A stretch of 64,000 nt of DNA from the NCBI RefSeq assembly GCF_013344685.1, contig NZ_CP050137.1, positions 1,864,001 through 1,928,000 of the forward strand. The letters are read 5' to 3'. Origin of the DNA: Sphingomonas sp. CL5.1 (GTDB lineage Bacteria > Pseudomonadota > Alphaproteobacteria > Sphingomonadales > Sphingomonadaceae). Below the pieces are notes generated by a model. That model did not search any database and was not told the DNA's origin. It worked only from the letters and a program-made list of their open reading frames with translations. Positions 1-64,000 of the stretch are shown piece by piece. Each line of letters opens with the position of its first letter. Position 1 is the first letter of the stretch. A program made the translations under genes and the position numbers.

Positions 1-1002
1 GATCAGTTTCGCGAGCGTGCGGCGCGCCAGCACCGCGGCCGCGTCGCCCTGCAGCAGCACGGGCTTCAGGCTCCAGAAATCGGCGTCTCCCATCATCGCC
101 TGCTGCGCCTCGATCATCGGCTTGTCTTCAAGGCTGAAGGCGGCCTCGACGCCGGCGCGCAGCGTATCGCCCAGTCCCGGCTCGTCGCGGCGGAAGCTGC
201 GGCAGCCCGCCCAGAAATAATGCGTCGACCGTTCGCTTTCCGGGGTCATGAAATGAACGTTGAGCGTCTCGCGCGCGCCCTCTCGCGCGCTGCCGACATC
301 GGTCATGCCAAAATGCAGCAGCATCAGCCCCGGCGGGTCCCACACCACGTCGATCCAGGCATCGACCGGCTCGTCGCGCTCGAACAGCATGTTGAGCAGC
401 GGTCCCTGCCGCGCATCGGGCATCCAGCGGTCGCAATAGATGCGGTTGCCTTCCTGCCGCGTCCTGGGTTTGGCGCGCGCGGTCGCTTCGCAGCCCAGGC
501 TCCCCTGATGCAGGAAATCGACATGGCCCAGATCGAGGATGTTGTCGGACAACAGCTCGTAATAGGCCTTGGTATGCATATAGCCCTGCTCGCGCGCATA
601 GCGATCGCCCGGCTCGAGAAAGGGATAATCGGGGAGTAATGCCGGATCGGCGCGCGTGGGATCGCCCATCCAGATCCATAGTCCGCCATATCGTTCGAGC
701 AGCGGATAGCGGCGCAGGCTGGCGGCGGCGGGCGTCGCGCCGGCGCCTTGCGGGTTGAACACGCAGCGCCCCTCCGCATTGAATTTCAGCCCATGATACG
801 GGCATTGGATACGGTCGCCATCGAGCTTGCCGAGATGGAGCGGCGCGAAGCGGTGCGGGCAGCGATCGGTGAGCGCGACGGCGTCGCCGTCCTGCTTGCG
901 GAACATCAGGATCGGCTCGTCGAGGATATGCCGGGCGAATGGCGCGGCGGTGACCTCGCCGCTCCACGCAGCCATATACCAGCAGTTGCGCAGATACGTC
1001 AT
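1..1002 (-). CDS. Rieske non-heme iron oxygenase, VanA/dicamba-demethylase type (3' end cut by window)
   Basis: Oxygenase component that would hydroxylate or O-demethylate an aromatic acid in the cytoplasm using electrons from a ferredoxin. The 334 visible residues show the Rieske [2Fe-2S] ligands C48-x-H50 and C67-x2-H70, and the mononuclear iron site N154...H160-x4-H165 (DNILDLGHVDFLH). This spacing is that of the ~340-residue dicamba O-demethylase/vanillate demethylase group, so only about 10 C-terminal residues are missing. The ATG at 1002 opens the standard MTYLRNCWYMA start shared with the paralogue at 11881-12909. It is transcribed divergently from the alpha/beta hydrolase at 1184. No reductase or ferredoxin gene accompanies it. 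The substrate cannot be read from the sequence. Confidence 0.93.
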   Translation of the reverse strand, partial: MTYLRNCWYMAAWSGEVTAAPFARHILDEPILMFRKQDGDAVALTDRCPHRFAPLHLGKLDGDRIQCPYHGLKFNAEGRCVFNPQGAGATPAAASLRRYPLLERYGGLWIWMGDPTRADPALLPDYPFLEPGDRYAREQGYMHTKAYYELLSDNILDLGHVDFLHQGSLGCEATARAKPRTRQEGNRIYCDRWMPDARQGPLLNMLFERDEPVDAWIDVVWDPPGLMLLHFGMTDVGSAREGARETLNVHFMTPESERSTHYFWAGCRSFRRDEPGLGDTLRAGVEAAFSLEDKPMIEAQQAMMGDADFWSLKPVLLQGDAAAVLARRTLAKLI

Positions 1003-1183
1003 TTGGCCTCTCCCAGCTTGAAAGCTAACCGGCGCGCTGCCGCACTTCCTGCACGATCCGGACGCCGGCTCTGCACGATTGCGTCGGGGCGGAGAGGGGC
1101 GATTCATACCGACGCGGCGACCAAATATGCAGGATCGCCGCGCCTCCGTTCTTTAGGATGCCGCTTGAAATCGGGAGAGCGGG

Positions 1184-2059
1184 ATGACCAGCGCGGCGAA
1201 CACGATCACTCTGGATGGCCGGCGTTTTTCGATGCGCGCCAATCGGGTCGGGCAGGCGGCCGAGGGCGTGCCGCTGGTCGTCGCGCTCCACGGCGGCGGA
1301 TACAATTCGGCCTATTTCGACGTGCCGGGCTTTTCCCTGCTCGATCGCGCCGAGCGGCTCGGCATCCCGGTGCTGGCGTTCGACCGACCGGGTTACGGCG
1401 AGAGCGAGGTTCTCGCGCCCGGAGAACATGCGCATGCGGCCAATGCCGCGATCCTCGATGCGGCGATCGGCGTGTTATACGCCCGGCATCCCGGCCGCCC
1501 CGGCGTCGTGCTGATCGGTCATTCGATCGGCGGCGCGATCGCCGTCGGCATCGCCGCGCGCAAGCCGGACTGGCTGCTCGGCATCGCCGTTTCCGGTGTC
1601 GGATTGAAGAACATGCCGGGCGATCTCGAAATGTGGCAGTCGCTGCCCAGGATACCGTTCATCGAGCTTCCTTCGGCGGTCAAGGACGGCAAGATGTTCG
1701 GCGTGTCCGGCACCTATGACGCCGGCGCCCCCGAGCGCAGCCATGTCGCCGACGCGCCGGCGCCGCTTCAGGAGCTGCTCGACATCGTCACGGTCTGGCC
1801 GGACAATGTTTCCGCGCTGCTCGCTGCGGTCGCCGTTCCGGTCCACTATCGGCAGGCCGATGCCGATGCCCTGTGGCAAGTCAGCGCCGACGAGGTCGAA
1901 CGCTTCGGCGACGCTTGTGTCGCGGCGCCGTGGCATGACGCCCGACTGGTCGCCGATGCCGGGCATTGCATCGATTTCCACAAGCTCGGCGCCGCCTTGC
2001 AACTCGACCAGCTTGCCTTCGCGCTGACCTGCGGCGTGCGCCGGGCAATCGCCCGCTAG
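1184..2059 (+). CDS. alpha/beta hydrolase (possible meta-cleavage C-C hydrolase or esterase)
   Basis: A 291-residue cytoplasmic alpha/beta-hydrolase with no signal peptide. Visible parts are the oxyanion-hole HGGG at about residues 36-39, the nucleophile elbow GHSIGG with Ser114, and a C-terminal catalytic His in AGHCIDFH (about residue 261). In an aromatic island with an extradiol dioxygenase (3411-4352) the likely job is hydrolysis of a ring-fission product, but an ester hydrolase is equally possible from sequence alone. The gene is convergent with the AraC gene, and the two stop codons overlap by 3 bp (2057-2059 and 2056-2058). It is divergent from the Rieske gene, sharing the 181-bp region 1003-1183. 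Confidence 0.85.
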   Translation: MTSAANTITLDGRRFSMRANRVGQAAEGVPLVVALHGGGYNSAYFDVPGFSLLDRAERLGIPVLAFDRPGYGESEVLAPGEHAHAANAAILDAAIGVLYARHPGRPGVVLIGHSIGGAIAVGIAARKPDWLLGIAVSGVGLKNMPGDLEMWQSLPRIPFIELPSAVKDGKMFGVSGTYDAGAPERSHVADAPAPLQELLDIVTVWPDNVSALLAAVAVPVHYRQADADALWQVSADEVERFGDACVAAPWHDARLVADAGHCIDFHKLGAALQLDQLAFALTCGVRRAIAR

Positions 2060-3003
2060 TCGATATCCCTGCCCGTGTTGATCCGGCGATAGCGGCCGGG
2101 GGTGATGCCGTGAAACTCGCGGAACACGCGCGTCATATGCTCCTGGTTGCAGAAGCCCGTCGCGGTCGCGATGTCGGCCAGCCGGGCGGGGGAATATAGC
2201 GCGTTGCGCACCGCCTCGACGCGGCGCTCCTGGATGTAGCGATAGGGCGGGACGCCGACGGCCTTGCGAAACAGGCGGCCGAACCGCACCGGGCCATAAC
2301 CCGCCACCCGCGCCATGTCCGCGACGCCGATGTCATTTTCCAGATGTGTCAGCACGAACTCCTCCACCGCGCGCAATTTGTTCAGCGGAATGTGTCCGTC
2401 GAAAGCGGCGTGAGGCGCGGGCACGCGGTCCGAACAGGTCTGGACGAGCTGCGCCGCCAATGCCCAGGAAAGATGCTCGACATAGGCCGAGGAGCGTTTG
2501 GTGGGCACGTGCATCTCGGTCGCGCAGGCCTGCACGAGACCGCCGAGCAACTGGTCCTGCAGGCCGAGCCGGGGCACCAGCTCCACATCGGCGGTGCCGC
2601 GCAACTCGCCGGCGACTTCCGCGACGATCCCGGCGCTCACGTAAAGATGAAGGCAATCGACTTCGTCGCCGGTCGTGACGGCCACCTCCGCCCGCGCGGG
2701 CACCAGATTGAGCTGGCCGGCGTAGAAGGTCGTCTCGCGCCGCGCGCCCGCTACGGTGGTGGTTACCCTGACGCTGCCGCGCCGCAGGAACAGGAGCAGA
2801 TGATCCTTCGCGCCCGGAAACGCCGCCGAGAATGGCGGCTCGTGGAAATCGAGCATGAACAGATGCTGCCAGCCCAGCCCCTCGCTGCTCGCGCGCAGCG
2901 TGTGCTCGGCGTAATCGTGAACACCGCGAATGACCGCCAGCGCGCCGGCCTCGGCGACGGCAACCGATCCGACGCGATTGTCGACATGCTGCTCGACGGC
3001 CAT
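2056..3003 (-). CDS. AraC-family transcriptional regulator
   Basis: A 315-residue regulator with an N-terminal sensor of the AraC-binding-like (cupin) type and a C-terminal double helix-turn-helix (about residues 215-310). The second HTH has the family signature FCNQEHMTRVFREFHGITP. The start at 3003 is chosen because GGGGAG lies just before the ATG; the open frame runs further upstream but without a good start. It probably responds to an aromatic effector and activates the neighbouring Rieske/hydrolase genes or the 3411-6408 operon; the target is an inference from position. Confidence 0.9.
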   Translation of the reverse strand: MAVEQHVDNRVGSVAVAEAGALAVIRGVHDYAEHTLRASSEGLGWQHLFMLDFHEPPFSAAFPGAKDHLLLFLRRGSVRVTTTVAGARRETTFYAGQLNLVPARAEVAVTTGDEVDCLHLYVSAGIVAEVAGELRGTADVELVPRLGLQDQLLGGLVQACATEMHVPTKRSSAYVEHLSWALAAQLVQTCSDRVPAPHAAFDGHIPLNKLRAVEEFVLTHLENDIGVADMARVAGYGPVRFGRLFRKAVGVPPYRYIQERRVEAVRNALYSPARLADIATATGFCNQEHMTRVFREFHGITPGRYRRINTGRDID

Positions 3004-3410
3004 CACTCTCCCCAATTCGAGGTGATCTGTCGTCACCCTGCGCCGATTATAGCGGGCAATCCGCAATTTGACATCGCCTCGGCGTCGATGCGATCGCCGG
3101 TGCGTTCCCCGGTCCGGGCCAGGTAATCCTTGTCGATAGTCATGGGACCTGAGCGAAAAGTCGGGTCGCCGGCCTCGATGGCCAGCATCGAGATGAGCAA
3201 AAGCGCCTGACCTTGTTCGCGAAACAACGCTCTCGACGAGCGCTACTCGACCGAAATCACATCTGTCGCCGCCGCCGGTGTGGCGCCGATGACCCATCCC
3301 GGCGCTGCGTATCATCGGCGGGCAGGCTGGCTTCAAGTTCCAGGGCCGGTTTCGGGTGCGGGACTTTCCCGCCCGCCAATCCCGAGCGGGCGGGAAGGCT
3401 TGTATCGGCC
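3004..3410. other. intergenic region, with a GC-rich hairpin
   Basis: The 407 bp between the AraC start and the dioxygenase stop holds no convincing gene. A 64-codon frame at 3033-3227 on the minus strand has no ribosome binding site or recognisable motif. An 11-bp perfect inverted repeat (3366-3376 with 3386-3396, 9-nt loop) lies 14 bp after the dioxygenase stop and is a plausible terminator for the 6408-3411 operon. It has no clear T-tract. Confidence 0.5.
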
Positions 3411-4352
3411 TCATACGGCGAAGTCGGGTGGTGCGGCCGGCCCCCATTGGTGGCCCATCATCGTCGGGATATCGGTGACATTGGTGGGGACGCGGGCGTC
3501 GAACAGGTCGCCGTCGGTCCAATGCTCGACGCGGTGCCCCCAGGGATCGCGCCAGTAATCGAACACCTGGCTGCCAAGCACATGGCGGCCGACGCCCCAG
3601 TCGTGGCGATGGCCCTTTTCCTCCAGATAGCGCCCGCCAGCCATCAGATCGTCGAGGTCGGACACCTCGAAGGCGGCGTGGTGGAACTTCGGCGGCACGC
3701 CGGGCAGCGAGGCGAAGTTCAGCGTGTGATGATCGACCGGCTCGTCGCCGCGATCGCAGCGGATGAACAAGGCGGCGACGTCGTCGTTCGGCGCGCGCAC
3801 CTCATCCGACACGAGCAGGCCGAAGCGGCTCCGCCACCACGCCCAGGTCCGCGCCATGTCCGAAACGCCGAGGACGACATGGCCCAGCCGGACGACATGC
3901 GCGGGGCGGACGGCGATGCGCTTCGCCTCGCCGGGGCGCTCGCGGCGGGCGGCGATGTTCCAGGCATTGTTGGGCGGCGGGGCAAGCGACGCCACGCGCG
4001 GCCGCTCCGCCACCGCTTCCACCCGGAAGCCGTCGGGATCGGTCAGCATCACGCGCCAGCCGCCGCCGGTCGCCGCTTCCACTGCGGCGCCTTCCGCCCC
4101 GGCGAGCGCCTTGAGATCATCCATGCGGCGCATGCGAATGGCGAGGCTGACGAAGCCCGGCTCTCCCTCGACCGTCTCGTGCAGGAACGGCGCATCGCCC
4201 ACACCGCGCATGCGCAGCACGCCGTCGCCGAAATCCTCCGCGGCCCGCAGGCCGAAATCCTCCAGGAACCCGCGCATCCGGGCGAGATCGGGGGCGGAGA
4301 AGCGCACCGACTCGACGTCGGCCGCCTTTGCAATCACCGTTTCAACCATCAT
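3411..4352 (-). CDS. type I extradiol (VOC-fold) dioxygenase
   Basis: A 313-residue two-module vicinal-oxygen-chelate protein, the size of 2,3-dihydroxybiphenyl/catechol 2,3-dioxygenases. The C-terminal module carries the 2-His-1-Glu metal triad: His in RLGHVVLGVSD (about 155), His in KFHHAAFEV (about 215) and Glu in HRVEHWTDGD (about 275). This supports Fe(II)-dependent meta-cleavage of a catechol-type substrate. It is the third gene of the BKACE / MetE-like / dioxygenase operon (6408 to 3411), with a 15-bp gap after the MetE-like gene. Two ATGs (4352 and 4349) are possible. The first is preceded by GGGAGAGAC. Confidence 0.88.
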   Translation of the reverse strand: MMVETVIAKAADVESVRFSAPDLARMRGFLEDFGLRAAEDFGDGVLRMRGVGDAPFLHETVEGEPGFVSLAIRMRRMDDLKALAGAEGAAVEAATGGGWRVMLTDPDGFRVEAVAERPRVASLAPPPNNAWNIAARRERPGEAKRIAVRPAHVVRLGHVVLGVSDMARTWAWWRSRFGLLVSDEVRAPNDDVAALFIRCDRGDEPVDHHTLNFASLPGVPPKFHHAAFEVSDLDDLMAGGRYLEEKGHRHDWGVGRHVLGSQVFDYWRDPWGHRVEHWTDGDLFDARVPTNVTDIPTMMGHQWGPAAPPDFAV

Positions 4353-4367
4353 GTCTCTCCCTTGCGT

Positions 4368-5450
4368 TCAGGCGCGCGGTTTCACGTCACGAATCCGATC
4401 CGCGATGGCCAGCGCGTCGATATGGTCGGCAAGGCGGCCCGAGACCTGCTCGGGTTCCAGCCGGCCCAGCCCGCAATAGGCGCCTAGCCCGAAATCGGGC
4501 AGGAAACGGCGCGCCAGCCGATATCGCTCCGCGAAGCTCTCCATCGAATGGACCAGCCCGAGATAGACCCGCGCGTCGCCGAGCGCGAGGTTCGCCAACG
4601 GAGCATAGAATGCCTCATCGACGGTATCGAGCGCGGGGATGTGCATCCAGTCGATCGGGCGGGCCGAGGCGGCGGCGATCGCATTGGCCAGCTCGACGGT
4701 GCGGCCCAGTGTGTCCGGCGCGAAGCGCGGCCAGCCCCCGAACGTGCCGAAGCAGAGGTGGAAGCCCAGTCGCGCGCCCGGCGCGACGGCGGCGGTCAGC
4801 TCGGCGAATTGCGCGGTGTTGCGCTCGATCGAGCCGTCGATCGGCAGGCCGGTCGCGCCATGCACGTCCGTGACCTCGAACGAGCAGTCGAACTGCACCG
4901 CCAGTTCCTCCGCCGGCACGATCTCGCAGATCTTGCGGGCCTCGGCGACCAGGGATTCCTGGAAGCCGGCGCGGACGATGCCCAGCTCGCGCTCGTCGGT
5001 GCCGAAGATCGCCGGGTTGCACACGCTGTTGGTCGCGGGCAGCGATACCTGGAAACGCGCCTCGGGTCGCAGCTTGCCTTCGCGCTTCAGCGCCGAGAAG
5101 ATGGCATAGGAATTCTGCGCGTCCTTGGCATAGCCCAGCCGCCAGCCGGGCATGTCGAACGACAGCCGCTCGATGCCCGGCTTGACGCGGAAGCGCCACA
5201 CGTCCTCGCGGCTGGCGGGGATCAGCCTCTCGCTGCCGAGCGGTGCATCGGGGCGATGCACCGTCTCCAGCGCGGCATGGCCGTTGAAAACCTGGAACGC
5301 CATCCGCAGCACCCAATAGCGCCGGTCGAGGACCTCGCCGTCGGGAATGCAGTCGAGATGGTCGCCGAGCTGTCCGGCGGCGGTCAGCATCACCTCCTGC
5401 GCGGATTCGAACGGCACGCTGCCCACCAGCAGCAACTTGTCCTCGTGCAT
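4368..5450 (-). CDS. MetE/UROD-superfamily protein (cobalamin-independent methyltransferase fold)
   Basis: A 360-residue protein resembling the C-terminal catalytic barrel of cobalamin-independent methionine synthase. The zinc-ligand pattern is largely present: H231-x-C233 in GFHLCFG and C326 in GAYCGLG. MetE itself is about 750 residues, so this is a single-barrel relative, as in methylcobalamin:CoM methyltransferases and several uncharacterised catabolic proteins. It lies between BKACE and the extradiol dioxygenase in one operon (27-bp and 15-bp gaps). A role in moving a methyl group or cleaving a substrate thioether or acid is only an inference. The true reaction is unknown. Confidence 0.75.
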   Translation of the reverse strand: MHEDKLLLVGSVPFESAQEVMLTAAGQLGDHLDCIPDGEVLDRRYWVLRMAFQVFNGHAALETVHRPDAPLGSERLIPASREDVWRFRVKPGIERLSFDMPGWRLGYAKDAQNSYAIFSALKREGKLRPEARFQVSLPATNSVCNPAIFGTDERELGIVRAGFQESLVAEARKICEIVPAEELAVQFDCSFEVTDVHGATGLPIDGSIERNTAQFAELTAAVAPGARLGFHLCFGTFGGWPRFAPDTLGRTVELANAIAAASARPIDWMHIPALDTVDEAFYAPLANLALGDARVYLGLVHSMESFAERYRLARRFLPDFGLGAYCGLGRLEPEQVSGRLADHIDALAIADRIRDVKPRA

Positions 5451-5478
5451 GTTCCCTCTAATCCCTGGAATGTCGCGA

Positions 5479-6408
5479 TCAGAAAGCGACCTGATCGCCG
5501 CCCTTGAGCGCCAGAATCTCGCGCGCCTCGTCGGGGGTGGCGATTTCCAGCCCCAGCCCTTCGATGATCTTGCGCACCTGAGTCACCTGCCCGGCGTTGG
5601 TTTCGGCAAGCTGGCCCGCGCCGATCCACAGCGAATCCTCCAGCCCGACGCGGACGTTGCCGCCCATCGCGGCCGCCATCGCCGCCACCGGCATCTGCGC
5701 GCGCCCCGCGCCCAGCACCGACCAGCGGTAATCGTCGCCGAACAGCCGGTCGGCGGTGCGCTTCATGTGCATGACCTCGTCGGGATGCGTGCCGATGCCG
5801 CCCAGCAGGCCGAACACGGTCTGGATGAACAAGGGGCCCTTCACCAGTCCTTCGCGGTAAAAATAATGGAGGTTGTGGAGATGCGCGGTGTCGTAGCATT
5901 CGAACTCGTAGCGCGTGCCCGACTCGCTCATCGTCTCGAGGATGGTGCGGATGTCCTTGAACGTGTTGCGGAAGATGAAATCCTCCGTGCTGGCGAGCAT
6001 CGCCGGTTCCCAATCGTGCTGGAACGTCCTGAAACGCTTGAGCATTGGGAACAGTCCGAAATTCATCGACCCCATGTTGAGGCTGGCGACTTCCGGCCGC
6101 CACCTCGCGGCCGGGCGGATGCGCTCCTCCACCGTCATGCCAGCGGCACCCCCCGTGGTGATGTTGCACACCACGTTGGAGCGCTGCCTGATCGAGCGCA
6201 GGAACGGCTCGAACGCTTCCGGCGTCTGGTCCGGGCGGCCATCGGCGGGGTTGCGGGCGTGGAGGTGGACGACCGCCGCGCCTGCCTCCGCCGCGCCGAC
6301 GGCGGCATCGGCGATCTGCTCCGGCGTGACCGGCAGATAGGGCGACATCGAGGGGGTATGAATGCCTCCGGTCACCGCGCAGGTGATGATAACCTTCCTC
6401 ACGAACAT
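5479..6408 (-). CDS. BKACE family protein (DUF849, beta-keto acid cleavage enzyme)
   Basis: A 309-residue DUF849 protein. Family members condense a beta-keto acid with acetyl-CoA to give a CoA ester plus acetoacetate, as Kce does in lysine fermentation. The Zn-binding H48-x-H50 of VVHLHARNP and the Glu of VGLEDSLW near residue 255 are in place, so the enzyme looks intact. It is first in the 6408-3411 operon and divergent from the P450 at 6584. The acid it cleaves is unknown; in this setting it would be a late intermediate of the aromatic pathway. A decayed copy of part of this gene is found at 22388-22492. Confidence 0.9.
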   Translation of the reverse strand: MFVRKVIITCAVTGGIHTPSMSPYLPVTPEQIADAAVGAAEAGAAVVHLHARNPADGRPDQTPEAFEPFLRSIRQRSNVVCNITTGGAAGMTVEERIRPAARWRPEVASLNMGSMNFGLFPMLKRFRTFQHDWEPAMLASTEDFIFRNTFKDIRTILETMSESGTRYEFECYDTAHLHNLHYFYREGLVKGPLFIQTVFGLLGGIGTHPDEVMHMKRTADRLFGDDYRWSVLGAGRAQMPVAAMAAAMGGNVRVGLEDSLWIGAGQLAETNAGQVTQVRKIIEGLGLEIATPDEAREILALKGGDQVAF

Positions 6409-6583
6409 CCCCTTCCCGAAAATATCTACGGATAATAAATATATTTATTGCACTCGTAAATCGAGGATGCCAGACTTTTTTCACAATCTCGGCACGGGAG
6501 AGGAAGGATGGCGAGGATCGGCTGCCCGGACGGCGTCGGAGCGATAGGGGCGCCGCGCGCGTCGCGTCGCGGGAGCGGATGCC
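6409..6583. promoter_or_regulatory. divergent promoter region, BKACE operon / P450
   Basis: The 175-bp gap contains a markedly AT-rich stretch (about 6416-6460) with the self-complementary ATAAATATATTTAT core at 6436-6449, in DNA that is otherwise very GC-rich. This marks a promoter/operator zone for the two divergent units. I cannot assign a specific regulator. Confidence 0.45.
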
Positions 6584-7768
6584 GTGGCTGACGCAGCCGT
6601 TCGCGCCGCGATCCCCGTGCTGGATCTCGACCTGTTTTGCGACGCCAGCCTGCGCGATCCGTTCGCTGATTACCGCGTGTTGCGCGACGCCGGGCCGCTG
6701 GTCCGGCTGACCCGTCCCGATGTCTATGCGATCGGCCGGTTCGCCGACGTGCAGGCGGCGCTGCGCGCGTCGGACGCGCTCATCAACGGCGAGGGCGTCG
6801 GGTTCAGCGACGCGTTCAACGCGCCCAAGGGGATGAACGTCATACAGTCGGACGGCGACCTCCACCGCCGCCTGCGCTCGACCGTCACCCGCCCGCTGTC
6901 GCCCGCGCGGCTGCGCGAGGTGCGGCCCGATCTGAAGGCGATGATCGTCGAGCGCGTGCGCTCGCTGGCGGGGCAGGGCTGGTTCGACGCGATGGCGGGG
7001 CTGGCGCGCTTCCTGCCGGTCGAAGCGGTGTCGCATTTCGTCGGCCTGCCCGCCGTGGGGCGCGAGCGGATGCTGGAATGGGCGGCGGCCGCGTTCAACG
7101 TGATCGGCCCCGATCAGGAGCCGTCCGACGTCCAGTCGCTGCGCGAGGCGTTCGGCTTCATGGCGGGTCTCGGCAAGGACAAGGTGCGCGACGGTAGCTG
7201 GGCGGGCGAATTGTTCGCCGCCGCGCGCAGCGGGCGGCTGTCGATGCAGGAAGCGATGGCGGCGATCAGCGCCTATGTCATCCCCAGCCTCGACACGACG
7301 ATCCTTGCCAAGGGCCATCTGCTCGCCAATCTGGCGCGCAACCCCGACCAATGGGCGCTGCTGCGCGCGCGGCCGGAACTGATCCCCGGCGTCGTGCTGG
7401 AGGGGGTGCGCCGCGATTCGGTGCTGCGCTGGTTCTCGCGCGTGGCGGTGGAGGATTACGCGGTGGACGGCGCGACGGTGCCGCGGGGCGCGCGGGTGAT
7501 GCTGCTCTACGGCTGCGCCAATCGCGACGAGCGGCATTATGACGACCCCGACCGCTTCGACGTGACGCGCGACGCCCGCGATCATCTCGCCTGGGGAACG
7601 GGGCCGCATATGTGCGCCGGGATGCACCTCGCGCGGATCGAGATGGAGGTGCTGCTGGAGGCGCTGGTCGAGGCGGACGTGACGCTGGAGGCCGGCGAGC
7701 CGGAGATCGGGGCCAATCGCGGCCTCTACGGCTTCACCGCTTTGCCGTTCCGCCTCGGCCAGGGATAG
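6584..7768 (+). CDS. cytochrome P450 (bacterial class I type)
   Basis: A 394-residue soluble P450. The heme-binding loop GTGPHMCAG places the axial Cys at 344. The ExxR motif is EGVR in the K-helix, and the I-helix acid-alcohol pair is in PSLDTT, where the usual AG is replaced by PS. The start is a GTG at 6584 behind GGGAGCGG. Family members hydroxylate or O-demethylate small hydrophobic or aromatic substrates with electrons from a 2Fe-2S ferredoxin and reductase; neither partner is encoded nearby. It is followed 29 bp later by an amidohydrolase on the same strand. Confidence 0.92.
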   Translation: MADAAVRAAIPVLDLDLFCDASLRDPFADYRVLRDAGPLVRLTRPDVYAIGRFADVQAALRASDALINGEGVGFSDAFNAPKGMNVIQSDGDLHRRLRSTVTRPLSPARLREVRPDLKAMIVERVRSLAGQGWFDAMAGLARFLPVEAVSHFVGLPAVGRERMLEWAAAAFNVIGPDQEPSDVQSLREAFGFMAGLGKDKVRDGSWAGELFAAARSGRLSMQEAMAAISAYVIPSLDTTILAKGHLLANLARNPDQWALLRARPELIPGVVLEGVRRDSVLRWFSRVAVEDYAVDGATVPRGARVMLLYGCANRDERHYDDPDRFDVTRDARDHLAWGTGPHMCAGMHLARIEMEVLLEALVEADVTLEAGEPEIGANRGLYGFTALPFRLGQG

Positions 7769-7797
7769 TTCGCGCAGCCAACCGGAGATCGACGAGC

Positions 7798-9357
7798 ATG
7801 CTGTCCCTCACCACCCACGCGGCGCCGTGTCCCTGCTGCGCCTATGCCCATGCGCAATCGGCCCTGTCCTTTTCGCCTCTGTCGCTGTTCCGGTCGGCGC
7901 GGTCGCGGCGGGCAGGCGTGACGAGCGCGACGGCGACGGCTCCGGCGGAGCTGCACCTGACCGGCGTCACCGTGGTCGATCCGCGCGACGGGCGGAAATC
8001 TCCTGGCATGACGGTGGTGATCCGCGCCGGCCGGATCACCGCGGTCGTGCCGGATGGGGAGGAGCGCCCGGCCGGTGGCTCGCAGCGGATCGATGCGCGC
8101 GGCAAATATGTCGTGCCCGGCTATAACGACATGCACAGCCATGTCCTCGAGCTGGCCGATCCCTCCGGCAGCCTCGCGCTGATGCTGGCGGAGGGCGTGA
8201 CGGGATTCCGCCAGATGTCCGGCTCCCCCGCCCTGCTCGCGAAGCGGCGGGCGGGGACGCTGCCGATCGGCGCGGCGGCGCCGCAATTGCTGCAAACCCC
8301 CGGCGCGATCCTCACCCCGTTCAACGCCGCCACGCCCGACACGGCGCGGGAGGAGGTGCGACGGCAGAAGGGGCAGGGCGCGGATTTCGTGAAGATGGGT
8401 TTCGCCAACCCGGATTCCTTCTTCGCGGCGGTGGAGGAGGGGCGGCGCATCGGCATCCCGGTGCTGGGCCATCTGCAGGAGGGCACCGATCCGGTCGAGG
8501 CGACGGCGGCGGGCTTCCGCTCGATCGAGCATCTCGGGCCGGGCAGCACGGTCTGGGTGCGCTGCTCGCGCGACGAAGAGGAATTGCGCCCGGAAAGCTA
8601 TCGCCGCGACATCGTCAAGCTGCCGCCATTCAGGATTCCGTTCATGGAACGGATCGTCATGAAGAAGTTCGAGCGGATGCTGGTCAATCCGTCGGCGTTC
8701 TCGAACGAGGCGGACGTCGATCGCCTGCGCCGCGCGAGCGAAAGCTTCAGCAGCACCCGCGCCGAGGAAATGGCCGGGCATTTCGCCGGGGACGGGAGCT
8801 GGCAATGCCCGACATTGGTGCGGCTGCGCACCCAGACCTTCGCCGACGCGCCCGATTACGAGCAGGACGAAATGCTGCACTATCTGCCGCGCAAGAGCGT
8901 GCGGCGCTGGCGCGAGGTGACGGGCGTGTGGAAGGCGCGGACGGCGGAGGTACGGCAAACCTATCGCGACGTCTATCCGCGCCAACTCGCGTTGACGAAA
9001 TTGCTGCATGATGCGGGGGTACGGATGATCGTCGGCACCGACGGCGGCTCCTATCTCGGCCCCGGCCTGACGCTGAGGCAGGAGTTCCGCGAGCTGGCTG
9101 ATGCCGGGATCACGCCGCTGGCGATCCTCCGGATGGCGACGGTGAACGCCGCCGACTATCTCGACCGACGCGACGTGGTCGGGCAGGTCGCGCCGGGCTA
9201 TGACGCCGATCTGGTGGTGCTCGACGCCGATCCGCTGGCGCGGGTGGAGAACCTCCACGCGATCGCCGGCGTGGTGCGGGCGGGCGCCTATCATTCGCGC
9301 CGCGACCTGGATGCGCTGAAGGCTTCCGTAGCGGCGGGGGAGGGGTATCTGGGGTAG
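7798..9357 (+). CDS. metal-dependent amidohydrolase (imidazolonepropionase-like)
   Basis: A 519-residue amidohydrolase-superfamily enzyme. The metal-site series is visible: HSH in NDMHSHVLE, Lys in FVKMGF, His in LGHLQEG, His in SIEHLGPG and Asp in VGTDGGSY. Such enzymes hydrolyse amide or lactone bonds, often in peptides or N-acyl compounds. The ATG at 7798 follows CCGGAGATCG. The first about 45 residues do not look like a signal peptide, whereas another frame at 7827-7916 does encode one, so the N-terminus may be frameshifted. It is probably co-transcribed with the P450. The substrate is unknown. Confidence 0.85.
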   Translation: MLSLTTHAAPCPCCAYAHAQSALSFSPLSLFRSARSRRAGVTSATATAPAELHLTGVTVVDPRDGRKSPGMTVVIRAGRITAVVPDGEERPAGGSQRIDARGKYVVPGYNDMHSHVLELADPSGSLALMLAEGVTGFRQMSGSPALLAKRRAGTLPIGAAAPQLLQTPGAILTPFNAATPDTAREEVRRQKGQGADFVKMGFANPDSFFAAVEEGRRIGIPVLGHLQEGTDPVEATAAGFRSIEHLGPGSTVWVRCSRDEEELRPESYRRDIVKLPPFRIPFMERIVMKKFERMLVNPSAFSNEADVDRLRRASESFSSTRAEEMAGHFAGDGSWQCPTLVRLRTQTFADAPDYEQDEMLHYLPRKSVRRWREVTGVWKARTAEVRQTYRDVYPRQLALTKLLHDAGVRMIVGTDGGSYLGPGLTLRQEFRELADAGITPLAILRMATVNAADYLDRRDVVGQVAPGYDADLVVLDADPLARVENLHAIAGVVRAGAYHSRRDLDALKASVAAGEGYLG

Positions 9358-9363
9358 GGCAGC

Positions 9364-9400
9364 CTCCCGTCACCCCGGCGCAGGTCCGGGGTGACGGGAG
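9364..9400. terminator. bidirectional hairpin terminator between convergent genes
   Basis: Perfect 15-bp inverted repeat: arms 9364-9378 (CTCCCGTCACCCCGG) and 9386-9400 with a 7-nt loop. It lies 6 bp after the amidohydrolase stop and 4 bp before the TonB-receptor stop on the other strand. The CCCCGG...CCGGGG core resembles the short intergenic palindromes common in sphingomonad genomes. Confidence 0.8.
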
Positions 9401-9404
9401 CGGA

Positions 9405-11786
9405 TCAGAACTTAACCCCGAACCGCGCGCCGATCGTGCGCGGGTTGCCGTGGAAGCAGGTCACGGCTTCCGACTTGCCGGCCACGTCGAGCGCGCTCAA
9501 TTGCGGGCCGAACGGCAGATAGCCTTCGTTCACGCAATAATGCTTGTCGGTCAGGTTCTGGCCGAACAGCGCCAGCGAATAGCGGTCGTCGGGCGCGAAG
9601 ATCGTCAGCCGCGCCGACAGCAGGGCATAGCCGTTCTGGAAAGTGATCGGGCTATAGTCGTTGACCGCGTTGATATTCTGGCGGCTGACCGTGGTGAGGT
9701 CGCCGCGCAGCGTGGCGCGATAGCCCGAGGTGAACTCCTTGCGGAACTCGATCCCCTCGCTGGTCGACCATTCGGGCGCGTAGGTCGGGCGCGCGCCGGT
9801 CAGGTCCTGGCTGCCGGTGGCCCACGGCAGCGGCGGCGCGTTGCGATAATCGGTGAACTTCGCGTCGTTATAGGCGATCGCCGCGTTGAGCCGCAGCCAG
9901 TCGGCCGGCGCGGCGGAGAATTGCGCCTCGACGCCCTGGCTGCGGATCGAGCCGACATTGCGGACGATCGACGCCACGCTGGTCAGCGCGCGCTCCTGGA
10001 ACCCGTCCACGTCCATGCGATAGAGCGTGACGTTCGCCGTCAGCCGGCGATCGAGGAACTGCGTCTTGGCGCCGACTTCGTAATTCTTGACCGTCTCCGG
10101 CTGGAAGATGCGCAACTGATCCAGCACTGCATTGGCCGCGCCGGAATTGAAGCCGCCCGCCTTGAACCCGGTCGAATAGGTCGCGAACAGCATGATGTCG
10201 TCGGCCGGCTTCCACGTCAGGTTGGCGCGGCCGGTGAAGCGCCCGTCCGAATATTTGAACGACGAATCCTCGTTGACGCCGAACACCGCCGCCGGGTTGA
10301 CGCGCACGCCCAGATAGCTCGCGCTCTTGTTCTCATGCGTGTAGCGCCCGCCCAGCGTCAGATCGACGCCCGGCAATAATCCGATCGTCGCCTGCGCATA
10401 AGCGGCATAGCTTTTCGTGAGCTGCGGGAAACGGTTGTAGAAGGCGGACTGCGCCTGCCCGGCCTGACACGGCCCGATTAGCGGGGGCGCGAAGTTCGCC
10501 ACGGCGGTCGTGCAGAATTCCGAGCGCAGATTGTAATCCAGGTCGAGATTGAAATCCTCCTGGAAGTAATAAAGTCCGGCGACGAAGTTCAGGTGGCCAT
10601 CGAGCAGGTTCCTTGGCGAGATGATCTGAAACTCGTGGTTCTGGCTCTTGCTGTCGTAGATGAAGTGCCGATAGACCAAAGGCACCGGAAGGAAGGTGAC
10701 TTCGCCGTCCTGCTCGCTCGCCCGCCAGTGGCGATAGCTGTTGATCAGCTTGAAGGTGAAATCGGAATCGGTGTTGTAGCTGAGCGTGCTCGACACGCCC
10801 CAGTGATAATCGTCGAGCCCGGCGGTCGACACGTCCTGCGCCGACGAATTGGAATCGATCCCGATCGTCGGCAGCCGCCCGCCCAGCACGCGCGTCAGCC
10901 CGGCCAGCACCGTTGGCGTGACCGAAGAGGGGATGATCGAGATATTGTACCAGCCGTCCCCGGTCTGGCTCGCATAGTCGCCGCGCACGACCCAGTTGAG
11001 GTGCGGCGTGATATCCCAGCGCGCGGTGAGGCGCAGGCTGATCGTGTCGGTGCCGCCGAACCGCTGGCCGGTCCTGGACTGGTGCCAATAGCCGCCGAAC
11101 TTCTCGCCCAGCCCGGCGAAGCGGATCGCGAACGTATCGCTGAACGGCAGGTTGGCGACCACCTCGCCGCGATAACGCTGGCCGCTGCCGACCTCGAACG
11201 CGGCGTTGCCCTCGAGCTGGTTGGTGGGAAGCGCGGAGGTGATGCTGATCGCGCCGACCGAGGCGTTGCGGCCGAACAGGGTGCCCTGCGGCCCCGACAG
11301 CACCTCAAGGCTCTGCACGTCGATCAGCGTCGAGTTGAGCGAGCCGGCGCGGGGCACATATACGCCGTCGAGATAGGTGGCGACGCTAGGCTCGATCGCG
11401 CTGTTGCCGAATGAGCCGAGGCCGCGGATGCCGTTGCGCGCGGCGACCGTGCCGGGGCCGGAGCCGAACTTGAAGGTGGGGACGATCTTGGTGAGATCCT
11501 GCACCTGCGACACGCCGGTATCGCGCAAGGTGGCCGCGCCGAACGCCTGGATCGAGATCGGCACGCTCTGCACGTTTTCCGCGCGCTTTTGCGCGGTGAC
11601 GATGATGTCGGTGTCGGACGGAGCGGCATCGGCGGATGCGGCGTCGGCCGGCGCCGGATTTGCTGGCGCGGTCTGCGCATGCGCATAGACCGAGGTGCCG
11701 GCGAGCGCGATCGCCGCGAGCGTCGTGAAGCGCCCGGCGCGCCTGCTGGCGTCGCGGATAGCAGGCAAGGTGTCCAGAACCGTCAT
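9405..11786 (-). CDS. TonB-dependent outer-membrane receptor
   Basis: A 793-residue receptor with an N-terminal signal peptide ending near AHAQ (residue 38) and a TonB-box-like DIIVTAQKRAENVQ. A plug domain (about 60-170) has LEVLSGPQGTLFGRNA, followed by a 22-strand-type barrel ending in aromatic FGVKF. This form is typical of sphingomonad FecA-like receptors that import aromatic or other non-siderophore nutrients. It sits between the P450/amidohydrolase pair (convergent, shared hairpin at 9364-9400) and the Rieske operon. The AT-rich 94-bp stretch 11787-11880 upstream is the likely promoter. The ligand is unknown. Confidence 0.93.
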   Translation of the reverse strand: MTVLDTLPAIRDASRRAGRFTTLAAIALAGTSVYAHAQTAPANPAPADAASADAAPSDTDIIVTAQKRAENVQSVPISIQAFGAATLRDTGVSQVQDLTKIVPTFKFGSGPGTVAARNGIRGLGSFGNSAIEPSVATYLDGVYVPRAGSLNSTLIDVQSLEVLSGPQGTLFGRNASVGAISITSALPTNQLEGNAAFEVGSGQRYRGEVVANLPFSDTFAIRFAGLGEKFGGYWHQSRTGQRFGGTDTISLRLTARWDITPHLNWVVRGDYASQTGDGWYNISIIPSSVTPTVLAGLTRVLGGRLPTIGIDSNSSAQDVSTAGLDDYHWGVSSTLSYNTDSDFTFKLINSYRHWRASEQDGEVTFLPVPLVYRHFIYDSKSQNHEFQIISPRNLLDGHLNFVAGLYYFQEDFNLDLDYNLRSEFCTTAVANFAPPLIGPCQAGQAQSAFYNRFPQLTKSYAAYAQATIGLLPGVDLTLGGRYTHENKSASYLGVRVNPAAVFGVNEDSSFKYSDGRFTGRANLTWKPADDIMLFATYSTGFKAGGFNSGAANAVLDQLRIFQPETVKNYEVGAKTQFLDRRLTANVTLYRMDVDGFQERALTSVASIVRNVGSIRSQGVEAQFSAAPADWLRLNAAIAYNDAKFTDYRNAPPLPWATGSQDLTGARPTYAPEWSTSEGIEFRKEFTSGYRATLRGDLTTVSRQNINAVNDYSPITFQNGYALLSARLTIFAPDDRYSLALFGQNLTDKHYCVNEGYLPFGPQLSALDVAGKSEAVTCFHGNPRTIGARFGVKF

Positions 11787-11880
11787 TGATCCCTCCCCAA
11801 TGAGCGCCCACTGCGCAGATCGCGACAGGCGTTATAGTTATATTTGCTGATGTGATATTTTAATTAGAAATATCTTTTTA

Positions 11881-12909
11881 TCAAGCCGCCTTGGCCTCGG
11901 CGGCGATCAGGGCGTCCATCCGCCGCCTCACCAGCACCGCGCCCTTGTCGATCTTGAGCAGGGCAGGGCGCAGGGACCAGAAATCGGCGTCGCCGATCCG
12001 CTCCTGCTGCGCGGCGATCATCGGCTCGTCCTCGGTCTCGAAGATGTGCTGGCGAGTCCGGCGGGTTTCCTCGTTCAATTCGGCGTCATCCAGCCGGAAA
12101 TCGCGTGTCGAGGCGAAGAAATAATGGCTGGTCGTCGCCGTCTCGGGCGTGAAGATATGGACGTTGATCGAATTGCCGCCCAGTTCGCGCGGCGTGCCCG
12201 CCGGCACCGCGCCGGCGACGAGCTTGATGACGCCCGGCGCGCTCCACTCCACCTCGGTCCAGCTATCGACCCGGTCGACTCCCGCCGGCAGGCGGCCGAG
12301 CGCGAGCGGGATCGGCACCTCGTTCGTCGGGCGCCAACTCATCGCGATGATGCCGTCGGGGCGCTCCTCCACCTCGCCGGAGGTGCGGGTGATCGATCCG
12401 CCGCCCAGCGTATCGGGGTGGAGGAAATCGGTGTGCGACAGGTCGAGGATATTGTCGACGAAGAGCTGATAATGGCCGGTGCCGCGGATATATCCCTTGT
12501 TGAAAGCGGTGTCGGGCGCGTTCGAGAGGAAATCGAGATTGCGGATCAACGCGGGATCGGCCAGCGCCGGGTCGCCCGGCCAAACCCACAGCGCGCGATA
12601 CGCCTCCGCCACCGGATAGGCGCGCACGTCGAGCGCGCGCGTCACCGGCCCATGCGGGTTGCGCACGCAGCGGCCCTCGCCGTTGAAGGCCAGCCCGTGA
12701 TAGGCGCACACCGCCGCCCCATCCTCGACCCGGCCCTTGCTGAGCGGGGCGAAGCGATGCGGGCAGCGGTCGAACAGGGCATGGGCCACGCCCGCCTCGT
12801 CGCGATAGAGATAGACCGGGTCGTCGAGCAGCGTGCGGGCGAGACCGCCCGTCGCGGGCAGGTCGTCGCTCCAGCCCGCCATGTACCAGCAATTGCGGAG
12901 ATAGGTCAT
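11881..12909 (-). CDS. Rieske non-heme iron oxygenase, VanA/dicamba-demethylase type
   Basis: Complete 342-residue oxygenase component. Rieske ligands are C49-x-H51 and C68-x2-H71; the mononuclear iron site is N153...H159-x4-H164 (DNILDLSHTDFLH). It is a paralogue of the protein at 1-1002, with the same MTYLRNCWYMA start. It is the last gene of the tightly coupled FAA hydrolase / FAD monooxygenase / MFS / Rieske unit. Its ATG overlaps the MFS stop in ATGA (12909-12906). This links import, ring hydroxylation and demethylation or hydroxylation in one transcript. No electron-transfer partner is encoded. Confidence 0.93.
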   Translation of the reverse strand: MTYLRNCWYMAGWSDDLPATGGLARTLLDDPVYLYRDEAGVAHALFDRCPHRFAPLSKGRVEDGAAVCAYHGLAFNGEGRCVRNPHGPVTRALDVRAYPVAEAYRALWVWPGDPALADPALIRNLDFLSNAPDTAFNKGYIRGTGHYQLFVDNILDLSHTDFLHPDTLGGGSITRTSGEVEERPDGIIAMSWRPTNEVPIPLALGRLPAGVDRVDSWTEVEWSAPGVIKLVAGAVPAGTPRELGGNSINVHIFTPETATTSHYFFASTRDFRLDDAELNEETRRTRQHIFETEDEPMIAAQQERIGDADFWSLRPALLKIDKGAVLVRRRMDALIAAEAKAA

Positions 12910-14219
12910 CGCACACTTCCCTTGCGCGCGTGGATGAAGAGGAGCGCGGCGGCCACCAGCGCCGCCGCGGCGAAACCGCCGGAAACCCCGGTCCGGCCGA
13001 ACCCGGCGGCGAACAGATAGCCGGCGAGCAGCGGCGACACCGCGCTCGACACCCGGCCGACGCCGATCACGAAGCCGCTGCCGGAGGCGCGCTCGGCATC
13101 GCCGAAGCCGCGCGCCAGCACGCCGTAGAAACCGGCCGCGCTGCCGAACAGGCAGAAGCCGCACAGCCCCGCCAGCACGAACAGCGACATGGTGGAGAGC
13201 GAAGCGGCGCCGAACGCGGCGATCGACAGGCCCAGCCCGATGACGGCCACGGCGGTGACGCGCGACTGGCCGAAGCGATTGGCGAGGCCGCCGACCAGCA
13301 GCCCGCCGACGATGCCGATCAGGCTCATCGTCGCGGAGATCAGGCTGGCGGTCGCGGCATCCTGCCCGGTGTCGGCGACAAGCTGCGGCAGCCAGCTCAG
13401 CAGGTAGTAGCTGACGCTCGCCACTAGCAGGTTGGCAACCGAGAGGCGCAGCGTGGTGCCGATCCGGTCGGGCGCGAACACCAGCCGATAGCCGATCTCG
13501 CGCGGGCGGCCCGACGGTTGCGCGGCGATGTCGTGATGACCGAACCGCGCGAGCAGGCGATCGAGCCGCGCCAGATGATGCGTTCCCCCGCGCGCCGCGA
13601 GGAACCCCGGCGATTCTGGCAGGAACAGCAGCACGACCGGCATCAGCGCGATGGTCGCCACCGCCCCGGCGACGAACACCGCGCGCCAGCCGTGGACCGG
13701 CATCAGCGCGGCCGCGACCAGACCGCCGACCAGCCCGCCCGCCGGATAGCCGAGCGACATCAGCGCCACCGCGAAGGGCCGCCGCCGCGCATTGGCGAAC
13801 TCCGCCGCCAGCGGGTTGATGACCGAGATGCACGCGCCGATGCCCAGCCCGGTGACGACGCGCCATGCGGTCAGCACGCCGATCGACCCCGCCGCCGCCG
13901 AGCCGCACGAGCCGATCGCCATCAGGATCAGGCTGGCGATCACCAGCCCGCGCCGCCCGAGCCAGTCGGCGAGCGGCGCGAGGAAGAACGACCCCGCTGC
14001 CATGCCCGCCAGCCCGGCCGACAGCACGACGCCCAGCGCCGCCTTGTCGATCCCCCAGTCATGCGTGATCGCGGGCGCGGCGAAGGTGACGGACAGCACG
14101 TCGAACCCGTCGACGGCCGACAGCAGGATGGTCGTGGCGACCGCCAGGATTTGCGTGCCGCTCATCGGCGCGGCGTCGAGCCGCCGGCGGATGTCGTCGA
14201 GGGGCAGGTGAGCGGTCAC
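12906..14219 (-). CDS. MFS transporter, aromatic acid:H+ symporter (AAHS) type
   Basis: A 437-residue 12-TM inner-membrane permease. It has the AAHS signature DGFDVLSVTFAAP in TM1 and the loop 2-3 motif LADWLGRRG, as in PcaK, BenK and VanK. The start is taken as GTG at 14219 because it overlaps the stop of the upstream monooxygenase by 4 bp (GTGA); an internal ATG (MSGTQ) 18 codons later is an alternative. It likely imports the aromatic acid handled by the flanking oxygenases. It is a paralogue of the transporter at 22518-23846. Confidence 0.9.
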   Translation of the reverse strand: MTAHLPLDDIRRRLDAAPMSGTQILAVATTILLSAVDGFDVLSVTFAAPAITHDWGIDKAALGVVLSAGLAGMAAGSFFLAPLADWLGRRGLVIASLILMAIGSCGSAAAGSIGVLTAWRVVTGLGIGACISVINPLAAEFANARRRPFAVALMSLGYPAGGLVGGLVAAALMPVHGWRAVFVAGAVATIALMPVVLLFLPESPGFLAARGGTHHLARLDRLLARFGHHDIAAQPSGRPREIGYRLVFAPDRIGTTLRLSVANLLVASVSYYLLSWLPQLVADTGQDAATASLISATMSLIGIVGGLLVGGLANRFGQSRVTAVAVIGLGLSIAAFGAASLSTMSLFVLAGLCGFCLFGSAAGFYGVLARGFGDAERASGSGFVIGVGRVSSAVSPLLAGYLFAAGFGRTGVSGGFAAAALVAAALLFIHARKGSVR

Positions 14220-15832
14220 GCCGCCACGGCGGCCTCGAGATGCCCGGTCGCCCGCGACAATGCGCCGCCGGCCCAGCGATCGCCGCGCCATGCGACATGC
14301 TGGTCGGGACGGACCAGCGCGAGCTTCGCCTCGTATAGCGCCGCGATGTCCACGCCGTCCGGGCGCACCACGGCCAGCGGCACGCCCAGCGCCTTCGCCT
14401 CGGCCACCGCCTTGTCGATCTCGGCCGCATCGGCATCGGCCGCCGCGACCAGCGAGAAACCCTGCCCGAACAGGTCGTAGAGCGAGCGCCCGTCCGCGAG
14501 CCAGGCGTGGGGCGCGAGGCACCCCGGCCGCGCCGATGGCGCATAGAACTGGCTGTCGTGCTCGGGGACAGGGCCGCCCTCCCGCGCGATCAGCGGGGAT
14601 TCGTAGCAGAGGCCCAGCACGGTGCCGAGCGTGTAGAACTCGCGCGCCTTGCCGGCCTGCACGCCCGCGCCGACCTTGGCGCGGATCGCCTCGCCCTCCG
14701 CCGTCGCTTCCTCGATGCCGGGGGGCGGGGGCGCGACATAGATGGCGTAATTGGCCATCGCCTCGTCGATCACCTTGCGATGGACCGGACGCCGCTCCAC
14801 CTCATAGCTGTCGATCAGCGCGGGGCCGCCCCAGCCCTGCAACGTCGCGGCGATCTTCCAGCCGAGATCGATGCCGTCGCCGACGCCCATGTTCATGCCG
14901 TATCCGCCCGCCGGCGGGTGAAGGTGGCAGGCATCGCCCGCGAGGATGATGCGCCGGTCGGCATAATGATCGGCCAGCAGGTCGTGCGCGGACCAGGTAT
15001 CGGCGCTGACCACCTCGAAATCGAGGTCGATGCCGGTGCGCTCGCGGATCAGCGCGGCGGCCTCTTCGGGCGGCAGCGACTGGCCGGGCTTGGCGCCGCC
15101 CGGCCCGAAGAACCACAGGTCGCCCTTGTCCATCGGCCCGAGCGCGCTGAATCCGTCCTTGCCGATCTGCCAATAGATCGCGGCGGGGCCGAAATCATGC
15201 GCCCCGGCCATGCCCGGCGCGCGGAAGATGATGTTGTAATGATGGGAAAGGCCGTGCCGCCCCTCCATCTTCGCGCCGATCAGTTCGCGGATCGCGCTGC
15301 GCGCGCCGTCCGCGCCGATCAGGTAGGATGCGCGGACCTGTAATTCCTCGCCATCGGGCGCGCGCAGCGTGGCGGTGACGCCGTCCGCGTCCTGTTCGGC
15401 GGTGACGAATTCGGTGTTGAGGCGCACCTCGACGCTCGGCAGTTCGCGCACCTTGTCGAGCAGCACCTTTTCCAGCCGGTATTGCGGCACCCACTGGCCG
15501 TGCTCGGGATAGCGCGGGTCGCGCTTGGGCGACGCGTTGAAGGCATCGGCGAAGCGCGCCAGTTCGCGCCCCTCCGGCCCCAGCCGGGTCACGAACACCA
15601 TGTTGTTCGGGTAATCGACGCCGAACGGCGCCTCCGCCGCGAGCCGGTCCGCGATCCCCCAGCGCCTGAGGTGCGTGCGGGTGCGGACGTTGGTGGTCTT
15701 GGCGCGGGGCGCCGCCCCGACGCGCTCGTTCCGTTCCGCTAGCAGCACGCGGATGCCGCGCATGCCCAGCTCGATCGCGGCGGCCAGCCCGACCGGGCCG
15801 GCACCCACCACGACAACATCGGTGTCGATCAT
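14216..15832 (-). CDS. FAD-dependent aromatic monooxygenase (MhpA/PheA-like)
   Basis: A 538-residue flavoprotein hydroxylase. It has the dinucleotide fold VVVVGAGPVGLAAAIELG at residues 6-23, a second FAD motif GDACHLHPPAGGYGMNMG near residue 295, and a C-terminal thioredoxin-like region. The length and layout fit 3-(3-hydroxyphenyl)propionate and phenol 2-monooxygenase relatives, which ortho-hydroxylate a phenol to a catechol ready for ring cleavage. The ATG at 15832 follows AGGAGAGG. It lies between the FAA hydrolase (26-bp gap) and the MFS gene (4-bp overlap). The exact phenol is unknown. Confidence 0.9.
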   Translation of the reverse strand: MIDTDVVVVGAGPVGLAAAIELGMRGIRVLLAERNERVGAAPRAKTTNVRTRTHLRRWGIADRLAAEAPFGVDYPNNMVFVTRLGPEGRELARFADAFNASPKRDPRYPEHGQWVPQYRLEKVLLDKVRELPSVEVRLNTEFVTAEQDADGVTATLRAPDGEELQVRASYLIGADGARSAIRELIGAKMEGRHGLSHHYNIIFRAPGMAGAHDFGPAAIYWQIGKDGFSALGPMDKGDLWFFGPGGAKPGQSLPPEEAAALIRERTGIDLDFEVVSADTWSAHDLLADHYADRRIILAGDACHLHPPAGGYGMNMGVGDGIDLGWKIAATLQGWGGPALIDSYEVERRPVHRKVIDEAMANYAIYVAPPPPGIEEATAEGEAIRAKVGAGVQAGKAREFYTLGTVLGLCYESPLIAREGGPVPEHDSQFYAPSARPGCLAPHAWLADGRSLYDLFGQGFSLVAAADADAAEIDKAVAEAKALGVPLAVVRPDGVDIAALYEAKLALVRPDQHVAWRGDRWAGGALSRATGHLEAAVAA

Positions 15833-15858
15833 CGCTTTTCGCCTCTCCTGCGTGTCCG

Positions 15859-16725
15859 TCAGCGCCCGGTGGGCGCGATCACTCTGTTCTCGATCGCGCC
15901 CAGCCCCTCGATCTCGCAGCGCACCACGTCGCCGGGCTTGAGGAATTGCGGCGGGGTCATCGCGATGCCGACGCCGTCCGGCGTGCCGGTGGCGATCAGG
16001 TCGCCCGCGTCGAGCGTGAAGGCGGTGGAAAGATAGGCGATCTGGTCCCACACATCGTACACCAGCTCGCTGGTGTTCCCGTCCTGCCGCGACTCGCCGT
16101 TGACGAAGGAGCGGAGCCGCAGCGCATGCGGATCGGGCACCTCGTCGGCGGTGGTGATCCACGGCCCGATCGGCCCGTGCGTGTCGAACGACTTGCCCAC
16201 CGTGAAGGTCGGCGAATGCTTCTGCCAGTCGCGGGCGGAAACGTCGTTGCAGACCATATAGCCGAAGACGTGATCGCGCGCATTCTCGCGCGTCACGCGC
16301 TTTGCGGGCTTGCCGATGACCACGCACAGCTCGACCTCATAGTCGAGTTGCCCGGTCACGCCGGGATCGGTGTCGTCATGCGGGCCGACGATGCAACTGG
16401 TCTGCTTGTTGAACCAGAATTGGTGATCCGGGATCGCGACGCCCAACCGCTTTGCCTCTTCGATGTGCTTGCGGTAGTTCATGCCGATCGCAAGGAATTT
16501 ACCGGGCCGTTCGACGGGGGCCAGCAGATGGACATCGGAAAGGCAGGCATGGACGGGCGCCGTCTCGGCGAATGCCCGGACTTTCGCCAGCGCCGCGTCC
16601 CCGCCCGCGATCAGCGACAGCATCGTGGGATATTCGCCGGCCAGCGGAGCGAGGCTGATCACGCCCCCGTCCCGGCACACGCCGAGCGTGGGGCGCCCGC
16701 CGTCATCGAATCGCAGCAATTTCAT
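15859..16725 (-). CDS. fumarylacetoacetate hydrolase (FAH)-family protein
   Basis: A 288-residue FAH-superfamily enzyme. Metal ligands appear in QLDYEVELCVVIGK (two acidic residues) and NDVSARDWQ, with the late loop GTPDGVG. Members hydrolyse acylpyruvates or hydrate/decarboxylate 2-oxo acids after meta-cleavage. The ATG at 16725 is preferred over one 5 codons upstream because GGAGGG is positioned 7 nt before it. It is the first gene of the 16725-11881 operon, divergent from the GntR regulator across 93 bp. Confidence 0.9.
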   Translation of the reverse strand: MKLLRFDDGGRPTLGVCRDGGVISLAPLAGEYPTMLSLIAGGDAALAKVRAFAETAPVHACLSDVHLLAPVERPGKFLAIGMNYRKHIEEAKRLGVAIPDHQFWFNKQTSCIVGPHDDTDPGVTGQLDYEVELCVVIGKPAKRVTRENARDHVFGYMVCNDVSARDWQKHSPTFTVGKSFDTHGPIGPWITTADEVPDPHALRLRSFVNGESRQDGNTSELVYDVWDQIAYLSTAFTLDAGDLIATGTPDGVGIAMTPPQFLKPGDVVRCEIEGLGAIENRVIAPTGR

Positions 16726-16771
16726 CTGGCATCCCTCCATCCGTCGCGCCGCGCTTCCCTCCGCCGGCTAG

Positions 16772-16809
16772 TGTATAAATCTTGCCACTAACATTTTTTT
16801 GGAGCAATA
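16772..16809. promoter_or_regulatory. AT-rich promoter element before the GntR gene
   Basis: TGTATAAA (16772-16779) followed by TTTTTTTGGAGCAATA (16794-16809) lies between the FAH-family gene and the GntR gene. Similar words, TGTATAAA (17608-17615) and TTTTTTTAGAGCTATT (17635-17650), occur before the TonB receptor at 17702. A shared operator, for example for the GntR protein, is possible. The spacing differs between the two copies. Confidence 0.35.
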
Positions 16810-16818
16810 TATATTTCT

Positions 16819-17526
16819 ATGCTGAGGTTGATAGATAATGAGCGCGCCGACCCGGCTGCTCCACGCAGCCAGACCAGCGCCGCTTATTCGGAGATCAAGT
16901 CCGGCATCCTGACCGGCCGGATCGGGGGCGGGGAGAAGCTCAAGATCAACGATCTTGCGGCCCAGCTCTCGGTCAGCCCCGGCGCGGTGCGCGAGGCATT
17001 GTCGCGGCTGGTGCCGGAAGGCTTCGTCATTTCGCGCGACCAGCGCGGCTTCACCGTCGCGCCGCTCTCGATCGCGGACCTGCTCGACCTGACCCGGCTG
17101 CGTTGCGACATCGAGGAGATCGCGCTGCGCCGATCGGTGGCGGAAGGCGATGCGGCATGGGAGGCGTCCGTCCTCGCCACCGCGCATCGCCTGCGCCGCA
17201 CGCCGCGCGTGATCGACGATGCGCCCAACCTCGACTGGCTCGCCCAGCATGAATCATTCCACCGCGCATTGGTGAACGGCGCGTCCAGTCCGCGGCTGTT
17301 GATGCTGAATTCACAGCTTTACCAGCAACTTGAGCGGTATCGCGTGCTGGCGTGGAAAGCAGATCGCGCGCGCGATGTCGATGCCGAGCATCAGGGACTG
17401 GTGGATGCGGCGCTCGATCGCGATGCCGACGCGCTGGTGCGCCAGGCGCGGGCGCATTTCGAGAAGACGGCGGTATTGATCGTCGATGCCGCGAAAAACG
17501 ACGACGCGAATCTGGCTGCCTGCTGA
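16819..17526 (+). CDS. GntR-family regulator with FCD ligand domain
   Basis: A 235-residue FadR-subfamily regulator. It has a winged HTH at about residues 22-85 (LKINDLAAQLSVSPGAVREALSRL) and a helical FCD effector domain (about 90-220) with metal- or acid-binding His and Asp positions such as HESFHRAL. FCD regulators usually repress catabolic genes until an organic acid binds. Its divergent placement to the FAH/FAD-monooxygenase/MFS/Rieske operon, and directly before a TonB receptor, makes both likely targets. Confidence 0.9.
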   Translation: MLRLIDNERADPAAPRSQTSAAYSEIKSGILTGRIGGGEKLKINDLAAQLSVSPGAVREALSRLVPEGFVISRDQRGFTVAPLSIADLLDLTRLRCDIEEIALRRSVAEGDAAWEASVLATAHRLRRTPRVIDDAPNLDWLAQHESFHRALVNGASSPRLLMLNSQLYQQLERYRVLAWKADRARDVDAEHQGLVDAALDRDADALVRQARAHFEKTAVLIVDAAKNDDANLAAC

Positions 17527-17701
17527 ACGTCCGCGACCGCGCCGCCGTTGCTTTCAAGTGTGCGCCAGCCGCGCCGTGCGATGGAGGCGGAGCAGGGAAA
17601 TTCCGCCTGTATAAAAATTTTATTGTAAAAAAAGTTTTTTTAGAGCTATTGGCCCCGACATAACAAAGTGGACGAGATTCGTCCGAGTTGGGGAGGTTCC
17701 G

Positions 17702-20077
17702 ATGCGTCATATCCTGCTGTGCTCCGCTTCTGCCCTGATGTTCCTCGGCGGACAGGCCGCCGCCCAATCGGCCGACGGCGCCGCGTCCGCCAGCACGGCC
17801 GGCGCCCCGGACGCACAGGCGGCGGGCCAGCTCGGCGACATCATCGTCACCGCCCAGCGGCGCGAGGAAAGCATGCAGCGCGCGGCGGTCGCGGTGAACG
17901 TGGCCAGGGGATCGGACCTCATCAACGCCGGCATCACCGAGCCGTATCGCCTGTCGGAGCTCGCCCCCGGCCTCACCATCCAGCCGACCAGCGCCGGCAA
18001 CCTGATCTTCATGCGCGGCGTCGGCAACGTCACCACCACGCCCAACAGCGACCCGGCGATCGCGTTCAACTATGACGGCGTCTATATCGCGCGCCCGACC
18101 GCGACCAACGGCCTGTTCTTCGATCTCGACCGCGTCGAGGTGCTGAAGGGGCCGCAGGGCACGCTCTATGGCCGCAACGCGACCGGCGGCGCGATCAACG
18201 TGATTCCGGCGCAGCCGAGGGCGGGCGAACTGTCCGGCTATTTCACCGGCAGCTACGGCAATTACAACACGCGCACGCTGGAGGGCGCGGTGAACCTGCC
18301 GATGGGCGACACCGGCGCGCTGCGCGTTTCGGGCGCGATCGCCAGGCATGACGGCTATCTGCGCGACGGCACCTATGACAACGACACCGCGTCGCTGCGC
18401 GTGCAGGTGAAATCCGAGCTGACGCCTGACCTCACGGTGCGCGTGGCGGCCGATTTCGAGCATGTCGGCGGCACCTCCTTCGCCCCGACGCTGATGGGCA
18501 GCTACAAGTCGACCACCTCGGGCAACACCTTCATCCCGTCGGGCCTGTCGCTCGACGCGGGCAGCTTCACGCCGGAGGCGACCGCCTATCGCACCAGCCT
18601 GATCGCCGGCACCGCCGCGCGGCACTATAACGCCACCGTCCCCTATCCGAACCATGATGACCGCTTCTACGGCGCCAACGCCCAGATCGACTGGAGGACC
18701 GGCGCCGGCACGCTGACGATCATCCCGGCGTGGCGTTATGGGGCGCTCGATTCCAGTTCGGACGGCGGCGGCATCTTCTATTACCGCACGCGCGAGAAGG
18801 ACGAGCAGTTCAGCCTGGAGGCGCGCTTCACGGGCAATCGTCTCGGGATCTTCGATTATGTGCTGGGCGCTTATTATTTCCACGAGGACATCGCCTCGCG
18901 GATCACGGTGAACGTGCAGTCGGCGGCGTCCTTCCCGGGGCCGAACGATTACAAGACCGAATCCTTCGCGCCGTTCGCGCGGCTGACCGCCAACCTGACC
19001 GATCGCCTGCGCGTGGTCGGCGGCCTGCGCTATACCAGGGACAACAAGAGCTTCGTCGGCACCACCACCAGCTTTCAGATTATCTGCGTCGCGGCGGGCT
19101 GCCCGACGGTGCCGTTGCTGCCGACGGTCGATTACTACACCGATTATCCTTTCCCGTATCCCACCACGGCCGGAACCATCCCTTACGCCCCCGGCGCGTT
19201 GCTGGCGCGCGGCGCGACGCGGAACGACAACAGCCGCCTGACCAACGACCGCGTCACCTATCACGGCGGGATCGAGTTCGACGCTGGCCCTCGCTCGCTG
19301 CTCTATGCCACGGTGGAAAGCGGCTATCGCGCCGGTGGCTTTAACCCGGCGACCGGGTTCGAGACCTACAAGCCGGAGTTCATCACCGCCTATACGATCG
19401 GGTCGAAGAACCGTTTCCTGGGCGATCGCCTCCAGCTCAATATCGAGGGATATTGGTGGGAATATAGCAACCAGCAAATCTCGCACGTCGGCGTCGACCT
19501 GTCGGGCCGCGCCGCCAACTTCACCCAGAATGTCGGCAAGTCGCGCATCAAGGGCGTCGAGGTCGAGGCGCACGCGCTCGTGACGCGGAACACGCTGGTC
19601 AGCGCCGATGTGCAATATCTCGACGCGCATTATCTCTCCTTCTCCTATCCGCAGCTCGCCACCGGGACGACGCCGCTCAACGGCTGCTCCAACACCACCA
19701 GCGGCACGCTGGTGACGACCGATTGCTCGGGCCGCCCGGCGCTCAACTCGCCGAAATGGACGATCAACCTGGCCGGGCAGCAGACCATCCCGCTGGGCGA
19801 CTACAAGCTGGTCGCGGGCGTCGACACGCAGCACCAGTCGAGCCGTTACGTCGGCTTCGAATATCTGCCGCAGGAGCTGGTCGGCCCGACCTGGACGACG
19901 AACGCGCAACTCACCTTCTCGCCGCTGAACGATCGCTGGTCGATCTCCGGCTTCGTCCGCAACATCGAGGACAACCGCATCTACCTGAGCACCACGATCG
20001 TCCCGACCACCACCATCCTGGCGGTCGGCACCTCCGCGCCGCGCACTTATGGCGTGCGCGCCTCGGTGAAGTTCTGA
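17702..20077 (+). CDS. TonB-dependent outer-membrane receptor
   Basis: A 791-residue receptor. A signal peptide ends near GGQAAAQS, followed by a TonB-box-like DIIVTAQRREES, a plug with VLKGPQGTLYGRNA, and a barrel ending YGVRASVKF. It is closely related along its length to the receptor at 23899-26268. Shared blocks include the plug segment around NLIFxRGVGN and the barrel word HHDGYLRDGT-like. That implies a duplicated receptor with related ligands. It leads a plus-strand unit with the amidohydrolase (4-bp gap) and the MBL hydrolase. The AT-rich region 17600-17660 is its probable promoter. Confidence 0.93.
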   Translation: MRHILLCSASALMFLGGQAAAQSADGAASASTAGAPDAQAAGQLGDIIVTAQRREESMQRAAVAVNVARGSDLINAGITEPYRLSELAPGLTIQPTSAGNLIFMRGVGNVTTTPNSDPAIAFNYDGVYIARPTATNGLFFDLDRVEVLKGPQGTLYGRNATGGAINVIPAQPRAGELSGYFTGSYGNYNTRTLEGAVNLPMGDTGALRVSGAIARHDGYLRDGTYDNDTASLRVQVKSELTPDLTVRVAADFEHVGGTSFAPTLMGSYKSTTSGNTFIPSGLSLDAGSFTPEATAYRTSLIAGTAARHYNATVPYPNHDDRFYGANAQIDWRTGAGTLTIIPAWRYGALDSSSDGGGIFYYRTREKDEQFSLEARFTGNRLGIFDYVLGAYYFHEDIASRITVNVQSAASFPGPNDYKTESFAPFARLTANLTDRLRVVGGLRYTRDNKSFVGTTTSFQIICVAAGCPTVPLLPTVDYYTDYPFPYPTTAGTIPYAPGALLARGATRNDNSRLTNDRVTYHGGIEFDAGPRSLLYATVESGYRAGGFNPATGFETYKPEFITAYTIGSKNRFLGDRLQLNIEGYWWEYSNQQISHVGVDLSGRAANFTQNVGKSRIKGVEVEAHALVTRNTLVSADVQYLDAHYLSFSYPQLATGTTPLNGCSNTTSGTLVTTDCSGRPALNSPKWTINLAGQQTIPLGDYKLVAGVDTQHQSSRYVGFEYLPQELVGPTWTTNAQLTFSPLNDRWSISGFVRNIEDNRIYLSTTIVPTTTILAVGTSAPRTYGVRASVKF

Positions 20078-20081
20078 CGTG

Positions 20082-21392
20082 ATGCGGGTGACGGTGGCCC
20101 TGGGGGCGTTGGCGGCGGTCGCCGTCGCGGGCGCCGCCCCGGCGCGCGAGGCGCGGCCGGGCGGCAACGTGGTGCTCACCAACGTGCGGGTCATTACCGG
20201 TACGGGCAGGGTGATCGGGCACGGCGCGATCGTCGTCGCGGACGGCAGGATCGTGTCGGTCGCGGAAGGCGCGGCCCCGCGCGGCGCGCGCGGGACGCGG
20301 ATCGACGCGAGCGGGATGACCGCGATCGCCGGCTATATCGACACCCACCGCCACCTGATCCCGCTGGGGAAGCCGGGGACGGGGCCGACGGCGGCGCAAT
20401 ATCTGGCGGGCGCCGCCGCGCGCGACATGCAGGCGCTGCTCGAATCCGGCGTCACCACCGTCCAGTCGGGCGGGGACGATGCGAAGGGCATCATCGCGCT
20501 GCGCGACATGGTGGCGGCGGGCAAGATCAACGGTCCGCGCATCATCGCCGGGGCCTGGGCCTTCCCGCCGGTGATGGCGCCGCGCACGATGACCGAGGCG
20601 CAGGTGCGCGCCGCGATCGACGCGATCCATGACGAGGGCGCGGATTCGGTCGCCGAAATCCCCTATCCGACGATCGCGTCGATGACGGTGGACACGCAAT
20701 GGCCGTTCAACCCGACCGGGCAGGAAACCCGCAATCTCGCCGCCGCGCTGGCTGAGGGGAAGAAGCTGGGCATGGAGGTGCAGGTCCATGCCGTCAGCCC
20801 GCCGGCGCAGGTGGCGGCGGCGCGGCTGGGCGCGCGGCGGCTGGTCCATTCCTCGCACTACGCCTTCATGACCGACGCCGAGGCGAAGGAGATCGCTGCG
20901 ACCGGCGCGATGGTCGCCTCCTCGGTCGCCAACGCCTCGCCGCTGTTCGGCGTGTTCAACCATGACGACAAGCCGACCACGCGTGACGGCGCGCCGTGGC
21001 CCACGGGCAACCCGGCGTCGGAGGATCGCGGGCAGGCGGCGGGCAAGTTCCCGCTCAACCTGCGCACGCTTTACGACAATGGCGTCAAGATCGCTTATTC
21101 CTCGGACACCAGCTTCGATCCGATCGCCACATTGGCGCACGAGCTGAACACGCTGAGCCTCGTCTTCTCGCCGGTCGACCTCGTGCGGATCCTCGGGCCG
21201 AACTCGGCGGCATTCGTCGATCACGCCGCCGATCGCGGCACGCTGGAGCCGGGCAAGCTCGGCGACATCCTGCTGCTCACCGGCAACCCGCTGGACGGCT
21301 ATTGGAATTTCCTGAAGCCGGTGGTGGTCATCAAGGGCGGCAAGGTCGTGGTCGACAAGCGCGGCAAGCTGCGCACCATCAGGACGCTATAG
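20082..21392 (+). CDS. secreted metal-dependent amidohydrolase
   Basis: A 436-residue amidohydrolase with an N-terminal signal peptide (MRVTVALGALAAVAVAGAAPA). Metal-site residues are the HRH of DTHRHLIP, the His residues in VQVHAVSP and LVHSSHYA, and the Asp in YSSDTSF. The Lys ligand position is less clear. The start is ATG 20082, or the GTG one codon before, immediately after the receptor stop. Its likely site is the periplasm, where it would act on a compound taken up by the receptor. The next gene, an MBL-fold hydrolase, follows 11 bp later. Confidence 0.87.
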   Translation: MRVTVALGALAAVAVAGAAPAREARPGGNVVLTNVRVITGTGRVIGHGAIVVADGRIVSVAEGAAPRGARGTRIDASGMTAIAGYIDTHRHLIPLGKPGTGPTAAQYLAGAAARDMQALLESGVTTVQSGGDDAKGIIALRDMVAAGKINGPRIIAGAWAFPPVMAPRTMTEAQVRAAIDAIHDEGADSVAEIPYPTIASMTVDTQWPFNPTGQETRNLAAALAEGKKLGMEVQVHAVSPPAQVAAARLGARRLVHSSHYAFMTDAEAKEIAATGAMVASSVANASPLFGVFNHDDKPTTRDGAPWPTGNPASEDRGQAAGKFPLNLRTLYDNGVKIAYSSDTSFDPIATLAHELNTLSLVFSPVDLVRILGPNSAAFVDHAADRGTLEPGKLGDILLLTGNPLDGYWNFLKPVVVIKGGKVVVDKRGKLRTIRTL

Positions 21393-21403
21393 GGAGAAGG
21401 CTT

Positions 21404-22348
21404 ATGACCGGGATGCGTGGCAGGTTGCTGGCCGGGATCGTGCTCGCGGCGCTGGCTGTTCCGGCGGCGGCCGGCACGCCGCTCGCGCTGGCGACATGGA
21501 CGACGCTCGGCACCAATTCCGGGCCGATCCCGCGCAAGGACCGGTCGGAGCCAGCCAATCTGCTGCGCTACGGCGATCAGGCCATATTGGTCGATGCGGG
21601 CGACGGCGCCTCGGTGCAGCTCGCCAAGGCGGGCGTGCCGCTCGCCGGGCTGCATGCCCTGGTCATCAGCCACCTGCATTTCGACCATACCGGCGGCCTG
21701 TTCGCCGTGATCGCCGAGCGATACCAGATGATCGCGCCCGGCAAGCTCGTCATCTACGGCCCGCCCGGCACGAAGGAGATGGTGCGGGGGTTGATCGCGG
21801 CGATGCATCCGTCGCCGTCCTCCGGCCCCGGTGCGCGCGTGCCGCCGGATCAGACGGTGGAGGTGAACGAGGTCGGCGACGGGGCGCAATTCACCATCGG
21901 CGCGGTCCGAATCACCGCCGCCGCCAACTCCCACTACGCGGCGACCCCGGCGGCGGCTGGCGACCTGTCGCTATCCTATCGTTTCGACACGCCGGGCCGC
22001 TCGATCACCTATACCGGCGATACCGGGCCGAGCGAGAAGGTCGAGAAACTGGCGCGCGACACCGATCTGTTGGTGAGCGAGATCATCGATCCGCAGGATG
22101 CGATCACCCAGCTGCGCCGCACCCGGCCCGACGTCACCGAAACGCAGCTCGCCGTGGTGATGCGTCATTACGAGCAGGAGCACCTGCCGCCGCAGCAGGC
22201 CGGGCAGCTCGCCCGGCGCGCCGCGGCGAAGGCGCTGGTGCTCACGCACGACGCGGTCGATCCGCAGCGCACGCCGGAGCTATTGCCGGGGATCGCGGCG
22301 GAATATCACGGCCCGGTCCGCTTCGCGCGTGATCTGGACACGTTCTGA
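21404..22348 (+). CDS. secreted metallo-beta-lactamase-fold hydrolase
   Basis: A 314-residue MBL-fold enzyme with a signal peptide (MTGMRGRLLAGIVLAALAVPAAAG). It has the zinc motif HLHFDHTGG at about residues 88-96, a later Asp in TYTGDTGPSE and a His in LVLTHDAVD. This is the arylsulfatase/ribonuclease-Z-like or lactonase-like branch rather than an antibiotic lactamase. The ATG at 21404 has GGGAGAAGG before it. It is third in the receptor / amidohydrolase / MBL unit. The substrate is unknown. Confidence 0.87.
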   Translation: MTGMRGRLLAGIVLAALAVPAAAGTPLALATWTTLGTNSGPIPRKDRSEPANLLRYGDQAILVDAGDGASVQLAKAGVPLAGLHALVISHLHFDHTGGLFAVIAERYQMIAPGKLVIYGPPGTKEMVRGLIAAMHPSPSSGPGARVPPDQTVEVNEVGDGAQFTIGAVRITAAANSHYAATPAAAGDLSLSYRFDTPGRSITYTGDTGPSEKVEKLARDTDLLVSEIIDPQDAITQLRRTRPDVTETQLAVVMRHYEQEHLPPQQAGQLARRAAAKALVLTHDAVDPQRTPELLPGIAAEYHGPVRFARDLDTF

Positions 22349-22387
22349 CGCCGGAACGGATATCGTCCCGCTCCGGCGAACGGGCAT

Positions 22388-22492
22388 CGACCAGCAATAA
22401 TCATCGCCGAACAGTCGGCTGGCCGTCCGCTTCATGTGCGGCACCTCGCCGGGATGCGTGCCAATGCCGCCAGGCAGGCCAAGCACCGCCAT
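22388..22492 (-). pseudogene. remnant of a BKACE (DUF849) gene
   Basis: About 35 codons on the minus strand read GLPGGIGTHPGEVPHMKRTA then SRLFGDDYCWS. They align with GLLGGIGTHPDEVMHMKRTA and DRLFGDDYRWS in the intact BKACE at 5479-6408. The similarity stops on both sides: upstream it runs into the MFS stop region, downstream into unrelated residues. The DNA has diverged with silent and non-silent changes. This is a short decayed fragment of a second BKACE copy, left at the 3' end of the LysR/TonB/MFS unit. Confidence 0.85.
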
Positions 22493-22517
22493 GCGTTTGC
22501 TCCGTGTGAAGCAACGC

Positions 22518-23846
22518 CTAACGGCGCGCCGTATCGGACGATTGACGATGAAGGGTGCCGATGAGCGCGGCCGCGACCAGCGGCCCGACAGCGAAGATCA
22601 GCGAGACGCCCGCGCGGGTCATGCCATGCGCGAACATCATTCCGGCGGTCGCGGGACCCGCGGCACTGGCGATCCGCGCCGCGCCCATCACCAGCCCCAT
22701 CCCTGACGCGCGCAGGGCGGCGGGAAAGCTGTCGGCCATGATCGCGTAGAGCATCCCGGTGGTACCGGCGAGGCAGAGGCTGAGCGCGCCGGCCGCAATG
22801 ACGAACAGCGCGATGACCGGCGGCACCAACCCGACCGCAACCAACGTGATCGCGGCCCCCGCCATCGCCGTCGCGGCGACCCGAATCGGCGAGAAGCGCG
22901 AGGCGAGGGACGCGAACCCCACGCCCCCGACAAAGCCGATTGCGCCCGACAGCGCCGATACCATGCTGCCTTGCGCGGGGGAGAAGCCGGCGTCGACCAC
23001 CATCTGGGGAAGCCAGTTGATGATGTAATATGAAGTGGTCGCGATCAGGATCGCTGTCGCCATCAGCCGCAGGACGACGCCCAGCAGGCCCGGCGCCAGC
23101 AGCGCGCCATAGCTGCCGTGCCGATGGTCCACCTTTTGCGGGAGGTCGACGATGCCCGGCTGATTCAGGCGGGCCAGCACCCGATTGACCCGTTGCAGCG
23201 CGTCCGCCGGGCGCCGGGCGATGATGAAGGAGGGGGATTCGGGGAGCGCGGATGCCACGAGCAGGAATAGCACAACTCCGCAGATCGATCCGGTCAGGAA
23301 CACCCAATGCCACGTCGCGGCCTTGAGGATCGCCGAGGAAGCCAGTCCGCCAAGCACGCCGCCGAGGGGAAAGCCCAATGTTGCCACCGCCGCTACCGCC
23401 AGCGAGCGGCGGCGCGCATTGGTGAACTCCGCCGAGATCAGCGTGGTCATCGCGACCATCACGCCGATGCCGATGCCGGTCAGCCCGCGCGCGGCGGCAA
23501 GCATCGGGACCGACCCCGCCGCGGCGGACAAGGCCGTGCCGATCGTCAGCAGCACGATCGCGCCCAGCACGACGGCGCGCCTGCCGAGCCTGTCGGCCAC
23601 CGGCGAAAGCACGATCGCGCCGGCCGCCATGCCGACGAGGCTGCTCGACAGCAGCAGCCCGATCACATCCTTGCCGATCCCCCAGTCGCGACCGAGCACG
23701 GGGGCGACGAACGCCATCGACAGCGCGTCGTAGCCGTCCAGCGCGGCGAGCAGGACGGCCAGGACCAGCACCAATATCTGCCGCGCACGCATCGGCGCGG
23801 CGTCGAGCGGATTGTCGGTTCGGGAATCGATCAGCGGTGCGCTCAT
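22518..23846 (-). CDS. MFS transporter, aromatic acid:H+ symporter (AAHS) type
   Basis: A 442-residue 12-TM permease. It has LAALDGYDALSMAFVAP in TM1 and VADRLGRRAVV in loop 2-3, the AAHS pattern. It is paralogous to the permease at 12906-14219; both carry the ANARRR/TNARRR-type TM4-5 loop and an LPESP segment. The ATG at 23846 is preceded by CCGGAGTTGCGGG. It lies 52 bp after the TonB receptor on the same strand, so an outer-membrane and an inner-membrane importer are paired, probably for the substrate of the FAD monooxygenase at 29006. Confidence 0.9.
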   Translation of the reverse strand: MSAPLIDSRTDNPLDAAPMRARQILVLVLAVLLAALDGYDALSMAFVAPVLGRDWGIGKDVIGLLLSSSLVGMAAGAIVLSPVADRLGRRAVVLGAIVLLTIGTALSAAAGSVPMLAAARGLTGIGIGVMVAMTTLISAEFTNARRRSLAVAAVATLGFPLGGVLGGLASSAILKAATWHWVFLTGSICGVVLFLLVASALPESPSFIIARRPADALQRVNRVLARLNQPGIVDLPQKVDHRHGSYGALLAPGLLGVVLRLMATAILIATTSYYIINWLPQMVVDAGFSPAQGSMVSALSGAIGFVGGVGFASLASRFSPIRVAATAMAGAAITLVAVGLVPPVIALFVIAAGALSLCLAGTTGMLYAIMADSFPAALRASGMGLVMGAARIASAAGPATAGMMFAHGMTRAGVSLIFAVGPLVAAALIGTLHRQSSDTARR

Positions 23847-23898
23847 CCCGCAACTCCGGATTGTGGCACGCCGACCATCATCGCGCGCGCTTGCCTGT

Positions 23899-26268
23899 TC
23901 AGAACTTCGTCGACAATCGCACGCCATAGGTGCGTGGCGGGGCGATGATCGACACGATCAGGTTGGAGGCGGGGACGGTGGTGCCATAGACCTGCGGACG
24001 GTTGTTCTCGATATTGCGGACAAAGGCGCCGATCACATATTTGCCGTCCTTCATGCCGAACGAGATCGACGCGTTCGACACCCAGCTATGATCGACATAT
24101 TCCTGCGGGATATAATCGAACCCGGTGTAGCGGCCGGAGCGGTATTGCGTGTCCGCGTCCAGCACCAGCTGGTTGCCGCCGAGGGGAATGGTTTGCCGCA
24201 CGCCGAGATTGACCGTCCATTTCGGTGAGTTGAGCGCCGGGCGGCCCGAGCAATTGACCTGATACAGCGCGCCGGAGGGCGTGACGGGGCAGCCGGTGAA
24301 CACCGGCGCCGGCGAAAGATAGGTGAAGCGGTCGTAGCCGGCGTCCAGATATTGCACGTTCGCGTTCAGCATCGTGGTCGGCGTCACCAGCGCGCGGCCC
24401 TCGACCTCCACGCCCTTGATCGTCGATTTCCCGACGTTCGCGGTGATGATGCCCAGCCGCCCGGTCGGATCGATGCCGAAATAGGTGAGCTGCTGATCCT
24501 TGTATTTCCAGTAGAAGGCCTCGACGTTGAGCTGGAGGCGATTGTCGAGGAAACGGTTCTTCGACCCGATCGTATAAGCGGTGATATTCTCCGGGTTATA
24601 GGCGTTGAAGGCGTTGAAGCCGCCCGCGCGATAGCCGCTCTCGACGCTGGCGTAGAGCAACGACCGGGGCCCGGCGTCGATCTCCACGGCCGCGCGATAG
24701 GTCACCTTGCTCGTATTCAGCGCGCCGCCGGGAAAGGTATCCGAACGCGAGACCAGCACGCCCGGCGCGGCGACCACCGCGCTCCCGCTCACCGCGGGGA
24801 CGAACGGCTGCTGCGCCATGATGCGGGTATAGGGCAGGAGCGGCGCGGTCGGGCAAGCGGCCGGGACGGTGCAGACAACGGAAAGCGCCGTGTTCACCGC
24901 GTCGAAATAGCGCTTGTGATCCTCCGTATATCGCGCGCCGCCCGTGAACCTCAGCCAGTCGGTCGCGTGGAGCGTCAGGCGGCCGTAGAACGAGGGCGAA
25001 TGGGTGGTGAAACGGCCCTTGTTGAAGTTCGCGACGGACCCGGCCGAATTGTGCACGTCGTCGTCGATCTGCTCGCTGAAATAATATGCGCCCAGGATAT
25101 AATCGACCAGTCGCCCGCTGCTGCCGACCAGACGGGCCTCGACCGAATATTGGTTCGCGTCCTGCGTATTGCCGACCTGTTGCGCCGATTCGGTATTGAG
25201 GTTGTCCTTGCGCGCGTGGCGCCACGCCGGGATGATGCTGAACGTGCCGATCGGCGTCTTCCAGTCGATATGCGTCGCGATCCCGTACACGTCGTTGCGC
25301 TGGAACGGACGATTGGCGAGCGGGTCCAGGAAACGCCCCGCCAGCCTGCCCGCCGTGCCGTTCGCCGCGCGATAGGCCTGCGCCTCCGGGGTGAACAGGC
25401 CGTCGCCGAGCGGCAGGCCCGAAGGAGTGGCGACGAACTGGCCGGTAAGGGGATTGAGCGCATATCTGGCGACATAGTCGGAGCCGCCGCCCACGCCGCG
25501 CTGCTGTGCGTAATCGCCCTCGATCCGCACGGTGAGCGACGGCGTCAGCGCGACCTTCAGTTGCGCGCGAACGCCGGCGGAATCGTCGGTCTGGGTGCCG
25601 TCGCGGAGATAGCCGTCGTGGTGCGTGTAAAGGCCGGAAAGCCTGAACGCGGCGTTCTCGCCGAGACCGACATTGACCGCGCCCTCCGCCTGGACCTCGT
25701 TATGGCTGCCGTAGCTGGCCGAGGCATAACCGGAATTCTCGCCCAGCCGGGGCTGGACGGGCAGGATGTTGAGCGCGCCCGCCGTGGCGTTGCGCCCGTA
25801 TAACGTGCCCTGCGGCCCCTTCAGCACCTCGACCCGTTCGAGATCGTAGAAGGTGCCGAACGTCGCGCTGGACCGCCCGACATAGACGCCGTCGAAATTA
25901 TAGGCGGCGGCGGGATCGCTGCTGGCGACGAACGAGAAGTTGCCGACGCCGCGGATGAAGATCAGATTGCCCTGGCCGCCGGCCGCCACCACCAGCGAGG
26001 GCACGAGCTTGCCGAGCGTGTCGATGCCGCGAATGCCCGAATTCAGCAGGTCGTCGCCGGAAACCACCGCGACCGGCACCGCCGCCTTCTGGAGATTTTC
26101 ACCGCGCTGCTGGGCGGTGACGACGACTTCCTGCAACCCCGCCTGCGCCGGCTCGCCCTGCGCGGGCGCGGATTGATCCGCAGGCGCCCGGTCCTGCGCC
26201 CAGGCGGTCGCGGGGGCCGACAGGGTCATGGTCGAGATCAGGAACAAAGCCTTGCGTGAAGCGGACAT
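23899..26268 (-). CDS. TonB-dependent outer-membrane receptor
   Basis: A 789-residue receptor. The signal peptide ends at TAWAQ (about residue 25), followed by EVVVTAQQRGENLQK, a plug with VLKGPQGTLYGRNATAG, and a barrel ending YGVRLSTKF. It is a paralogue of the 17702-20077 receptor. A strong ribosome binding site (GGGAGGAGAGG) precedes the ATG. A LysR-type box at 26454-26466 sits about 190 bp upstream, between it and the lysR gene, which supports direct LysR control. Confidence 0.93.
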   Translation of the reverse strand: MSASRKALFLISTMTLSAPATAWAQDRAPADQSAPAQGEPAQAGLQEVVVTAQQRGENLQKAAVPVAVVSGDDLLNSGIRGIDTLGKLVPSLVVAAGGQGNLIFIRGVGNFSFVASSDPAAAYNFDGVYVGRSSATFGTFYDLERVEVLKGPQGTLYGRNATAGALNILPVQPRLGENSGYASASYGSHNEVQAEGAVNVGLGENAAFRLSGLYTHHDGYLRDGTQTDDSAGVRAQLKVALTPSLTVRIEGDYAQQRGVGGGSDYVARYALNPLTGQFVATPSGLPLGDGLFTPEAQAYRAANGTAGRLAGRFLDPLANRPFQRNDVYGIATHIDWKTPIGTFSIIPAWRHARKDNLNTESAQQVGNTQDANQYSVEARLVGSSGRLVDYILGAYYFSEQIDDDVHNSAGSVANFNKGRFTTHSPSFYGRLTLHATDWLRFTGGARYTEDHKRYFDAVNTALSVVCTVPAACPTAPLLPYTRIMAQQPFVPAVSGSAVVAAPGVLVSRSDTFPGGALNTSKVTYRAAVEIDAGPRSLLYASVESGYRAGGFNAFNAYNPENITAYTIGSKNRFLDNRLQLNVEAFYWKYKDQQLTYFGIDPTGRLGIITANVGKSTIKGVEVEGRALVTPTTMLNANVQYLDAGYDRFTYLSPAPVFTGCPVTPSGALYQVNCSGRPALNSPKWTVNLGVRQTIPLGGNQLVLDADTQYRSGRYTGFDYIPQEYVDHSWVSNASISFGMKDGKYVIGAFVRNIENNRPQVYGTTVPASNLIVSIIAPPRTYGVRLSTKF

Positions 26269-26453
26269 AACCTCTCCTCCCTTTGGCGCCGCGGCTTTCA
26301 GGCGGCTGCCTTATCGATCGCTCCGTATCGGGCGAGTTCCGTCCGGCGACGCGGACGGGTCGGTTCCAGCCGCCCCATCCCGACACCGGTCGATAGGCGA
26401 TCGACATGCGATCTGCGCCGCAAGCGGAAAAGATGGCATTTGACCGATGTTGT

Positions 26454-26466
26454 TACCCGTGAGGTA
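26454..26466. promoter_or_regulatory. LysR-type operator box before the TonB receptor
   Basis: TACCCGTGAGGTA is an interrupted palindrome TACC-N5-GGTA, matching the LysR T-N11-A rule. The extended word GTTGTTACC-N5-GGTATAG (26450-26469) recurs in inverted orientation at 27447-27467 before lysR itself. Confidence 0.7.
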
Positions 26467-26496
26467 TAGGGGCTGGCCGTCGGGCGGTTCCGTCGG

Positions 26497-27420
26497 TCAT
26501 GCGGAACCGCGAAGCCTGTGCACGTAAGTCGCGGCGGCGCGCATCGCGAGGTCGTTCAGAAACTCGGCGGCGGGCGTCAGGGGGATGTTGGCGCGCCGCA
26601 GCGCGCAGATCTTCGGCGCCTTGGATACCTCGCGCACCGCTATGCGCTCCATCAGGCCGGTCGCGCGGATCACCTCCGTCCATTGCTGCGGCACCGGCGC
26701 GAGCAATTCGGACGTCGCCACGATCACCGCCAGATTCATCGCCGACGACGCCTGCATGACGATGCGCGGGGCGGGCAGCCCGGCGGCGGCGAACACGCTG
26801 TTGACCTCATTGTCGCTGTCGATCGCCATCGGTGTCGTCACCCAGGAGGCGCCGACCAGCTCTTCCAGCGAGGTCGCATGGCGCAGCGGGTGGCCGCGCC
26901 GCCCGACGATCATCCGCTCATTCTCGAACAATGTCTCGATGGTCATCGCCGGATCGACGAAACCGGGCGCCACCGGGCCGTAATAGAGGTCGATCAGCCC
27001 GTCCCTGATCTGCGTCTCCAGCATCGGCAGCGAGCCTTCGAGCAGCTTGATCCGGATATTGGGATATTTCACATGGAAGCGGTTCACGATCGTCGGCACC
27101 ATCGCGATCAGCGTCGCGCTGGAGCAGCCGACCGTGATGACGCCGCGATCCTCGCCCCGCAGATGCTCCATCTCCGCCAGCGTGCGGGCGAATTCCGCCT
27201 GGATCGCCTTGGCCCGCCGGACGAACACCTCGCCGGCGCGGGTCAGCGTCATGCCGAACTTGTTGCGCTCGAACAGGATGACGCCGAGTTCCTGCTCCAG
27301 TTCCTTGATGCTTCGCGACACGGCGGGCTGGGCCAGCCCGAGGTGCTTGGCGCCGGCGCGCAGGCTGCCCCTTTCGACCACCGCCACCACGTTGCGCAGA
27401 TGATGCAGCTTCACGGACAC
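26497..27420 (-). CDS. LysR-family transcriptional regulator
   Basis: A 307-residue LTTR. The N-terminal winged HTH (about residues 3-62) has LAQPAVSRSIKELEQELG, and a periplasmic-binding-protein-like effector domain spans about 90-295. It resembles GbpR/CbbR-type aromatic and sugar-acid regulators. It is divergent from the SnoaL/MBL/FAD-monooxygenase genes and upstream of the TonB/MFS pair. The two boxes at 27450-27493 and the one at 26454-26466 put both units under its likely control, together with autoregulation. Confidence 0.93.
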   Translation of the reverse strand: MSVKLHHLRNVVAVVERGSLRAGAKHLGLAQPAVSRSIKELEQELGVILFERNKFGMTLTRAGEVFVRRAKAIQAEFARTLAEMEHLRGEDRGVITVGCSSATLIAMVPTIVNRFHVKYPNIRIKLLEGSLPMLETQIRDGLIDLYYGPVAPGFVDPAMTIETLFENERMIVGRRGHPLRHATSLEELVGASWVTTPMAIDSDNEVNSVFAAAGLPAPRIVMQASSAMNLAVIVATSELLAPVPQQWTEVIRATGLMERIAVREVSKAPKICALRRANIPLTPAAEFLNDLAMRAAATYVHRLRGSA

Positions 27421-27449
27421 CCCTTGGGGCGATGCGGGTCGCCACCCTA

Positions 27450-27493
27450 TACCTCGTTGGTAACAACCTCGCCCAAATCATATCTCGTTGCAA
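27450..27493. promoter_or_regulatory. paired LysR-type operator boxes in the divergent promoter
   Basis: TACCTCGTTGGTA (27450-27462) is a TACC-N5-GGTA, T-N11-A palindrome. TATCTCGTTGCAA (27481-27493) is a weaker copy sharing the CTCGTTG centre, 31 bp further on. This is the usual recognition-plus-activation pair of LTTR promoters. The first box lies 30 bp before the lysR ATG. Confidence 0.68.
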
Positions 27494-27595
27494 TCCCGCA
27501 TCGCCGTTAGGGTCGATCCCCGGACAAGCGGCCCGGCGGAGGCGCGCGATGGCGCGCCTCGATCCCGCCGGTCGCCAGGAGAGGGTGATCCGATC

Positions 27596-28255
27596 ATGTT
27601 GCACGGTGCCGGAGAACGAAGCGATGTCGATCATCGGCGTTCGATCGACGACGCGCTCGACCGGCTGGCGATCCGCGAATTGCTGCAGAACTGGGTCGTC
27701 TGGCGCGACGCCGGGGAGTGGGAGCGGTTCGCGACGGTCTGGCATGACGACGGGCGCATGGTCGCGACATGGTTCCAGGCGAGCGCGGCGGAGTTCATCG
27801 CCGGTTGCCGCAAGGGTTTCGATCAGGGGGTGATCGGCCTCCACGCGCTGGGCGGCATCAGCATCGACCTGCGGGGAACGCGCGCCGTCGCGCAATCGAA
27901 GATGCAGATCGTGCAGCGCGGGGAAGTCGACGGCGTCGCGGTGGACGTGACGTGCCTGGGCCGTTTCGTCGATGCGCTGGAGAAGCGCGACGGGCGCTGG
28001 GGCATCGTGCTGCGCCAGCCGGTCTATGAACTGGACCGCATGGCGCCCGTGGACCCCGCCGCGACGCCCAGGCTCGACGAATCGCTCCTTCGCTCCTTTC
28101 CCGAAGGCTATCGTCACCTGGCCTATCTCCAGAGCAAGGTTGGCTTCACGGTCGACAAGTCGCTGCCCGGCACCAGAGGCCCGGCGATCGAGGCGCTGAA
28201 CACCCGGATGGCGCGCTGGCTGGATGGCGCGCCCGCCGCCTGCCTTTCCGCATGA
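27596..28255 (+). CDS. SnoaL/NTF2-like protein
   Basis: A 219-residue protein with the N-terminal pattern of SnoaL_4/NTF2-like folds. It opens with a helix DALDRLAIRELLQNWV, then a strand with WHDDGRMV. This is the aromatic-dioxygenase small-subunit or polyketide-cyclase-like fold, used for hydration, dehydration or isomerisation in catabolic clusters. The ATG at 27596 follows AGGAGAGGG; the upstream in-frame extension lacks a site. It is first gene of the plus-strand unit driven from the LysR boxes. The reaction is unknown. Confidence 0.75.
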   Translation: MLHGAGERSDVDHRRSIDDALDRLAIRELLQNWVVWRDAGEWERFATVWHDDGRMVATWFQASAAEFIAGCRKGFDQGVIGLHALGGISIDLRGTRAVAQSKMQIVQRGEVDGVAVDVTCLGRFVDALEKRDGRWGIVLRQPVYELDRMAPVDPAATPRLDESLLRSFPEGYRHLAYLQSKVGFTVDKSLPGTRGPAIEALNTRMARWLDGAPAACLSA

Positions 28256-28286
28256 CCGCCGCCGGGCGATGAAGGAGCGCTGACCG

Positions 28287-29003
28287 ATGGCCGTGCGGCA
28301 ACTCACCGACGACGTGTGGCTGATCCCCGGACTGGTCAACGTCTACGTCCTTCGCACGGAGGACGGACTGGCGGTGCTCGACACGGGCTTTCCGGGCCAT
28401 GCCGGCAAGATACTGAAGGCGCTGCGCACGATCGGCAAGACGGCGGGGGACGTGCGCCATATCGTCCTGACGCACTGCCACCCGGATCATATCGGCAGCG
28501 CGGCCGCGTTGAGGCGCGAGACTGGCGCGATCGTATGGGCGCACCCGATCGACGCCCCGATGATCGAGGCGGGCACGACGATGCGCGCGCCGATGACCCC
28601 CTCGCCAGGCCTGCGCAACCTGATCCTCGCGAAACTGCTTTCCGGGCGCGTGCGGCAGGTCGAGCCGACCAGGGTCGATCGGTTGCTCGCGGACGGGGAA
28701 AGCCCGTCGTTCGCTTCGGACATGACGGCGATCCACGTGCCCGGCCATTGCGCCGGCCAGATCGCGCTTCTCTGGCGGCGGGACGGCGGCATCCTGTTCA
28801 CGGCGGACGCGTGCGTGAACCGGCGCGGGTTGACGCTGGCGGTCGCAACGGAGGATCCGGCGCTCGCGCTTGTCAGCCTCGCGCGGCTGGCGGATCTCGA
28901 TTTCGACAAGGTCTGCGTCATGCACGGCCCCCCGATCCTGCGTGACGGCGCCGCGCAATTCCGGCGGACCAATTTCGACACTTTCAGGAAAAGAAGGGCT
29001 TAG
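28287..29003 (+). CDS. MBL-fold (glyoxalase II-like) hydrolase
   Basis: A 238-residue cytoplasmic metallo-beta-lactamase-fold enzyme. Zinc ligands are visible in LTHCHPDHIGSA (about residues 62-73), VPGHCAGQ (His about 156) and FTADACVN (Asp about 173). The family hydrolyses thioesters, lactones or esters. It is in an operon with the SnoaL-like gene (31-bp gap) and an FAD monooxygenase (2-bp gap). A role on a lactone or CoA intermediate made by the monooxygenase is an inference. Confidence 0.87.
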   Translation: MAVRQLTDDVWLIPGLVNVYVLRTEDGLAVLDTGFPGHAGKILKALRTIGKTAGDVRHIVLTHCHPDHIGSAAALRRETGAIVWAHPIDAPMIEAGTTMRAPMTPSPGLRNLILAKLLSGRVRQVEPTRVDRLLADGESPSFASDMTAIHVPGHCAGQIALLWRRDGGILFTADACVNRRGLTLAVATEDPALALVSLARLADLDFDKVCVMHGPPILRDGAAQFRRTNFDTFRKRRA

Positions 29004-29005
29004 TC

Positions 29006-30133
29006 ATGGCTTGCATCTCAAGCGCACTGGTCGTCGGCGGCAGCATCGCGGGCATGAACGCCGCCATCGCGCTCGCGCGGCAGGGGGTCAGGGTCGATCT
29101 GGTCGAACTGGCGGAGCAGCCGCTCGGCGCGTCGCTGGCATTCTCCGGCCGCGCCGCCGAGACGTTGGTCGAACTCGGCATCTATGACGAGGTGCATGCG
29201 ACCGGGACGCCGTTCGGCCCTGATTCCACCGCCGTGTCGATCCACGATTCCACCGGACGCCTGATCAGCGCCGGGCCGAAACGGCCCACCTGGCCGGGGG
29301 CGGTCGATGCGATCGCGGTTTATCGCCCGGTTTTCCTCGACGTCGCCGAAGCCGCGGCGAAGCGCCTGGGCGTCAGGGTCCGCAAGGGCGTGACCTATGA
29401 GACGATCGACAATGGCGCGGATGCGGTGGCCGTCACCTTCACCGACGGGGAGACGGGAAGCTACGACCTGCTGGTGGCGGCCGACGGCATCGGCTCCAGG
29501 ACGCGCGGGCTGATCTTCCCTGATGCGCCCAAGCCGAAATTCGGCGGGCAACTCAGCATCCGCTGGATGGCGCCCGGCCCGGCGATCGAAGGCGAAGGAT
29601 GGTATGTCTCGCCGGTCGGGCGGCTGGGCTTCTATTATCTTCCGCAAGGCATGGTCTATGTTCCGTCGGTCATCGACATGCCCGAATGGCGCTGGCTTTC
29701 CGACGAGGACGTGCGTTCGATCTTTGTCGAACTGCTCGATTCGATGACGGCGCCGCCGGTCGCGGAACTGCGCAGCCGGTTCGACGCGAACGCGCAGCTT
29801 ATCGGCCGCCCGTTCGACTGGATCCTGCTGCCCGATCCGTGGTTCAGCGGCCGGGTGGTGCTGATCGGCGACGCGGCGCACGCGACCAGCGCCCATATGG
29901 GCATGGGCGGCGGCATGGCGCTGGAGGACGCGGTGGTGCTCGGCCAGTCGATCGCCGATGCCGCGACCTTGCCCGAGGCGCTCGCCGCATTCATGGGCCG
30001 CCGCTTCGAACGGGTGAAACTGGTGGTGGAAACCAGCGTCAGGCTCGGCCGGCTCGAGCAGGAGAAGGCCCCGCCGTCCGAAAATGCCGCGTTGCTCACC
30101 AGGGCGTTCGCGGCGCTTGGCGAGCCTTATTGA
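29006..30133 (+). CDS. FAD-dependent monooxygenase (salicylate/p-hydroxybenzoate hydroxylase type)
   Basis: A 375-residue flavoprotein hydroxylase. It has the Rossmann motif ALVVGGSIAGMNAAIALARQ at residues 7-26, a DG motif (VAADGIGSRTRG, about 158) and a GD motif (VLIGDAAHATSAHMGMGGG, about 288). This is the size of single-component aromatic hydroxylases. It closes the LysR-controlled unit. It is smaller than and distinct from the 538-residue MhpA-like enzyme at 14216, so a different phenol or heterocycle is likely. Confidence 0.9.
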   Translation: MACISSALVVGGSIAGMNAAIALARQGVRVDLVELAEQPLGASLAFSGRAAETLVELGIYDEVHATGTPFGPDSTAVSIHDSTGRLISAGPKRPTWPGAVDAIAVYRPVFLDVAEAAAKRLGVRVRKGVTYETIDNGADAVAVTFTDGETGSYDLLVAADGIGSRTRGLIFPDAPKPKFGGQLSIRWMAPGPAIEGEGWYVSPVGRLGFYYLPQGMVYVPSVIDMPEWRWLSDEDVRSIFVELLDSMTAPPVAELRSRFDANAQLIGRPFDWILLPDPWFSGRVVLIGDAAHATSAHMGMGGGMALEDAVVLGQSIADAATLPEALAAFMGRRFERVKLVVETSVRLGRLEQEKAPPSENAALLTRAFAALGEPY

Positions 30134-30387
30134 TCGATGCGATACATATGCGCACGCTAAGCGGAAAAGGCGTGCCCGGCGTTCAGGTCCGTTCCGCCCG
30201 GCTGTGATCTGCCGGCAGGTCGGCGAGGGCGCGACGACGTATGGCGGTCATGGCGTAAGCGCGCGGTCAGGCGGGGCGCTGTCGGACGCGCGCCGCCCGC
30301 GCGAAGCCGATGAGATTGACGCGCCGCCCGACATGTATCCACACCGCGCGGCGGGTCATGGTCCTGCGTCTCCCGCGCGGTTGGGAC
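30134..30387. other. intergenic region
   Basis: The 346-bp gap between the FAD monooxygenase and the serine hydrolase has no supported gene. The last 92 bp contain the promoter/operator of the hydrolase (30388-30430). The remaining 254 bp show no recognisable site to me. Confidence 0.5.
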
Positions 30388-30430
30388 TTGATCTCATCCC
30401 ATATGGACAATATTGTCCCATTAAGAAAAA
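30388..30430 (+). promoter_or_regulatory. promoter with double copy of the island operator (site A)
   Basis: A -35-like TTGATC (30388-30393) is followed by a 17-bp spacer TCATCCCATATGGACAA (30394-30410) and a -10-like TATTGT (30411-30416). A second operator copy, TGTCCCATTAAGAAAAA (30414-30430), starts exactly 20 bp after the first. The same two-copy geometry with TATTGT between is found at 42383-42419. GGACAATATTGTCC (30405-30418) is a perfect 14-bp palindrome across the two. Confidence 0.65.
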
Positions 30431-30479
30431 TATTTCCGCGATTGGACTGGCCGCGCCGACGTGCCAGGGGGAGACCGAC

Positions 30480-32438
30480 ATGAAGCTGATGCTTGCACTT
30501 GCGCTGATGAGTCTCCCGCTGCCGGCGATGGCGCAGTCGTCCGCCCCCGCCGACACGCCGGGCAGGACGCCGGCCGGCGTCCAGTTCGTCCAGCCGAAGG
30601 ACTGGACGATGCAGGCGAACGGCGCGGTGACGTCGTTCGTTTCGCCCGAGGCGGACTTGCGGATCGCGGTGGTGGATGTCGGCGGCGCGGCGGATGCGCG
30701 GGAGGCGGCGGCGAAGGCCTGGTCGCTCTATCGGCCGGCGCGCGCGCCGAATGTGCGGCTCGTCACCGCCGCGCCGGCGACCGACGGCTGGAGCGAGCGC
30801 GCCAGCATCGCCTATGAAACCTCCCCGGCCGAGCGGGCGGTGCGCAGCGCGTTGGCGCTCAAGCAGGGGCAGGCGTGGACGGTGATGCTCGTCGACGGCG
30901 CGGAGGCGACGTACAACAAGCGCTCGGCGGCGACGTCGGTCATCCAGGGCAGCTTGCTCCCCGCCGGATTCGCCCGCGAGACGTTCGCCGGCAAGGTCGC
31001 GCATCGCCTGACCCCGGAGCGCATCCAGGCGCTGCGCGATTTCGTCGCGCAATCCGCGCGCACGCTGGAGGTGCCGGGCGTCGGCATCGCGCTGATCGAT
31101 CAGGGCAAGGTGGTGTGGGAGGGCGGCGTCGGCGTGCGCGCGCTCGGCTCGGCCGAGCCGGTCGATGCGCATACCAAGTTCATGATCGCCTCGAATACCA
31201 AGGGGATGGCGACGCTGCTGCTTTCCGTCCTCGCCGACGAGGGCAAGCTGAAATGGGACCAGCGCGTCATCGATCTCTATCCCTCGTTCCGGCTGGGCAA
31301 TGAGGAAACGACGCAATCGGTGCTGGTGCGGCATCTCGTCTGCGCCTGCACCGGCCTGCCGCGCAAGGATTACGCCTTCATCCTCGCCGATCAGGGCGCG
31401 CCGGCTTCCGACACTTTCCGCCAACTCGCGCAGACCCAGCCGACCAGCAAGTTCGGCGAGCTGTTCCAATACAACAATTTGATGGCATCCGCGGCGGGCT
31501 ATCTCGGCGGCGCGCTCAGCTATCCGAAGATGGAGATCGGCGCCGCGTTCGATCGGGCGATGCAGGAGAAGATATTCGATCCGATGGGGATGCGCGACAC
31601 GACGTTCGACTTCGGGAAAGGCATGAGCGGCGACTGGGCGAAGCCGCACGGATATGACGTGGACGGCCGGATGACGGTGATGTCCAATTCGTTCAACTAC
31701 ACCGTCTATCCCTACCGTCCGGCCGGCGGTGCCTTTTCCAGCGCGGCGGACATGGCGCGCTACGTGCAGCTCGAGCTGTCCAAAGGCCTGACGCCGGAGG
31801 GCAAAAGGGTGGTGAGCGAGCGGAACCTGCTGAAGCGACGCGAGCCGGGGGTGCAGGTCGCGCGGGATAGCTGGTACGGCATGGGGCTGTTCAACCGCGT
31901 GGCCTGGGGCGTGCCGGTCGTCACTCATGGCGGCACGCTGCAGGGCTTCCACAGCAACTGGTATGCGCTGCCCGACCAGGGCATCGGCGCGGTGATCCTG
32001 ACCAACGCGGATTCCGGCGCGTCAATGCTGGAGCCGTTCCTGCGCCGGCTGATGGAGGTGGTGTATGACGGCAAGCCCGAGGCCGTCGACGAGGTCAACG
32101 CCGCCGCGAGCCGCCTCAAGGCGCAGGCCAGGGCGCGCCGGGCGCGGCTGACGGTGCCGGGCGATCCGGCGGTGCTGGCCGCGCTTGCCGGAAGCTATCG
32201 CAGCCCCGAGGTCGGCTCGATCACGATCAGCGACCGCGACGGCGGCAAATGGATCAAGGCCGGATCGGTCGAGGGGCCGGTCGCCACGCGCAAGAATGCC
32301 GACGGCAGCGTCTCGATCGTCTCGATCGCGCCGGGGGCGATCGGCGTCGAGGCGCTTGTCGGCGCCAATGCCGACAAGGCGCGCACGCTGACCATTCGCG
32401 ACAGCCAGCACGAATACGTCTACACCGAGGTGCGGTGA
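30480..32438 (+). CDS. secreted beta-lactamase-fold serine hydrolase with extra N-terminal domain
   Basis: A 652-residue exported protein (signal peptide MKLMLALALMSLPLPAMAQ). Residues 30-170 form a separate domain I do not recognise. A class C beta-lactamase/D-aminopeptidase-like domain follows, with nucleophile S238-N-T-K241, YNN (FQYNNLMAS) as the YxN motif, and THGG as the KTG equivalent. An Ala-rich linker and a small beta domain end the protein. Such enzymes cleave D-peptides, esters or amides rather than drugs. GGGGGAGA precedes the ATG. It is a monocistronic unit under site A. Confidence 0.88.
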   Translation: MKLMLALALMSLPLPAMAQSSAPADTPGRTPAGVQFVQPKDWTMQANGAVTSFVSPEADLRIAVVDVGGAADAREAAAKAWSLYRPARAPNVRLVTAAPATDGWSERASIAYETSPAERAVRSALALKQGQAWTVMLVDGAEATYNKRSAATSVIQGSLLPAGFARETFAGKVAHRLTPERIQALRDFVAQSARTLEVPGVGIALIDQGKVVWEGGVGVRALGSAEPVDAHTKFMIASNTKGMATLLLSVLADEGKLKWDQRVIDLYPSFRLGNEETTQSVLVRHLVCACTGLPRKDYAFILADQGAPASDTFRQLAQTQPTSKFGELFQYNNLMASAAGYLGGALSYPKMEIGAAFDRAMQEKIFDPMGMRDTTFDFGKGMSGDWAKPHGYDVDGRMTVMSNSFNYTVYPYRPAGGAFSSAADMARYVQLELSKGLTPEGKRVVSERNLLKRREPGVQVARDSWYGMGLFNRVAWGVPVVTHGGTLQGFHSNWYALPDQGIGAVILTNADSGASMLEPFLRRLMEVVYDGKPEAVDEVNAAASRLKAQARARRARLTVPGDPAVLAALAGSYRSPEVGSITISDRDGGKWIKAGSVEGPVATRKNADGSVSIVSIAPGAIGVEALVGANADKARTLTIRDSQHEYVYTEVR

Positions 32439-32507
32439 GGGGGCCGGCGGATCGTCCTTGACGGACGGTCCGCCACGTCTCCCGGCATCATCGCGACGAA
32501 AACGAAA

Positions 32508-32543
32508 CGCCCGCCCGCGAGATATTGTCCTCGCGGGCGGGCG
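32508..32543. terminator. bidirectional hairpin terminator
   Basis: Perfect 14-bp GC-rich inverted repeat (32508-32521 with 32530-32543, 8-nt loop). It lies between the convergent serine hydrolase genes ending at 32438 and 32553. Confidence 0.8.
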
Positions 32544-32552
32544 CGTATCGGA

Positions 32553-34151
32553 TCAACGCCGGGCGGCGACCGGCGTGAACAGCAGGTCCTGATAATCCCA
32601 GCTGAAGTCCGCCAGCGGCGAGACCGCCTGCATCGTCACCCGATCGACCTTGCCCGTCGGGCCGAGCGCGAAAGTGACATAGGCCGGCTCGGCCGCCGGA
32701 TCGTCCCAGCGCGTGCGGAAGCTGTCATATTGCCAATGCTCCAGCGTGCCGGTCATGCGCGGCGTCTGCTTGAAGTCGATGCGCAGCTTGCCGCCTACCT
32801 CGCGGATCGCGATCGGGCCATACCATGGATCGACATAATCCCCGGCATAATGCGCCAGCGGCAATGACGGGCCGACCTGCGCGCGGGCGGCGTCGGCGCG
32901 GCCGAGCGCGGCGAGCGCCTTCGCCTGACGATCGCGCTTGTAGGCGCGCCATGCCGCCGGCCAGTCCTGCGTCGGCTTTTCGAGATAATGGTCGAGCAAC
33001 TCATATTGCAGGCCCTTGATCAGTTCGCCGTCCTCCGAGTTGATGAGGATCGTGAAGCCGACGTTCCTCTCCGGGATCAGCACCACCAGGGACTGGAAGC
33101 CGAACACCGCGCCGGAGTGGGAGACGATCTTGACGCCCTTGTAATCCTGCACGTTCCAGCCCAGCGCATAGGTGTTGAACATCGAGCCGGTGTCCTTGAG
33201 CGCGCCCTGCATCGGCGGGTTCGGCAACAGCACCACCGGCTTCCACATCTCCGCCGAGGCCGCCTCGCTGAACAGCCGCCCGTCGCCCTCCGGCAGCTTG
33301 CCGTGGGCGAGCTGGATCATCATCCAGCGGGCCATGTCGTTGGCGCTCACCGCCAGCCCGCCGGCCGGCGCGGCGTTGCGGCCGAGCTCGTCGCGCTCGT
33401 TGAGCACCGACTGGTCGCCGACGCCGCGAAACGCGCCATTGATCCGCGCGTGCGGCCACGCGCGGTTGACGGTGGCGAAGCGCGGCGCGCTGTCGCTGGT
33501 CGAGTTCTTCATCCCCGCCGCCTTCAGCACATGGCTGGCGACGAAATCCTCCCACGTCTCGCCGCTGACCTCCTCGATCAACTGGCCGGCGACCATGTAG
33601 AGCACATTGTCATAGGCATAGGCGCTGCGGAAACTGGTCGCCGGCTTGAGATAGCGCAGCCGCCGCACGCTCTCGCGCCGCGACAGGCTGGTGCGCGGCA
33701 CCATCAGCAGATCGCCCTCGCCAAGCCCCAGCCCGCTGCGGTGGACGAGCAGGTCGCGCACCGTCATCTCGCGCGTGACCCATGAGTCATACATCGCGAA
33801 CCATGGCACGTGGTCGATCACGCGATCGTCCCATTTCAGCTTGCCCTGATCGACCAGCACCGCGAGCGCCGCGACGGTGAATGCCTTGCCGGTCGAGCCG
33901 TTGGGGAAGATCGTGTCGGCGTCCACCCGGTCCGCCGCGCCGAGGCGCTTGATCCCGAAGCCGCGCGCGAAAGTGACCTTGCCGTTCTCGACGATCGACA
34001 TGGCGACGCCGGGCACGCCGATGTCGCGCCGGAGCTGCTCGACCTGATCGGCGAGGCCGCTGGGCGGATCGGCGGCGGCGATCGACGGCGCGGCGGCGAG
34101 CGCCAGCGCCAGCACGGCGCGGGAAGCGAGCGAACGACGGGAGAGGGGCAT
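32553..34151 (-). CDS. secreted beta-lactamase-fold serine hydrolase
   Basis: A 532-residue exported hydrolase (signal peptide to about residue 27, APSIAAA). The catalytic motifs are S86-T-G-K89, YDN (AYAYDNVLY) and HSG (VSHSGAVFG). A C-terminal DUF3471-like beta domain (about 430-530) is the layout of penicillin-binding-protein-4-star/esterase relatives that cleave D-amino-acid peptides or esters. The ATG at 34151 is set by AAGGAG 7 nt upstream. It is the third gene of the 37796-32553 operon of three related hydrolases, 32 bp after the second. Confidence 0.9.
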   Translation of the reverse strand: MPLSRRSLASRAVLALALAAAPSIAAADPPSGLADQVEQLRRDIGVPGVAMSIVENGKVTFARGFGIKRLGAADRVDADTIFPNGSTGKAFTVAALAVLVDQGKLKWDDRVIDHVPWFAMYDSWVTREMTVRDLLVHRSGLGLGEGDLLMVPRTSLSRRESVRRLRYLKPATSFRSAYAYDNVLYMVAGQLIEEVSGETWEDFVASHVLKAAGMKNSTSDSAPRFATVNRAWPHARINGAFRGVGDQSVLNERDELGRNAAPAGGLAVSANDMARWMMIQLAHGKLPEGDGRLFSEAASAEMWKPVVLLPNPPMQGALKDTGSMFNTYALGWNVQDYKGVKIVSHSGAVFGFQSLVVLIPERNVGFTILINSEDGELIKGLQYELLDHYLEKPTQDWPAAWRAYKRDRQAKALAALGRADAARAQVGPSLPLAHYAGDYVDPWYGPIAIREVGGKLRIDFKQTPRMTGTLEHWQYDSFRTRWDDPAAEPAYVTFALGPTGKVDRVTMQAVSPLADFSWDYQDLLFTPVAARR

Positions 34152-34183
34152 GGGGCAGCTCCTTGATGGGCGACGGCGCCGGA

Positions 34184-35653
34184 TCATTCGGGCTTGACGA
34201 AATGATAGGTTTCGTAGGGTTCCGAGGCGAGCGAGAGGCGCGGGTCCCGCGGGCCGCCGTAGAATTTCAGGCGATCATAGGGGCCGCCGGCGCGCGCGCC
34301 CGTGACCTGCTCATATTCGTCCGGCGCGATCTGCGCATAGGCGGTCTTCATGCCCTCCGCCGTGACCGTGATGACGTGCGGGGCCGGCATCTCCACCTTC
34401 AGGTCGTGCGCCGGATTGGCGGGGCGGGAATAGTCGCGACGGTTGGCGCGATAGGCGCCGAGCGGCGGCGGCGGGGCGTCCCCGGTGTAGCGCGGCGCGG
34501 GCGCCCGTGGAAACAGCCGCCCGATCAGCGCGTTGCGCAGCTCGGTCCGCGCGACATAGCTGCCCTGGCCGCCGGTGAAGGAGATGAAGAAGCCGATCCC
34601 CTGCGCCGGCGCGAGCACAAGGTCGGAGTGGAAATCGGCGGTGTTGCCGGCATGGCCGATCATGCGCGGCCCGGCCTCGCGCTCGACGAGGAAGCCGTGC
34701 GCCAGCCCCGGCATGCCGGCGACGTTGGTGAGCGAATCCCGCTCCAGCAGCGCGATGGATTCGGGGCGCAGGATGCGCTTGCCGGCGAGGGCGCCGTTGC
34801 CGAGGATCGCCAGCATGAAGCGCGCCATGTCCGGCGCGCTCGACGTCGCCGATCCGGCGGGCATGATCGCGCTGAGATATTCGAACGATCTGGGCACGAG
34901 CTGCCCGTTCACCAACCTGTGCCCGTCCGCCATACGCGGGGCGAGCGCGGCGGGCAGCGGCTCGCGGAAGGTGGTGGAGGTCATGCCGAGCGGCGCGAAG
35001 ATGTGGCGCTCGACATAATCGGGATAGGCCTCGCCGGAGACGCGCTCGACGATATAGCCGGCGAGGGCGGCGCCGTAGTTCGAATAGGCGATCTCCGTGC
35101 CCGGCGCCCAGAGGCGCGCGGGCACATGCGCCTTGATCCATTGCTGGTAAGGAGTGAGCTTGTCCGGGCTGTCGGTAATGAAGCCGCCGACGTCGCTCAT
35201 GCCGGGGCTGTGCGACATCAGGTCGCGCACGCGGATTGGCGCGCCCTGGAAATCGGGGATTCTGAAATCGAGGTAGCGGTTGACGTCGGCGTCGAGATCG
35301 ACGCGGCCCTGCTCGATCTGTTGCGTCAGCGCCACCCAGGTGAACAGCTTCGATACCGAGCCGGGGCGGAACAGGGTGCGCTGGCCGTCGACCGGCACCT
35401 GCTTCGCGACATTGGCGAAGCCGTAGCCGCGCGTGAACAGCACGCGGCCGTTCGCCACCACCGTCACCACCGCGCCGGCCACCTCGCGGCTCGCGATCTG
35501 CTCCGCCATCACGCCGTCGACGAAATCCGCCAGCCCCGCGAGACGATCATCGGCGCGCGCCTGTCGCGCGGTCGCCGGCGAGGTGGGGGCGAGGAGCGCC
35601 ACCGGCGCTGTGCAGACGAGCGCGACGCAGGTCAGGGCGCGGTTCAGGGGCAT
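34184..35653 (-). CDS. secreted beta-lactamase-fold serine hydrolase
   Basis: A 489-residue exported hydrolase. Motifs are S99-V-S-K102 (RPGSVSKLF), YSN (AYSNYGAA) and HAG (IGHAGNTADF). It shares long blocks with the next gene upstream (DVNRYLDFRIP, VERVSGE, YVERHIFAPLGM), so the pair arose by tandem duplication. It lacks the membrane tail of that paralogue. The start at 35653 follows GGAGAAG. It is the middle gene of the three-hydrolase operon. D-aminopeptidase, esterase or amidase action in the periplasm is the family expectation. Confidence 0.9.
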   Translation of the reverse strand: MPLNRALTCVALVCTAPVALLAPTSPATARQARADDRLAGLADFVDGVMAEQIASREVAGAVVTVVANGRVLFTRGYGFANVAKQVPVDGQRTLFRPGSVSKLFTWVALTQQIEQGRVDLDADVNRYLDFRIPDFQGAPIRVRDLMSHSPGMSDVGGFITDSPDKLTPYQQWIKAHVPARLWAPGTEIAYSNYGAALAGYIVERVSGEAYPDYVERHIFAPLGMTSTTFREPLPAALAPRMADGHRLVNGQLVPRSFEYLSAIMPAGSATSSAPDMARFMLAILGNGALAGKRILRPESIALLERDSLTNVAGMPGLAHGFLVEREAGPRMIGHAGNTADFHSDLVLAPAQGIGFFISFTGGQGSYVARTELRNALIGRLFPRAPAPRYTGDAPPPPLGAYRANRRDYSRPANPAHDLKVEMPAPHVITVTAEGMKTAYAQIAPDEYEQVTGARAGGPYDRLKFYGGPRDPRLSLASEPYETYHFVKPE

Positions 35654-35768
35654 CGGGCTTCTCCGCAAGAGGGGAGGGGAATGGTGCCGCCGCGCCCCGG
35701 AAAGGCGCGGCGGTGACAAGGTCGAGGGGAGGCGATGCGGCGGGGCCTCGCCGCCGCATCGCGCGCCG

Positions 35769-37796
35769 TCAGTAGCGTGTCGACATCGACATCAGGTTGA
35801 ACCGGAAGGCGAAGTAGAGGATCACCAGCGACGCCAGCAGCACCGCCACGCTCCACAGCCTGCCCGTCCACCTGCGCCCATCGCGCCACGCCAGCCACAG
35901 GTTCCAGCCGGCGATCCCGACCCCGCCGATGAAGACGATCGCGCCGATCACCTGCAACGCCATCAGGAGCGTGTCGAACCTGCCCGCGAGGTTCTTGAGG
36001 TTGCTGAACATCGCGGTGATGAGCGTCATCCACGCGATCAGCACGCCCGCCTCGAGGCCGGCGGCGATGCGCGTCGCGCGATACGCCTTCAGCGACTGGC
36101 CCGAGACGCCGAGCGGCGCGTTGTAGCGGCGGCGGATCGCCCAGCTCACCGGCCACCACAGGAAGGTCAGCAGCATGATCGCGAAGCTGGCGTAGAGCGC
36201 CGGCTTGAGCCACGAGGCGGAAACGCCGGCGGGCACGCGATCGAACACGATGAACGGCGACATCTCGTCCATGCTCCAGCGCACGACCTTGCCGTCCACC
36301 ACCTTGGCGGCGAGGCGGTCATGCCCGTCGCGTTCGCGCCATACGAACGGCGCGATCTCGACCCACTGGCGCGGCCTTCCGCCGGCTGCCTTCAGCGAGG
36401 GGACGACCAGCTCGCCCTTCGCATCGACCGTCACCTCGGTCTGGCCGAGCAGCCCGAGCGCGGCGGTGAAGCTCGTCACCGAGCGGCGGCTGTTCTCCCA
36501 CAGGCCGGTCATCATCTTCGCATGTTCCCGCGCGGTCCGCTCGTCGACCCGTCCGTCGGTGCCCTGGTTGGGGAAGTAGCGGTCGGCGAAATCCTCAAAC
36601 AGCGCGTTGCGCAGCGTCCCCACCGCGCCCTGCCGGCCGGGGCTGTTGAACGACACGTAGAGCCCGACGTGATCGTTGATGAACAGGTGCAGCGAGGTGT
36701 GGAACGCCGCCGTGTCGCCGAGGTGGCCGATCACCTCATGCCCGTTCACGTTGGTTTCGAAGAAGCCCAGCTCCATCCGGTTGAGCGGCGGGATCAGCGA
36801 ATAGGGATTGACCTTGTCGAGCGGGCTGTCGTGCATCAGCGCCGCGGTCCGTTCGCCCAGGATGCGGTTGCCCCCCAGCTCGCCGCCCTGGAGGTGCGCG
36901 AGCATGAACTTCGCCATGTCGATGCCGGTCGCGGAAAGCGCGCCGGCGGGCGCCGGGCCGATCAGCTCGAACTTGTCCGCCTCGCCCGGCTTGCGATAGC
37001 CGACCGCCATGTTCGGCACGAGCCGCGCCGGCAGCGGCTGGCGGAAGGTGGCGTCCTTCATGCCCAGCGGCGCGAAGATGTGGCGCTCGACATAATCGTC
37101 GAACGGCTCGCCCGAGACGCGCTCGACGATATAGCCCGCCAGCGCGGTCGCCCAGTTGGAATAGGCGGGCGTCGTGCCCGCGTCATAGACGCGCGCCGGC
37201 ACCGATCCCTTGAGGAAGTCGCCGAGCGGGCGCAGGTGGCGCGGATCGTAGAAGATCACGTCCTTCGCCGCTTCCTCGAAGCCGGCGGTGTGCGTCATGA
37301 TCTGTCGCAGCGTGATCGGCTGGCCGTTGCGCGGCGGGATCCTGAAATCGAGGTAGCGGTTGACGTCGGTGTCGAGGTCGAGCTTGCCCGCCTCCACCTG
37401 CTGCATCACCGCCGTCCAGGTCACGAGCTTGGAGACCGATCCGGGACGAAACAGCGTGCGGCCGGGATCGACCGGGATATGCTTCGCGACATCGGCATAG
37501 CCGTAGCCGCGCGCCGTCAGCACCTGGCCGTCCTTGACGATCGCCACCACCGCGCCGGGGATGTCGCCCGTGTGCAGCGCATAGGGCAGGTAGCCGTCGA
37601 GCCAGGTGTCGATATCCTCCTTGACCAGCGCGCGTCCCGCGCCGGGCAGGGGAGGGGCCGTGCGCGCCGGTGCTGGCGCCGCCTTCGCTGCCTCCGTCGG
37701 CGACAGGCTTGGCGCCAGCCTGTCGCTGCTCTGACCGATCGCCGCGCTCGCAACCAGCGCGACAGCTCCCATTGCCCAATTTCTGATCGACCGCAT
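35769..37796 (-). CDS. serine hydrolase (beta-lactamase fold) with C-terminal membrane domain
   Basis: A 675-residue protein with a signal peptide, a serine hydrolase domain (S120-V-S-K123, YSN in PAYSNWATA, HLG in GHLGDTAAF) and a beta domain. A C-terminal block (about residues 540-670) contains roughly four hydrophobic segments, for example WLKPALYASFAIMLLTFLWW and ALQVIGAIVFIGGVGIAGW. The catalytic part would be tethered on the periplasmic face. The ATG at 37796 follows GGAGAG. It leads the three-hydrolase operon under the promoter/operator at 37879-37908. Confidence 0.9.
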   Translation of the reverse strand: MRSIRNWAMGAVALVASAAIGQSSDRLAPSLSPTEAAKAAPAPARTAPPLPGAGRALVKEDIDTWLDGYLPYALHTGDIPGAVVAIVKDGQVLTARGYGYADVAKHIPVDPGRTLFRPGSVSKLVTWTAVMQQVEAGKLDLDTDVNRYLDFRIPPRNGQPITLRQIMTHTAGFEEAAKDVIFYDPRHLRPLGDFLKGSVPARVYDAGTTPAYSNWATALAGYIVERVSGEPFDDYVERHIFAPLGMKDATFRQPLPARLVPNMAVGYRKPGEADKFELIGPAPAGALSATGIDMAKFMLAHLQGGELGGNRILGERTAALMHDSPLDKVNPYSLIPPLNRMELGFFETNVNGHEVIGHLGDTAAFHTSLHLFINDHVGLYVSFNSPGRQGAVGTLRNALFEDFADRYFPNQGTDGRVDERTAREHAKMMTGLWENSRRSVTSFTAALGLLGQTEVTVDAKGELVVPSLKAAGGRPRQWVEIAPFVWRERDGHDRLAAKVVDGKVVRWSMDEMSPFIVFDRVPAGVSASWLKPALYASFAIMLLTFLWWPVSWAIRRRYNAPLGVSGQSLKAYRATRIAAGLEAGVLIAWMTLITAMFSNLKNLAGRFDTLLMALQVIGAIVFIGGVGIAGWNLWLAWRDGRRWTGRLWSVAVLLASLVILYFAFRFNLMSMSTRY

Positions 37797-37878
37797 TGGC
37801 CACTCTCCGTGTTTTCCCGCGAGGCGCATTTGCCAATCCCCGTCAGGCGAGATGTGCTCACTATTGCTCTGTATGGGA

Positions 37879-37908
37879 TTTATTATCCCAATTGGAGAAT
37901 TGGTCAAT
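37879..37908 (-). promoter_or_regulatory. promoter/operator (site B) for the hydrolase operon and XRE gene
   Basis: Read on the minus strand, TTGACC (37907-37902) and AATAAA or TAATAA (about 37884-37879) are separated by a 16-17-bp spacer holding TTCTCCAATTGGGATAA. The 26-bp segment 37883-37908 matches 57138-57163 at 24 positions. Both lie just upstream of an XRE-cupin gene, here on its opposite strand. It would drive the serine hydrolases and be repressed by an XRE-cupin protein. Confidence 0.7.
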
Positions 37909-38043
37909 TGCTCTCCGGCCCGGCCGGCGCTTTAATCGTTAATCCCCTGTTCCGGTCGGCGCGGGAGAGCGTTGCGCAGCCGCGCGCAACGATGCTACGC
38001 GAGGGGCGGATCAGCGAGATCGGGATCAGGCCGGAAGGACGGA

Positions 38044-38670
38044 ATGGCGGAACGGCACTCGACGCTCGGAGCGATCGTAAGGGGATTGAGGGACAGCAAC
38101 GGCTGGACCTTGCGCGAGATGAGCGAGCGCACGGGCATCCCGGTATCAACCCTGTCCAAGGTCGAGCACAATCGCCTGACGCTGACCTACGACAAGCTCC
38201 AGGAATTGAGCGCGCGGCTCAACATCCGCATGGCGGACCTGTTCGCGGACAGCGATCCGGCCCCGGCCAACTCCCCCGTCACCGCGCGGCGCAGCATCGG
38301 CACCCGCGAGAATGCCTTCCGCGTGCAGACCGCCAACTACGATTATTACTATCTCTGCGCCGAGCTGCGCCGGAAGCGGATGATCCCCAACATCACCACG
38401 ATCCGCGCCCGCTCGCTCGGCGAGTTCGGCGCGCTAGTGCGCCATGCCGGCGAGGAGTTCATCTACGTGGTCGAGGGGCGGATCACCGTTCATACCGAAT
38501 TCTACGATCCGGTGACGCTGGAGCAGGGGGAGTCGATCTACATCGATTCGAACATGGGCCATGCCTATGTCGCCGGCCCCGATTGCGACGAGGCGGTGAC
38601 GCTGGCGGTGATGTCGAGCGCCGAGGACGATTTGATGGACTCGCTGATAACGATGCACGGGGAGCGCTGA
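38044..38670 (+). CDS. XRE-family regulator with C-terminal cupin
   Basis: A 208-residue regulator. It has an N-terminal HTH_3 domain (about residues 8-65; SERTGIPVSTLSKVEHNRL) and a C-terminal cupin sensor (about 125-195; HAGEEFIYVVEGRITV and ESIYIDSNMGHAY). XRE-cupin proteins usually bind small nitrogenous metabolites and repress catabolic operons (PuuR, SutR type). It is a close paralogue of the protein at 57184-57888. The ATG at 38044 follows GGAAGGA. It is the probable reader of the repeated operator in this island. Confidence 0.9.
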   Translation: MAERHSTLGAIVRGLRDSNGWTLREMSERTGIPVSTLSKVEHNRLTLTYDKLQELSARLNIRMADLFADSDPAPANSPVTARRSIGTRENAFRVQTANYDYYYLCAELRRKRMIPNITTIRARSLGEFGALVRHAGEEFIYVVEGRITVHTEFYDPVTLEQGESIYIDSNMGHAYVAGPDCDEAVTLAVMSSAEDDLMDSLITMHGER

Positions 38671-38789
38671 GCCGCCGTCAGCGCGCCTCCCGCGCCACCA
38701 TACGGCCGTCGATCAGGAGGTGACGCTCGGCTTGCCTTCCGCGAACGGATCGGCGCGCTCGAATGGCAGCGTCACTGTCCGCGCCGCGC

Positions 38790-39935
38790 TCATTTCCAGG
38801 TCGCGCCGAGCAGCCGGCGGAAATTGCCGCCCAGCACCCCGCGGATGTCGGCGTCGCTGTAACCGCGCTTCATCAGTTCCTCGGTCAGATTATACATCTT
38901 GAGCGGGCCGGAGAAGCCGTCGATGTCGATCTTGTCGCGGAAGCCGTAGCTGCCCTTATAGCCCGCCTTGAGCATCTTATACTGGTCGGGCGCCATCTTG
39001 TCGTAGCCGTAGAGATCGGAATCGGTGCCGATGCCGACATGCTCCGGGCCGATCAGCTTGCGCACATGATCGATGTGATCGACCACGTTGGCGACGGTCG
39101 TCGGATCGGTGGCGCTCACGAAGTTGCGCACCCCGGTGATGCCCATCACGCCGCCCTTCGCGCCCAGCGCCTTGATCGCCTCGTCGGTCTTGGTGCGGGG
39201 GTGGTTGTTGATCGCCCGGCAATTGCCGTGGGTGATGGCGATCGGCACCGGCGACGCCTCGATCGCGTCCAGCGTGGTGCGGTCGCCGCAATGCGAGGTG
39301 TCGACCAGCATGCCGACAGCGTTCATCGCCTTGACGATCTCCACGCCGAAATCGCTCAGCCCGCCGTCGACCCGCTCGGTGCAGCCCGATCCGATCAGGT
39401 TCTGGCTGTTGTAGGTGAGTTGGGAGCAGCGCTGGCCGAGCTGGTAAAAGAGCTCCACATCCTTCGGCGTGCGGAAATGATCCGAATCCTGGAGGCCCAT
39501 GATGACCGCCACCTTGTTCTGCCGCTTGGCGCGATCGACATCGCCGATGTCGTTGACGAGCGTGAACAGGCGGTCGTTATGGCCGACGAAGGCGCTCCAT
39601 CCGGCGAGGAACCTGAGGACGTTGGCATAGCCGTCGCGCCCGCCGACGCCGAAGGAATTGTGGAAGGCGGTGATGCCGCTGGCGCGGAAATCGGCGACCT
39701 GCGCGTCGGTGAGCTCGGTCGCGATGGTCTCCGGCCGCAGGTCCAGCGAGAGCGGCCCGAGCATGTCGATGATGATCGAGCTTTCCACCAGCTCGACGAC
39801 GCGCTTCGGATAGGCGCGATGCGAGGCGGCTTCGACGCGATAGGCGCCGAAATTGACCATCGGGAAGGCGACGGCGCCCGATGCCGCCGCCATGCCACGG
39901 ATCAGTGTCCGCCGTGACAGCCGGGACGTCTCCAT
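38790..39935 (-). CDS. M19 membrane dipeptidase-like protein, Tat-exported, with altered metal site
   Basis: A 381-residue renal-dipeptidase-family protein with a twin-arginine signal (SRRTLIRGMAAASG). The second half keeps the M19 pattern: LVDTSHCGD, THGNCRAINNHPRT and HVGIGTDSDLYG. The first metal-binding HxD is not seen; the aligned stretch reads SIIIDMLGP, and the bridging Glu motif is replaced by GLQDSDHF. Either a divergent subfamily or altered chemistry is implied. ATG 39935 is preferred to the GTG 3 codons earlier. M19 enzymes accept dipeptides with a C-terminal D-residue. Confidence 0.85.
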   Translation of the reverse strand: METSRLSRRTLIRGMAAASGAVAFPMVNFGAYRVEAASHRAYPKRVVELVESSIIIDMLGPLSLDLRPETIATELTDAQVADFRASGITAFHNSFGVGGRDGYANVLRFLAGWSAFVGHNDRLFTLVNDIGDVDRAKRQNKVAVIMGLQDSDHFRTPKDVELFYQLGQRCSQLTYNSQNLIGSGCTERVDGGLSDFGVEIVKAMNAVGMLVDTSHCGDRTTLDAIEASPVPIAITHGNCRAINNHPRTKTDEAIKALGAKGGVMGITGVRNFVSATDPTTVANVVDHIDHVRKLIGPEHVGIGTDSDLYGYDKMAPDQYKMLKAGYKGSYGFRDKIDIDGFSGPLKMYNLTEELMKRGYSDADIRGVLGGNFRRLLGATWK

Positions 39936-40005
39936 GCCTCTCACTCCATCTTGATCTTGTTGATGCCCGGCAGTCTATGCGAATTACCCGTCCTGCGAAG
40001 ATAAA

Positions 40006-40022
40006 ATTTTCTATACAGGATA
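40006..40022 (-). promoter_or_regulatory. weak copy of the island operator (site H)
   Basis: On the minus strand TATCCTGTATAGAAAAT matches the 17-bp operator consensus at about 9 positions. It lies about 70 bp upstream of the M19 dipeptidase start, in the 108-bp gap after the S9 peptidase. Confidence 0.35.
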
Positions 40023-40043
40023 ATTATTCGGGAATTGCTCCTG

Positions 40044-42134
40044 TCAGGGCTTCAGCTTCGCGTCGAGGAAGCGGACGGTCGCGCTGTCCGCGCGCAACCA
40101 GGTGTCATAGCGCAGGAAACCGTGGATCTCGTTGGGGAAGATCAGTTCCTCGAACGGCGTGCCCTGCGCCGCCAGCCGCCGCGCGAGATCGACCGTCTGC
40201 TCGAAGCGGACGTTGCGGTCGTCGTCGCCCTGGATCAGCAACACCGGCGAGCGCCACGTCCTGAGCGCGGCCTCCGGCGAGCTTTCGAACGCCAGCCGCG
40301 ACAGTTCGGCGAAATTGTTCTGCTCATAGCGTTGCGGCGCGTTCCGCCCGATCGACCAGTCATGCACGCCATGGAAATCGACGCCGACCTTGAACAGGTC
40401 GCTGTCGCGCGCGAGCGCCTGGGCGGTGAGCAGGCCGCCATAGGAGCCGCCCCAGATGCCGAGCCGCCGGCCGTCCACCTCCGGCAGCGACTGGAGATAA
40501 TGCGCCCCGGCGACGACGTCCTGATATTCCGAATTGCCGGTCGCGCCGGCCCTGAGCGGATGCTGGAAATCGCGGCCATAGCCGATGCCGAGCCGGTAAT
40601 TCACCGACAGCACGACATAGCCGCGCGAGGCGAGATACTGGTTCAGCGCATAGCTGTGCGTGTAATAATCCATATAGGACCAGCCAAGCAGCATCTGGCG
40701 CGGCGGTCCACCGTGGACGAAGATCAGCCCCGGATGCCTGGCGCGGCCGTCGCGCGGGGTGAAGAGCTGGCCATGGACGAGCAGCCCGTCCGGCGCGGTG
40801 AAGGTGACGGGTTTCGGCGTGACCAGCGCGTTCGAGGGGAAGGCGGGATCGCTCTGCGACAGTGGGCGCCCATCGCGTCCGTCCGCGCCCGACAGCGTCA
40901 CGCGCGGCGGGACGGCGGCGGTGGCGGCGATATAGGCCAGCTTCCCGTCCTTCAGCGGCGCGGGCAGCCATTCCAGCCCCGTCCCGCTGCTCAGCGCGGC
41001 CGGCCCCGGCCGGTCGATCGCGACACGGAACAGATGCCGTCGATCGATGTCACCCGCCGTGCCACCGGCATTGGCGCTGTAGAGCAGCGCGCGGCGATCG
41101 GGCGTCATCACGACATGCTCGACCATGAACTCGCCCGGCGTCAGCAGCACCGGCTCGCCGCCACTCGCCGCGACCGAATAGAGGTGCGCCCAGCCGTCCA
41201 TCTCGGCACGGAAGGTCAGGCGGTCGTTCGCGCCCCACATCAGGAACAGGCCGTCCGGCACCGTCGGATAGGAGCCGCGCAACGTCCTGGGGCTTTGCCA
41301 TATCGGCGCGCCCTCGCCGGTTTCGACGGAGGCGACCCATAGCGAGAAGGGATTCGGCATCGGCGTCAGCGGCGAGGCGAGGATGTCCGCGATGCCGGTC
41401 CGCCGCGCGAAGGCGACGCGCCTCCCGTCCGGGGACCAGACCGGCGAGTCATCGAACGCGGTTGCCGGCGCCAGCCAGATGATCGGATGATCCGCCCCGG
41501 CATAGACGCCGATGAAGCTATGGTCGCCGCGCCGCGAGACGAAGGCGAGCCGCGTGCCGTCGGGCGACCATGTCAGCTCGCTCACCTTGCCGCGATCGTA
41601 GAACAGCTTCTCCGGCTTGTCCTTGCCGTCCGCGCCCACAATCCAGGCCTGATTGTCGCGGATGAAGGCGATCCTGCCGCTGGCGGAGATCGCCGGTTCC
41701 TCGCCCTCCGCCACCTTCACCGGCGCGCCGCCGTCGATCGACGCCCATATCTCTATCTTCGGCTGCGTCACGGCGGAGGCGGGGTTGGCGGCGGGGAGGC
41801 CGTTCGCCCAGGAATTGTGCTCGACCGCGCCGCGCACCCAGGCGAGCACGCGGCCATCGGGTGAGAAGGCGAGCTCGGAGAGGTCCTGCCCGTCGTCGGC
41901 GGTGCCGTCGGTGAGGCGGCGCGGGGCGTAATCGGGCGCGCGCGCGAGCCAGATGTTGCGCCGCCCCTTGTGAAGCTCCATCCAGGCGATGCGATCGCCG
42001 GCCTCGGGCGCGCTCAGTTCCCCGACGAAGGTATAGGAGAGGAAGGACTCGAGGCCGGACGGCGCCTCGGCGCCGGCGACGCGCGGGACGGACAATGCGG
42101 CAAATCCCGCAAGCAGCAATGCGCGCTTCATCAT
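40044..42134 (-). CDS. secreted S9 prolyl oligopeptidase-family peptidase
   Basis: A 696-residue peptidase with a signal peptide (about 1-22). A seven-bladed WD/TolB-like propeller includes repeats such as FSPDGRVLAW, WSPDGTRLAFVS and WSPDGRRVAFAR. A C-terminal alpha/beta-hydrolase domain has Ser in GGSYGG, Asp in QGDDDRNV and His in NEIHGF. This is the acylaminoacyl-peptidase/DPP-like S9C branch, which releases short fragments from oligopeptides. It has its own promoter with the operator in the spacer (42254-42282). It is divergent from the TonB receptor at 42517. Confidence 0.93.
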   Translation of the reverse strand: MMKRALLLAGFAALSVPRVAGAEAPSGLESFLSYTFVGELSAPEAGDRIAWMELHKGRRNIWLARAPDYAPRRLTDGTADDGQDLSELAFSPDGRVLAWVRGAVEHNSWANGLPAANPASAVTQPKIEIWASIDGGAPVKVAEGEEPAISASGRIAFIRDNQAWIVGADGKDKPEKLFYDRGKVSELTWSPDGTRLAFVSRRGDHSFIGVYAGADHPIIWLAPATAFDDSPVWSPDGRRVAFARRTGIADILASPLTPMPNPFSLWVASVETGEGAPIWQSPRTLRGSYPTVPDGLFLMWGANDRLTFRAEMDGWAHLYSVAASGGEPVLLTPGEFMVEHVVMTPDRRALLYSANAGGTAGDIDRRHLFRVAIDRPGPAALSSGTGLEWLPAPLKDGKLAYIAATAAVPPRVTLSGADGRDGRPLSQSDPAFPSNALVTPKPVTFTAPDGLLVHGQLFTPRDGRARHPGLIFVHGGPPRQMLLGWSYMDYYTHSYALNQYLASRGYVVLSVNYRLGIGYGRDFQHPLRAGATGNSEYQDVVAGAHYLQSLPEVDGRRLGIWGGSYGGLLTAQALARDSDLFKVGVDFHGVHDWSIGRNAPQRYEQNNFAELSRLAFESSPEAALRTWRSPVLLIQGDDDRNVRFEQTVDLARRLAAQGTPFEELIFPNEIHGFLRYDTWLRADSATVRFLDAKLKP

Positions 42135-42253
42135 GGCTTCGTCTCTCTCCCCTTGTTTCCATCGGCATCCGCCGGAAATCGCGCCACGCGGCGTGCGCGC
42201 CCTGACGGGCGAAAAGGTGCGACCCGAATCGGCTTCTACCGTTTCGATACGGA

Positions 42254-42282
42254 AGGCTATTGTCCCGATCAGGACTCGTCAA
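42254..42282 (-). promoter_or_regulatory. promoter with operator in the spacer (site D), S9 peptidase
   Basis: On the minus strand: -35 TTGACG (42282-42277), a 17-bp spacer AGTCCTGATCGGGACAA and -10 TAGCCT (42259-42254). The element is 26/30 identical to the promoter at 51249-51278 on the plus strand before the CocE-type hydrolase, including identical -35 and -10 hexamers. Confidence 0.75.
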
Positions 42283-42382
42283 TCGGCCTCGCTGCTCACC
42301 TGCCGTAATAAAATTGCCGTCCGCGAAGCGTTCACGCCCAACGGCGATCCGGCTACGACACATTTGCGTGACACGGGAATGA

Positions 42383-42419
42383 CTATCCTATTAGGGACGT
42401 ATTGTCTCATTCAGGATAA
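42383..42419 (+). promoter_or_regulatory. double operator (site E) before the TonB receptor
   Basis: CTATCCTATTAGGGACG (42383-42399), TATTGT (42400-42405) and TGTCTCATTCAGGATAA (42403-42419). The two operator copies are 20 bp apart around a TATTGT -10, exactly as at 30394-30430. No other gene is seen in the 382-bp gap 42135-42516, which also holds site D. Confidence 0.65.
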
Positions 42420-42516
42420 TGTGCATTATTGCCGCAACACCCGGTCAAAGAAGTCGGAGGTCCGCTCGGAAACCGTTCAAGGGGGACGGCCAACGGGCGG
42501 AATGAGGAGGTATCCC

Positions 42517-45291
42517 ATGCGCATATTGTCCAATATGTTCGGTAATCGGCGTGCGGCGAGGGGCGCCAGCATGGTCGCGCTCGCGGTCGCGCTTGCCCAC
42601 GGTGGCGCGGCAATGGCGCAGACGGCGCCGGAAAAGGGCGCGGATTCGGATACATCGGACCGTGAGATCGTCGTGACCGGCTCGCGCATCGAGCGCGCCG
42701 GCTTCGACCAGCCGACGCCGACCACGGTGATCGGCGCATCCGAGCTGCGGATCGCCGCCAAGCCGAACATCCAGCAGGTGCTGAACGATTCACCGCAGTT
42801 CCGCGCGACCGTCACGCCGACCGTGTCGAGCGGCAACACCGCGACCGGCACCGCCCCGGTCGACCTGCGCGGGCTGGGCACCAACCGCACGCTGACGCTG
42901 CTCGACGGCCGCCGCTTCGTCGGCGACGGCAACCTCAACTTCGTGCCGATGAGCATGATCGAGCGCGTCGAGGTCGTCACCGGCGGCGCATCGGCGGCCT
43001 ATGGCTCCGGCGCGGTCGCGGGCGTTGTCAACCTCATCCTCAAGAAGGACCTGAAGGGGCTGTCGCTCGGTGCGTCGAGCGGCGTATCGTCGCGCGGCGA
43101 CGGGCAGCGTTATTCCTTCGACGGCTCCTTCGGCACCAGCTTCGCCGACGGGCAAGGCCATTTCATGATCGGCGCCGAATATGTCGACGATCATGGCATC
43201 CCCGACCGCAACTCGCGCCCCAATATGGGTAGTTCGGGGATCGTCACCACCAGCGCGGGAACGATGCTGGTGCGCGACGTCAATTTCGGCAACATGACGC
43301 GCGGCGGCCTCATCACCACCGGTGTGCTGGCTGGCCAGGTATTCAACAACGACGGCACGTTGCGGCCTTTCCGTAGCGGGACGCAGATCGGCTCCGCGCG
43401 CTTCAATTCGCAGATGGTCGGCGGTGAGGACGGCGTCGGCCTGTATGACGACGTCGGCGCCTCGACTCCCTTCAAGCGTTTCAATGCCTATGCCCGCGCT
43501 TCCTATGATGTCGGCAAGGCGACGCTGTGGGCGGATTTCTCTTACGGGCGGACCACGTCCAACGGAAAGTTCCTGCCCGATTACGTCGTGGGGCCGCTGA
43601 CGATCTCGGCGACCAACCCGTTCCTTTCGCCCGCCATCCAGGCGCAGCTTGCGGCGGCCGGCGAGACCAGCTTCACCTTCAACAAGCTGTTCGACGACGC
43701 GTTCGAGCTGCAATACAATGTCATGCGCGAGAACAAGGAAGGCGCGATCGGCATCGACGGCAGCTTCGGCAATAGCTGGAAATACAGCGCGCACTACAGC
43801 CACGGCGAGGTCTATTCGGACCAGCAGGTCAGGAATTCGCGCATCGCCGCCAATTTCGCCAGGGCGATCAACGCGGTCACCAATTCCGCCGGCCAGATCG
43901 TCTGCGCGGTGAATGCCGATGCCATCACCACCAACGATGATCCGGCCTGTTCCCCGCTCAATCCCTTCGGCAGCGGCGCGGCCTCGGCGGCGTCCCTGGC
44001 CTATGTGCGCGGCACGCAGGAGAGCTTCACCACCAACAAGCTCGATGCCGCCGGCGTGTCGCTGCAGGGCGATCTCGTCAACCTGTGGGCCGGCCCGCTG
44101 ACGATCGCGTTCGGTGGCGAGGCGCGCTGGGAGAGCCAGAAGCAGTCGCGCGGGGCGCTGAGCCAGATTTCCCCGACGATCTTCGGCCCGTTGACCCTCT
44201 ACACCAGCGACACGTCGGGCGGCTTCAACGTCAAGGAAGCCTTCGCCGAAGTGGCGCTGCCGCTCCTCAATCTGGAGAACAAGGCGAAGATCGACCTGAA
44301 CGGCGCGGCGCGTTATTCGGATTACAGCAACAGCGGCGGCATCTGGTCGTGGAAATATGGCGGCACCGCGCGCCTGTTCAACGATCTGCTGCTGCGCGTC
44401 ACACGCTCGCGCGATATCCGTTCGCCCGGCATCGGTGAGCTGTATTCGGTGCGCTCGATCAACATCGCGCCGCTGGTGGACCAGGACAAAGCCGGGCGGA
44501 CCGCGACCGGATATAACCCCAATCCGCAGACGGTGACGACCTACACCGGCGGAAATCCACTGCTCAAGCCGGAGATCGCCAACACCTTCACCGTGGGCGG
44601 TTCCTATTCGCCGTCCTTCGCTCGCGGGCTGAACTTCTCGGTCGACTATTATAACATCAAGGTCGACGGCTATATCACGACGCTTTCGGGGACGTTGCTG
44701 ACGCTATCGTGCGCGCAAGGCAATGCCGCTTCGTGCGCCTCGGTGATCCGTGATTCCACCGGCACGGTGACGACGGTCTTCACCAACAACCAGAATATCG
44801 CGAACCTGGAGACGCGCGGGATCGATTTCGAAGCGTCCTATCTGCTGTCGCTCGACCGCGTGAATGCCCGTCTCCCCGGCTCGATACGGATGCGCGCGCT
44901 GGCGACCTATGTCGACAAGTTCGTGTTCAACAACGGCCTGACCAGTGTCGACACCGCTGGCGATGTGGGCGACGCCACGCAGCGGGCAGTGCCGAAATGG
45001 CGCGGCACGTTCAGCCTGAGCTATCAGAACTCTGGGTTCGGCTTCGATGCGCGGTTGCGGTATATCGGCGGCGGCCTCTATAACCACCTGCTCCCGACGC
45101 TGGTGAACAACCATATCGACAGCCGGACGTATCTGGACATCGGCGCGCAGTTCAAGGTGGCCGATCGCTTCACCTTCTACGCCAACGTCAACAATGTCTT
45201 CGATCGCGATCCGCCGCTCATCACCACGGGCAGCCCGCTCTACGACATCGTCGGGACCTATGTCACCGGCGGCGTGCGGGTGAATTTCTGA
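42517..45291 (+). CDS. large TonB-dependent outer-membrane receptor
   Basis: A 924-residue receptor of a different subfamily from the other three. It has a signal peptide, REIVVTGSRIERAG as TonB box, a plug with RGLGTNRTLTLLDGRR and VEVVTGGASAAYGSGAVAG, and a long barrel ending GGVRVNF. This type is frequent near peptidases and polymer-degrading enzymes in sphingomonads, Caulobacter and Xanthomonas. GAGGAGG sets the start at 42517. Its placement among peptidases under the shared operator suggests peptide uptake. Confidence 0.93.
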   Translation: MRILSNMFGNRRAARGASMVALAVALAHGGAAMAQTAPEKGADSDTSDREIVVTGSRIERAGFDQPTPTTVIGASELRIAAKPNIQQVLNDSPQFRATVTPTVSSGNTATGTAPVDLRGLGTNRTLTLLDGRRFVGDGNLNFVPMSMIERVEVVTGGASAAYGSGAVAGVVNLILKKDLKGLSLGASSGVSSRGDGQRYSFDGSFGTSFADGQGHFMIGAEYVDDHGIPDRNSRPNMGSSGIVTTSAGTMLVRDVNFGNMTRGGLITTGVLAGQVFNNDGTLRPFRSGTQIGSARFNSQMVGGEDGVGLYDDVGASTPFKRFNAYARASYDVGKATLWADFSYGRTTSNGKFLPDYVVGPLTISATNPFLSPAIQAQLAAAGETSFTFNKLFDDAFELQYNVMRENKEGAIGIDGSFGNSWKYSAHYSHGEVYSDQQVRNSRIAANFARAINAVTNSAGQIVCAVNADAITTNDDPACSPLNPFGSGAASAASLAYVRGTQESFTTNKLDAAGVSLQGDLVNLWAGPLTIAFGGEARWESQKQSRGALSQISPTIFGPLTLYTSDTSGGFNVKEAFAEVALPLLNLENKAKIDLNGAARYSDYSNSGGIWSWKYGGTARLFNDLLLRVTRSRDIRSPGIGELYSVRSINIAPLVDQDKAGRTATGYNPNPQTVTTYTGGNPLLKPEIANTFTVGGSYSPSFARGLNFSVDYYNIKVDGYITTLSGTLLTLSCAQGNAASCASVIRDSTGTVTTVFTNNQNIANLETRGIDFEASYLLSLDRVNARLPGSIRMRALATYVDKFVFNNGLTSVDTAGDVGDATQRAVPKWRGTFSLSYQNSGFGFDARLRYIGGGLYNHLLPTLVNNHIDSRTYLDIGAQFKVADRFTFYANVNNVFDRDPPLITTGSPLYDIVGTYVTGGVRVNF

Positions 45292-45301
45292 CGCGATGCG
45301 G

Positions 45302-45333
45302 CCGGGCGGACGAAAAGGCCTTCGTCCGCCCGG
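45302..45333. terminator. bidirectional hairpin terminator
   Basis: Perfect 13-bp inverted repeat, arms 45302-45314 and 45321-45333 with loop AAGGCC. It lies between the convergent TonB receptor (stop 45291) and Lrp gene (stop at 45337). Confidence 0.8.
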
Positions 45334-45336
45334 ACC

Positions 45337-45828
45337 CTAGCCGATCGGCAGGGCGGTGGTCGATTTCAGTTCCGAAAGGGCGACGGTGGAATTGATCTCC
45401 TGCACGCCCGGCAATTTCGACAGATGGTCGAAGAAGAAGCGTTCGTAAGCCTCGATATCCTCGGTGACGATGCGCAGCATGAAATCGAAAACTCCCATCA
45501 GGACATAGGCTTCCAGCACCTCGGGAAAGGAGCGGATCGCCTGGGCGAACTCGTCGAGATGCGCGCGGCCGTGGGCGTTGAGCTTCACCTGCGCGAAGAT
45601 CTGCGCGTTCAGCCCGACCTTCCTGCGGTCGACGATCGCGACGCGGCGGACGATCACGCCTTCCTGCTCCAGCCGGTCGATACGCCGCCAGCATGGCGAG
45701 CTGGACAGGCCTACGCGCTCGGCGAGCTTCGCGGTCGATTGCCCGGCGTCGCGTTGCAGCTCGTTCAGGATCCTGCGCTCGAACGGATCGAGCGGGACGG
45801 GGGGGGTTTGTTCTGCATTGTTCGACAT
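45337..45828 (-). CDS. Lrp/AsnC-family transcriptional regulator
   Basis: A 163-residue regulator. It has an N-terminal HTH (about residues 14-60; LAERVGLSSSPCWRRIDRLEQEG) and a C-terminal RAM/ligand domain. The family senses amino acids such as Leu, Asp or Lys. It is divergent from the dehydrogenase-like gene at 45934, with direct repeats GAAAAATTCC in the 105-bp gap. It likely controls that gene. The ribosome binding site is weak. The ATG at 45828 is the only family-consistent start. Confidence 0.9.
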   Translation of the reverse strand: MSNNAEQTPPVPLDPFERRILNELQRDAGQSTAKLAERVGLSSSPCWRRIDRLEQEGVIVRRVAIVDRRKVGLNAQIFAQVKLNAHGRAHLDEFAQAIRSFPEVLEAYVLMGVFDFMLRIVTEDIEAYERFFFDHLSKLPGVQEINSTVALSELKSTTALPIG

Positions 45829-45874
45829 GATGGTGAAGTTTTTCCCGCTTTCGCTGTTTCTGGTCAAGATCGGT

Positions 45875-45920
45875 GAAAAATTCCCCTGGAAACGCGATAA
45901 ATTCGCTTTCGAAAAATTCC
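45875..45920. repeat. direct repeat GAAAAATTCC, possible Lrp operator
   Basis: GAAAAATTCC occurs at 45875-45884 and 45911-45920, 36 bp apart. A related inverted GGGAAAAACTTC lies opposite 45834-45845. The three AT-rich words fill the Lrp / dehydrogenase divergent promoter. The second copy ends just before the ribosome binding site GGTGGAGGTG. Confidence 0.5.
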
Positions 45921-45933
45921 GGTGGAGGTGATG

Positions 45934-46986
45934 ATGGCCAGGGCGGTTCATGCGATGGGAACCACGCCCGAGCATATCGTGCTGCTGGAGGATGACCGAT
46001 CCGGCCTGAAGGGCGTGATCGTGCTGCACTCGACGCAGCTTGGCCCCGCGCTTGGCGGTTGCCGCTTCCGGCGTTGCGACGATCTGGCGGCGATGCATGG
46101 CGAGGCGCTTCGGCTGGCGGAGGTCGCGACCAACAGGCACGCGATCGCCGGCCTGCCGCTGGGCGGGGGGCAGGCGGTGCTGGCCGTGCCGGAACGGCCG
46201 TTCGACCGCGCGCGGTTGTTCGAGGCGTTCGGCCGTGCGGTGGCGCGTTTCGGCGGGCGCTATCTCGCCATCGGCGGCCTTGGCATGACCGCCGATGACA
46301 TGGCATCGATGCGGCGCACGACGCAGCATGTCGTCGGGATCGCGGACGACGTGTCGCGATGGACCGCGCGCGGCGTGTTCCGGGCGATGGAAGCCGCCGC
46401 GCGGCAGCGGTTCGGCAAGCCGCTGCGGAATATTGTCGTCGCGGTGCACGGGCTGGGCGATGTCGGCGCGCATTTGTGCGGGTTGCTCCACGGCGCTGGC
46501 GCAAGGCTGATCGTTGCCGATCCTTGCGTGGAGGCGACCGCGACGATGGCGGCGCGCTACGGCGCGCGGGTGGTGGAGGGCGACGCGATCTTCCACGCGC
46601 CGGCCGATATCTTCGCGCCCTGCGCCGGCGGCGGCACGCTCGATCGCGACCGCATCGCTGGCCTGCGCGCGAAGCTCATCTGCGGCGCGGCGGACGGCGT
46701 GCTGGCGACGCCGGACGGCGGCGAGTTGCTGGCGGCGCGCGGGCTGCTGCTTGCGCCGGATCATGTCGTCAACGCGGGTGGCGCGATCGCGACCGCGGGC
46801 GAGTATTTCGGCTGGGATGCCGCGGCGGTCGAGGCGCGGGTGGACAGCATCGGCGACCTTTTCGCCGACTTGCTCCGCCACGCCGACGCACAGGGCATCA
46901 CGCTCGGGCAAGCCGCCGATTGTCTCGCCCGTCGCCGTATCGCCGAGGGTGCGGCGAGCCGGTCGCCGGTGGCCTACGCGCTGTGA
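45934..46986 (+). CDS. Leu/Glu/Phe/Val dehydrogenase-family protein lacking catalytic lysines
   Basis: A 350-residue member of the Leu-dehydrogenase branch. It has an N-terminal dimerisation domain (LGPALGGCRF) and a C-terminal Rossmann domain (VAVHGLGDVGAHL). In active enzymes the substrate loop is YKNAAAG...GGGK. Here it reads NRHAIAGLPLGGGQAVL, so the substrate-binding Lys is Arg and the catalytic Lys is Gln. The Asp of TADDM is kept. Normal oxidative deamination is therefore doubtful; a sensor or new reaction is possible. ATG 45934 follows GGAGGTG. It overlaps an ACT-domain gene by 4 bp. Confidence 0.85.
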   Translation: MARAVHAMGTTPEHIVLLEDDRSGLKGVIVLHSTQLGPALGGCRFRRCDDLAAMHGEALRLAEVATNRHAIAGLPLGGGQAVLAVPERPFDRARLFEAFGRAVARFGGRYLAIGGLGMTADDMASMRRTTQHVVGIADDVSRWTARGVFRAMEAAARQRFGKPLRNIVVAVHGLGDVGAHLCGLLHGAGARLIVADPCVEATATMAARYGARVVEGDAIFHAPADIFAPCAGGGTLDRDRIAGLRAKLICGAADGVLATPDGGELLAARGLLLAPDHVVNAGGAIATAGEYFGWDAAAVEARVDSIGDLFADLLRHADAQGITLGQAADCLARRRIAEGAASRSPVAYAL

Positions 46987-47222
46987 GCACCTTCCATCTC
47001 GAGCTGGCGCCCGACGCCGGCCTGCTTTGCCGCGTGATCGGTCTGATCGCGCAGCGCGACCTGGAGATCGAACGGATCGCCGCGCAGCCGGATCGCGCGG
47101 GGATGCTGCGTCTCAGCCTCGAAGTCCGGGATCTGGATGCATCTTCGGAATCGATCGTCGCGGCGAAGATGGCGCGGCTGGTCGGCGTGACGGCGCTGCG
47201 GATGGAGGCGGCGGCCGCCTGA
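46983..47222 (+). CDS. small ACT-domain protein
   Basis: A 79-residue protein starting at GTG 46983, overlapping the dehydrogenase-like stop (GTGA). The fold pattern FHLELAPDAGLLCRVIGLIAQRD resembles the acetolactate synthase small subunit (IlvM/IlvN) ACT domain that binds amino acids. Translational coupling suggests it is a regulatory partner of the dehydrogenase-like protein. No acetolactate synthase gene is nearby. Confidence 0.72.
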   Translation: MSTFHLELAPDAGLLCRVIGLIAQRDLEIERIAAQPDRAGMLRLSLEVRDLDASSESIVAAKMARLVGVTALRMEAAAA

Positions 47223-47232
47223 GCATCGCCCG

Positions 47233-48381
47233 TCAGGCCGGTTCCGACACGCCGTCCGCCGATGCGTCGTCCCCGTGCCGGATCAGGCGCGCCACGCCGA
47301 GCGTCAGCAGCGGGACGATATAAACGGCGAGCAGGGCATAGGCGAGGTAGCGATAGCCGCTGCCGATCAGCGCGATCAGCCCGATCCGGTCGGCGACGAA
47401 GATGCACAGGATGAGCAGCGCCGCCGCGATCCCGCCGCGCGCGCGATGGGATAGGTCGACCCCCCGGCGATGCCGCCACACCGCCGCCACGCGCTCGTTG
47501 ATAGCATGGACCGATCCGGTGCCGCTCTCCAGCAGCGCGGCGAAGATCATCGCCTGGAACAGCAGGTGGAAGACGGGAATGCGGAGCTGCTGGAGCAGGA
47601 AATCCGACGGCAGCGCGAGCGCGGCGATCCCGGGATAGAAAGCGACCATGCAGATGAAGAACAGCAGCGCCGGCAGCATCGCCATCGGCCCGGCGACGAC
47701 ACCGGCGATCACCGCGTCGCGCCGGCTGGTGAGATGCCGCATCACCGGCAGGATGACGACCGCGCCGACGACATTGTAGCTCGCATAGGTCAGCCCGCCC
47801 ATGGCCCATCCGGCGGTCGGCGCTGGGAGGGTGAAGGCATGCGCGATCCGGTCGCCGAAGCGCGTCAGCGCCAGCACGACGAACAGGGCGTAGACCCCGT
47901 AGAGCAGGAAGGTGACGTATTTGAAGAGGCGTTCCACCGAGGCGTTGCCGAAAGTGGCGACCAGCGCGATCGCGGCGGCCAGCGCGAGCGTGCCGACGAG
48001 CGGCGGCAGGCCGAGCGTCGCCGCGCCGATCGCGCCGGCGGCGGCGCCGAACACCGACAGGATCAGCACCACGAACAGCACATAGGCGACCTCGAACGCG
48101 ATCCAGAACGGGCCGAGCAGCTCCTGGAAGAAGCTGCGATAGTCATAGGTGCGCGTCGCGTGCGCGAAGGAGAATGTCACCGCGCAGACGAGGCTCCATA
48201 TCGCCATCGCCAGCAGGATCGCGGCCAGCCCGCCGACCGGCCCGCTCGGCAGGAAGAACTCCGCCAGTTCGCGCCCCGTCGCATAGCCGCCGCCGATCAC
48301 CACCGCCTTGAAGGCGAAGCCCGGCAGCAGGAAGCGTTGCAGCCAGGTCGATCGCGCGGGGATGGAGGCGGGCGCCGTCAT
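47233..48381 (-). CDS. YkvI-like APC-superfamily membrane transporter
   Basis: A 382-residue inner-membrane protein with about 10 predicted TM segments. It opens with LPGFAFKAVVIGGGYATGRELAEFF, the glycine-rich TM1 break of LeuT/APC-fold carriers as in YkvI-type proteins. Its ATG overlaps the DgcN stop by one base (TGATG at 48383-48379), so the two are translationally coupled. Transport of D-glutamate or another amino acid is a reasonable inference, not shown by the sequence. Confidence 0.75.
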   Translation of the reverse strand: MTAPASIPARSTWLQRFLLPGFAFKAVVIGGGYATGRELAEFFLPSGPVGGLAAILLAMAIWSLVCAVTFSFAHATRTYDYRSFFQELLGPFWIAFEVAYVLFVVLILSVFGAAAGAIGAATLGLPPLVGTLALAAAIALVATFGNASVERLFKYVTFLLYGVYALFVVLALTRFGDRIAHAFTLPAPTAGWAMGGLTYASYNVVGAVVILPVMRHLTSRRDAVIAGVVAGPMAMLPALLFFICMVAFYPGIAALALPSDFLLQQLRIPVFHLLFQAMIFAALLESGTGSVHAINERVAAVWRHRRGVDLSHRARGGIAAALLILCIFVADRIGLIALIGSGYRYLAYALLAVYIVPLLTLGVARLIRHGDDASADGVSEPA

Positions 48382-49424
48382 CAGGCGAGACAGGCGTCGA
48401 CCAGCCGATCGAACAGCGGCCCGCGTCGCATCGGATCTGCGACCGGCAGGCCGAGACGGCGGCTCTCCTGCTCCATCAGCGCCTCCGCTTCCGCCGCCGG
48501 AAGGTGCGAGGTGTTGAAAGCGACGCCGCCGCAGCGGATCGACGGATTCGTCCGCCGCCCGAGCGCCAGTGTGAGCGAGACCACTTCCTCGACGCTCGGC
48601 ACTTCATAACCGGGGGCGCCGAGCACTTCCCGCCGCCCCGGTTCGTGGCACACCACGACCACGTCGGGCTGGCTGCCGTGCAGCAGGCCGAGCGAGACGG
48701 CGGCATAAGCGGGATGCAGCAACGATCCCTGGCCCTCGATCACGTCCCAATGGTCGGGGGCGGCGTCGGGCGAGAGGATCTCGGCCGCGCCCGCCTCGAA
48801 ATCCGAGACGACCGCGTCCATCGGCATTCCTCCTCCGGCGATCATGATCCCGGTTTGCCCGGTCGCGCGGAAATCGCAATCAATTCCGCGCGCCGAAAAG
48901 GCGTCGGCCAGCGCAAGCGCCGTATATTTCTTGCCGAGCGCGCAATCGGTGCCGACGGTCAGCAGGCGGAGGCCGGCACGCTTGCGCCCGCTGGCGATGG
49001 GGATGTCGGCGGGCGGCACGCGCACATCGATCAGCCGCCGGCCGTGGCGCACGGCCGCCTCGGCGAGGCCGGGGACGTCGGCCAGGCGGACATGCATCCC
49101 GCTGATGATATCCAGCCCGGCGGCCAGCGCCCCGACCAGCGAGGCGCGCCAGCTTTCCGGGATGAAGCCGCCGCGATTGGCGACCGCGATCACCAGCGCG
49201 CGCGCGCCCGCCGCCGCCGCCTCGGCCGGCGTCATACGCGTCAGCCCGATCCGCACCGCGTCTTCCGTCACCGCGCACTCGCCGACGCATTTGTCCCCGG
49301 CCCAGTCGCGCAGGCCGAACGCCGTCTTGGCATAGCCCGGCTCGGCCACGTCGCCGACGAACAGCAGATAGGGTGTCGGCAGCGCAAGCGAGCTTGCCGC
49401 CGGCGACGGCGCGGCATCGGTCAT
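48381..49424 (-). CDS. dgcN: DUF1611 protein, D-glutamate N-acetyltransferase DgcN
   Basis: A 347-residue DUF1611 protein with a P-loop GTDCALGKKYTALALA, the conserved FRATGQTGIMIAGGG and DHWDVIEGQGSL segments, and SGMHVRLAD in the N-terminal domain. DUF1611 proteins named DgcN acetylate D-glutamate to N-acetyl-D-glutamate with acetyl-CoA in the D-Glu catabolic pathway of marine bacteria. The partner racemase DgcA is normally adjacent; here the candidate is 6.5 kb away (55894-56904). ATG 49424 gives family length; a 75-bp upstream extension to 49499 is possible. Confidence 0.85.
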   Translation of the reverse strand: MTDAAPSPAASSLALPTPYLLFVGDVAEPGYAKTAFGLRDWAGDKCVGECAVTEDAVRIGLTRMTPAEAAAAGARALVIAVANRGGFIPESWRASLVGALAAGLDIISGMHVRLADVPGLAEAAVRHGRRLIDVRVPPADIPIASGRKRAGLRLLTVGTDCALGKKYTALALADAFSARGIDCDFRATGQTGIMIAGGGMPMDAVVSDFEAGAAEILSPDAAPDHWDVIEGQGSLLHPAYAAVSLGLLHGSQPDVVVVCHEPGRREVLGAPGYEVPSVEEVVSLTLALGRRTNPSIRCGGVAFNTSHLPAAEAEALMEQESRRLGLPVADPMRRGPLFDRLVDACLA

Positions 49425-49503
49425 GGGATGTGGAACTCCGTGTATCGCTTCGCCGGTAGGGGCGGGAGAGAGGGGGTGCGGCGCCTCGGCGTGGTCCATC
49501 GCG

Positions 49504-49698
49504 TCAGGCCTGTGCCGCGACGATCGGCGGCGGCACCGCCGATGGATGGGCCTTGTCGCGGCGGAAGATGTGGCTGAACGCGACGGCGGACTGCGCGGTG
49601 GCGCTTTCCCGCGCGGCGAGCGGCGTCCATGCGATCGGGTAGGCCGATGCTGCGGCCAGCGCGGGCGGCGTGATTTTCGAGGCGCTGGGCAATCGCAT
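49504..49698 (-). CDS. small ORF in the dgcN leader
   Basis: A 64-codon frame with ATG at 49698 and a good ribosome binding site (CGGAGCCGAC) just before it. It lies between operator site G and dgcN. The protein (MRLPSASKITPPALAAASAY...) has no motif I recognise. It may be a leader peptide, a degraded gene or chance. The rest of the 496-bp gap 49425-49920 holds site G and the remnant at 49841. Confidence 0.3.
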   Translation of the reverse strand: MRLPSASKITPPALAAASAYPIAWTPLAARESATAQSAVAFSHIFRRDKAHPSAVPPPIVAAQA

Positions 49699-49763
49699 GT
49701 CGGCTCCGTTGCTTGATCCGGCGCGCAGCCTATCAGGATCAGGAAGTTTCCGTCTAGAGAATA

Positions 49764-49780
49764 TTGCGCTTAATGGGATT
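49764..49780 (-). promoter_or_regulatory. island operator copy (site G) before dgcN
   Basis: On the minus strand AATCCCATTAAGCGCAA matches the downstream operator copy at 30414-30430 (TCCCATTAAG core) and is followed by AATATTC. A poorer copy (TTTGTCAATCGGGATCG, 49800-49784) lies 20 bp upstream with TTTAAT between, repeating the two-copy geometry of sites A and E. Confidence 0.5.
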
Positions 49781-49840
49781 AAACGATCCCGATTGACAAA
49801 GCGGTGTCGATCGGGCCTGCTCATGGTGGAGGATCGACCG

Positions 49841-49912
49841 ATGATACCCTCGACCAGCCTTCGCATCGCCGCGCTCGCCCTGCTCGCCGGCGCAGGCAAG
49901 GCGCCGGATTAG
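49841..49912 (+). pseudogene. orphan signal-peptide-like start of a lost secreted protein
   Basis: ATG at 49841 behind a strong GGTGGAGGATCG opens MIPSTSLRIAALALLAGAGK, then stops after 23 codons and runs into the end of the convergent aminotransferase gene. The basic-hydrophobic pattern is that of an export signal without its mature protein. It lies directly downstream of site G on the other strand. A truncated gene is the simplest reading. Confidence 0.35.
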
Positions 49913-49920
49913 GACTGGTC

Positions 49921-51171
49921 CTAGCTTCCGCGAAGCGCCGTCAGGATCGCGTCGAGCGCCTGCACCGTCCGGTCGATCTCCGCGACGGTGTTGTAATGGC
50001 ACAGCCCGAGCCGCAGCAGCCCGCCGCGCTCGGTTAGGTCGAGGCGCTCGATCGTCTCGACGGCGTAGAAATGTCCCGCCCAACTGTAGATACCCCGTTC
50101 GCCCAGCGCGGCGGACACGTCCTGCGGCGACGCGCTGGCGAAGGTCATGCCGAAGGTCGGCACGCGCCCCTCGGTGGAGGGTGGGCCGTGGAGCGTCACG
50201 CCCGGCAGGATACGCAGGCCGTCGAGCAGGCGCTGCGAGAGCGTCCGCTCGTAATCGGCGCAGCCCGCCATCGCCGCGCGCAGCCGCTCCCGCCGGCCCG
50301 CCGCCTCGGGAGACAGCAGCGTGCCAAGGGCAGCGAGATAGTCGATCGTGCCGAGCACCCCGGCCTGCGCCTCGAACGAGGGCGTGCCGGTCTCGAACCG
50401 CCGCGCGCCGTCGTTGCCGGCCGGGCGCACCTTATAGGCGGCGAGCCGCTCCATCACCTCGGCGCGGCCCCATAATATGCCCTGGTGCGGGCCGAAGAAC
50501 TTATAGGGCGAACAGACCAGCAGGTCGCAGCCAAGCCGCGCCACGTCGGTCGCGACGTGCGGGACGGACTGCACCGCATCGACGAACAGCAGCGCCGGCG
50601 AATGCGCCTTCACGATCGCCGCGATCGCGGGGACATCGTTGAGCGTGCCGATCGCGTTGCTCGCGCCGCCGACCGCCACCAGCCGCGTCCGCGCGCCGAG
50701 CAGCCCCGGCAGCGCGGCGAGGTCGAGCGTGCCGGTGGCAGGATCGAAATCCAGCCAGCGCACCGTCATGCCGCGATCCCGCGCCACCAGCAGCCATGGC
50801 GAGACATTGGCGTCATGGTCGAGCCGCGTCACGACCAGCTCGTCCCCCGCGCCCCAATCGGCGGCCAGCGCGCGCGACACCGCGAAGGTGAGCGAGGTCA
50901 TGTTCGGCCCGAAGGCGATTTCCCGCGCGTCGGCGCCGAGCAGGTCGGCGATCGCCTCGTGCGCGGCGGCGCTCAGCGCCCCGGTGTCGCGCGAGACGGG
51001 GAAGGCGCCGCCGACATTGGCGGTCCCCCGCTCCAGATGGCGCGTCATCGCGCGGATCGCATGGACGCAGACCTGCGTCCCACCCGGACCGTCGAGATAG
51101 ATGCGGCGCCCGGCTTCGGGATAGTCCAGCGAGGGGAAGGAGCCGCGGACAAAATCGATCGGGAAGGGCAT
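49921..51171 (-). CDS. class V aminotransferase-fold (cysteine desulfurase/isopenicillin-N epimerase-like) PLP enzyme
   Basis: A 416-residue fold-type I PLP enzyme. The PLP Lys is in CSPYKFFGPHQG, the PLP-pyridine Asp in FVDAVQSVPH and the His stack in TRLDHDANVSPW. It belongs to the VC1184-like branch near SufS/NifS and isopenicillin-N epimerase (CefD). No Cys loop typical of desulfurases is evident, so an amino-acid epimerase, lyase or desulfurase role stays open. It is divergent from the CocE-type hydrolase at 51336, and in a peptide island may process an unusual amino acid. Confidence 0.85.
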   Translation of the reverse strand: MPFPIDFVRGSFPSLDYPEAGRRIYLDGPGGTQVCVHAIRAMTRHLERGTANVGGAFPVSRDTGALSAAAHEAIADLLGADAREIAFGPNMTSLTFAVSRALAADWGAGDELVVTRLDHDANVSPWLLVARDRGMTVRWLDFDPATGTLDLAALPGLLGARTRLVAVGGASNAIGTLNDVPAIAAIVKAHSPALLFVDAVQSVPHVATDVARLGCDLLVCSPYKFFGPHQGILWGRAEVMERLAAYKVRPAGNDGARRFETGTPSFEAQAGVLGTIDYLAALGTLLSPEAAGRRERLRAAMAGCADYERTLSQRLLDGLRILPGVTLHGPPSTEGRVPTFGMTFASASPQDVSAALGERGIYSWAGHFYAVETIERLDLTERGGLLRLGLCHYNTVAEIDRTVQALDAILTALRGS

Positions 51172-51248
51172 CGCTCGTCACTCCGCGCGGGGTTTCCGAA
51201 CGACTAGCCGCCGCGCCGGGCGGCGACAATATGGTTTTCCTATCGCGC

Positions 51249-51277
51249 TTGACGTGTCCCAATCAGGACAATAGCCT
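51249..51277 (+). promoter_or_regulatory. promoter with operator in the spacer (site F), CocE-type hydrolase
   Basis: -35 TTGACG (51249-51254), a 17-bp spacer TGTCCCAATCAGGACAA (51255-51271) and -10 TAGCCT (51272-51277). The spacer contains the perfect dyad TGTCC-N6-GGACA. A protein bound here would block RNA polymerase. It is nearly identical to site D. Confidence 0.78.
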
Positions 51278-51335
51278 TTCGCTCGAAAGCAGGATGCGGC
51301 GGCGGGTCCGCTCGATCCACAGGGGAGCCTTTCGC

Positions 51336-53222
51336 ATGAAGCGCCTGATGCCGGGCTTGCTCGCCGCCGTCCTTTGCGCCCAGCCGGTGATGGCGCGGGA
51401 CGAGCTTGCCGTTTACTCGCCCGATGCGCTCGACCGCGCGCTGGCCGGGGCCGCCGATGCGCGGCTCGCCGTGCTGGTGCCGATGCGTGACGGCGTGGGG
51501 CTGTCGACCGACATCTACACGCCGAAAAGCGGCAGCGGCGGGAAGTTCCCGGTGATCCTGTGGAAAACGCCTTACAACGAACACAAGCTGCGCGGATCGA
51601 CGCTGCGCTACGCGATCGAGGCGACGCGGCGCGGCTATGTCTTCATCATGCAGAACGAGCGCGGCCGCTATTTCTCCGAAGGTAAATACGAAATCCTCGG
51701 CCGGCCGCAGACCGACGGATACGACACGCTGAGCTGGATCGCGGCGCAGCCGTGGTCGAACGGCAAGGTCGGGACGCTCGGCTGCTCCTCCTCGGCGGAA
51801 TGGCAGCTCGCGCTCGCCGCGATGCATCATCCCGCCCATGCGGCGATGGTGCCGATGTCGGCGGGGGCGGGGATCGGCAAGGTGGGCCGCTTCCAGGAGC
51901 AGGGGAACTGGTACACCGGCGGCGTGCCGCGCACCCTGTTCGCGCCGTGGATGTATGCGGTCGACAATCCGCTGCGCGCCGAGCTGCCCAAGGGGCTGGA
52001 CGAGAAGACGCGCGCATATATCGAGCAATATAACGACCTCAATGCGAAGAAGCCGGCGGTCGACTGGACCGTGCACATGCAGCGACTGCCCTATGATTCG
52101 ATGATGAGCAGCCTCGGCGAGCCGCCCGCGACCTTCGATTCCCTCGTCCATCGCGCGCCGGCCGATCCGGCATGGCGGACGGGCGGGCTGTATCACGACG
52201 ACATGGGCTGGGGCGTCCCGGCCCTGTGGTTCAACGCCTGGTATGACGTGTCGATCGGCCCGAACCTGGAGCTTTACAACCATGCCCGCAAGGTGGGCGC
52301 GGATGAGGCCGTGCGCGCCAACCAATATGCCGTCATCGCGCCGGGCACGCATTGCAGCTACGGGCGGCTCGGCCCGAACATGAAGGTCGGCGATCGCGAC
52401 ATGGGCGACGCGAGCTTCGATACCGATGGCGCCGTGTTCGGCTGGTTCGACCGCTGGCTGAAGGGGGACAGGAACGCCTTCGCCGCGAGCACGCCGCACA
52501 TCCGCTATTATCTGATGGGCGCGAACAGGTGGATGGCGTCGGAGCAATGGCCGCCGGCGGGCGTCACCATGCGGCGGCTGTATCTGCGCAGCGGCGGCCA
52601 CGCCAACGGGCTGGATGGCGACGGGCGGCTCGACGCAGCCGCGCCGCCCGCCGGCGAGGCGGCTGACCGCTATCGCTACGACCCGATGAACCCGGTGCCG
52701 ACGCGCGGCGGCGCGGATTGCTGCAACGGCGGGCTGGTGCAGCCCGGCGTGTTCGATCAGCGCCCGGTGGAGGCGCGCGGCGACGTGCTGGTCTATACCA
52801 GCGATCCGCTCGACAGGCCGGTTAACGTGGTCGGCTTCGTCGATGCGGTGCTGAAGGTGTCGTCAAGCGCGAAGGACACCGATTTCGCGGTCAAGCTGGT
52901 CGATGTCGCGCCGGACGGCACGGCATGGATCATCGCCGACACGATCCTGCGCGCGCGCTATCGCGACGGCTTCGACCAGCCGGCGCCGATGGAGCCGGGG
53001 CGCACCTACACCATCCGCCCGACGCCGATGACGACCGCGATCCAGTTCGGCGTGGGCCACCGCATCCGCGTCGAGGTGACCTCGTCCGACTTCCCCAAGT
53101 TCGAGCGCAACCTCAACACCGGCGGCCCGAACGAAAGCGAGAAGCTGGGCGTGGTCGCGGACAATGTCGTGCGTCACGCGGGCGAGGACGCATCGTTCAT
53201 CGACCTGCCGGTGATGCGCTGA
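51336..53222 (+). CDS. secreted CocE/NonD-family alpha/beta hydrolase (X-Pro dipeptidyl-peptidase-like)
   Basis: A 628-residue exported hydrolase (signal peptide to MARDE, about residue 20). The N-terminal alpha/beta-hydrolase domain has nucleophile Ser151 in LGCSSSAEW (the usual GxSYxG is altered), Asp in NAWYDVS and His in PGTHCSYG. A C-terminal jelly-roll (X-Pro dipeptidyl-peptidase C domain, about 400-625) follows. Relatives include X-Pro dipeptidyl aminopeptidases, alpha-amino-acid ester hydrolases and glutaryl acylases. GGGGAG sets the ATG at 51336. Site F is its promoter. Confidence 0.9.
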   Translation: MKRLMPGLLAAVLCAQPVMARDELAVYSPDALDRALAGAADARLAVLVPMRDGVGLSTDIYTPKSGSGGKFPVILWKTPYNEHKLRGSTLRYAIEATRRGYVFIMQNERGRYFSEGKYEILGRPQTDGYDTLSWIAAQPWSNGKVGTLGCSSSAEWQLALAAMHHPAHAAMVPMSAGAGIGKVGRFQEQGNWYTGGVPRTLFAPWMYAVDNPLRAELPKGLDEKTRAYIEQYNDLNAKKPAVDWTVHMQRLPYDSMMSSLGEPPATFDSLVHRAPADPAWRTGGLYHDDMGWGVPALWFNAWYDVSIGPNLELYNHARKVGADEAVRANQYAVIAPGTHCSYGRLGPNMKVGDRDMGDASFDTDGAVFGWFDRWLKGDRNAFAASTPHIRYYLMGANRWMASEQWPPAGVTMRRLYLRSGGHANGLDGDGRLDAAAPPAGEAADRYRYDPMNPVPTRGGADCCNGGLVQPGVFDQRPVEARGDVLVYTSDPLDRPVNVVGFVDAVLKVSSSAKDTDFAVKLVDVAPDGTAWIIADTILRARYRDGFDQPAPMEPGRTYTIRPTPMTTAIQFGVGHRIRVEVTSSDFPKFERNLNTGGPNESEKLGVVADNVVRHAGEDASFIDLPVMR

Positions 53223-53244
53223 TCCGGCGCGGTGCGCCGGCCCG

Positions 53245-54540
53245 CTAGCGGGCCTTGGGAGCCGTCTCCGCCGCGTCCACCGTCGCCTCGTCGGCGTTGG
53301 TCGGCGGCTCGGCGCGCATCGCGTCGGCGACCTTCTCCGCCGCCGCCATCACACGCAGGATGTTGCCGCCCGCGAGCTTGGCGACATCGGCGTCGCTCCA
53401 TCCCCGGCGCATCAGTTCGGCGAGCAATGCGGGATAGGTCGAGACGTCGCCCAGACCCTCCGGCAGCAATTCACCAACGCCGTCGAAGTCCGAGCCGATG
53501 CCGACATGATCGACGCCCGCCATCTTGGCGATATGCGCGACGTGATCGGCGACCTCCGCCAGCGTCACGCGCGGCGCCGGGTGCTGGCGATGCCATTCCT
53601 CCATCGCCGCTTTGGCCTTGTCGGGCTGGCCGATCAGAAGCCCGCCATAAGGCGGCGCGTTGAGCCGCGTGCGTTCCGCCGCCTCGTCCGCCGACCAGCG
53701 ACGATAGGCGTCGGAGATGTAGATCGGCGCGAAATTCACCATCACCACGCCGCCGTTCGCCTTCACGAGCCGGAGCACGTCGTCCGGGACGTTGCGCGGA
53801 TGGTCGTCGATCGCTCGCGCGCTGGAATGGGAGAAGATCACCGGCGCGCGCGAGACCTTGAGCGCGTCGCGCATCGTATCCTCGCTGACGTGGGCGAGAT
53901 CGACGAGCATGCCGAGCCGGTTCAATTCGCGCACCACCAGCCGGCCGAACGGCGTCAGGCCGCCGTGGCGCGGGTTGTCGGTCGCCGAATCCGCCCATTC
54001 GAGCGTCCGCACATGCGTCAGCGTCAGATAGCCGGCGCCGAGCGCGTGATAGGCGCGCAGCACCGACAGGCTGCGGTCGATCTGGCCGCCGCCCTCGACC
54101 CCGATCATCGACGCGATCCGCCCCTCGCGGTGGATGCGCATCACGTCCGCCGCCGTCCGCGCGAGCGCGAAGTCGCGGGGATAGCGGCCGACGATCTGGT
54201 GGATGAGATCGATCTGCTCGAGCGTCTCCTCCACCTGCCGTGGGCCGGGCAGGTCCGCAGATACATAGACCGACCAGAATTGCCCGCCGACCATGCCGCG
54301 CTTCAGCCGCTCGATATCGGTGTTGTACGGCTGCGGCCGGTTCGCGAGGCCGCGCTCCAGCGGCAGGGTCCAGCGCTTGTCGCCCTCGCGGCCGCGCAGC
54401 ACCTCGGGCCAGTCGTTATGGCCGTCGATCAGCGGAGTTTCTTTCAGCACGCGGGCGACGCGCGCGGCATAGTCCTGCGCCGCCGCCGGAACGGCGATCA
54501 GGCTGGCGGCGGCGAGGAACGCGATCATTTTGGCGGTCAA
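53245..54540 (-). CDS. M19 membrane dipeptidase, canonical metal site
   Basis: A 431-residue exported renal-dipeptidase-family enzyme. Zinc-site residues are complete: HND in LIDGHNDWPE, Glu in GVEGGG, His in LVDLAHVSED, SHSSARAIDDHPRN and HVGIGSDFDG. It hydrolyses dipeptides, including L,D-dipeptides. The start is TTG 54540 behind AAGGGGAT; an ATG four codons later has no ribosome binding site. It is the last gene of the dgcA / POT transporter / dipeptidase unit. A half-operator (CATTGGGACAAA, 54558-54569) lies in the 67-bp gap before it. Confidence 0.92.
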   Translation of the reverse strand: MTAKMIAFLAAASLIAVPAAAQDYAARVARVLKETPLIDGHNDWPEVLRGREGDKRWTLPLERGLANRPQPYNTDIERLKRGMVGGQFWSVYVSADLPGPRQVEETLEQIDLIHQIVGRYPRDFALARTAADVMRIHREGRIASMIGVEGGGQIDRSLSVLRAYHALGAGYLTLTHVRTLEWADSATDNPRHGGLTPFGRLVVRELNRLGMLVDLAHVSEDTMRDALKVSRAPVIFSHSSARAIDDHPRNVPDDVLRLVKANGGVVMVNFAPIYISDAYRRWSADEAAERTRLNAPPYGGLLIGQPDKAKAAMEEWHRQHPAPRVTLAEVADHVAHIAKMAGVDHVGIGSDFDGVGELLPEGLGDVSTYPALLAELMRRGWSDADVAKLAGGNILRVMAAAEKVADAMRAEPPTNADEATVDAAETAPKAR

Positions 54541-54607
54541 CGGTAATCCCCTTCGAACATTGGGACAAAGGCACGTCCGGCGCGGGAGGATGTGACCCGC
54601 CCGGACA

Positions 54608-55897
54608 TCAACAAGCGGCTTCCCCGGACTCGTCCTGCGCGGCGACCAGCCGCGACAGCGGCCGGTCTAGCGCGCGCAGCAGCAAGGCAGCGGCGGCGGC
54701 GATCGCGACGAGCAGCAGGAAATAGGCGGGCGGCGTCATGCCGTGCCACAAGGTGCCGACCAGTCCCGCCGACAGGCTGCCGCTGAAGATCGTGACATAC
54801 CAGGCGGCGACCGTCGTCGCGCCCAGCCCGGCCGGCGCCAGCCGCGCGAACAGGCTGAGGCCGGTGGGCAGGATATACAGCTCGCCGAAGGTGAAGATCG
54901 CGAAGAAGGCGGCCAGCCACGGCCATGCCGCCCGGCCGTGGCTCGTCGCCGCGACGGTGGCGAGCAGGAGGTAGGCGAGCGCGACGATCAGCGCGCCGGT
55001 CGCCATCTTCGCGCCGGGCGCCTCGGGCGCGCCCGCCTCCGCCCGGCGGCGCCAGTGGCGCAGCAGCGGCGGGGTGAGGAGCATCACCAGTAGCGGGTTG
55101 AGCGACTGGAACCATGTCATCGGAACGGTCCAGCCGCCCGCCGCGCGATCAACGCCGCTGTCCGCCCACAGGGCGACGGTGTTGCCGACCTGCTCGTAGG
55201 CGCCACGGAAGATCGTCACCGCCACCGCGATCCCGAACAGCAGCAGCACCGTCCGCCGGTCCATCCGCGCGCGCCGCCCGGCCTTCCCGCGCGGCGCGGC
55301 CGCGCGCGTCTGGTCGGGCAGATAGCGGCCGCCGGCGATATAGATCGCAAGGCCCGCCAACATGCCCAGCCCGGCCGCGCCGAAGCCGTAATGCCAGCCC
55401 CATATCTCGCCCAGCGTGCCGCACACCAGCGGCGCGAGGAACCCGCCGATGTTGATGCCGACGTAATAGACGTTATAGGCCCAGCCGACGCGCGGATCGC
55501 CCGGCTCGTAGAGGTCGTCGATCTGGCTCGGCAGGCTGGGCAGGAACAGGCCGTTGCCGATCGCGATCGTCGCCAGCGCGAGATAGAGCAGCGGCTCGAA
55601 CGTCATCATCAGATGGCCCGCCGCCATGATGCTGCCGCCCAGGATGATCGCGCGCCGCTTGCCCAGGAAACGATCCGCCACCACGCCGCCGATGATCGGG
55701 GTGAAATAGGCGCAGGCGGTATAGGCGCCGTAGATCACCGAGGCATGCGCCTGCCCGATCATGAGCTGCTTGGTCATGTAATAGACCAGCAGCGCGCGCA
55801 TCCCGAAATAGGAGAACTGCTCCCACATGTTGGTGAGGAACAGGACGGTCAGCCCGCGCGGCTGGCCGAACCACGGGGTGGCGGCGGAGCGGCTCAT
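54608..55897 (-). CDS. POT/PTR2-family proton-coupled oligopeptide transporter
   Basis: A 429-residue MFS-fold inner-membrane protein. Its N-terminus, TNMWEQFSYFGMRALLVYYM, matches the POT ExxERFxYYGxRA motif with EQF in place of ERF. PTR2 features such as VYYVGINIGGFLAPLVCG follow. POT carriers import di- and tripeptides. Its ATG overlaps the upstream dgcA stop (ATGA at 55897-55894), and the M19 dipeptidase follows. Peptide uptake and cytoplasmic or periplasmic dipeptide cleavage are thus in one operon. Confidence 0.9.
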   Translation of the reverse strand: MSRSAATPWFGQPRGLTVLFLTNMWEQFSYFGMRALLVYYMTKQLMIGQAHASVIYGAYTACAYFTPIIGGVVADRFLGKRRAIILGGSIMAAGHLMMTFEPLLYLALATIAIGNGLFLPSLPSQIDDLYEPGDPRVGWAYNVYYVGINIGGFLAPLVCGTLGEIWGWHYGFGAAGLGMLAGLAIYIAGGRYLPDQTRAAAPRGKAGRRARMDRRTVLLLFGIAVAVTIFRGAYEQVGNTVALWADSGVDRAAGGWTVPMTWFQSLNPLLVMLLTPPLLRHWRRRAEAGAPEAPGAKMATGALIVALAYLLLATVAATSHGRAAWPWLAAFFAIFTFGELYILPTGLSLFARLAPAGLGATTVAAWYVTIFSGSLSAGLVGTLWHGMTPPAYFLLLVAIAAAAALLLRALDRPLSRLVAAQDESGEAAC

Positions 55898-56904
55898 GCG
55901 ACGGGCGTCGCCTGCGCTCCCCATATTTCCTCGCCGGCCCAGATATTGCCGTCGCGATATTCCACCCCCGGCACGCGGTCCCGCGTCAGGAAGGTCGGGC
56001 CGTCGAGGTCGACGAGGTCGCATAGCTGCCCGAGCACGAAACCCGGCGCCATCGCGAGACTGGTGCCGACCATGTTGCCGACCATCACGCCCATGCCGAG
56101 CCGGCGCGCCTCCCCGGCCATCATCAGCCCCTCGGTCAGGCCGCCGCACTTGTCGAGCTTGATATTGATCACGTCGAAGCGCCCGGCGGCGGTGGGAAGT
56201 TCGGCCAGCGACAGGATGCTCTCGTCGCCCGCGATCGGGATCGGCGACTTGAATCCGTCGAGGTCCTGCTCGCGCCCGCGCGCCAGCGGCTGCTCCAGCA
56301 GGCTCACCTCGGCGGCCTGCAACGCGGCGATCAGCGGATCGAGCTGCGCGGCGGCGAAGCCCTGGTTGCCGTCCACGCCCAGCCAGGCGTCGGGTCGCGC
56401 GGCGCGGATCGCCCGGACGCGCGCGATGTCGAGATCGAGATCGCCGGTCAGCTTGATCTTGATCGAGCGCGCATCGGCATAGTCGCGCGCGCGCTCGGCC
56501 ATCACGGCGGGATCGTCCGCGCCGATGGTGAAGGTGGTGCGCAGCGGGCGCGGCGCGTCGAGGCCGGCGAGTTGCCACACCGGCTGGCCGGCGCGCGCCG
56601 CCTCCAGCTCCCACATCGCGCAATCCACCGCGTTGCGTGCGCCGCCCGCCGGCAGGATCGCGCGCAGTTCCTGCCGCGTCGGCCCCGCCTCGATCGCGGC
56701 GCGCGCGCCTTCCAGCGCCGTCAGCATCGCGGGCGCATCGTCCCCGGTGTAATAGACGCCGGACGCCTCGCCGCGCCCGCGATGCCCGCCGTCGGACAGG
56801 GTGACGACGACCACGTCGGACGTCTCGAAGACATGACCGGAGATACGGAACGGCGCGGCGAGGCGCAGCGTTTCGGTGGTCCAGTCGATGGAGAGCCTGG
56901 TCAT
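55894..56904 (-). CDS. dgcA: enolase-superfamily dipeptide epimerase / N-acetyl-D-Glu racemase DgcA
   Basis: A 336-residue muconate-lactonizing-subgroup enzyme. It has the KxK base pair in SIKIKLTG (about residues 146-150), metal ligands Asp in VDGNQG, Glu in LLEQPL and Asp in AGDES, and the second base Lys in NIKLDKCGG. Relatives epimerise L-Ala-D/L-Glu or, as DgcA, interconvert N-acetyl-D- and L-glutamate. The presence of DgcN in the same island favours DgcA; an Ala-Glu epimerase working with the dipeptidase and POT carrier is the alternative. GAAGG precedes the ATG. Confidence 0.82.
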   Translation of the reverse strand: MTRLSIDWTTETLRLAAPFRISGHVFETSDVVVVTLSDGGHRGRGEASGVYYTGDDAPAMLTALEGARAAIEAGPTRQELRAILPAGGARNAVDCAMWELEAARAGQPVWQLAGLDAPRPLRTTFTIGADDPAVMAERARDYADARSIKIKLTGDLDLDIARVRAIRAARPDAWLGVDGNQGFAAAQLDPLIAALQAAEVSLLEQPLARGREQDLDGFKSPIPIAGDESILSLAELPTAAGRFDVINIKLDKCGGLTEGLMMAGEARRLGMGVMVGNMVGTSLAMAPGFVLGQLCDLVDLDGPTFLTRDRVPGVEYRDGNIWAGEEIWGAQATPVA

Positions 56905-57047
56905 TGATGGAATACCTTCATCGCGGAGAAAGCGGGATGGAGCGCGGGTTCAGGCCGACGCGTGGGCGGGGGGCGGGTTCTGCCGGAAGCCGGGCGAAAG
57001 CCTGTGAAAACAGCATGCCAAGGCGGCTGGCGGCGACTAGCCCTCAC
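56901..57047 (-). CDS. possible small upstream ORF coupled to dgcA
   Basis: GTG at 57047 lies 6 nt after AAGGAGGG and opens 48 codons that end in a 4-bp ATGA overlap with dgcA. The peptide is Arg/Pro-rich without a known motif. The ribosome binding site and overlap fit a translated leader; the composition fits chance. The dgcA gene also has its own site. Confidence 0.28.
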   Translation of the reverse strand: MRASRRQPPWHAVFTGFRPASGRTRPPPTRRPEPALHPAFSAMKVFHQ

Positions 57048-57133
57048 TTTTTCCCTCCTTCCATCCGGTGTGTCGGGGATTGCCCCGGTTCGGCCCTATT
57101 GGTAAAACGCGGACCGAATACGCTTCGATAGGA

Positions 57134-57162
57134 CGTTTTATCCCAATCGGAGAATTGGTCAA
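57134..57162 (-). promoter_or_regulatory. promoter/operator (site C) for dgcA operon and XRE gene
   Basis: On the minus strand TTGACC (57162-57157), spacer AATTCTCCGATTGGGAT and TAAAAC (about 57140-57135). It matches site B at 24 of 26 bases. It lies 22 bp before the ATG of the plus-strand XRE-cupin gene, where binding would also block that gene, and about 230 bp before dgcA. Confidence 0.68.
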
Positions 57163-57183
57163 CTTTTAAGGAAAGAAGTTTCC

Positions 57184-57888
57184 ATGGCTGCGCCCGTTCC
57201 AACGCTGGGCGCGCTTTTGCGCGGAATCCGCAGTCGCAACGGTTGGACGCTGAAGGAAATGAGCGCCCACAGCGGCATCCCCGTCTCCACTTTGTCCAAG
57301 GTGGAGCATGACCGGCTGACGCTGACCTATGACAAGCTCCACCAGCTCAGCCAGCGGCTGGGGATGCGGATGTCGGAGCTGTTCTCGGAAAGCGACGAGG
57401 AACTGGCCCAGCCCGTCACCGCGCGGCGCAGCATCGGCGACCGCGACCGCTCGGTGCGGATCGAGACGGCGAACTACGACTATCGCTATCTCTGCACCGA
57501 ATTGCGTCGCAAGCGGATGATCCCGGTGATCACCAACATCCGCGCGAAAACGCTGGAGCAATTCGGTGCGCCGGTGCGCCACGCCGGCGAGGAATATATC
57601 TATGTCCTCAAGGGGCGTATCACCGTCATCACGGAATTTTACGATCCCGTCACGCTGGAGGAAGGCCAGTCGATCTACATCGATTCGAACATGGGCCACG
57701 CCTATCTCGCCGCCGAAGGATGTGACGAGGCGGAGGTGCTCGGCGTGATGTCGAGCGCGGATGAGGAATTGATGCAGTCACTGCTCGGCATCCATGAGGA
57801 GCAGAAGAAGATCGCCCCGGCCAGAACGCCGCGTGCGCGCGGCGGTGCGAAGCACAAGCGCAAGGCGGATCAGTCTCCCGAGGCGTGA
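57184..57888 (+). CDS. XRE-family regulator with C-terminal cupin (paralogue 2)
   Basis: A 234-residue HTH_3-plus-cupin regulator. The HTH (about residues 8-65; HSGIPVSTLSKVEHDRLTL) and cupin (HAGEEYIYVLKGRITV; QSIYIDSNMGHAY) are very similar to the 38044-38670 protein, including ARRSIGxR and TANYDYxYLCxELRRKRMIP. It has an extra basic tail of about 25 residues (RGGAKHKRKA). AAGGAAAG precedes the ATG. It closes the operator-bearing island. Confidence 0.9.
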   Translation: MAAPVPTLGALLRGIRSRNGWTLKEMSAHSGIPVSTLSKVEHDRLTLTYDKLHQLSQRLGMRMSELFSESDEELAQPVTARRSIGDRDRSVRIETANYDYRYLCTELRRKRMIPVITNIRAKTLEQFGAPVRHAGEEYIYVLKGRITVITEFYDPVTLEEGQSIYIDSNMGHAYLAAEGCDEAEVLGVMSSADEELMQSLLGIHEEQKKIAPARTPRARGGAKHKRKADQSPEA

Positions 57889-58156
57889 GACTGGATTCTC
57901 GCACGCACCGGCCGGGAATGGGGCATCGCTGCCGGCGGCATTCGGACTCTGGTTCGCGGATCTTCGAATGTTGGTGATTGCCCGATGCAGGCCCTTGAAA
58001 GGCGTGCCTGTCAGAGAGGCCTCAATGCCGCCACCCCTCCTCATACTTGCGCCAACGCGGTGATTCTCCTCCGCCGGTGCCGGTCATCGAGGCGGCGATC
58101 CCATGCGGATGCTCAAGGCCAATCCGGTCGTTGAACGGCGGGTGATATCGGGCTCA
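57889..58156. other. intergenic region
   Basis: These 268 bp separate the convergent XRE-cupin and SLC13-type genes. I see no gene, strong hairpin or operator copy here. Confidence 0.5.
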
Positions 58157-59929
58157 TCACATCGGCCAGACGGCGGCGATCAGCGGGGTTCCCACCGCCA
58201 GCACCAGCACGGACAGGGGCAGCCCGAGCCGCCAGTAATCCCCGAAGCGATAGCCGCCCGGCGCCATCACCAGCGTGTTGCACTGGTGGCCGATCGGCGT
58301 GAGGAAATCGCAACCGGCGCCAACCGCCACCGCCATCAGGAATGCGTCGGGATGCAGCCCAAGCCCCGTCGCCACCGACACCGCGATCGGCCCCAGCACC
58401 AGCACGGTCGGCGCATTGTGCAGGAACGGCGAGCAGGCCATCGCCACCAGCATCATCGCGCCGAGCGCCCAGATCGCGGGCAGGATATGGAGCTGCCCCA
58501 CCAGCAGGTGCGCGATCAGGTCGGTGCCGCCGGATTCGCGCACCGCCTCGCTCAGCGGCGTCAGCGCGCCGATCAGCACCAGCACCTCCGGCTCCAGCGA
58601 CTGATAGGCCTCGCGCATCGACAGCGCGCCGATCACCACCATCGTCACCGCCGCGCCGAAGAAGGCGGCGGCGACCGGCGCCCGCCCGGTGCCGACCAGG
58701 ATCATCGCCACCGCGAGGATCAGCACGGGAAGCCAGCGCCCGCGCCGCTCGCCCATCTTCACGTTCCGCTCGGCGAGCGGCAGCAGCCCGAGCAGCCCCA
58801 TCATCTCGGGAAGCGCGCTTTCGCCCGCGCGCAGGATCAACAGGTCGCCGCCACGGAAACGGATGTCGCGCAGACGATCGACGATGCGCTCCCCGTTACG
58901 GCCGACGCCGAGCAACTGGACGCCGTAGCGGTCTTCCATCCGGGTGCGCTCGGCGGTGCGGCCGATCAGCGGGCTATCGAGCTGGACCACCGCCTCGATC
59001 GTGCGCATCTCCTCGTCAGGCTTCTCCTTTCCGACGTCGTTCCCGTCGCGTTCGGGGGCGAGCGGCGCGCGCGCGAAGACCCGGTCGAGCGCGCCGTCCT
59101 CCCCTTCGAGGATCAGGCTGGCGCCGGGGACGAGCTGCATGTCGGCAAGCGTCCTGCGCCGGCTGCCGTCGGGCAGGATCATCGCGCGTGCCTGGACCTT
59201 GTCCTCGCCCAGCTTGAGGTCCGCGACGGTGGCTATCCCCGCCGGCAGCTCGTCCGCGATCCGTGCCTCGGTGCTGTAGGTCGCGCGCGAGGCGATCTCG
59301 CCGAGATCGACGCGCCCCTGTCGGTCGCGCGGCAGCAGGCGCCAGCCGAAGCTGACGAAGATCAGCCCCAGCGCGGTCAGCGCCAGTCCGACCGGCGCGA
59401 AATCGAACATGGCGAAGGGCTTGCCCAGCATCTCCTCGCGCACCTGCGACACGATGATGTTGGTGGAGGTGCCGACCAGGGTGACCAGCCCGCCGAGCAG
59501 CGACAGGAAGGACATCGGCATCAGAAGCGCGGCGGGCGAGGAGCTCTTGCCTCGCCCCATGCGCAGCGCGACCGGCATCAGGATGGCGAGCGCGCCGACA
59601 TTCTTGGTCACCATCGACAGCAGCGCCGTCGCCCCCGCCAGCACCGGCACCTGGCTGCGCGGCCGTTGCAGATGCGTGGTGAGCGGGCGGATCAGCAGCT
59701 CGATCACCCCCGATCGCGCGATCGCGGCGCTGATCACCAGCGCGGAGGCGATGACGATCACCACGTCGCTGGTGAAGCCGGTGAAGGCGTGCTTCGCCGG
59801 AACGACGCCGACGGCCAATCCGATCAGCAAGGCCGCCAGCGACACCACGTCGTAGCGGAAGCGCCCCGACGCGAAGCACAGGATCGCGCCGCCGATGATC
59901 GCGAAGGAAAGCGCCTGATGCGCGGTCAA
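58157..59929 (-). CDS. DASS/SLC13-type transporter with central RCK-C domains
   Basis: A 590-residue inner-membrane carrier. It has hydrophobic segments at both ends (first TMs from about residue 6; conserved VTLVGTSTNIIV, the SNT-like motif) and a soluble centre (about 210-370) with two TrkA-C/RCK-C-like repeats. The family moves dicarboxylates, sulfate or other anions. The start is TTG 59929 because TTGA overlaps the DUF202 stop by 4 bp; no ATG fits. It looks co-transcribed with that gene and is unlikely to belong to the peptide island. Confidence 0.85.
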   Translation of the reverse strand: MTAHQALSFAIIGGAILCFASGRFRYDVVSLAALLIGLAVGVVPAKHAFTGFTSDVVIVIASALVISAAIARSGVIELLIRPLTTHLQRPRSQVPVLAGATALLSMVTKNVGALAILMPVALRMGRGKSSSPAALLMPMSFLSLLGGLVTLVGTSTNIIVSQVREEMLGKPFAMFDFAPVGLALTALGLIFVSFGWRLLPRDRQGRVDLGEIASRATYSTEARIADELPAGIATVADLKLGEDKVQARAMILPDGSRRRTLADMQLVPGASLILEGEDGALDRVFARAPLAPERDGNDVGKEKPDEEMRTIEAVVQLDSPLIGRTAERTRMEDRYGVQLLGVGRNGERIVDRLRDIRFRGGDLLILRAGESALPEMMGLLGLLPLAERNVKMGERRGRWLPVLILAVAMILVGTGRAPVAAAFFGAAVTMVVIGALSMREAYQSLEPEVLVLIGALTPLSEAVRESGGTDLIAHLLVGQLHILPAIWALGAMMLVAMACSPFLHNAPTVLVLGPIAVSVATGLGLHPDAFLMAVAVGAGCDFLTPIGHQCNTLVMAPGGYRFGDYWRLGLPLSVLVLAVGTPLIAAVWPM

Positions 59930-60360
59930 CCGACCCAGGTCCCGACGAGCGCGGCCATGCTGACCAGCACGAGGAAGCCGTTGACCGTCACCAGCATCCA
60001 CGCCGGGATGCGCCGGGTGTCGGGCTGGGGCGGGGAGACGCGGATCATCTGTCGCCATACGGCGGCGGCGAAGCAGAAGGCGCTGAACAGGATCAGCACC
60101 GATACGGTCGCCCCGATCAGCCACGGCGCGACCACCTTGTCGAGCAACGCCTGCGCGCCGATCCCGGAAGCGAGCGCGGCAAGCCCGGTTCGCACCCATG
60201 CGGCATAGGTTCGCTCGGCGGCGAGCACGGTGCGATCGGCGGCAAGTTCGGTGCGCCGGTCGGCGCTATCGGTCTGCTGCTCGGCGCTTTCGCTCAGCCG
60301 CCCGGCGCTGTCGGCGAGCTTGACCTGCGCCGCGGCCGCTTTCCCCTGTGTCGCATCCAT
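59926..60360 (-). CDS. DUF202 (YidH-like) membrane protein
   Basis: A 144-residue protein. A polar, repeat-like N-terminal helix (ADSAGRLSESAEQQTDSADR) is followed by the DUF202 signature RTVLAAERTYAAWVRTGLAAL and three TM segments. The function of the family is unknown. It overlaps the SLC13-type gene by 4 bp. Confidence 0.82.
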   Translation of the reverse strand: MDATQGKAAAAQVKLADSAGRLSESAEQQTDSADRRTELAADRTVLAAERTYAAWVRTGLAALASGIGAQALLDKVVAPWLIGATVSVLILFSAFCFAAAVWRQMIRVSPPQPDTRRIPAWMLVTVNGFLVLVSMAALVGTWVG

Positions 60361-60415
60361 CGCCTCGCCAAACGCGCGGAAGCCGAATTCGTTACATGCG
60401 CCCCCGGCCCGTGCC

Positions 60416-62272
60416 TCAGCGCAGCACCTTCGCGGCCAGTCCGGCGCAATCGGCGTCGGTGGCGCGCGGCCCCTGATCGCCGGTGATCGCGCGGCCGATC
60501 GCCTTGAAGATATTGCCGGCGGACTTCACCTGCTTCGGCACGACGACATCCGGTTCGCGGATCGTCCCCGCCAGTTCCGCCGAGCCGGGCAGGCGCAATA
60601 CGCTGCCCCGTTTCGGGGCGCCGGTCAGCCGGATCGCGAGCCGTTCGGACGGGAAGGAAATGGTGCCGGCGCCGTCCAGCCGGCTTTCACTGGTGTCGAC
60701 GATGAACGGATCGACCTTGCCCACGCCGCCGCGCACGTCGGCGCCGACAACCACGCATCGCAAGCCGGCGCGCTGGCTTTCGTTCGCCAGCAGCGCCCGG
60801 CCGGCATCGAAGCCGAGCGCGGCGGCGATCTTGTGCGGCAAGGAGCCGTCGCGCGCCGCCAGCCCGATCCGTCCGTCCGACGCGCCGACCGCCTCGCGGA
60901 TCGTGCTGCCGCGCCCGACCAGATAGGCGCGCGCGTCGACGCGCCCGGTCACCGATCCGCCGCCGCCGGCCAGAGCGCCGATCGAGCTGCCCGTGATGCG
61001 CAGGTCGAGCGTGACCTTCGGCACCTTCGCGCCGTCCCGCTGGTCGACGACCGCACGGCCGGCGAGCGCGCCTTGCCGTAATCCGATGCGCAGCGGGTCG
61101 ACGACGAGAAGGCGGCGATCGAGCGTCACAGCGCCGGAGAGATTCGTCAGCGGCGAAGGCTTGTCCCCATCGACGATGCGGGTCGCGCGAAAGGCTATGC
61201 GCCCATCGGTATGGCTGATCTTGTAGATGTTGATGCGGGTTTCCGGCACCAGCTTCGGTCCATGCGCGCGCACCTCGGCGCGGGCGGCCGCCTCGCTTCC
61301 GGGCGAGGAGAAATCGTTGAAATCGAGGAGATCGGAGTGGATTTCACCATCCAGCCCGGTGCGCGGGCCGGACTTGTCGACGGTGACGCGACCAACGATC
61401 CGCGACTGGCCGATCGTGCCGGTGAGATCGCTCACGATCCACTTCGCGGCCCGTCGTTCGACATGCGCCGCGAGATGGACGGGGTGCGTTTCGAACAGCC
61501 CGGCCTCGATGATCGCATCGACCATCTTGAGATCGCGCGCGCGCGTCTCGAGGTCCAATGTCATCTCTCCGGTATCGAGCGGGTGCGCCATCGTGCCGGC
61601 GGCGGTCATCGCCAGATCGGCGCCGTCGATCGTCGCGCGGAACGGCCAGCGGCCATCGTTGCCCGCCAGCGGCGCGCCGGCAAGCGAGACTCGCACCGCG
61701 CTGCCGCGCACGATGCCGGGTCCGCTGGCGCGCAGGCCGTGCACCGGGTCGGCCGCCACGTCCAGCACGACCGCGCGATCCTGCGCCGCGTCGCGATAGC
61801 TGATCCTCATGTCGCGTACGACCAGCCGCGTGAGGGATGCGCGCCCGCCGGCATCGCCTCGTCGCCGCGGCTCGCGCTCCCAGTTTTTCCGCTTGTCCCT
61901 CGTGCGCACGAGGTTGAGGCGCGCGCCCGAGATCGTGAGCGCCGTGGGCCGGAAGCCGCCGAGGAACGCGGAGAGGACCGGGAAAGTCACGTCGGCGCGC
62001 TCGATCCGCGCCATGTCGCCGTTGCCCGCCCACGGCGGTTGCGGCACGCGCAGCTCGCGGATGGTGATCGTCGGATGGAACGAAAAGACTTCCCGCCGCT
62101 CGATCGCCGCGATCGTGACCGGGCTTCCTAAACGCGCGCTGAGCCGCTGCTCGATCAGCGACCGGAACTGGCCGAACGGAAAGGCGGCTAGCCCCAGCGC
62201 CAGAACAAGCGCGAAACCTCCGACGACATAGGCGCCAATCGCGGCGGCGCCGCGCCAACCGCGACCGGGCAT
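60416..62272 (-). CDS. AsmA-family protein
   Basis: A 618-residue inner-membrane-anchored protein. It has an N-terminal TM (about residues 10-32, GAYVVGGFALVLALGLAAF) and a long beta-rich periplasmic part with AsmA features (SARLGSPVTIAAIERREVFSFHP, and a C-terminal GRVDARAYLVGRG to LDGAGTISF region). AsmA-like proteins act in lipid transport between membranes. ATG 62272 starts MPGRGWRG. It is downstream of the pyridoxamine-oxidase-fold gene on the same strand. Confidence 0.83.
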   Translation of the reverse strand: MPGRGWRGAAAIGAYVVGGFALVLALGLAAFPFGQFRSLIEQRLSARLGSPVTIAAIERREVFSFHPTITIRELRVPQPPWAGNGDMARIERADVTFPVLSAFLGGFRPTALTISGARLNLVRTRDKRKNWEREPRRRGDAGGRASLTRLVVRDMRISYRDAAQDRAVVLDVAADPVHGLRASGPGIVRGSAVRVSLAGAPLAGNDGRWPFRATIDGADLAMTAAGTMAHPLDTGEMTLDLETRARDLKMVDAIIEAGLFETHPVHLAAHVERRAAKWIVSDLTGTIGQSRIVGRVTVDKSGPRTGLDGEIHSDLLDFNDFSSPGSEAAARAEVRAHGPKLVPETRINIYKISHTDGRIAFRATRIVDGDKPSPLTNLSGAVTLDRRLLVVDPLRIGLRQGALAGRAVVDQRDGAKVPKVTLDLRITGSSIGALAGGGGSVTGRVDARAYLVGRGSTIREAVGASDGRIGLAARDGSLPHKIAAALGFDAGRALLANESQRAGLRCVVVGADVRGGVGKVDPFIVDTSESRLDGAGTISFPSERLAIRLTGAPKRGSVLRLPGSAELAGTIREPDVVVPKQVKSAGNIFKAIGRAITGDQGPRATDADCAGLAAKVLR

Positions 62273-62286
62273 CGCTCGCCGTTCGA

Positions 62287-62787
62287 TCAACCGCGTGTTT
62301 CGGCGGTTGTCCGAACCGTGGCGTGGCTTCCTTCCTGATCCGACCTGATCGTGCCACCGAACAGCATCTTCACCTTCCCGGCGATCGACATGTCGGTTTC
62401 CCACAATTCCGCGCTATCGATGTCGACACGCAGCAGCGCGAGGTCCGGATCGTCCTTTCCGCCCGGAAACCATGCCTCGACCTGCCTGTTCCACAATTTG
62501 TCGATCAGCGCCCGATCGTTATCGACACGCGCCTTCCCGTGCAGGCAGGCGAAGAAATCATGTCCTCGCGACACGAACTGGAGCATCAGCTCGCCGCCAT
62601 TGGCGACGCGATTGTTCCGGCCGATGAAGAAGAACAGCGTGTCCACCTGGTCCCTGTCGAGTTGCGCGGTCAGCGGCTCGCTATGCGTGCTGCCGTCGGC
62701 CGGGCCGACCATCAGGAATGGACTCTCGGCCATCTTCTTCCACAGATCGCCCTTCAGCTTGGTCGCATCGGCATGGGTATCGGTCAT
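62287..62787 (-). CDS. pyridoxamine 5'-phosphate oxidase-fold general stress protein
   Basis: A 166-residue split-barrel flavin-binding protein of the general-stress-protein-26 group (FLMVGPADGSTHSEPLTAQ; TLFFFIGRNNRVANG; VEAWFPGGKDDPDLALLRVD). AAAGGAG 9 nt before ATG 62787 sets the start. Members bind FMN or F420. The exact role is unknown. Confidence 0.88.
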   Translation of the reverse strand: MTDTHADATKLKGDLWKKMAESPFLMVGPADGSTHSEPLTAQLDRDQVDTLFFFIGRNNRVANGGELMLQFVSRGHDFFACLHGKARVDNDRALIDKLWNRQVEAWFPGGKDDPDLALLRVDIDSAELWETDMSIAGKVKMLFGGTIRSDQEGSHATVRTTAETRG

Positions 62788-63051
62788 GGTGCTCGACTCC
62801 TTTCGATTGAACAGGAGAACGGGAAACGGAGGCGTTGGTTCATCGATGCAGCGCACAAGTTACGAAGCGCATGTGATGTCCTGCCCGAGCCGGACGCTCC
62901 TTCGATCATCATCGATCAATTCTCCGGATCGACCGGAAACAGCCTTTAGCGGAAAAAATCACGGTGCTCGCGCGGATTTATATTTGCGGATTACGCGGCA
63001 AGAAATATTCCTGTTTCAGGATAGCTTATTCCGCTGCTTTTGAAAGCGCGC

Positions 63052-63129
63052 TTAATGCCAGAAGATCAGCAGAAGGATGATGATCGGGATAGGAATGCCG
63101 ATAAGCCAAAGCAGAATTCCCTTGCCCAT
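63052..63129 (-). CDS. 25-residue small membrane protein
   Basis: ATG 63129 lies 6 nt after GAGGAG and encodes MGKGILLWLIGIP followed by IPIIILLLIFWH. It is a single hydrophobic helix with the IGIPIPI core seen in tiny proteins of sphingomonads and other proteobacteria. The ribosome binding site and clean composition support translation. The function is unknown. The rest of the region between 62788 and 63302 shows no other supported gene. Confidence 0.65.
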   Translation of the reverse strand: MGKGILLWLIGIPIPIIILLLIFWH

Positions 63130-63302
63130 ATCCATCTCCTCACGGTCGTTGCAAAGGTTCAAACCATCATCTTCTGGCGCGGTTCCACCAGCTGTTCGAA
63201 TCGACTTCACGCGCGGCGACGAGCGCGGCGACGGGGAACCTTGATCGCCCTCGGGAAATTCTCGTCCGATGCGATCGGCGCAGGATCGAAGGAGTGACGG
63301 AG

Positions 63303-63452
63303 ATGATCAGGAAGCTCAAGTCCGGCAAATATCGCCTTTATTCGCGCAAGCCGGATGCGGAAACGGGCAAGCGCCGCAATCTCGGGACCTTCGACACGCG
63401 GGCGGCGGCCGAGAAGCACGAGCGGGAAGTCCAGTATTTCAAGCGACACTGA
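63303..63452 (+). CDS. small basic conserved protein (49 residues)
   Basis: ATG 63303 follows GAAGGAG. The protein opens MIRKLKSGKYRLYSRKPD and ends EKHEREVQYFKRH. This Lys/Arg-rich layout (KSGKYRLYSR, GTFDTRAAAEKHE) resembles the short AP2-like or integrase-N-type modules that occur alone in alphaproteobacteria. DNA or RNA binding is an inference. Confidence 0.65.
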   Translation: MIRKLKSGKYRLYSRKPDAETGKRRNLGTFDTRAAAEKHEREVQYFKRH

Positions 63453-63497
63453 CGCGGCGGCGCGGCCGGATGGCGGCGACCAGCGGGCTCCGGCGCG

Positions 63498-64000
63498 TCA
63501 GCAGAGTATGGCGGGCAGGCTGGAGAAGGCGTTGCGCAGCGCCTCGCCCCAGCGCCGCGAGATGGCGACGAAGCGCGGATCGTCCGCCTCGATCCGCTCA
63601 TGGACGTCGAACGCGCAGGCGTCGCGGCGGATCACCGCGAGGTCGAGCGGCATCCCGACCGACAGGTTCGACCGGAGCGTCGAATCCATCGACACGCACA
63701 CCGCCTTCGCCACCTCGTCGAGCGGCGTTTCCATCGTCACCACGCGATCGAGGATCGGCTTGCCGTATTTATGCTCGCCGATCTGGAAATAGGGCGTGTC
63801 CGCGGTCGCCTCGACGAAATTGCCCGCCGAATAGACCATGAACAACCGGTGGCGCCCGCCCCTGCGCTGGCCGCAGACGAGGACCGTGGCGTCGGCGCCC
63901 GCGCCCTCCGCCTGGATCGAATCGCGATAGCGGTCCTGCAATCCCTGCATCGCCTCGCCGACCAGCTCGGCGACGCGATACAGGCTGGCGGCGTTGAGGA
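63498..64000 (-). CDS. Anbu-type proteasome-like protease (5' part off window)
   Basis: The 167 visible C-terminal residues (EAMQGLQDRYRDSIQAEGA, MVYSAGNFVEATADTPYFQIGE, TPLDEVAKAVCVSMDSTLRSN) match the ancestral beta-subunit (Anbu) Ntn-hydrolase family, related to HslV and 20S proteasomes. The N-terminal nucleophile residue lies beyond position 64000. Confidence 0.88.
   Translation of the reverse strand, partial: LNAASLYRVAELVGEAMQGLQDRYRDSIQAEGAGADATVLVCGQRRGGRHRLFMVYSAGNFVEATADTPYFQIGEHKYGKPILDRVVTMETPLDEVAKAVCVSMDSTLRSNLSVGMPLDLAVIRRDACAFDVHERIEADDPRFVAISRRWGEALRNAFSSLPAILC

Follow-up and report, generated by a model that had tools for sequence, protein, structure and literature searches.

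In Sphingomonas sp. CL5.1 a palindromic operator recurs in the promoters of an island of hydrolase, peptidase and importer genes, and it is very probable that an XRE-cupin repressor, present as two paralogues, controls from this predicted operator the uptake and breakdown of peptides, perhaps of such with D-residues. The motif, its position in promoters, its link to XRE-cupin genes and the families of its target genes were computed for the window, i.e., the whole analysed stretch of 64,000 nucleotides, and for related genomes. A repeated operator had already been noticed in a first-pass annotation; this observation is confirmed with several corrections, and its interpretation as a regulon is supported.

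Predicted operator sites and island genes

The core of the operator is the mirror-symmetric palindrome TGTCCTGATCAGGACA, which often has a half-degenerate neighbour alongside. By literal counting, TGTCCCAATCAGGACAA has one mismatch-free copy in the window (51255-51271), and with up to three mismatches there are three copies in the window compared to 0.07 expected. A loose search of the window for TGTCC-N6-GGACA gave 18 matches with 20.6 expected, which is chance level. Since plain consensus counting was either too stringent or not above chance, it was replaced by two matrices, O1 and O2, which were trained only on promoters of XRE-cupin regulator genes of other genomes. A distinction between two spacings (5 and 6) was given up, as one register fits both forms and the right half of the O2 copy is degenerate. 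With a cluster cut-off of >15.5 bits for O1 or >15 bits for O2, chosen after earlier window scores were known, the window contains ten site clusters (at 11855, 30411, 37881, 40006, 42260, 42402, 45489, 49782, 51254, and 57136), compared to a mean of 0.44 and a maximum of 3 in 100 shuffles. As 0.44 clusters per 64 kb arise by chance, a regulon cannot be delimited genome-wide with the single-operator matrices. Nine of the ten clusters lie within 30-58 kb, and eight of these nine are intergenic with gene starts set by hand, because the ORFs at 30084, 42133, and 51231 and that ending at 37907, taken at their longest, overrun sites. The AT-rich cluster 11855 outside the island and the intragenic cluster 45489 are probably due to chance; two further matches outside the island, 5470 (O1 15.1) and 2136 (O2 15.0), are just under the cut-offs.

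An S12 (beta-lactamase-fold) serine hydrolase (ORF 30084..32438, + strand, true start taken downstream of the operators), with its domain from about residue 306 and NCBIfam AmpH/class C matches below cut-off, is preceded by an operator pair. The weak copy at 30392-30410 (O2 12.8 bits, 0.70 expected) occupies by eye the 17-bp spacer TTGATC...TATTGT, and the strong copy follows at 30411-30430 (O2 19.3, O1 18.1). Three further S12 hydrolases form an operon on the - strand, comprising gene 1 (35769..37907, true start taken at about 37830; Pfam Beta-lactamase E 8.8e-62), gene 2 (34184..35719), and gene 3 (32553..34187). Orthologues of gene 1 typically lie divergent to the XRE-cupin gene, and 26 of the 31 proteins of A1 are S12 hydrolases. 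The gap between this operon and XRE-cupin gene 1 harbors a tandem operator with a weak O1 (37864-37881) and a strong O2 copy (37881-37900), scoring O2 29.0 and O1 12.9 and 16.0 bits, and the genome-wide model matches it with E 0.006. The M19 membrane dipeptidase a (38790..39944, - strand; Pfam Peptidase_M19 E 1.6e-75) has its operator at 40006..40025 in the interval following the S9 gene (O2 29.6 bits; genome-wide model match E 0.05), and this site was not found in the orthologous gap of the relative G048. The S9-family peptidase itself (40044..42134, - strand; NCBIfam Dpp5 and lasso isopeptidase matches below cut-off) has an operator at 42260..42277 (O1 16.9 bits) within the 17-bp spacer of TTGACG-N17-TAGCCT, and the G048 orthologue is preceded by the same arrangement. 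The ORF of the TonB-dependent receptor (42133..45291, + strand; Pfam Plug and TonB_dep_Rec_b-barrel), whose true start is again taken downstream of the operators, is preceded by a weak copy at 42383-42400 (O1 11.4 bits, 5.75 expected) and a strong one at 42402-42419 (O1 19.0 bits).

Farther along is an integral membrane transporter of the APC/LeuT fold without a Pfam family (47233..48381, - strand; model pLDDT 87), for which the top Foldseek matches are amino-acid transporters (TM 0.69 at rank 1), and which is kept beside dgcN in 17 relatives with 58-77% identity. The adjacent DUF1611 protein (48381..49499, - strand, likely start at about 49424) reaches 436.2 bits with a cut-off of 480 bits for DgcN (NF041892) and is therefore only DgcN-like. 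Upstream of dgcN an operator is present at 49782..49800 (O2 15.9 bits, 0.10 expected), as also before the dgcN orthologues of G081 (21.1), G048 (33.1), and G045 (15.7), so that conservation in orthologous promoters, which the regulon idea had called for, is seen for S9 and dgcN in G081 and G048. The CocE/NonD family hydrolase (ORF 51231..53222, + strand, true start taken downstream of the operator; NCBIfam TIGR00976 341 bits, cut-off 66) has a palindromic operator at 51254..51273 in the spacer of TTGACG-N17-TAGCCT, with the top O1 score of the window (21.5 bits). The last operon, on the - strand, comprises an enolase superfamily enzyme (55894..56904), which with 358.9 bits misses the 400-bit cut-off for DgcA (NF042940) and is thus only DgcA- or dipeptide-epimerase-like, a POT/PTR2 peptide transporter (54608..55880; Pfam PTR2 in frame 54608-56623), and the M19 membrane dipeptidase b (53245..54540; Pfam Peptidase_M19 E 1.8e-110). 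Between it and XRE-cupin gene 2 lies a tandem operator (57122..57155), of which the O1 half was recognized by eye only and the O2 half (57136-57155) was scored (O2 24.3, O1 16.9 bits; genome-wide model match E 0.07).

With these data, the sites proposed in the first-pass annotation at 30414, 37885, 40006, 42260, 42403, 51255, and 57140 are borne out by the matrices, and the copies at 30394 and 42383 exist, but only as weak neighbours of strong sites. The dgcN site is real but not at 49764-49780, where it had been placed, and a weak copy supposed at 54558 is rejected, as it scores 5.1 bits at best. The statement that most operators exactly fill a 17-bp spacer was generous, as by eye this is the case at 51255, 42260, and 30393, with 16-17 bp at 37885 and 57140 and an unclear fit at 42402, 49782, and 40006. 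The families listed as targets agree with the sites, but the label "D-Glu enzymes" depends on the DgcN and DgcA scores below cut-off.

XRE-cupin regulators and known systems

XRE-cupin regulator 1 (38044..38670, + strand; ORF 37972-38670, likely start 38044; Pfam HTH_3 and Cupin_2 above cut-off) and regulator 2 (57184..57888, + strand; Pfam HTH_31, HTH_3, and Cupin_2 above cut-off) are paralogues with 68% identity and the same recognition helix, and the HTH recognition segment is almost invariant among 44 sequences. As is typical for XRE-cupin proteins, an XRE/HTH domain (HTH_31/HTH_3) is N-terminal and Cupin_2 (41 bits, cut-off 27) C-terminal, and a palindrome in the core promoters of neighbouring genes, another trait of the family, is present at the sequence level. 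Foldseek matches regulator 2 to the V. cholerae HTH_3 regulator 1y9q and to HppE (hydroxypropylphosphonate epoxidase), the latter being the nearest solved fold (E 3.4e-14, TM 0.40) and also a profile match. In the cupin, His133, Glu137, and His172 do not vary and correspond in the alignment to the His/Glu/His of HppE, the iron ligands of that enzyme. However, identity to HppE is 20%, and the regulators stand in a regulatory gene context with no support for catalysis. The best NCBIfam name for both is PuuR of Escherichia coli (NF007408), which has the same HTH-cupin order, although with 37.7 and 31.1 bits the cut-off of 211 bits is missed; PuuR senses putrescine (PMC7901475). No 15-bit site is present at the promoter of a third XRE-cupin encoded by the genome (G000:C1:2011656, 30% identical), the single 15-bit match being intragenic and 8 kb off (L218), and the promoter of an Ensifer homologue (47% identical) lacks a canonical site.

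The system appears to be of the XRE-cupin kind already known from PsdR and DbuR, but with a different operator. Known XRE-cupins are described to repress neighbouring metabolic genes via palindromes in core promoters (PMC7901475, PMC12724383), and PsdR of Pseudomonas aeruginosa represses from palindromes the metallodipeptidase gene mdpA, which is induced by dipeptides, and the dipeptide uptake gene dppA3 (PMC7901475, PMC10965056). As here, PsdR is an XRE-cupin whose gene adjoins its targets. However, its palindrome TTAAG-N5-CTTAA (PMC10965056) differs from the TGTCCTGATCAGGACA type, and it is described with two long-known direct targets, to which lasR was added later, compared to about eight promoters here, among them those of a TonB receptor, S12 hydrolases and dgcN/dgcA-like genes. 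TTAAG-N5-CTTAA, which is its own reverse complement, so that the + strand count covers both strands, occurs 0 times in the window and, with up to one mismatch, in 0 of 80 XRE-cupin promoters. Control of a dipeptidase gene as by PsdR is visible here in sites only, which precede M19 genes, the family of MdpA, in the window and in 14 of 53 scanned targets. As here, DbuR of Pseudomonas putida is a divergently encoded XRE-cupin, and it represses a D-amino-acid operon from a 20-bp palindrome overlapping the promoter; that palindrome is AATTCTCATATATTAGAATT, a single D-branched-chain amino-acid operon is controlled, and no effector was found (PMC12724383). Among the matches listed in the open-access literature there is no description of the operator or the regulon, and the words cupin and XRE are absent from PMC5343134.

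These comparisons also bear on the direction of regulation. NceR, an XRE-cupin (PMC12724383), is described in the title of PMC10470515 as mediating activation of ompA, yet it is improbable that the XRE-cupins activate the promoters described here instead of repressing them, since the sites lie across the -35/-10 spacer and just downstream, where a bound protein should hinder the polymerase, and since inhibition is reported for the seven regulators of Pseudomonas aeruginosa whose regulons are defined (PMC7901475).

Recurrence in related genomes

The regulon had been said to fall if matches were random or intragenic or if sites were not conserved in orthologous promoters; this check was carried out, and the regulon withstood it. 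In 80 XRE-cupin loci (1.49 Mb, nearly all from three proteobacterial classes) there are 140 clusters, where a single Markov shuffle gave 4 and the reversed sequence none, and away from the regulator gene 52 of 62 sites are intergenic, with 82% of the DNA coding. The element lies upstream of the XRE-cupin gene in 73 of the 80 loci, scored on the same upstream regions as used for training, and in 1 of 314 random pieces; a model trained on Alphaproteobacteria finds it in 31 of 32 Beta- and Gammaproteobacteria. TTGAC stands on the promoter side at 116 of 136 strong sites in relatives, the site filling the -35/-10 spacer.

In the 80 loci, sites are located in front of the XRE-cupin gene as well as genes for S12 hydrolases, TonB receptors, and M19 dipeptidases, and in front of some dgcN genes; among 53 target proteins scanned these are 32 TonB receptors, 14 M19, 4 DUF1611/DgcN, and 1 S12. 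For target-family genes with an upstream gap, the site is present/absent at 63/24 S12, 15/7 M19, 4/16 DgcN, 2/15 DgcA, 1/26 POT, 0/4 window-type TonB, 0/1 S9, and 0/1 CocE genes, these loci containing few S9 and CocE orthologues (3 and 2), all of which lack a site there. Among close DgcN orthologues, a site is present within 1.5 kb for only 10 of 29, which is partly explained by operon structure, and for DgcN paralogues of 20 genomes without the regulator it is 0/20 within 2 kb. In G081, G048, and G045, 8 of 18 170-base stretches upstream of called genes contain a 12-bit match, and for four of the other ten the site is a little more distant upstream or beyond a wrongly called gene start.

The promoter-operator model R1 comprises the -35 and -10 positions and was built from 37 rows hand-picked for TTGAC (one TTGAA), and is therefore selected for the -35. 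These rows were taken from the list of an earlier promoter matrix iterated over all loci, which itself was dropped, as it drifted to AT-rich DNA. Conservation beside XRE-cupin homologues, as had been predicted, is seen with R1 in 151 genomes of the genus, which partly overlap its training genomes (e.g., L042, G066): 34 of 34 genomes with the regulator have a match, and 3 of 117 without. The three latter have regulon genes at the match, one of them with a broken regulator gene, and 31 of the 34 have an extra match beyond the regulator's own promoter. In the 4.57-Mb genome of the strain itself, R1 has three matches at E up to 10, all in the window (150 of 793 first-look candidates scored). An operator-only pattern occurs at 47 places of the genome compared to 12 in a reversed control; 18 of the 21 examined outside the window are intragenic, and four exceed 15.5 bits for O1, with a top score of 19.3 at the intragenic G000:C1:1572428.

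A gene for an Lrp/AsnC-type protein also sits within the island (near 45337-46911), and the sites could be operators of such another island regulator, with the XRE-cupin genes as mere targets. This is even less probable than activation, as the element travels with the XRE-cupin gene across three classes, R1 matches track its presence genome by genome, and the palindrome is laid out like known XRE-cupin operators. By established practice, sites conserved beside a regulator gene are usually read as operators of that same regulator, here the XRE-cupin. Least likely of all, and largely contradicted already, is that biased matrices mostly found a promoter signature (-35 TTGACA, AT-rich -10) and no operator: R1 does contain -35 and -10 positions, and the AT-rich 11855 match indicates that the matrices favour AT-rich promoters against a GC-rich genomic background, but the O1 matrix lacks the -35 and its top five window scores are all island sites, 114 of 117 regulator-less genomes have no R1 match despite ordinary promoters, and the surroundings of DgcN without the regulator gave 0/20.

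Proposed regulation and its meaning

From the repressor reading we infer binding, repression, a ligand and a physiological role as follows. An XRE-cupin dimer would bind the TGTCCTGATCAGGACA-type palindromes between -35 and -10, often also just downstream, and block RNA polymerase both at the promoters of the regulator genes themselves and at those of the peptidase, dipeptidase, importer, and dgcN/dgcA-like genes. The signal would be a metabolite derived from imported peptides and perhaps containing D-glutamate or a different D-residue; once it is in the cupin pocket, the protein may release the DNA and the gene set may be switched on. The D-glutamate theme depends on scores below curated cut-offs and can only be put tentatively. 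For DbuR, induction by D-amino acids is apparently independent of the regulator (PMC12724383), which counts against a model of D-residue sensing.

A wider joint reading, which we regard as rather doubtful, would make the regulon a programme devoted to feeding on cell-wall-type peptides. The TonB receptor and the POT and APC transporters might then import D-glutamate peptides, the S12, S9, CocE, and M19 enzymes might do the cutting, and the dgcN/dgcA-like enzymes or an epimerase might convert D-glutamate to L-glutamate. In the same reading, the XRE-cupin might sense a D-residue dipeptide or N-acyl-D-glutamate via a metal at the invariant His-Glu-His, by analogy to HppE, and the second regulator copy might allow a graded or two-signal response.

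For a gene set with many enzymes of unclear substrate, which is found repeatedly in Sphingomonadales, Caulobacter, Luteimonas/Lysobacter, Massilia/Duganella, and Steroidobacter-type bacteria, the analysis yields the sequence of an operator, names its likely regulator, and lists the targets. If the co-regulation is real, S12 hydrolases, M19 dipeptidases, the TonB receptor, the Pfam-less transporter, and the DUF1611/DgcN-like proteins would share one compound class, and the question of their substrate would be open to one reporter. In these bacteria a predicted nutrient-scavenging programme may thus be readable from promoter sequence.

A predicted regulator-linked operator and its sites in the window

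Regulators 1 (38044-38670) and 2 (57184-57888) are XRE-cupin proteins with 68% mutual identity, and each gene directly adjoins a site reported by the first-pass annotation. The motif was trained on other genomes and then applied to the window, which spans G000:C1:1864001-1928000 in a genome of 4.57 Mb. Relatives of regulator 2 provided 80 loci (the best 80 of 193) from Sphingomonadales, Caulobacter, Luteimonas, Lysobacter, Stenotrophomonas, Massilia, Duganella, Steroidobacter and others, in which a long conserved element, TCCTGATTNGGACATAATGATCCTGATTGGAAAATTGTCAA, lies 5' of the regulator gene. Of these 80 upstream regions, which are also the training set of the matrix, 73 score above 14 bits for it, versus 1 of 314 random pieces of the fetched loci. 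A matrix from the 46 alphaproteobacterial loci places 31 of 32 beta/gammaproteobacterial loci above the 99th percentile of 556 control pieces; in the opposite training direction 34 of 46 pass, and controls reach up to 53.8 bits, probably due to real sites among the control pieces.

The operator core is the palindrome TGTCCTGATCAGGACA, whose right half is degenerate in the copy beside the -35 (TCCTGATYRGARAA). Read along the strand of the controlled gene, TTGACA precedes the operator and the -10 follows it; by eye, a second operator often comes after that. Within the same best 80 of 193 loci, TTGAC is found <=10 bases away on the promoter side of 116 of 136 strong matches to operator matrix O2, 97 of them at a single offset, the background being 16/4000. 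The S9 and CocE promoters of the window read TTGACG-operator-TAGCCT with 17 bp, and that of the S9 orthologue in genome G048 reads TTGACG-operator-TAGCGT. A dimer on the spacer operator would be expected to block the polymerase.

The window was scanned with matrices built on 41 non-redundant regulator promoters, all of them from outside the window. With thresholds chosen after a first scan, which 5470 (O1 15.1) and 2136 (O2 15.0) narrowly miss, there are 10 clusters in 64 kb, compared to a mean of 0.44 and a maximum of 3 in dinucleotide-type shuffles (n=100). Nine of the ten lie within 30-58 kb and eight are intergenic (30411, 37881, 40006, 42260, 42402, 49782, 51254, 57136), but 45489, also within 30-58 kb, is intragenic and the AT-rich 11855 lies outside. 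The intergenic calls depend on several gene starts that were placed manually, as the longest ORFs overlap sites. About a dozen 17-bp copies were originally proposed; a count of the literal consensus recovers only three, and the copy at 54558 was rejected, as the best score in its region is 5.1 bits. A loose TGTCC-N6-GGACA search of the window gave no excess over chance. With these corrections, the observation of a repeated operator is confirmed.

Predicted target genes and encoded proteins

The 80 loci (best of 193; 1.49 Mb) contain 140 clusters; one Markov shuffle gave 4 and the reversed DNA none. The regulator promoter accounts for 78 of the 140; of the 62 at other positions, 52 are intergenic, in DNA that is 82% coding. 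The gene divergent from the regulator encodes an S12 hydrolase in 26 of 31 scanned proteins (29 of 71 listed neighbours plus two window proteins), the rest being three enolase-superfamily proteins, one M19 and one POT. The 53 genes behind other sites include 32 TonB receptors, 14 M19 dipeptidases, 4 DUF1611/DgcN, 1 S12 and 1 hemerythrin. When the genes of these 80 loci were classed by BLAST against window proteins, those with a site and those with an upstream gap lacking one numbered 63 and 24 for S12, 62 and 11 for XRE-cupin, 15 and 7 for M19, 4 and 16 for DgcN, 2 and 15 for DgcA, 1 and 26 for POT, 1 and 7 for the transporter beside dgcN, 0 and 4 for the window-type TonB receptor, 0 and 1 each for S9 and CocE, and 42 and 363 for other genes, whose 42 must include most of the 32 TonB receptors. 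Therefore, the general predicted targets are S12, regulator, M19 and TonB genes; dgcN, dgcA and POT are usually reached via an operon, if at all. CocE sites are known only from the window and S9 sites only from the window, G048 and a further genome, G081. Among annotated sequences, a Novosphingobium megaplasmid and Sphingobium yanoikuyae pKN1 exemplify the arrangement: both have a serine hydrolase, dipeptide epimerase, TonB receptor and DUF1611 beside the regulator, variously also a peptide transporter and dipeptidase, and carry sites at the regulator and before a TonB or POT gene.

In 44 regulator sequences the HTH segment IPVSTLSKVEH is nearly invariant, and His133, Glu136, Glu137 and His172 are invariant. 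The top structural match of the regulator 2 model (mean pLDDT 78, pTM 0.54) is the iron enzyme HppE (TM 0.40), whose His-x3-Glu ... His set, its iron ligands, is conserved in regulators 1 and 2; these are possibly metal-dependent sensors. The Vibrio cholerae regulator 1y9q is also matched, and its cupin is described as holding D-methionine (PMC7901475). The names dgcN and dgcA are approximate, with scores under curated cut-offs. Adjoining dgcN, the 382-residue membrane protein at 47233-48381 (minus strand) has no Pfam/NCBIfam match above threshold, has a predicted APC/LeuT amino-acid transporter fold and is 58-77% identical among relatives; it would represent an unnamed transporter family. In the minus-strand ORF 45337-46911 the Lrp/AsnC regulator is confined to the last ~160 residues, and the gene is probably shorter than the ORF. 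The S9 peptidase (40044-42134, minus strand) matches Atxe2-type lasso-peptide isopeptidases below threshold, with 83.5 bits vs a cut-off of 400.

Co-occurrence of regulator and operator

The regulator (E <=1e-60) is present in 34 of 151 genus genomes. A sequence-only promoter-operator model of 37 sites, scored on up to 50 first-look candidates per genome, matches at E <=0.05 in 34/34 regulator genomes and 3/117 others; some of its training loci derive from genomes of the sample (L042, L047 and L106 from what appear to be G066, G063 and G109). The 54 matches in the 34 genomes comprise 18 at the regulator promoter, 34 at 1-30 kb and 2 farther, and 31 of the 34 genomes have one away from the regulator promoter. 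Among the three exceptions, G087 carries a regulator gene broken across several frames (L204, about 4440-5020), adjoining S12, DgcA and DgcN genes, with operators and targets retained; this reflects a sequencing error or else a strain that has naturally lost the repressor. In G078 and G136 the matches lie on contigs of 3,971 and 3,895 bases holding DgcA with M19 or POT, and the regulator may be located off the contig. A match at G047:C1:1183731, ~8-9 kb from a dgcN homologue but with no XRE-cupin gene closer than 165 kb, possibly represents control at a distance.

Close DgcN orthologues have a site within 1.5 kb in 10/29 cases; DgcN paralogues (~48% identity) from 20 genomes without the regulator have one within 2 kb in 0/20. 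In the own genome, all three model matches at E <=10 among the first-look candidates scored fall within the window. The operator-only pattern occurs there at 47 places versus 12 for the reversed control; 18 of 21 examined places outside the window are intragenic, and four exceed 15.5 bits with O1, one intragenic at 19.3. Since strong single-operator matches occur elsewhere, even within genes, lone operators do not define the regulon. The promoter of a third XRE-cupin gene of this genome (G000:C1:2011656-2012189, L218; 30% identical) has no operator of at least 15 bits. In Ensifer canadensis pT173e the gene of a 47%-identical XRE-cupin is preceded by a different inverted repeat, TTTTCCGATACG...CGTATCGGAAAA (L238, about 8883-8920), perhaps a diverged member of the same operator family.

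Proposed control of peptide use

Trouillon et al. 2021 (PMC7901475) portray XRE-cupins as inhibitors that act locally, with palindromes in core promoters as their sites, and PsdR and DbuR are reported to control the use of dipeptides (PMC10965056) and D-amino acids (PMC12724383), respectively. Compared with what these accounts describe, the present system appears to be of the same kind, but with another operator and more promoters. The PsdR operator was found in 0 of the 80 regulator promoters (best 80 of 193), and the literature searched yielded no publication on the present operator or regulon. As far as genome comparison can tell, the proposal of a shared regulon is supported at the level of the regulon and the likely regulator. 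An XRE-cupin dimer on the spacer palindrome, and on the second copy, would probably hold the gene set off and be released from DNA by a peptide-derived metabolite. Judging by the gene set, these peptides may carry D-glutamate or other D-residues, with cell-wall fragments as one possible source.
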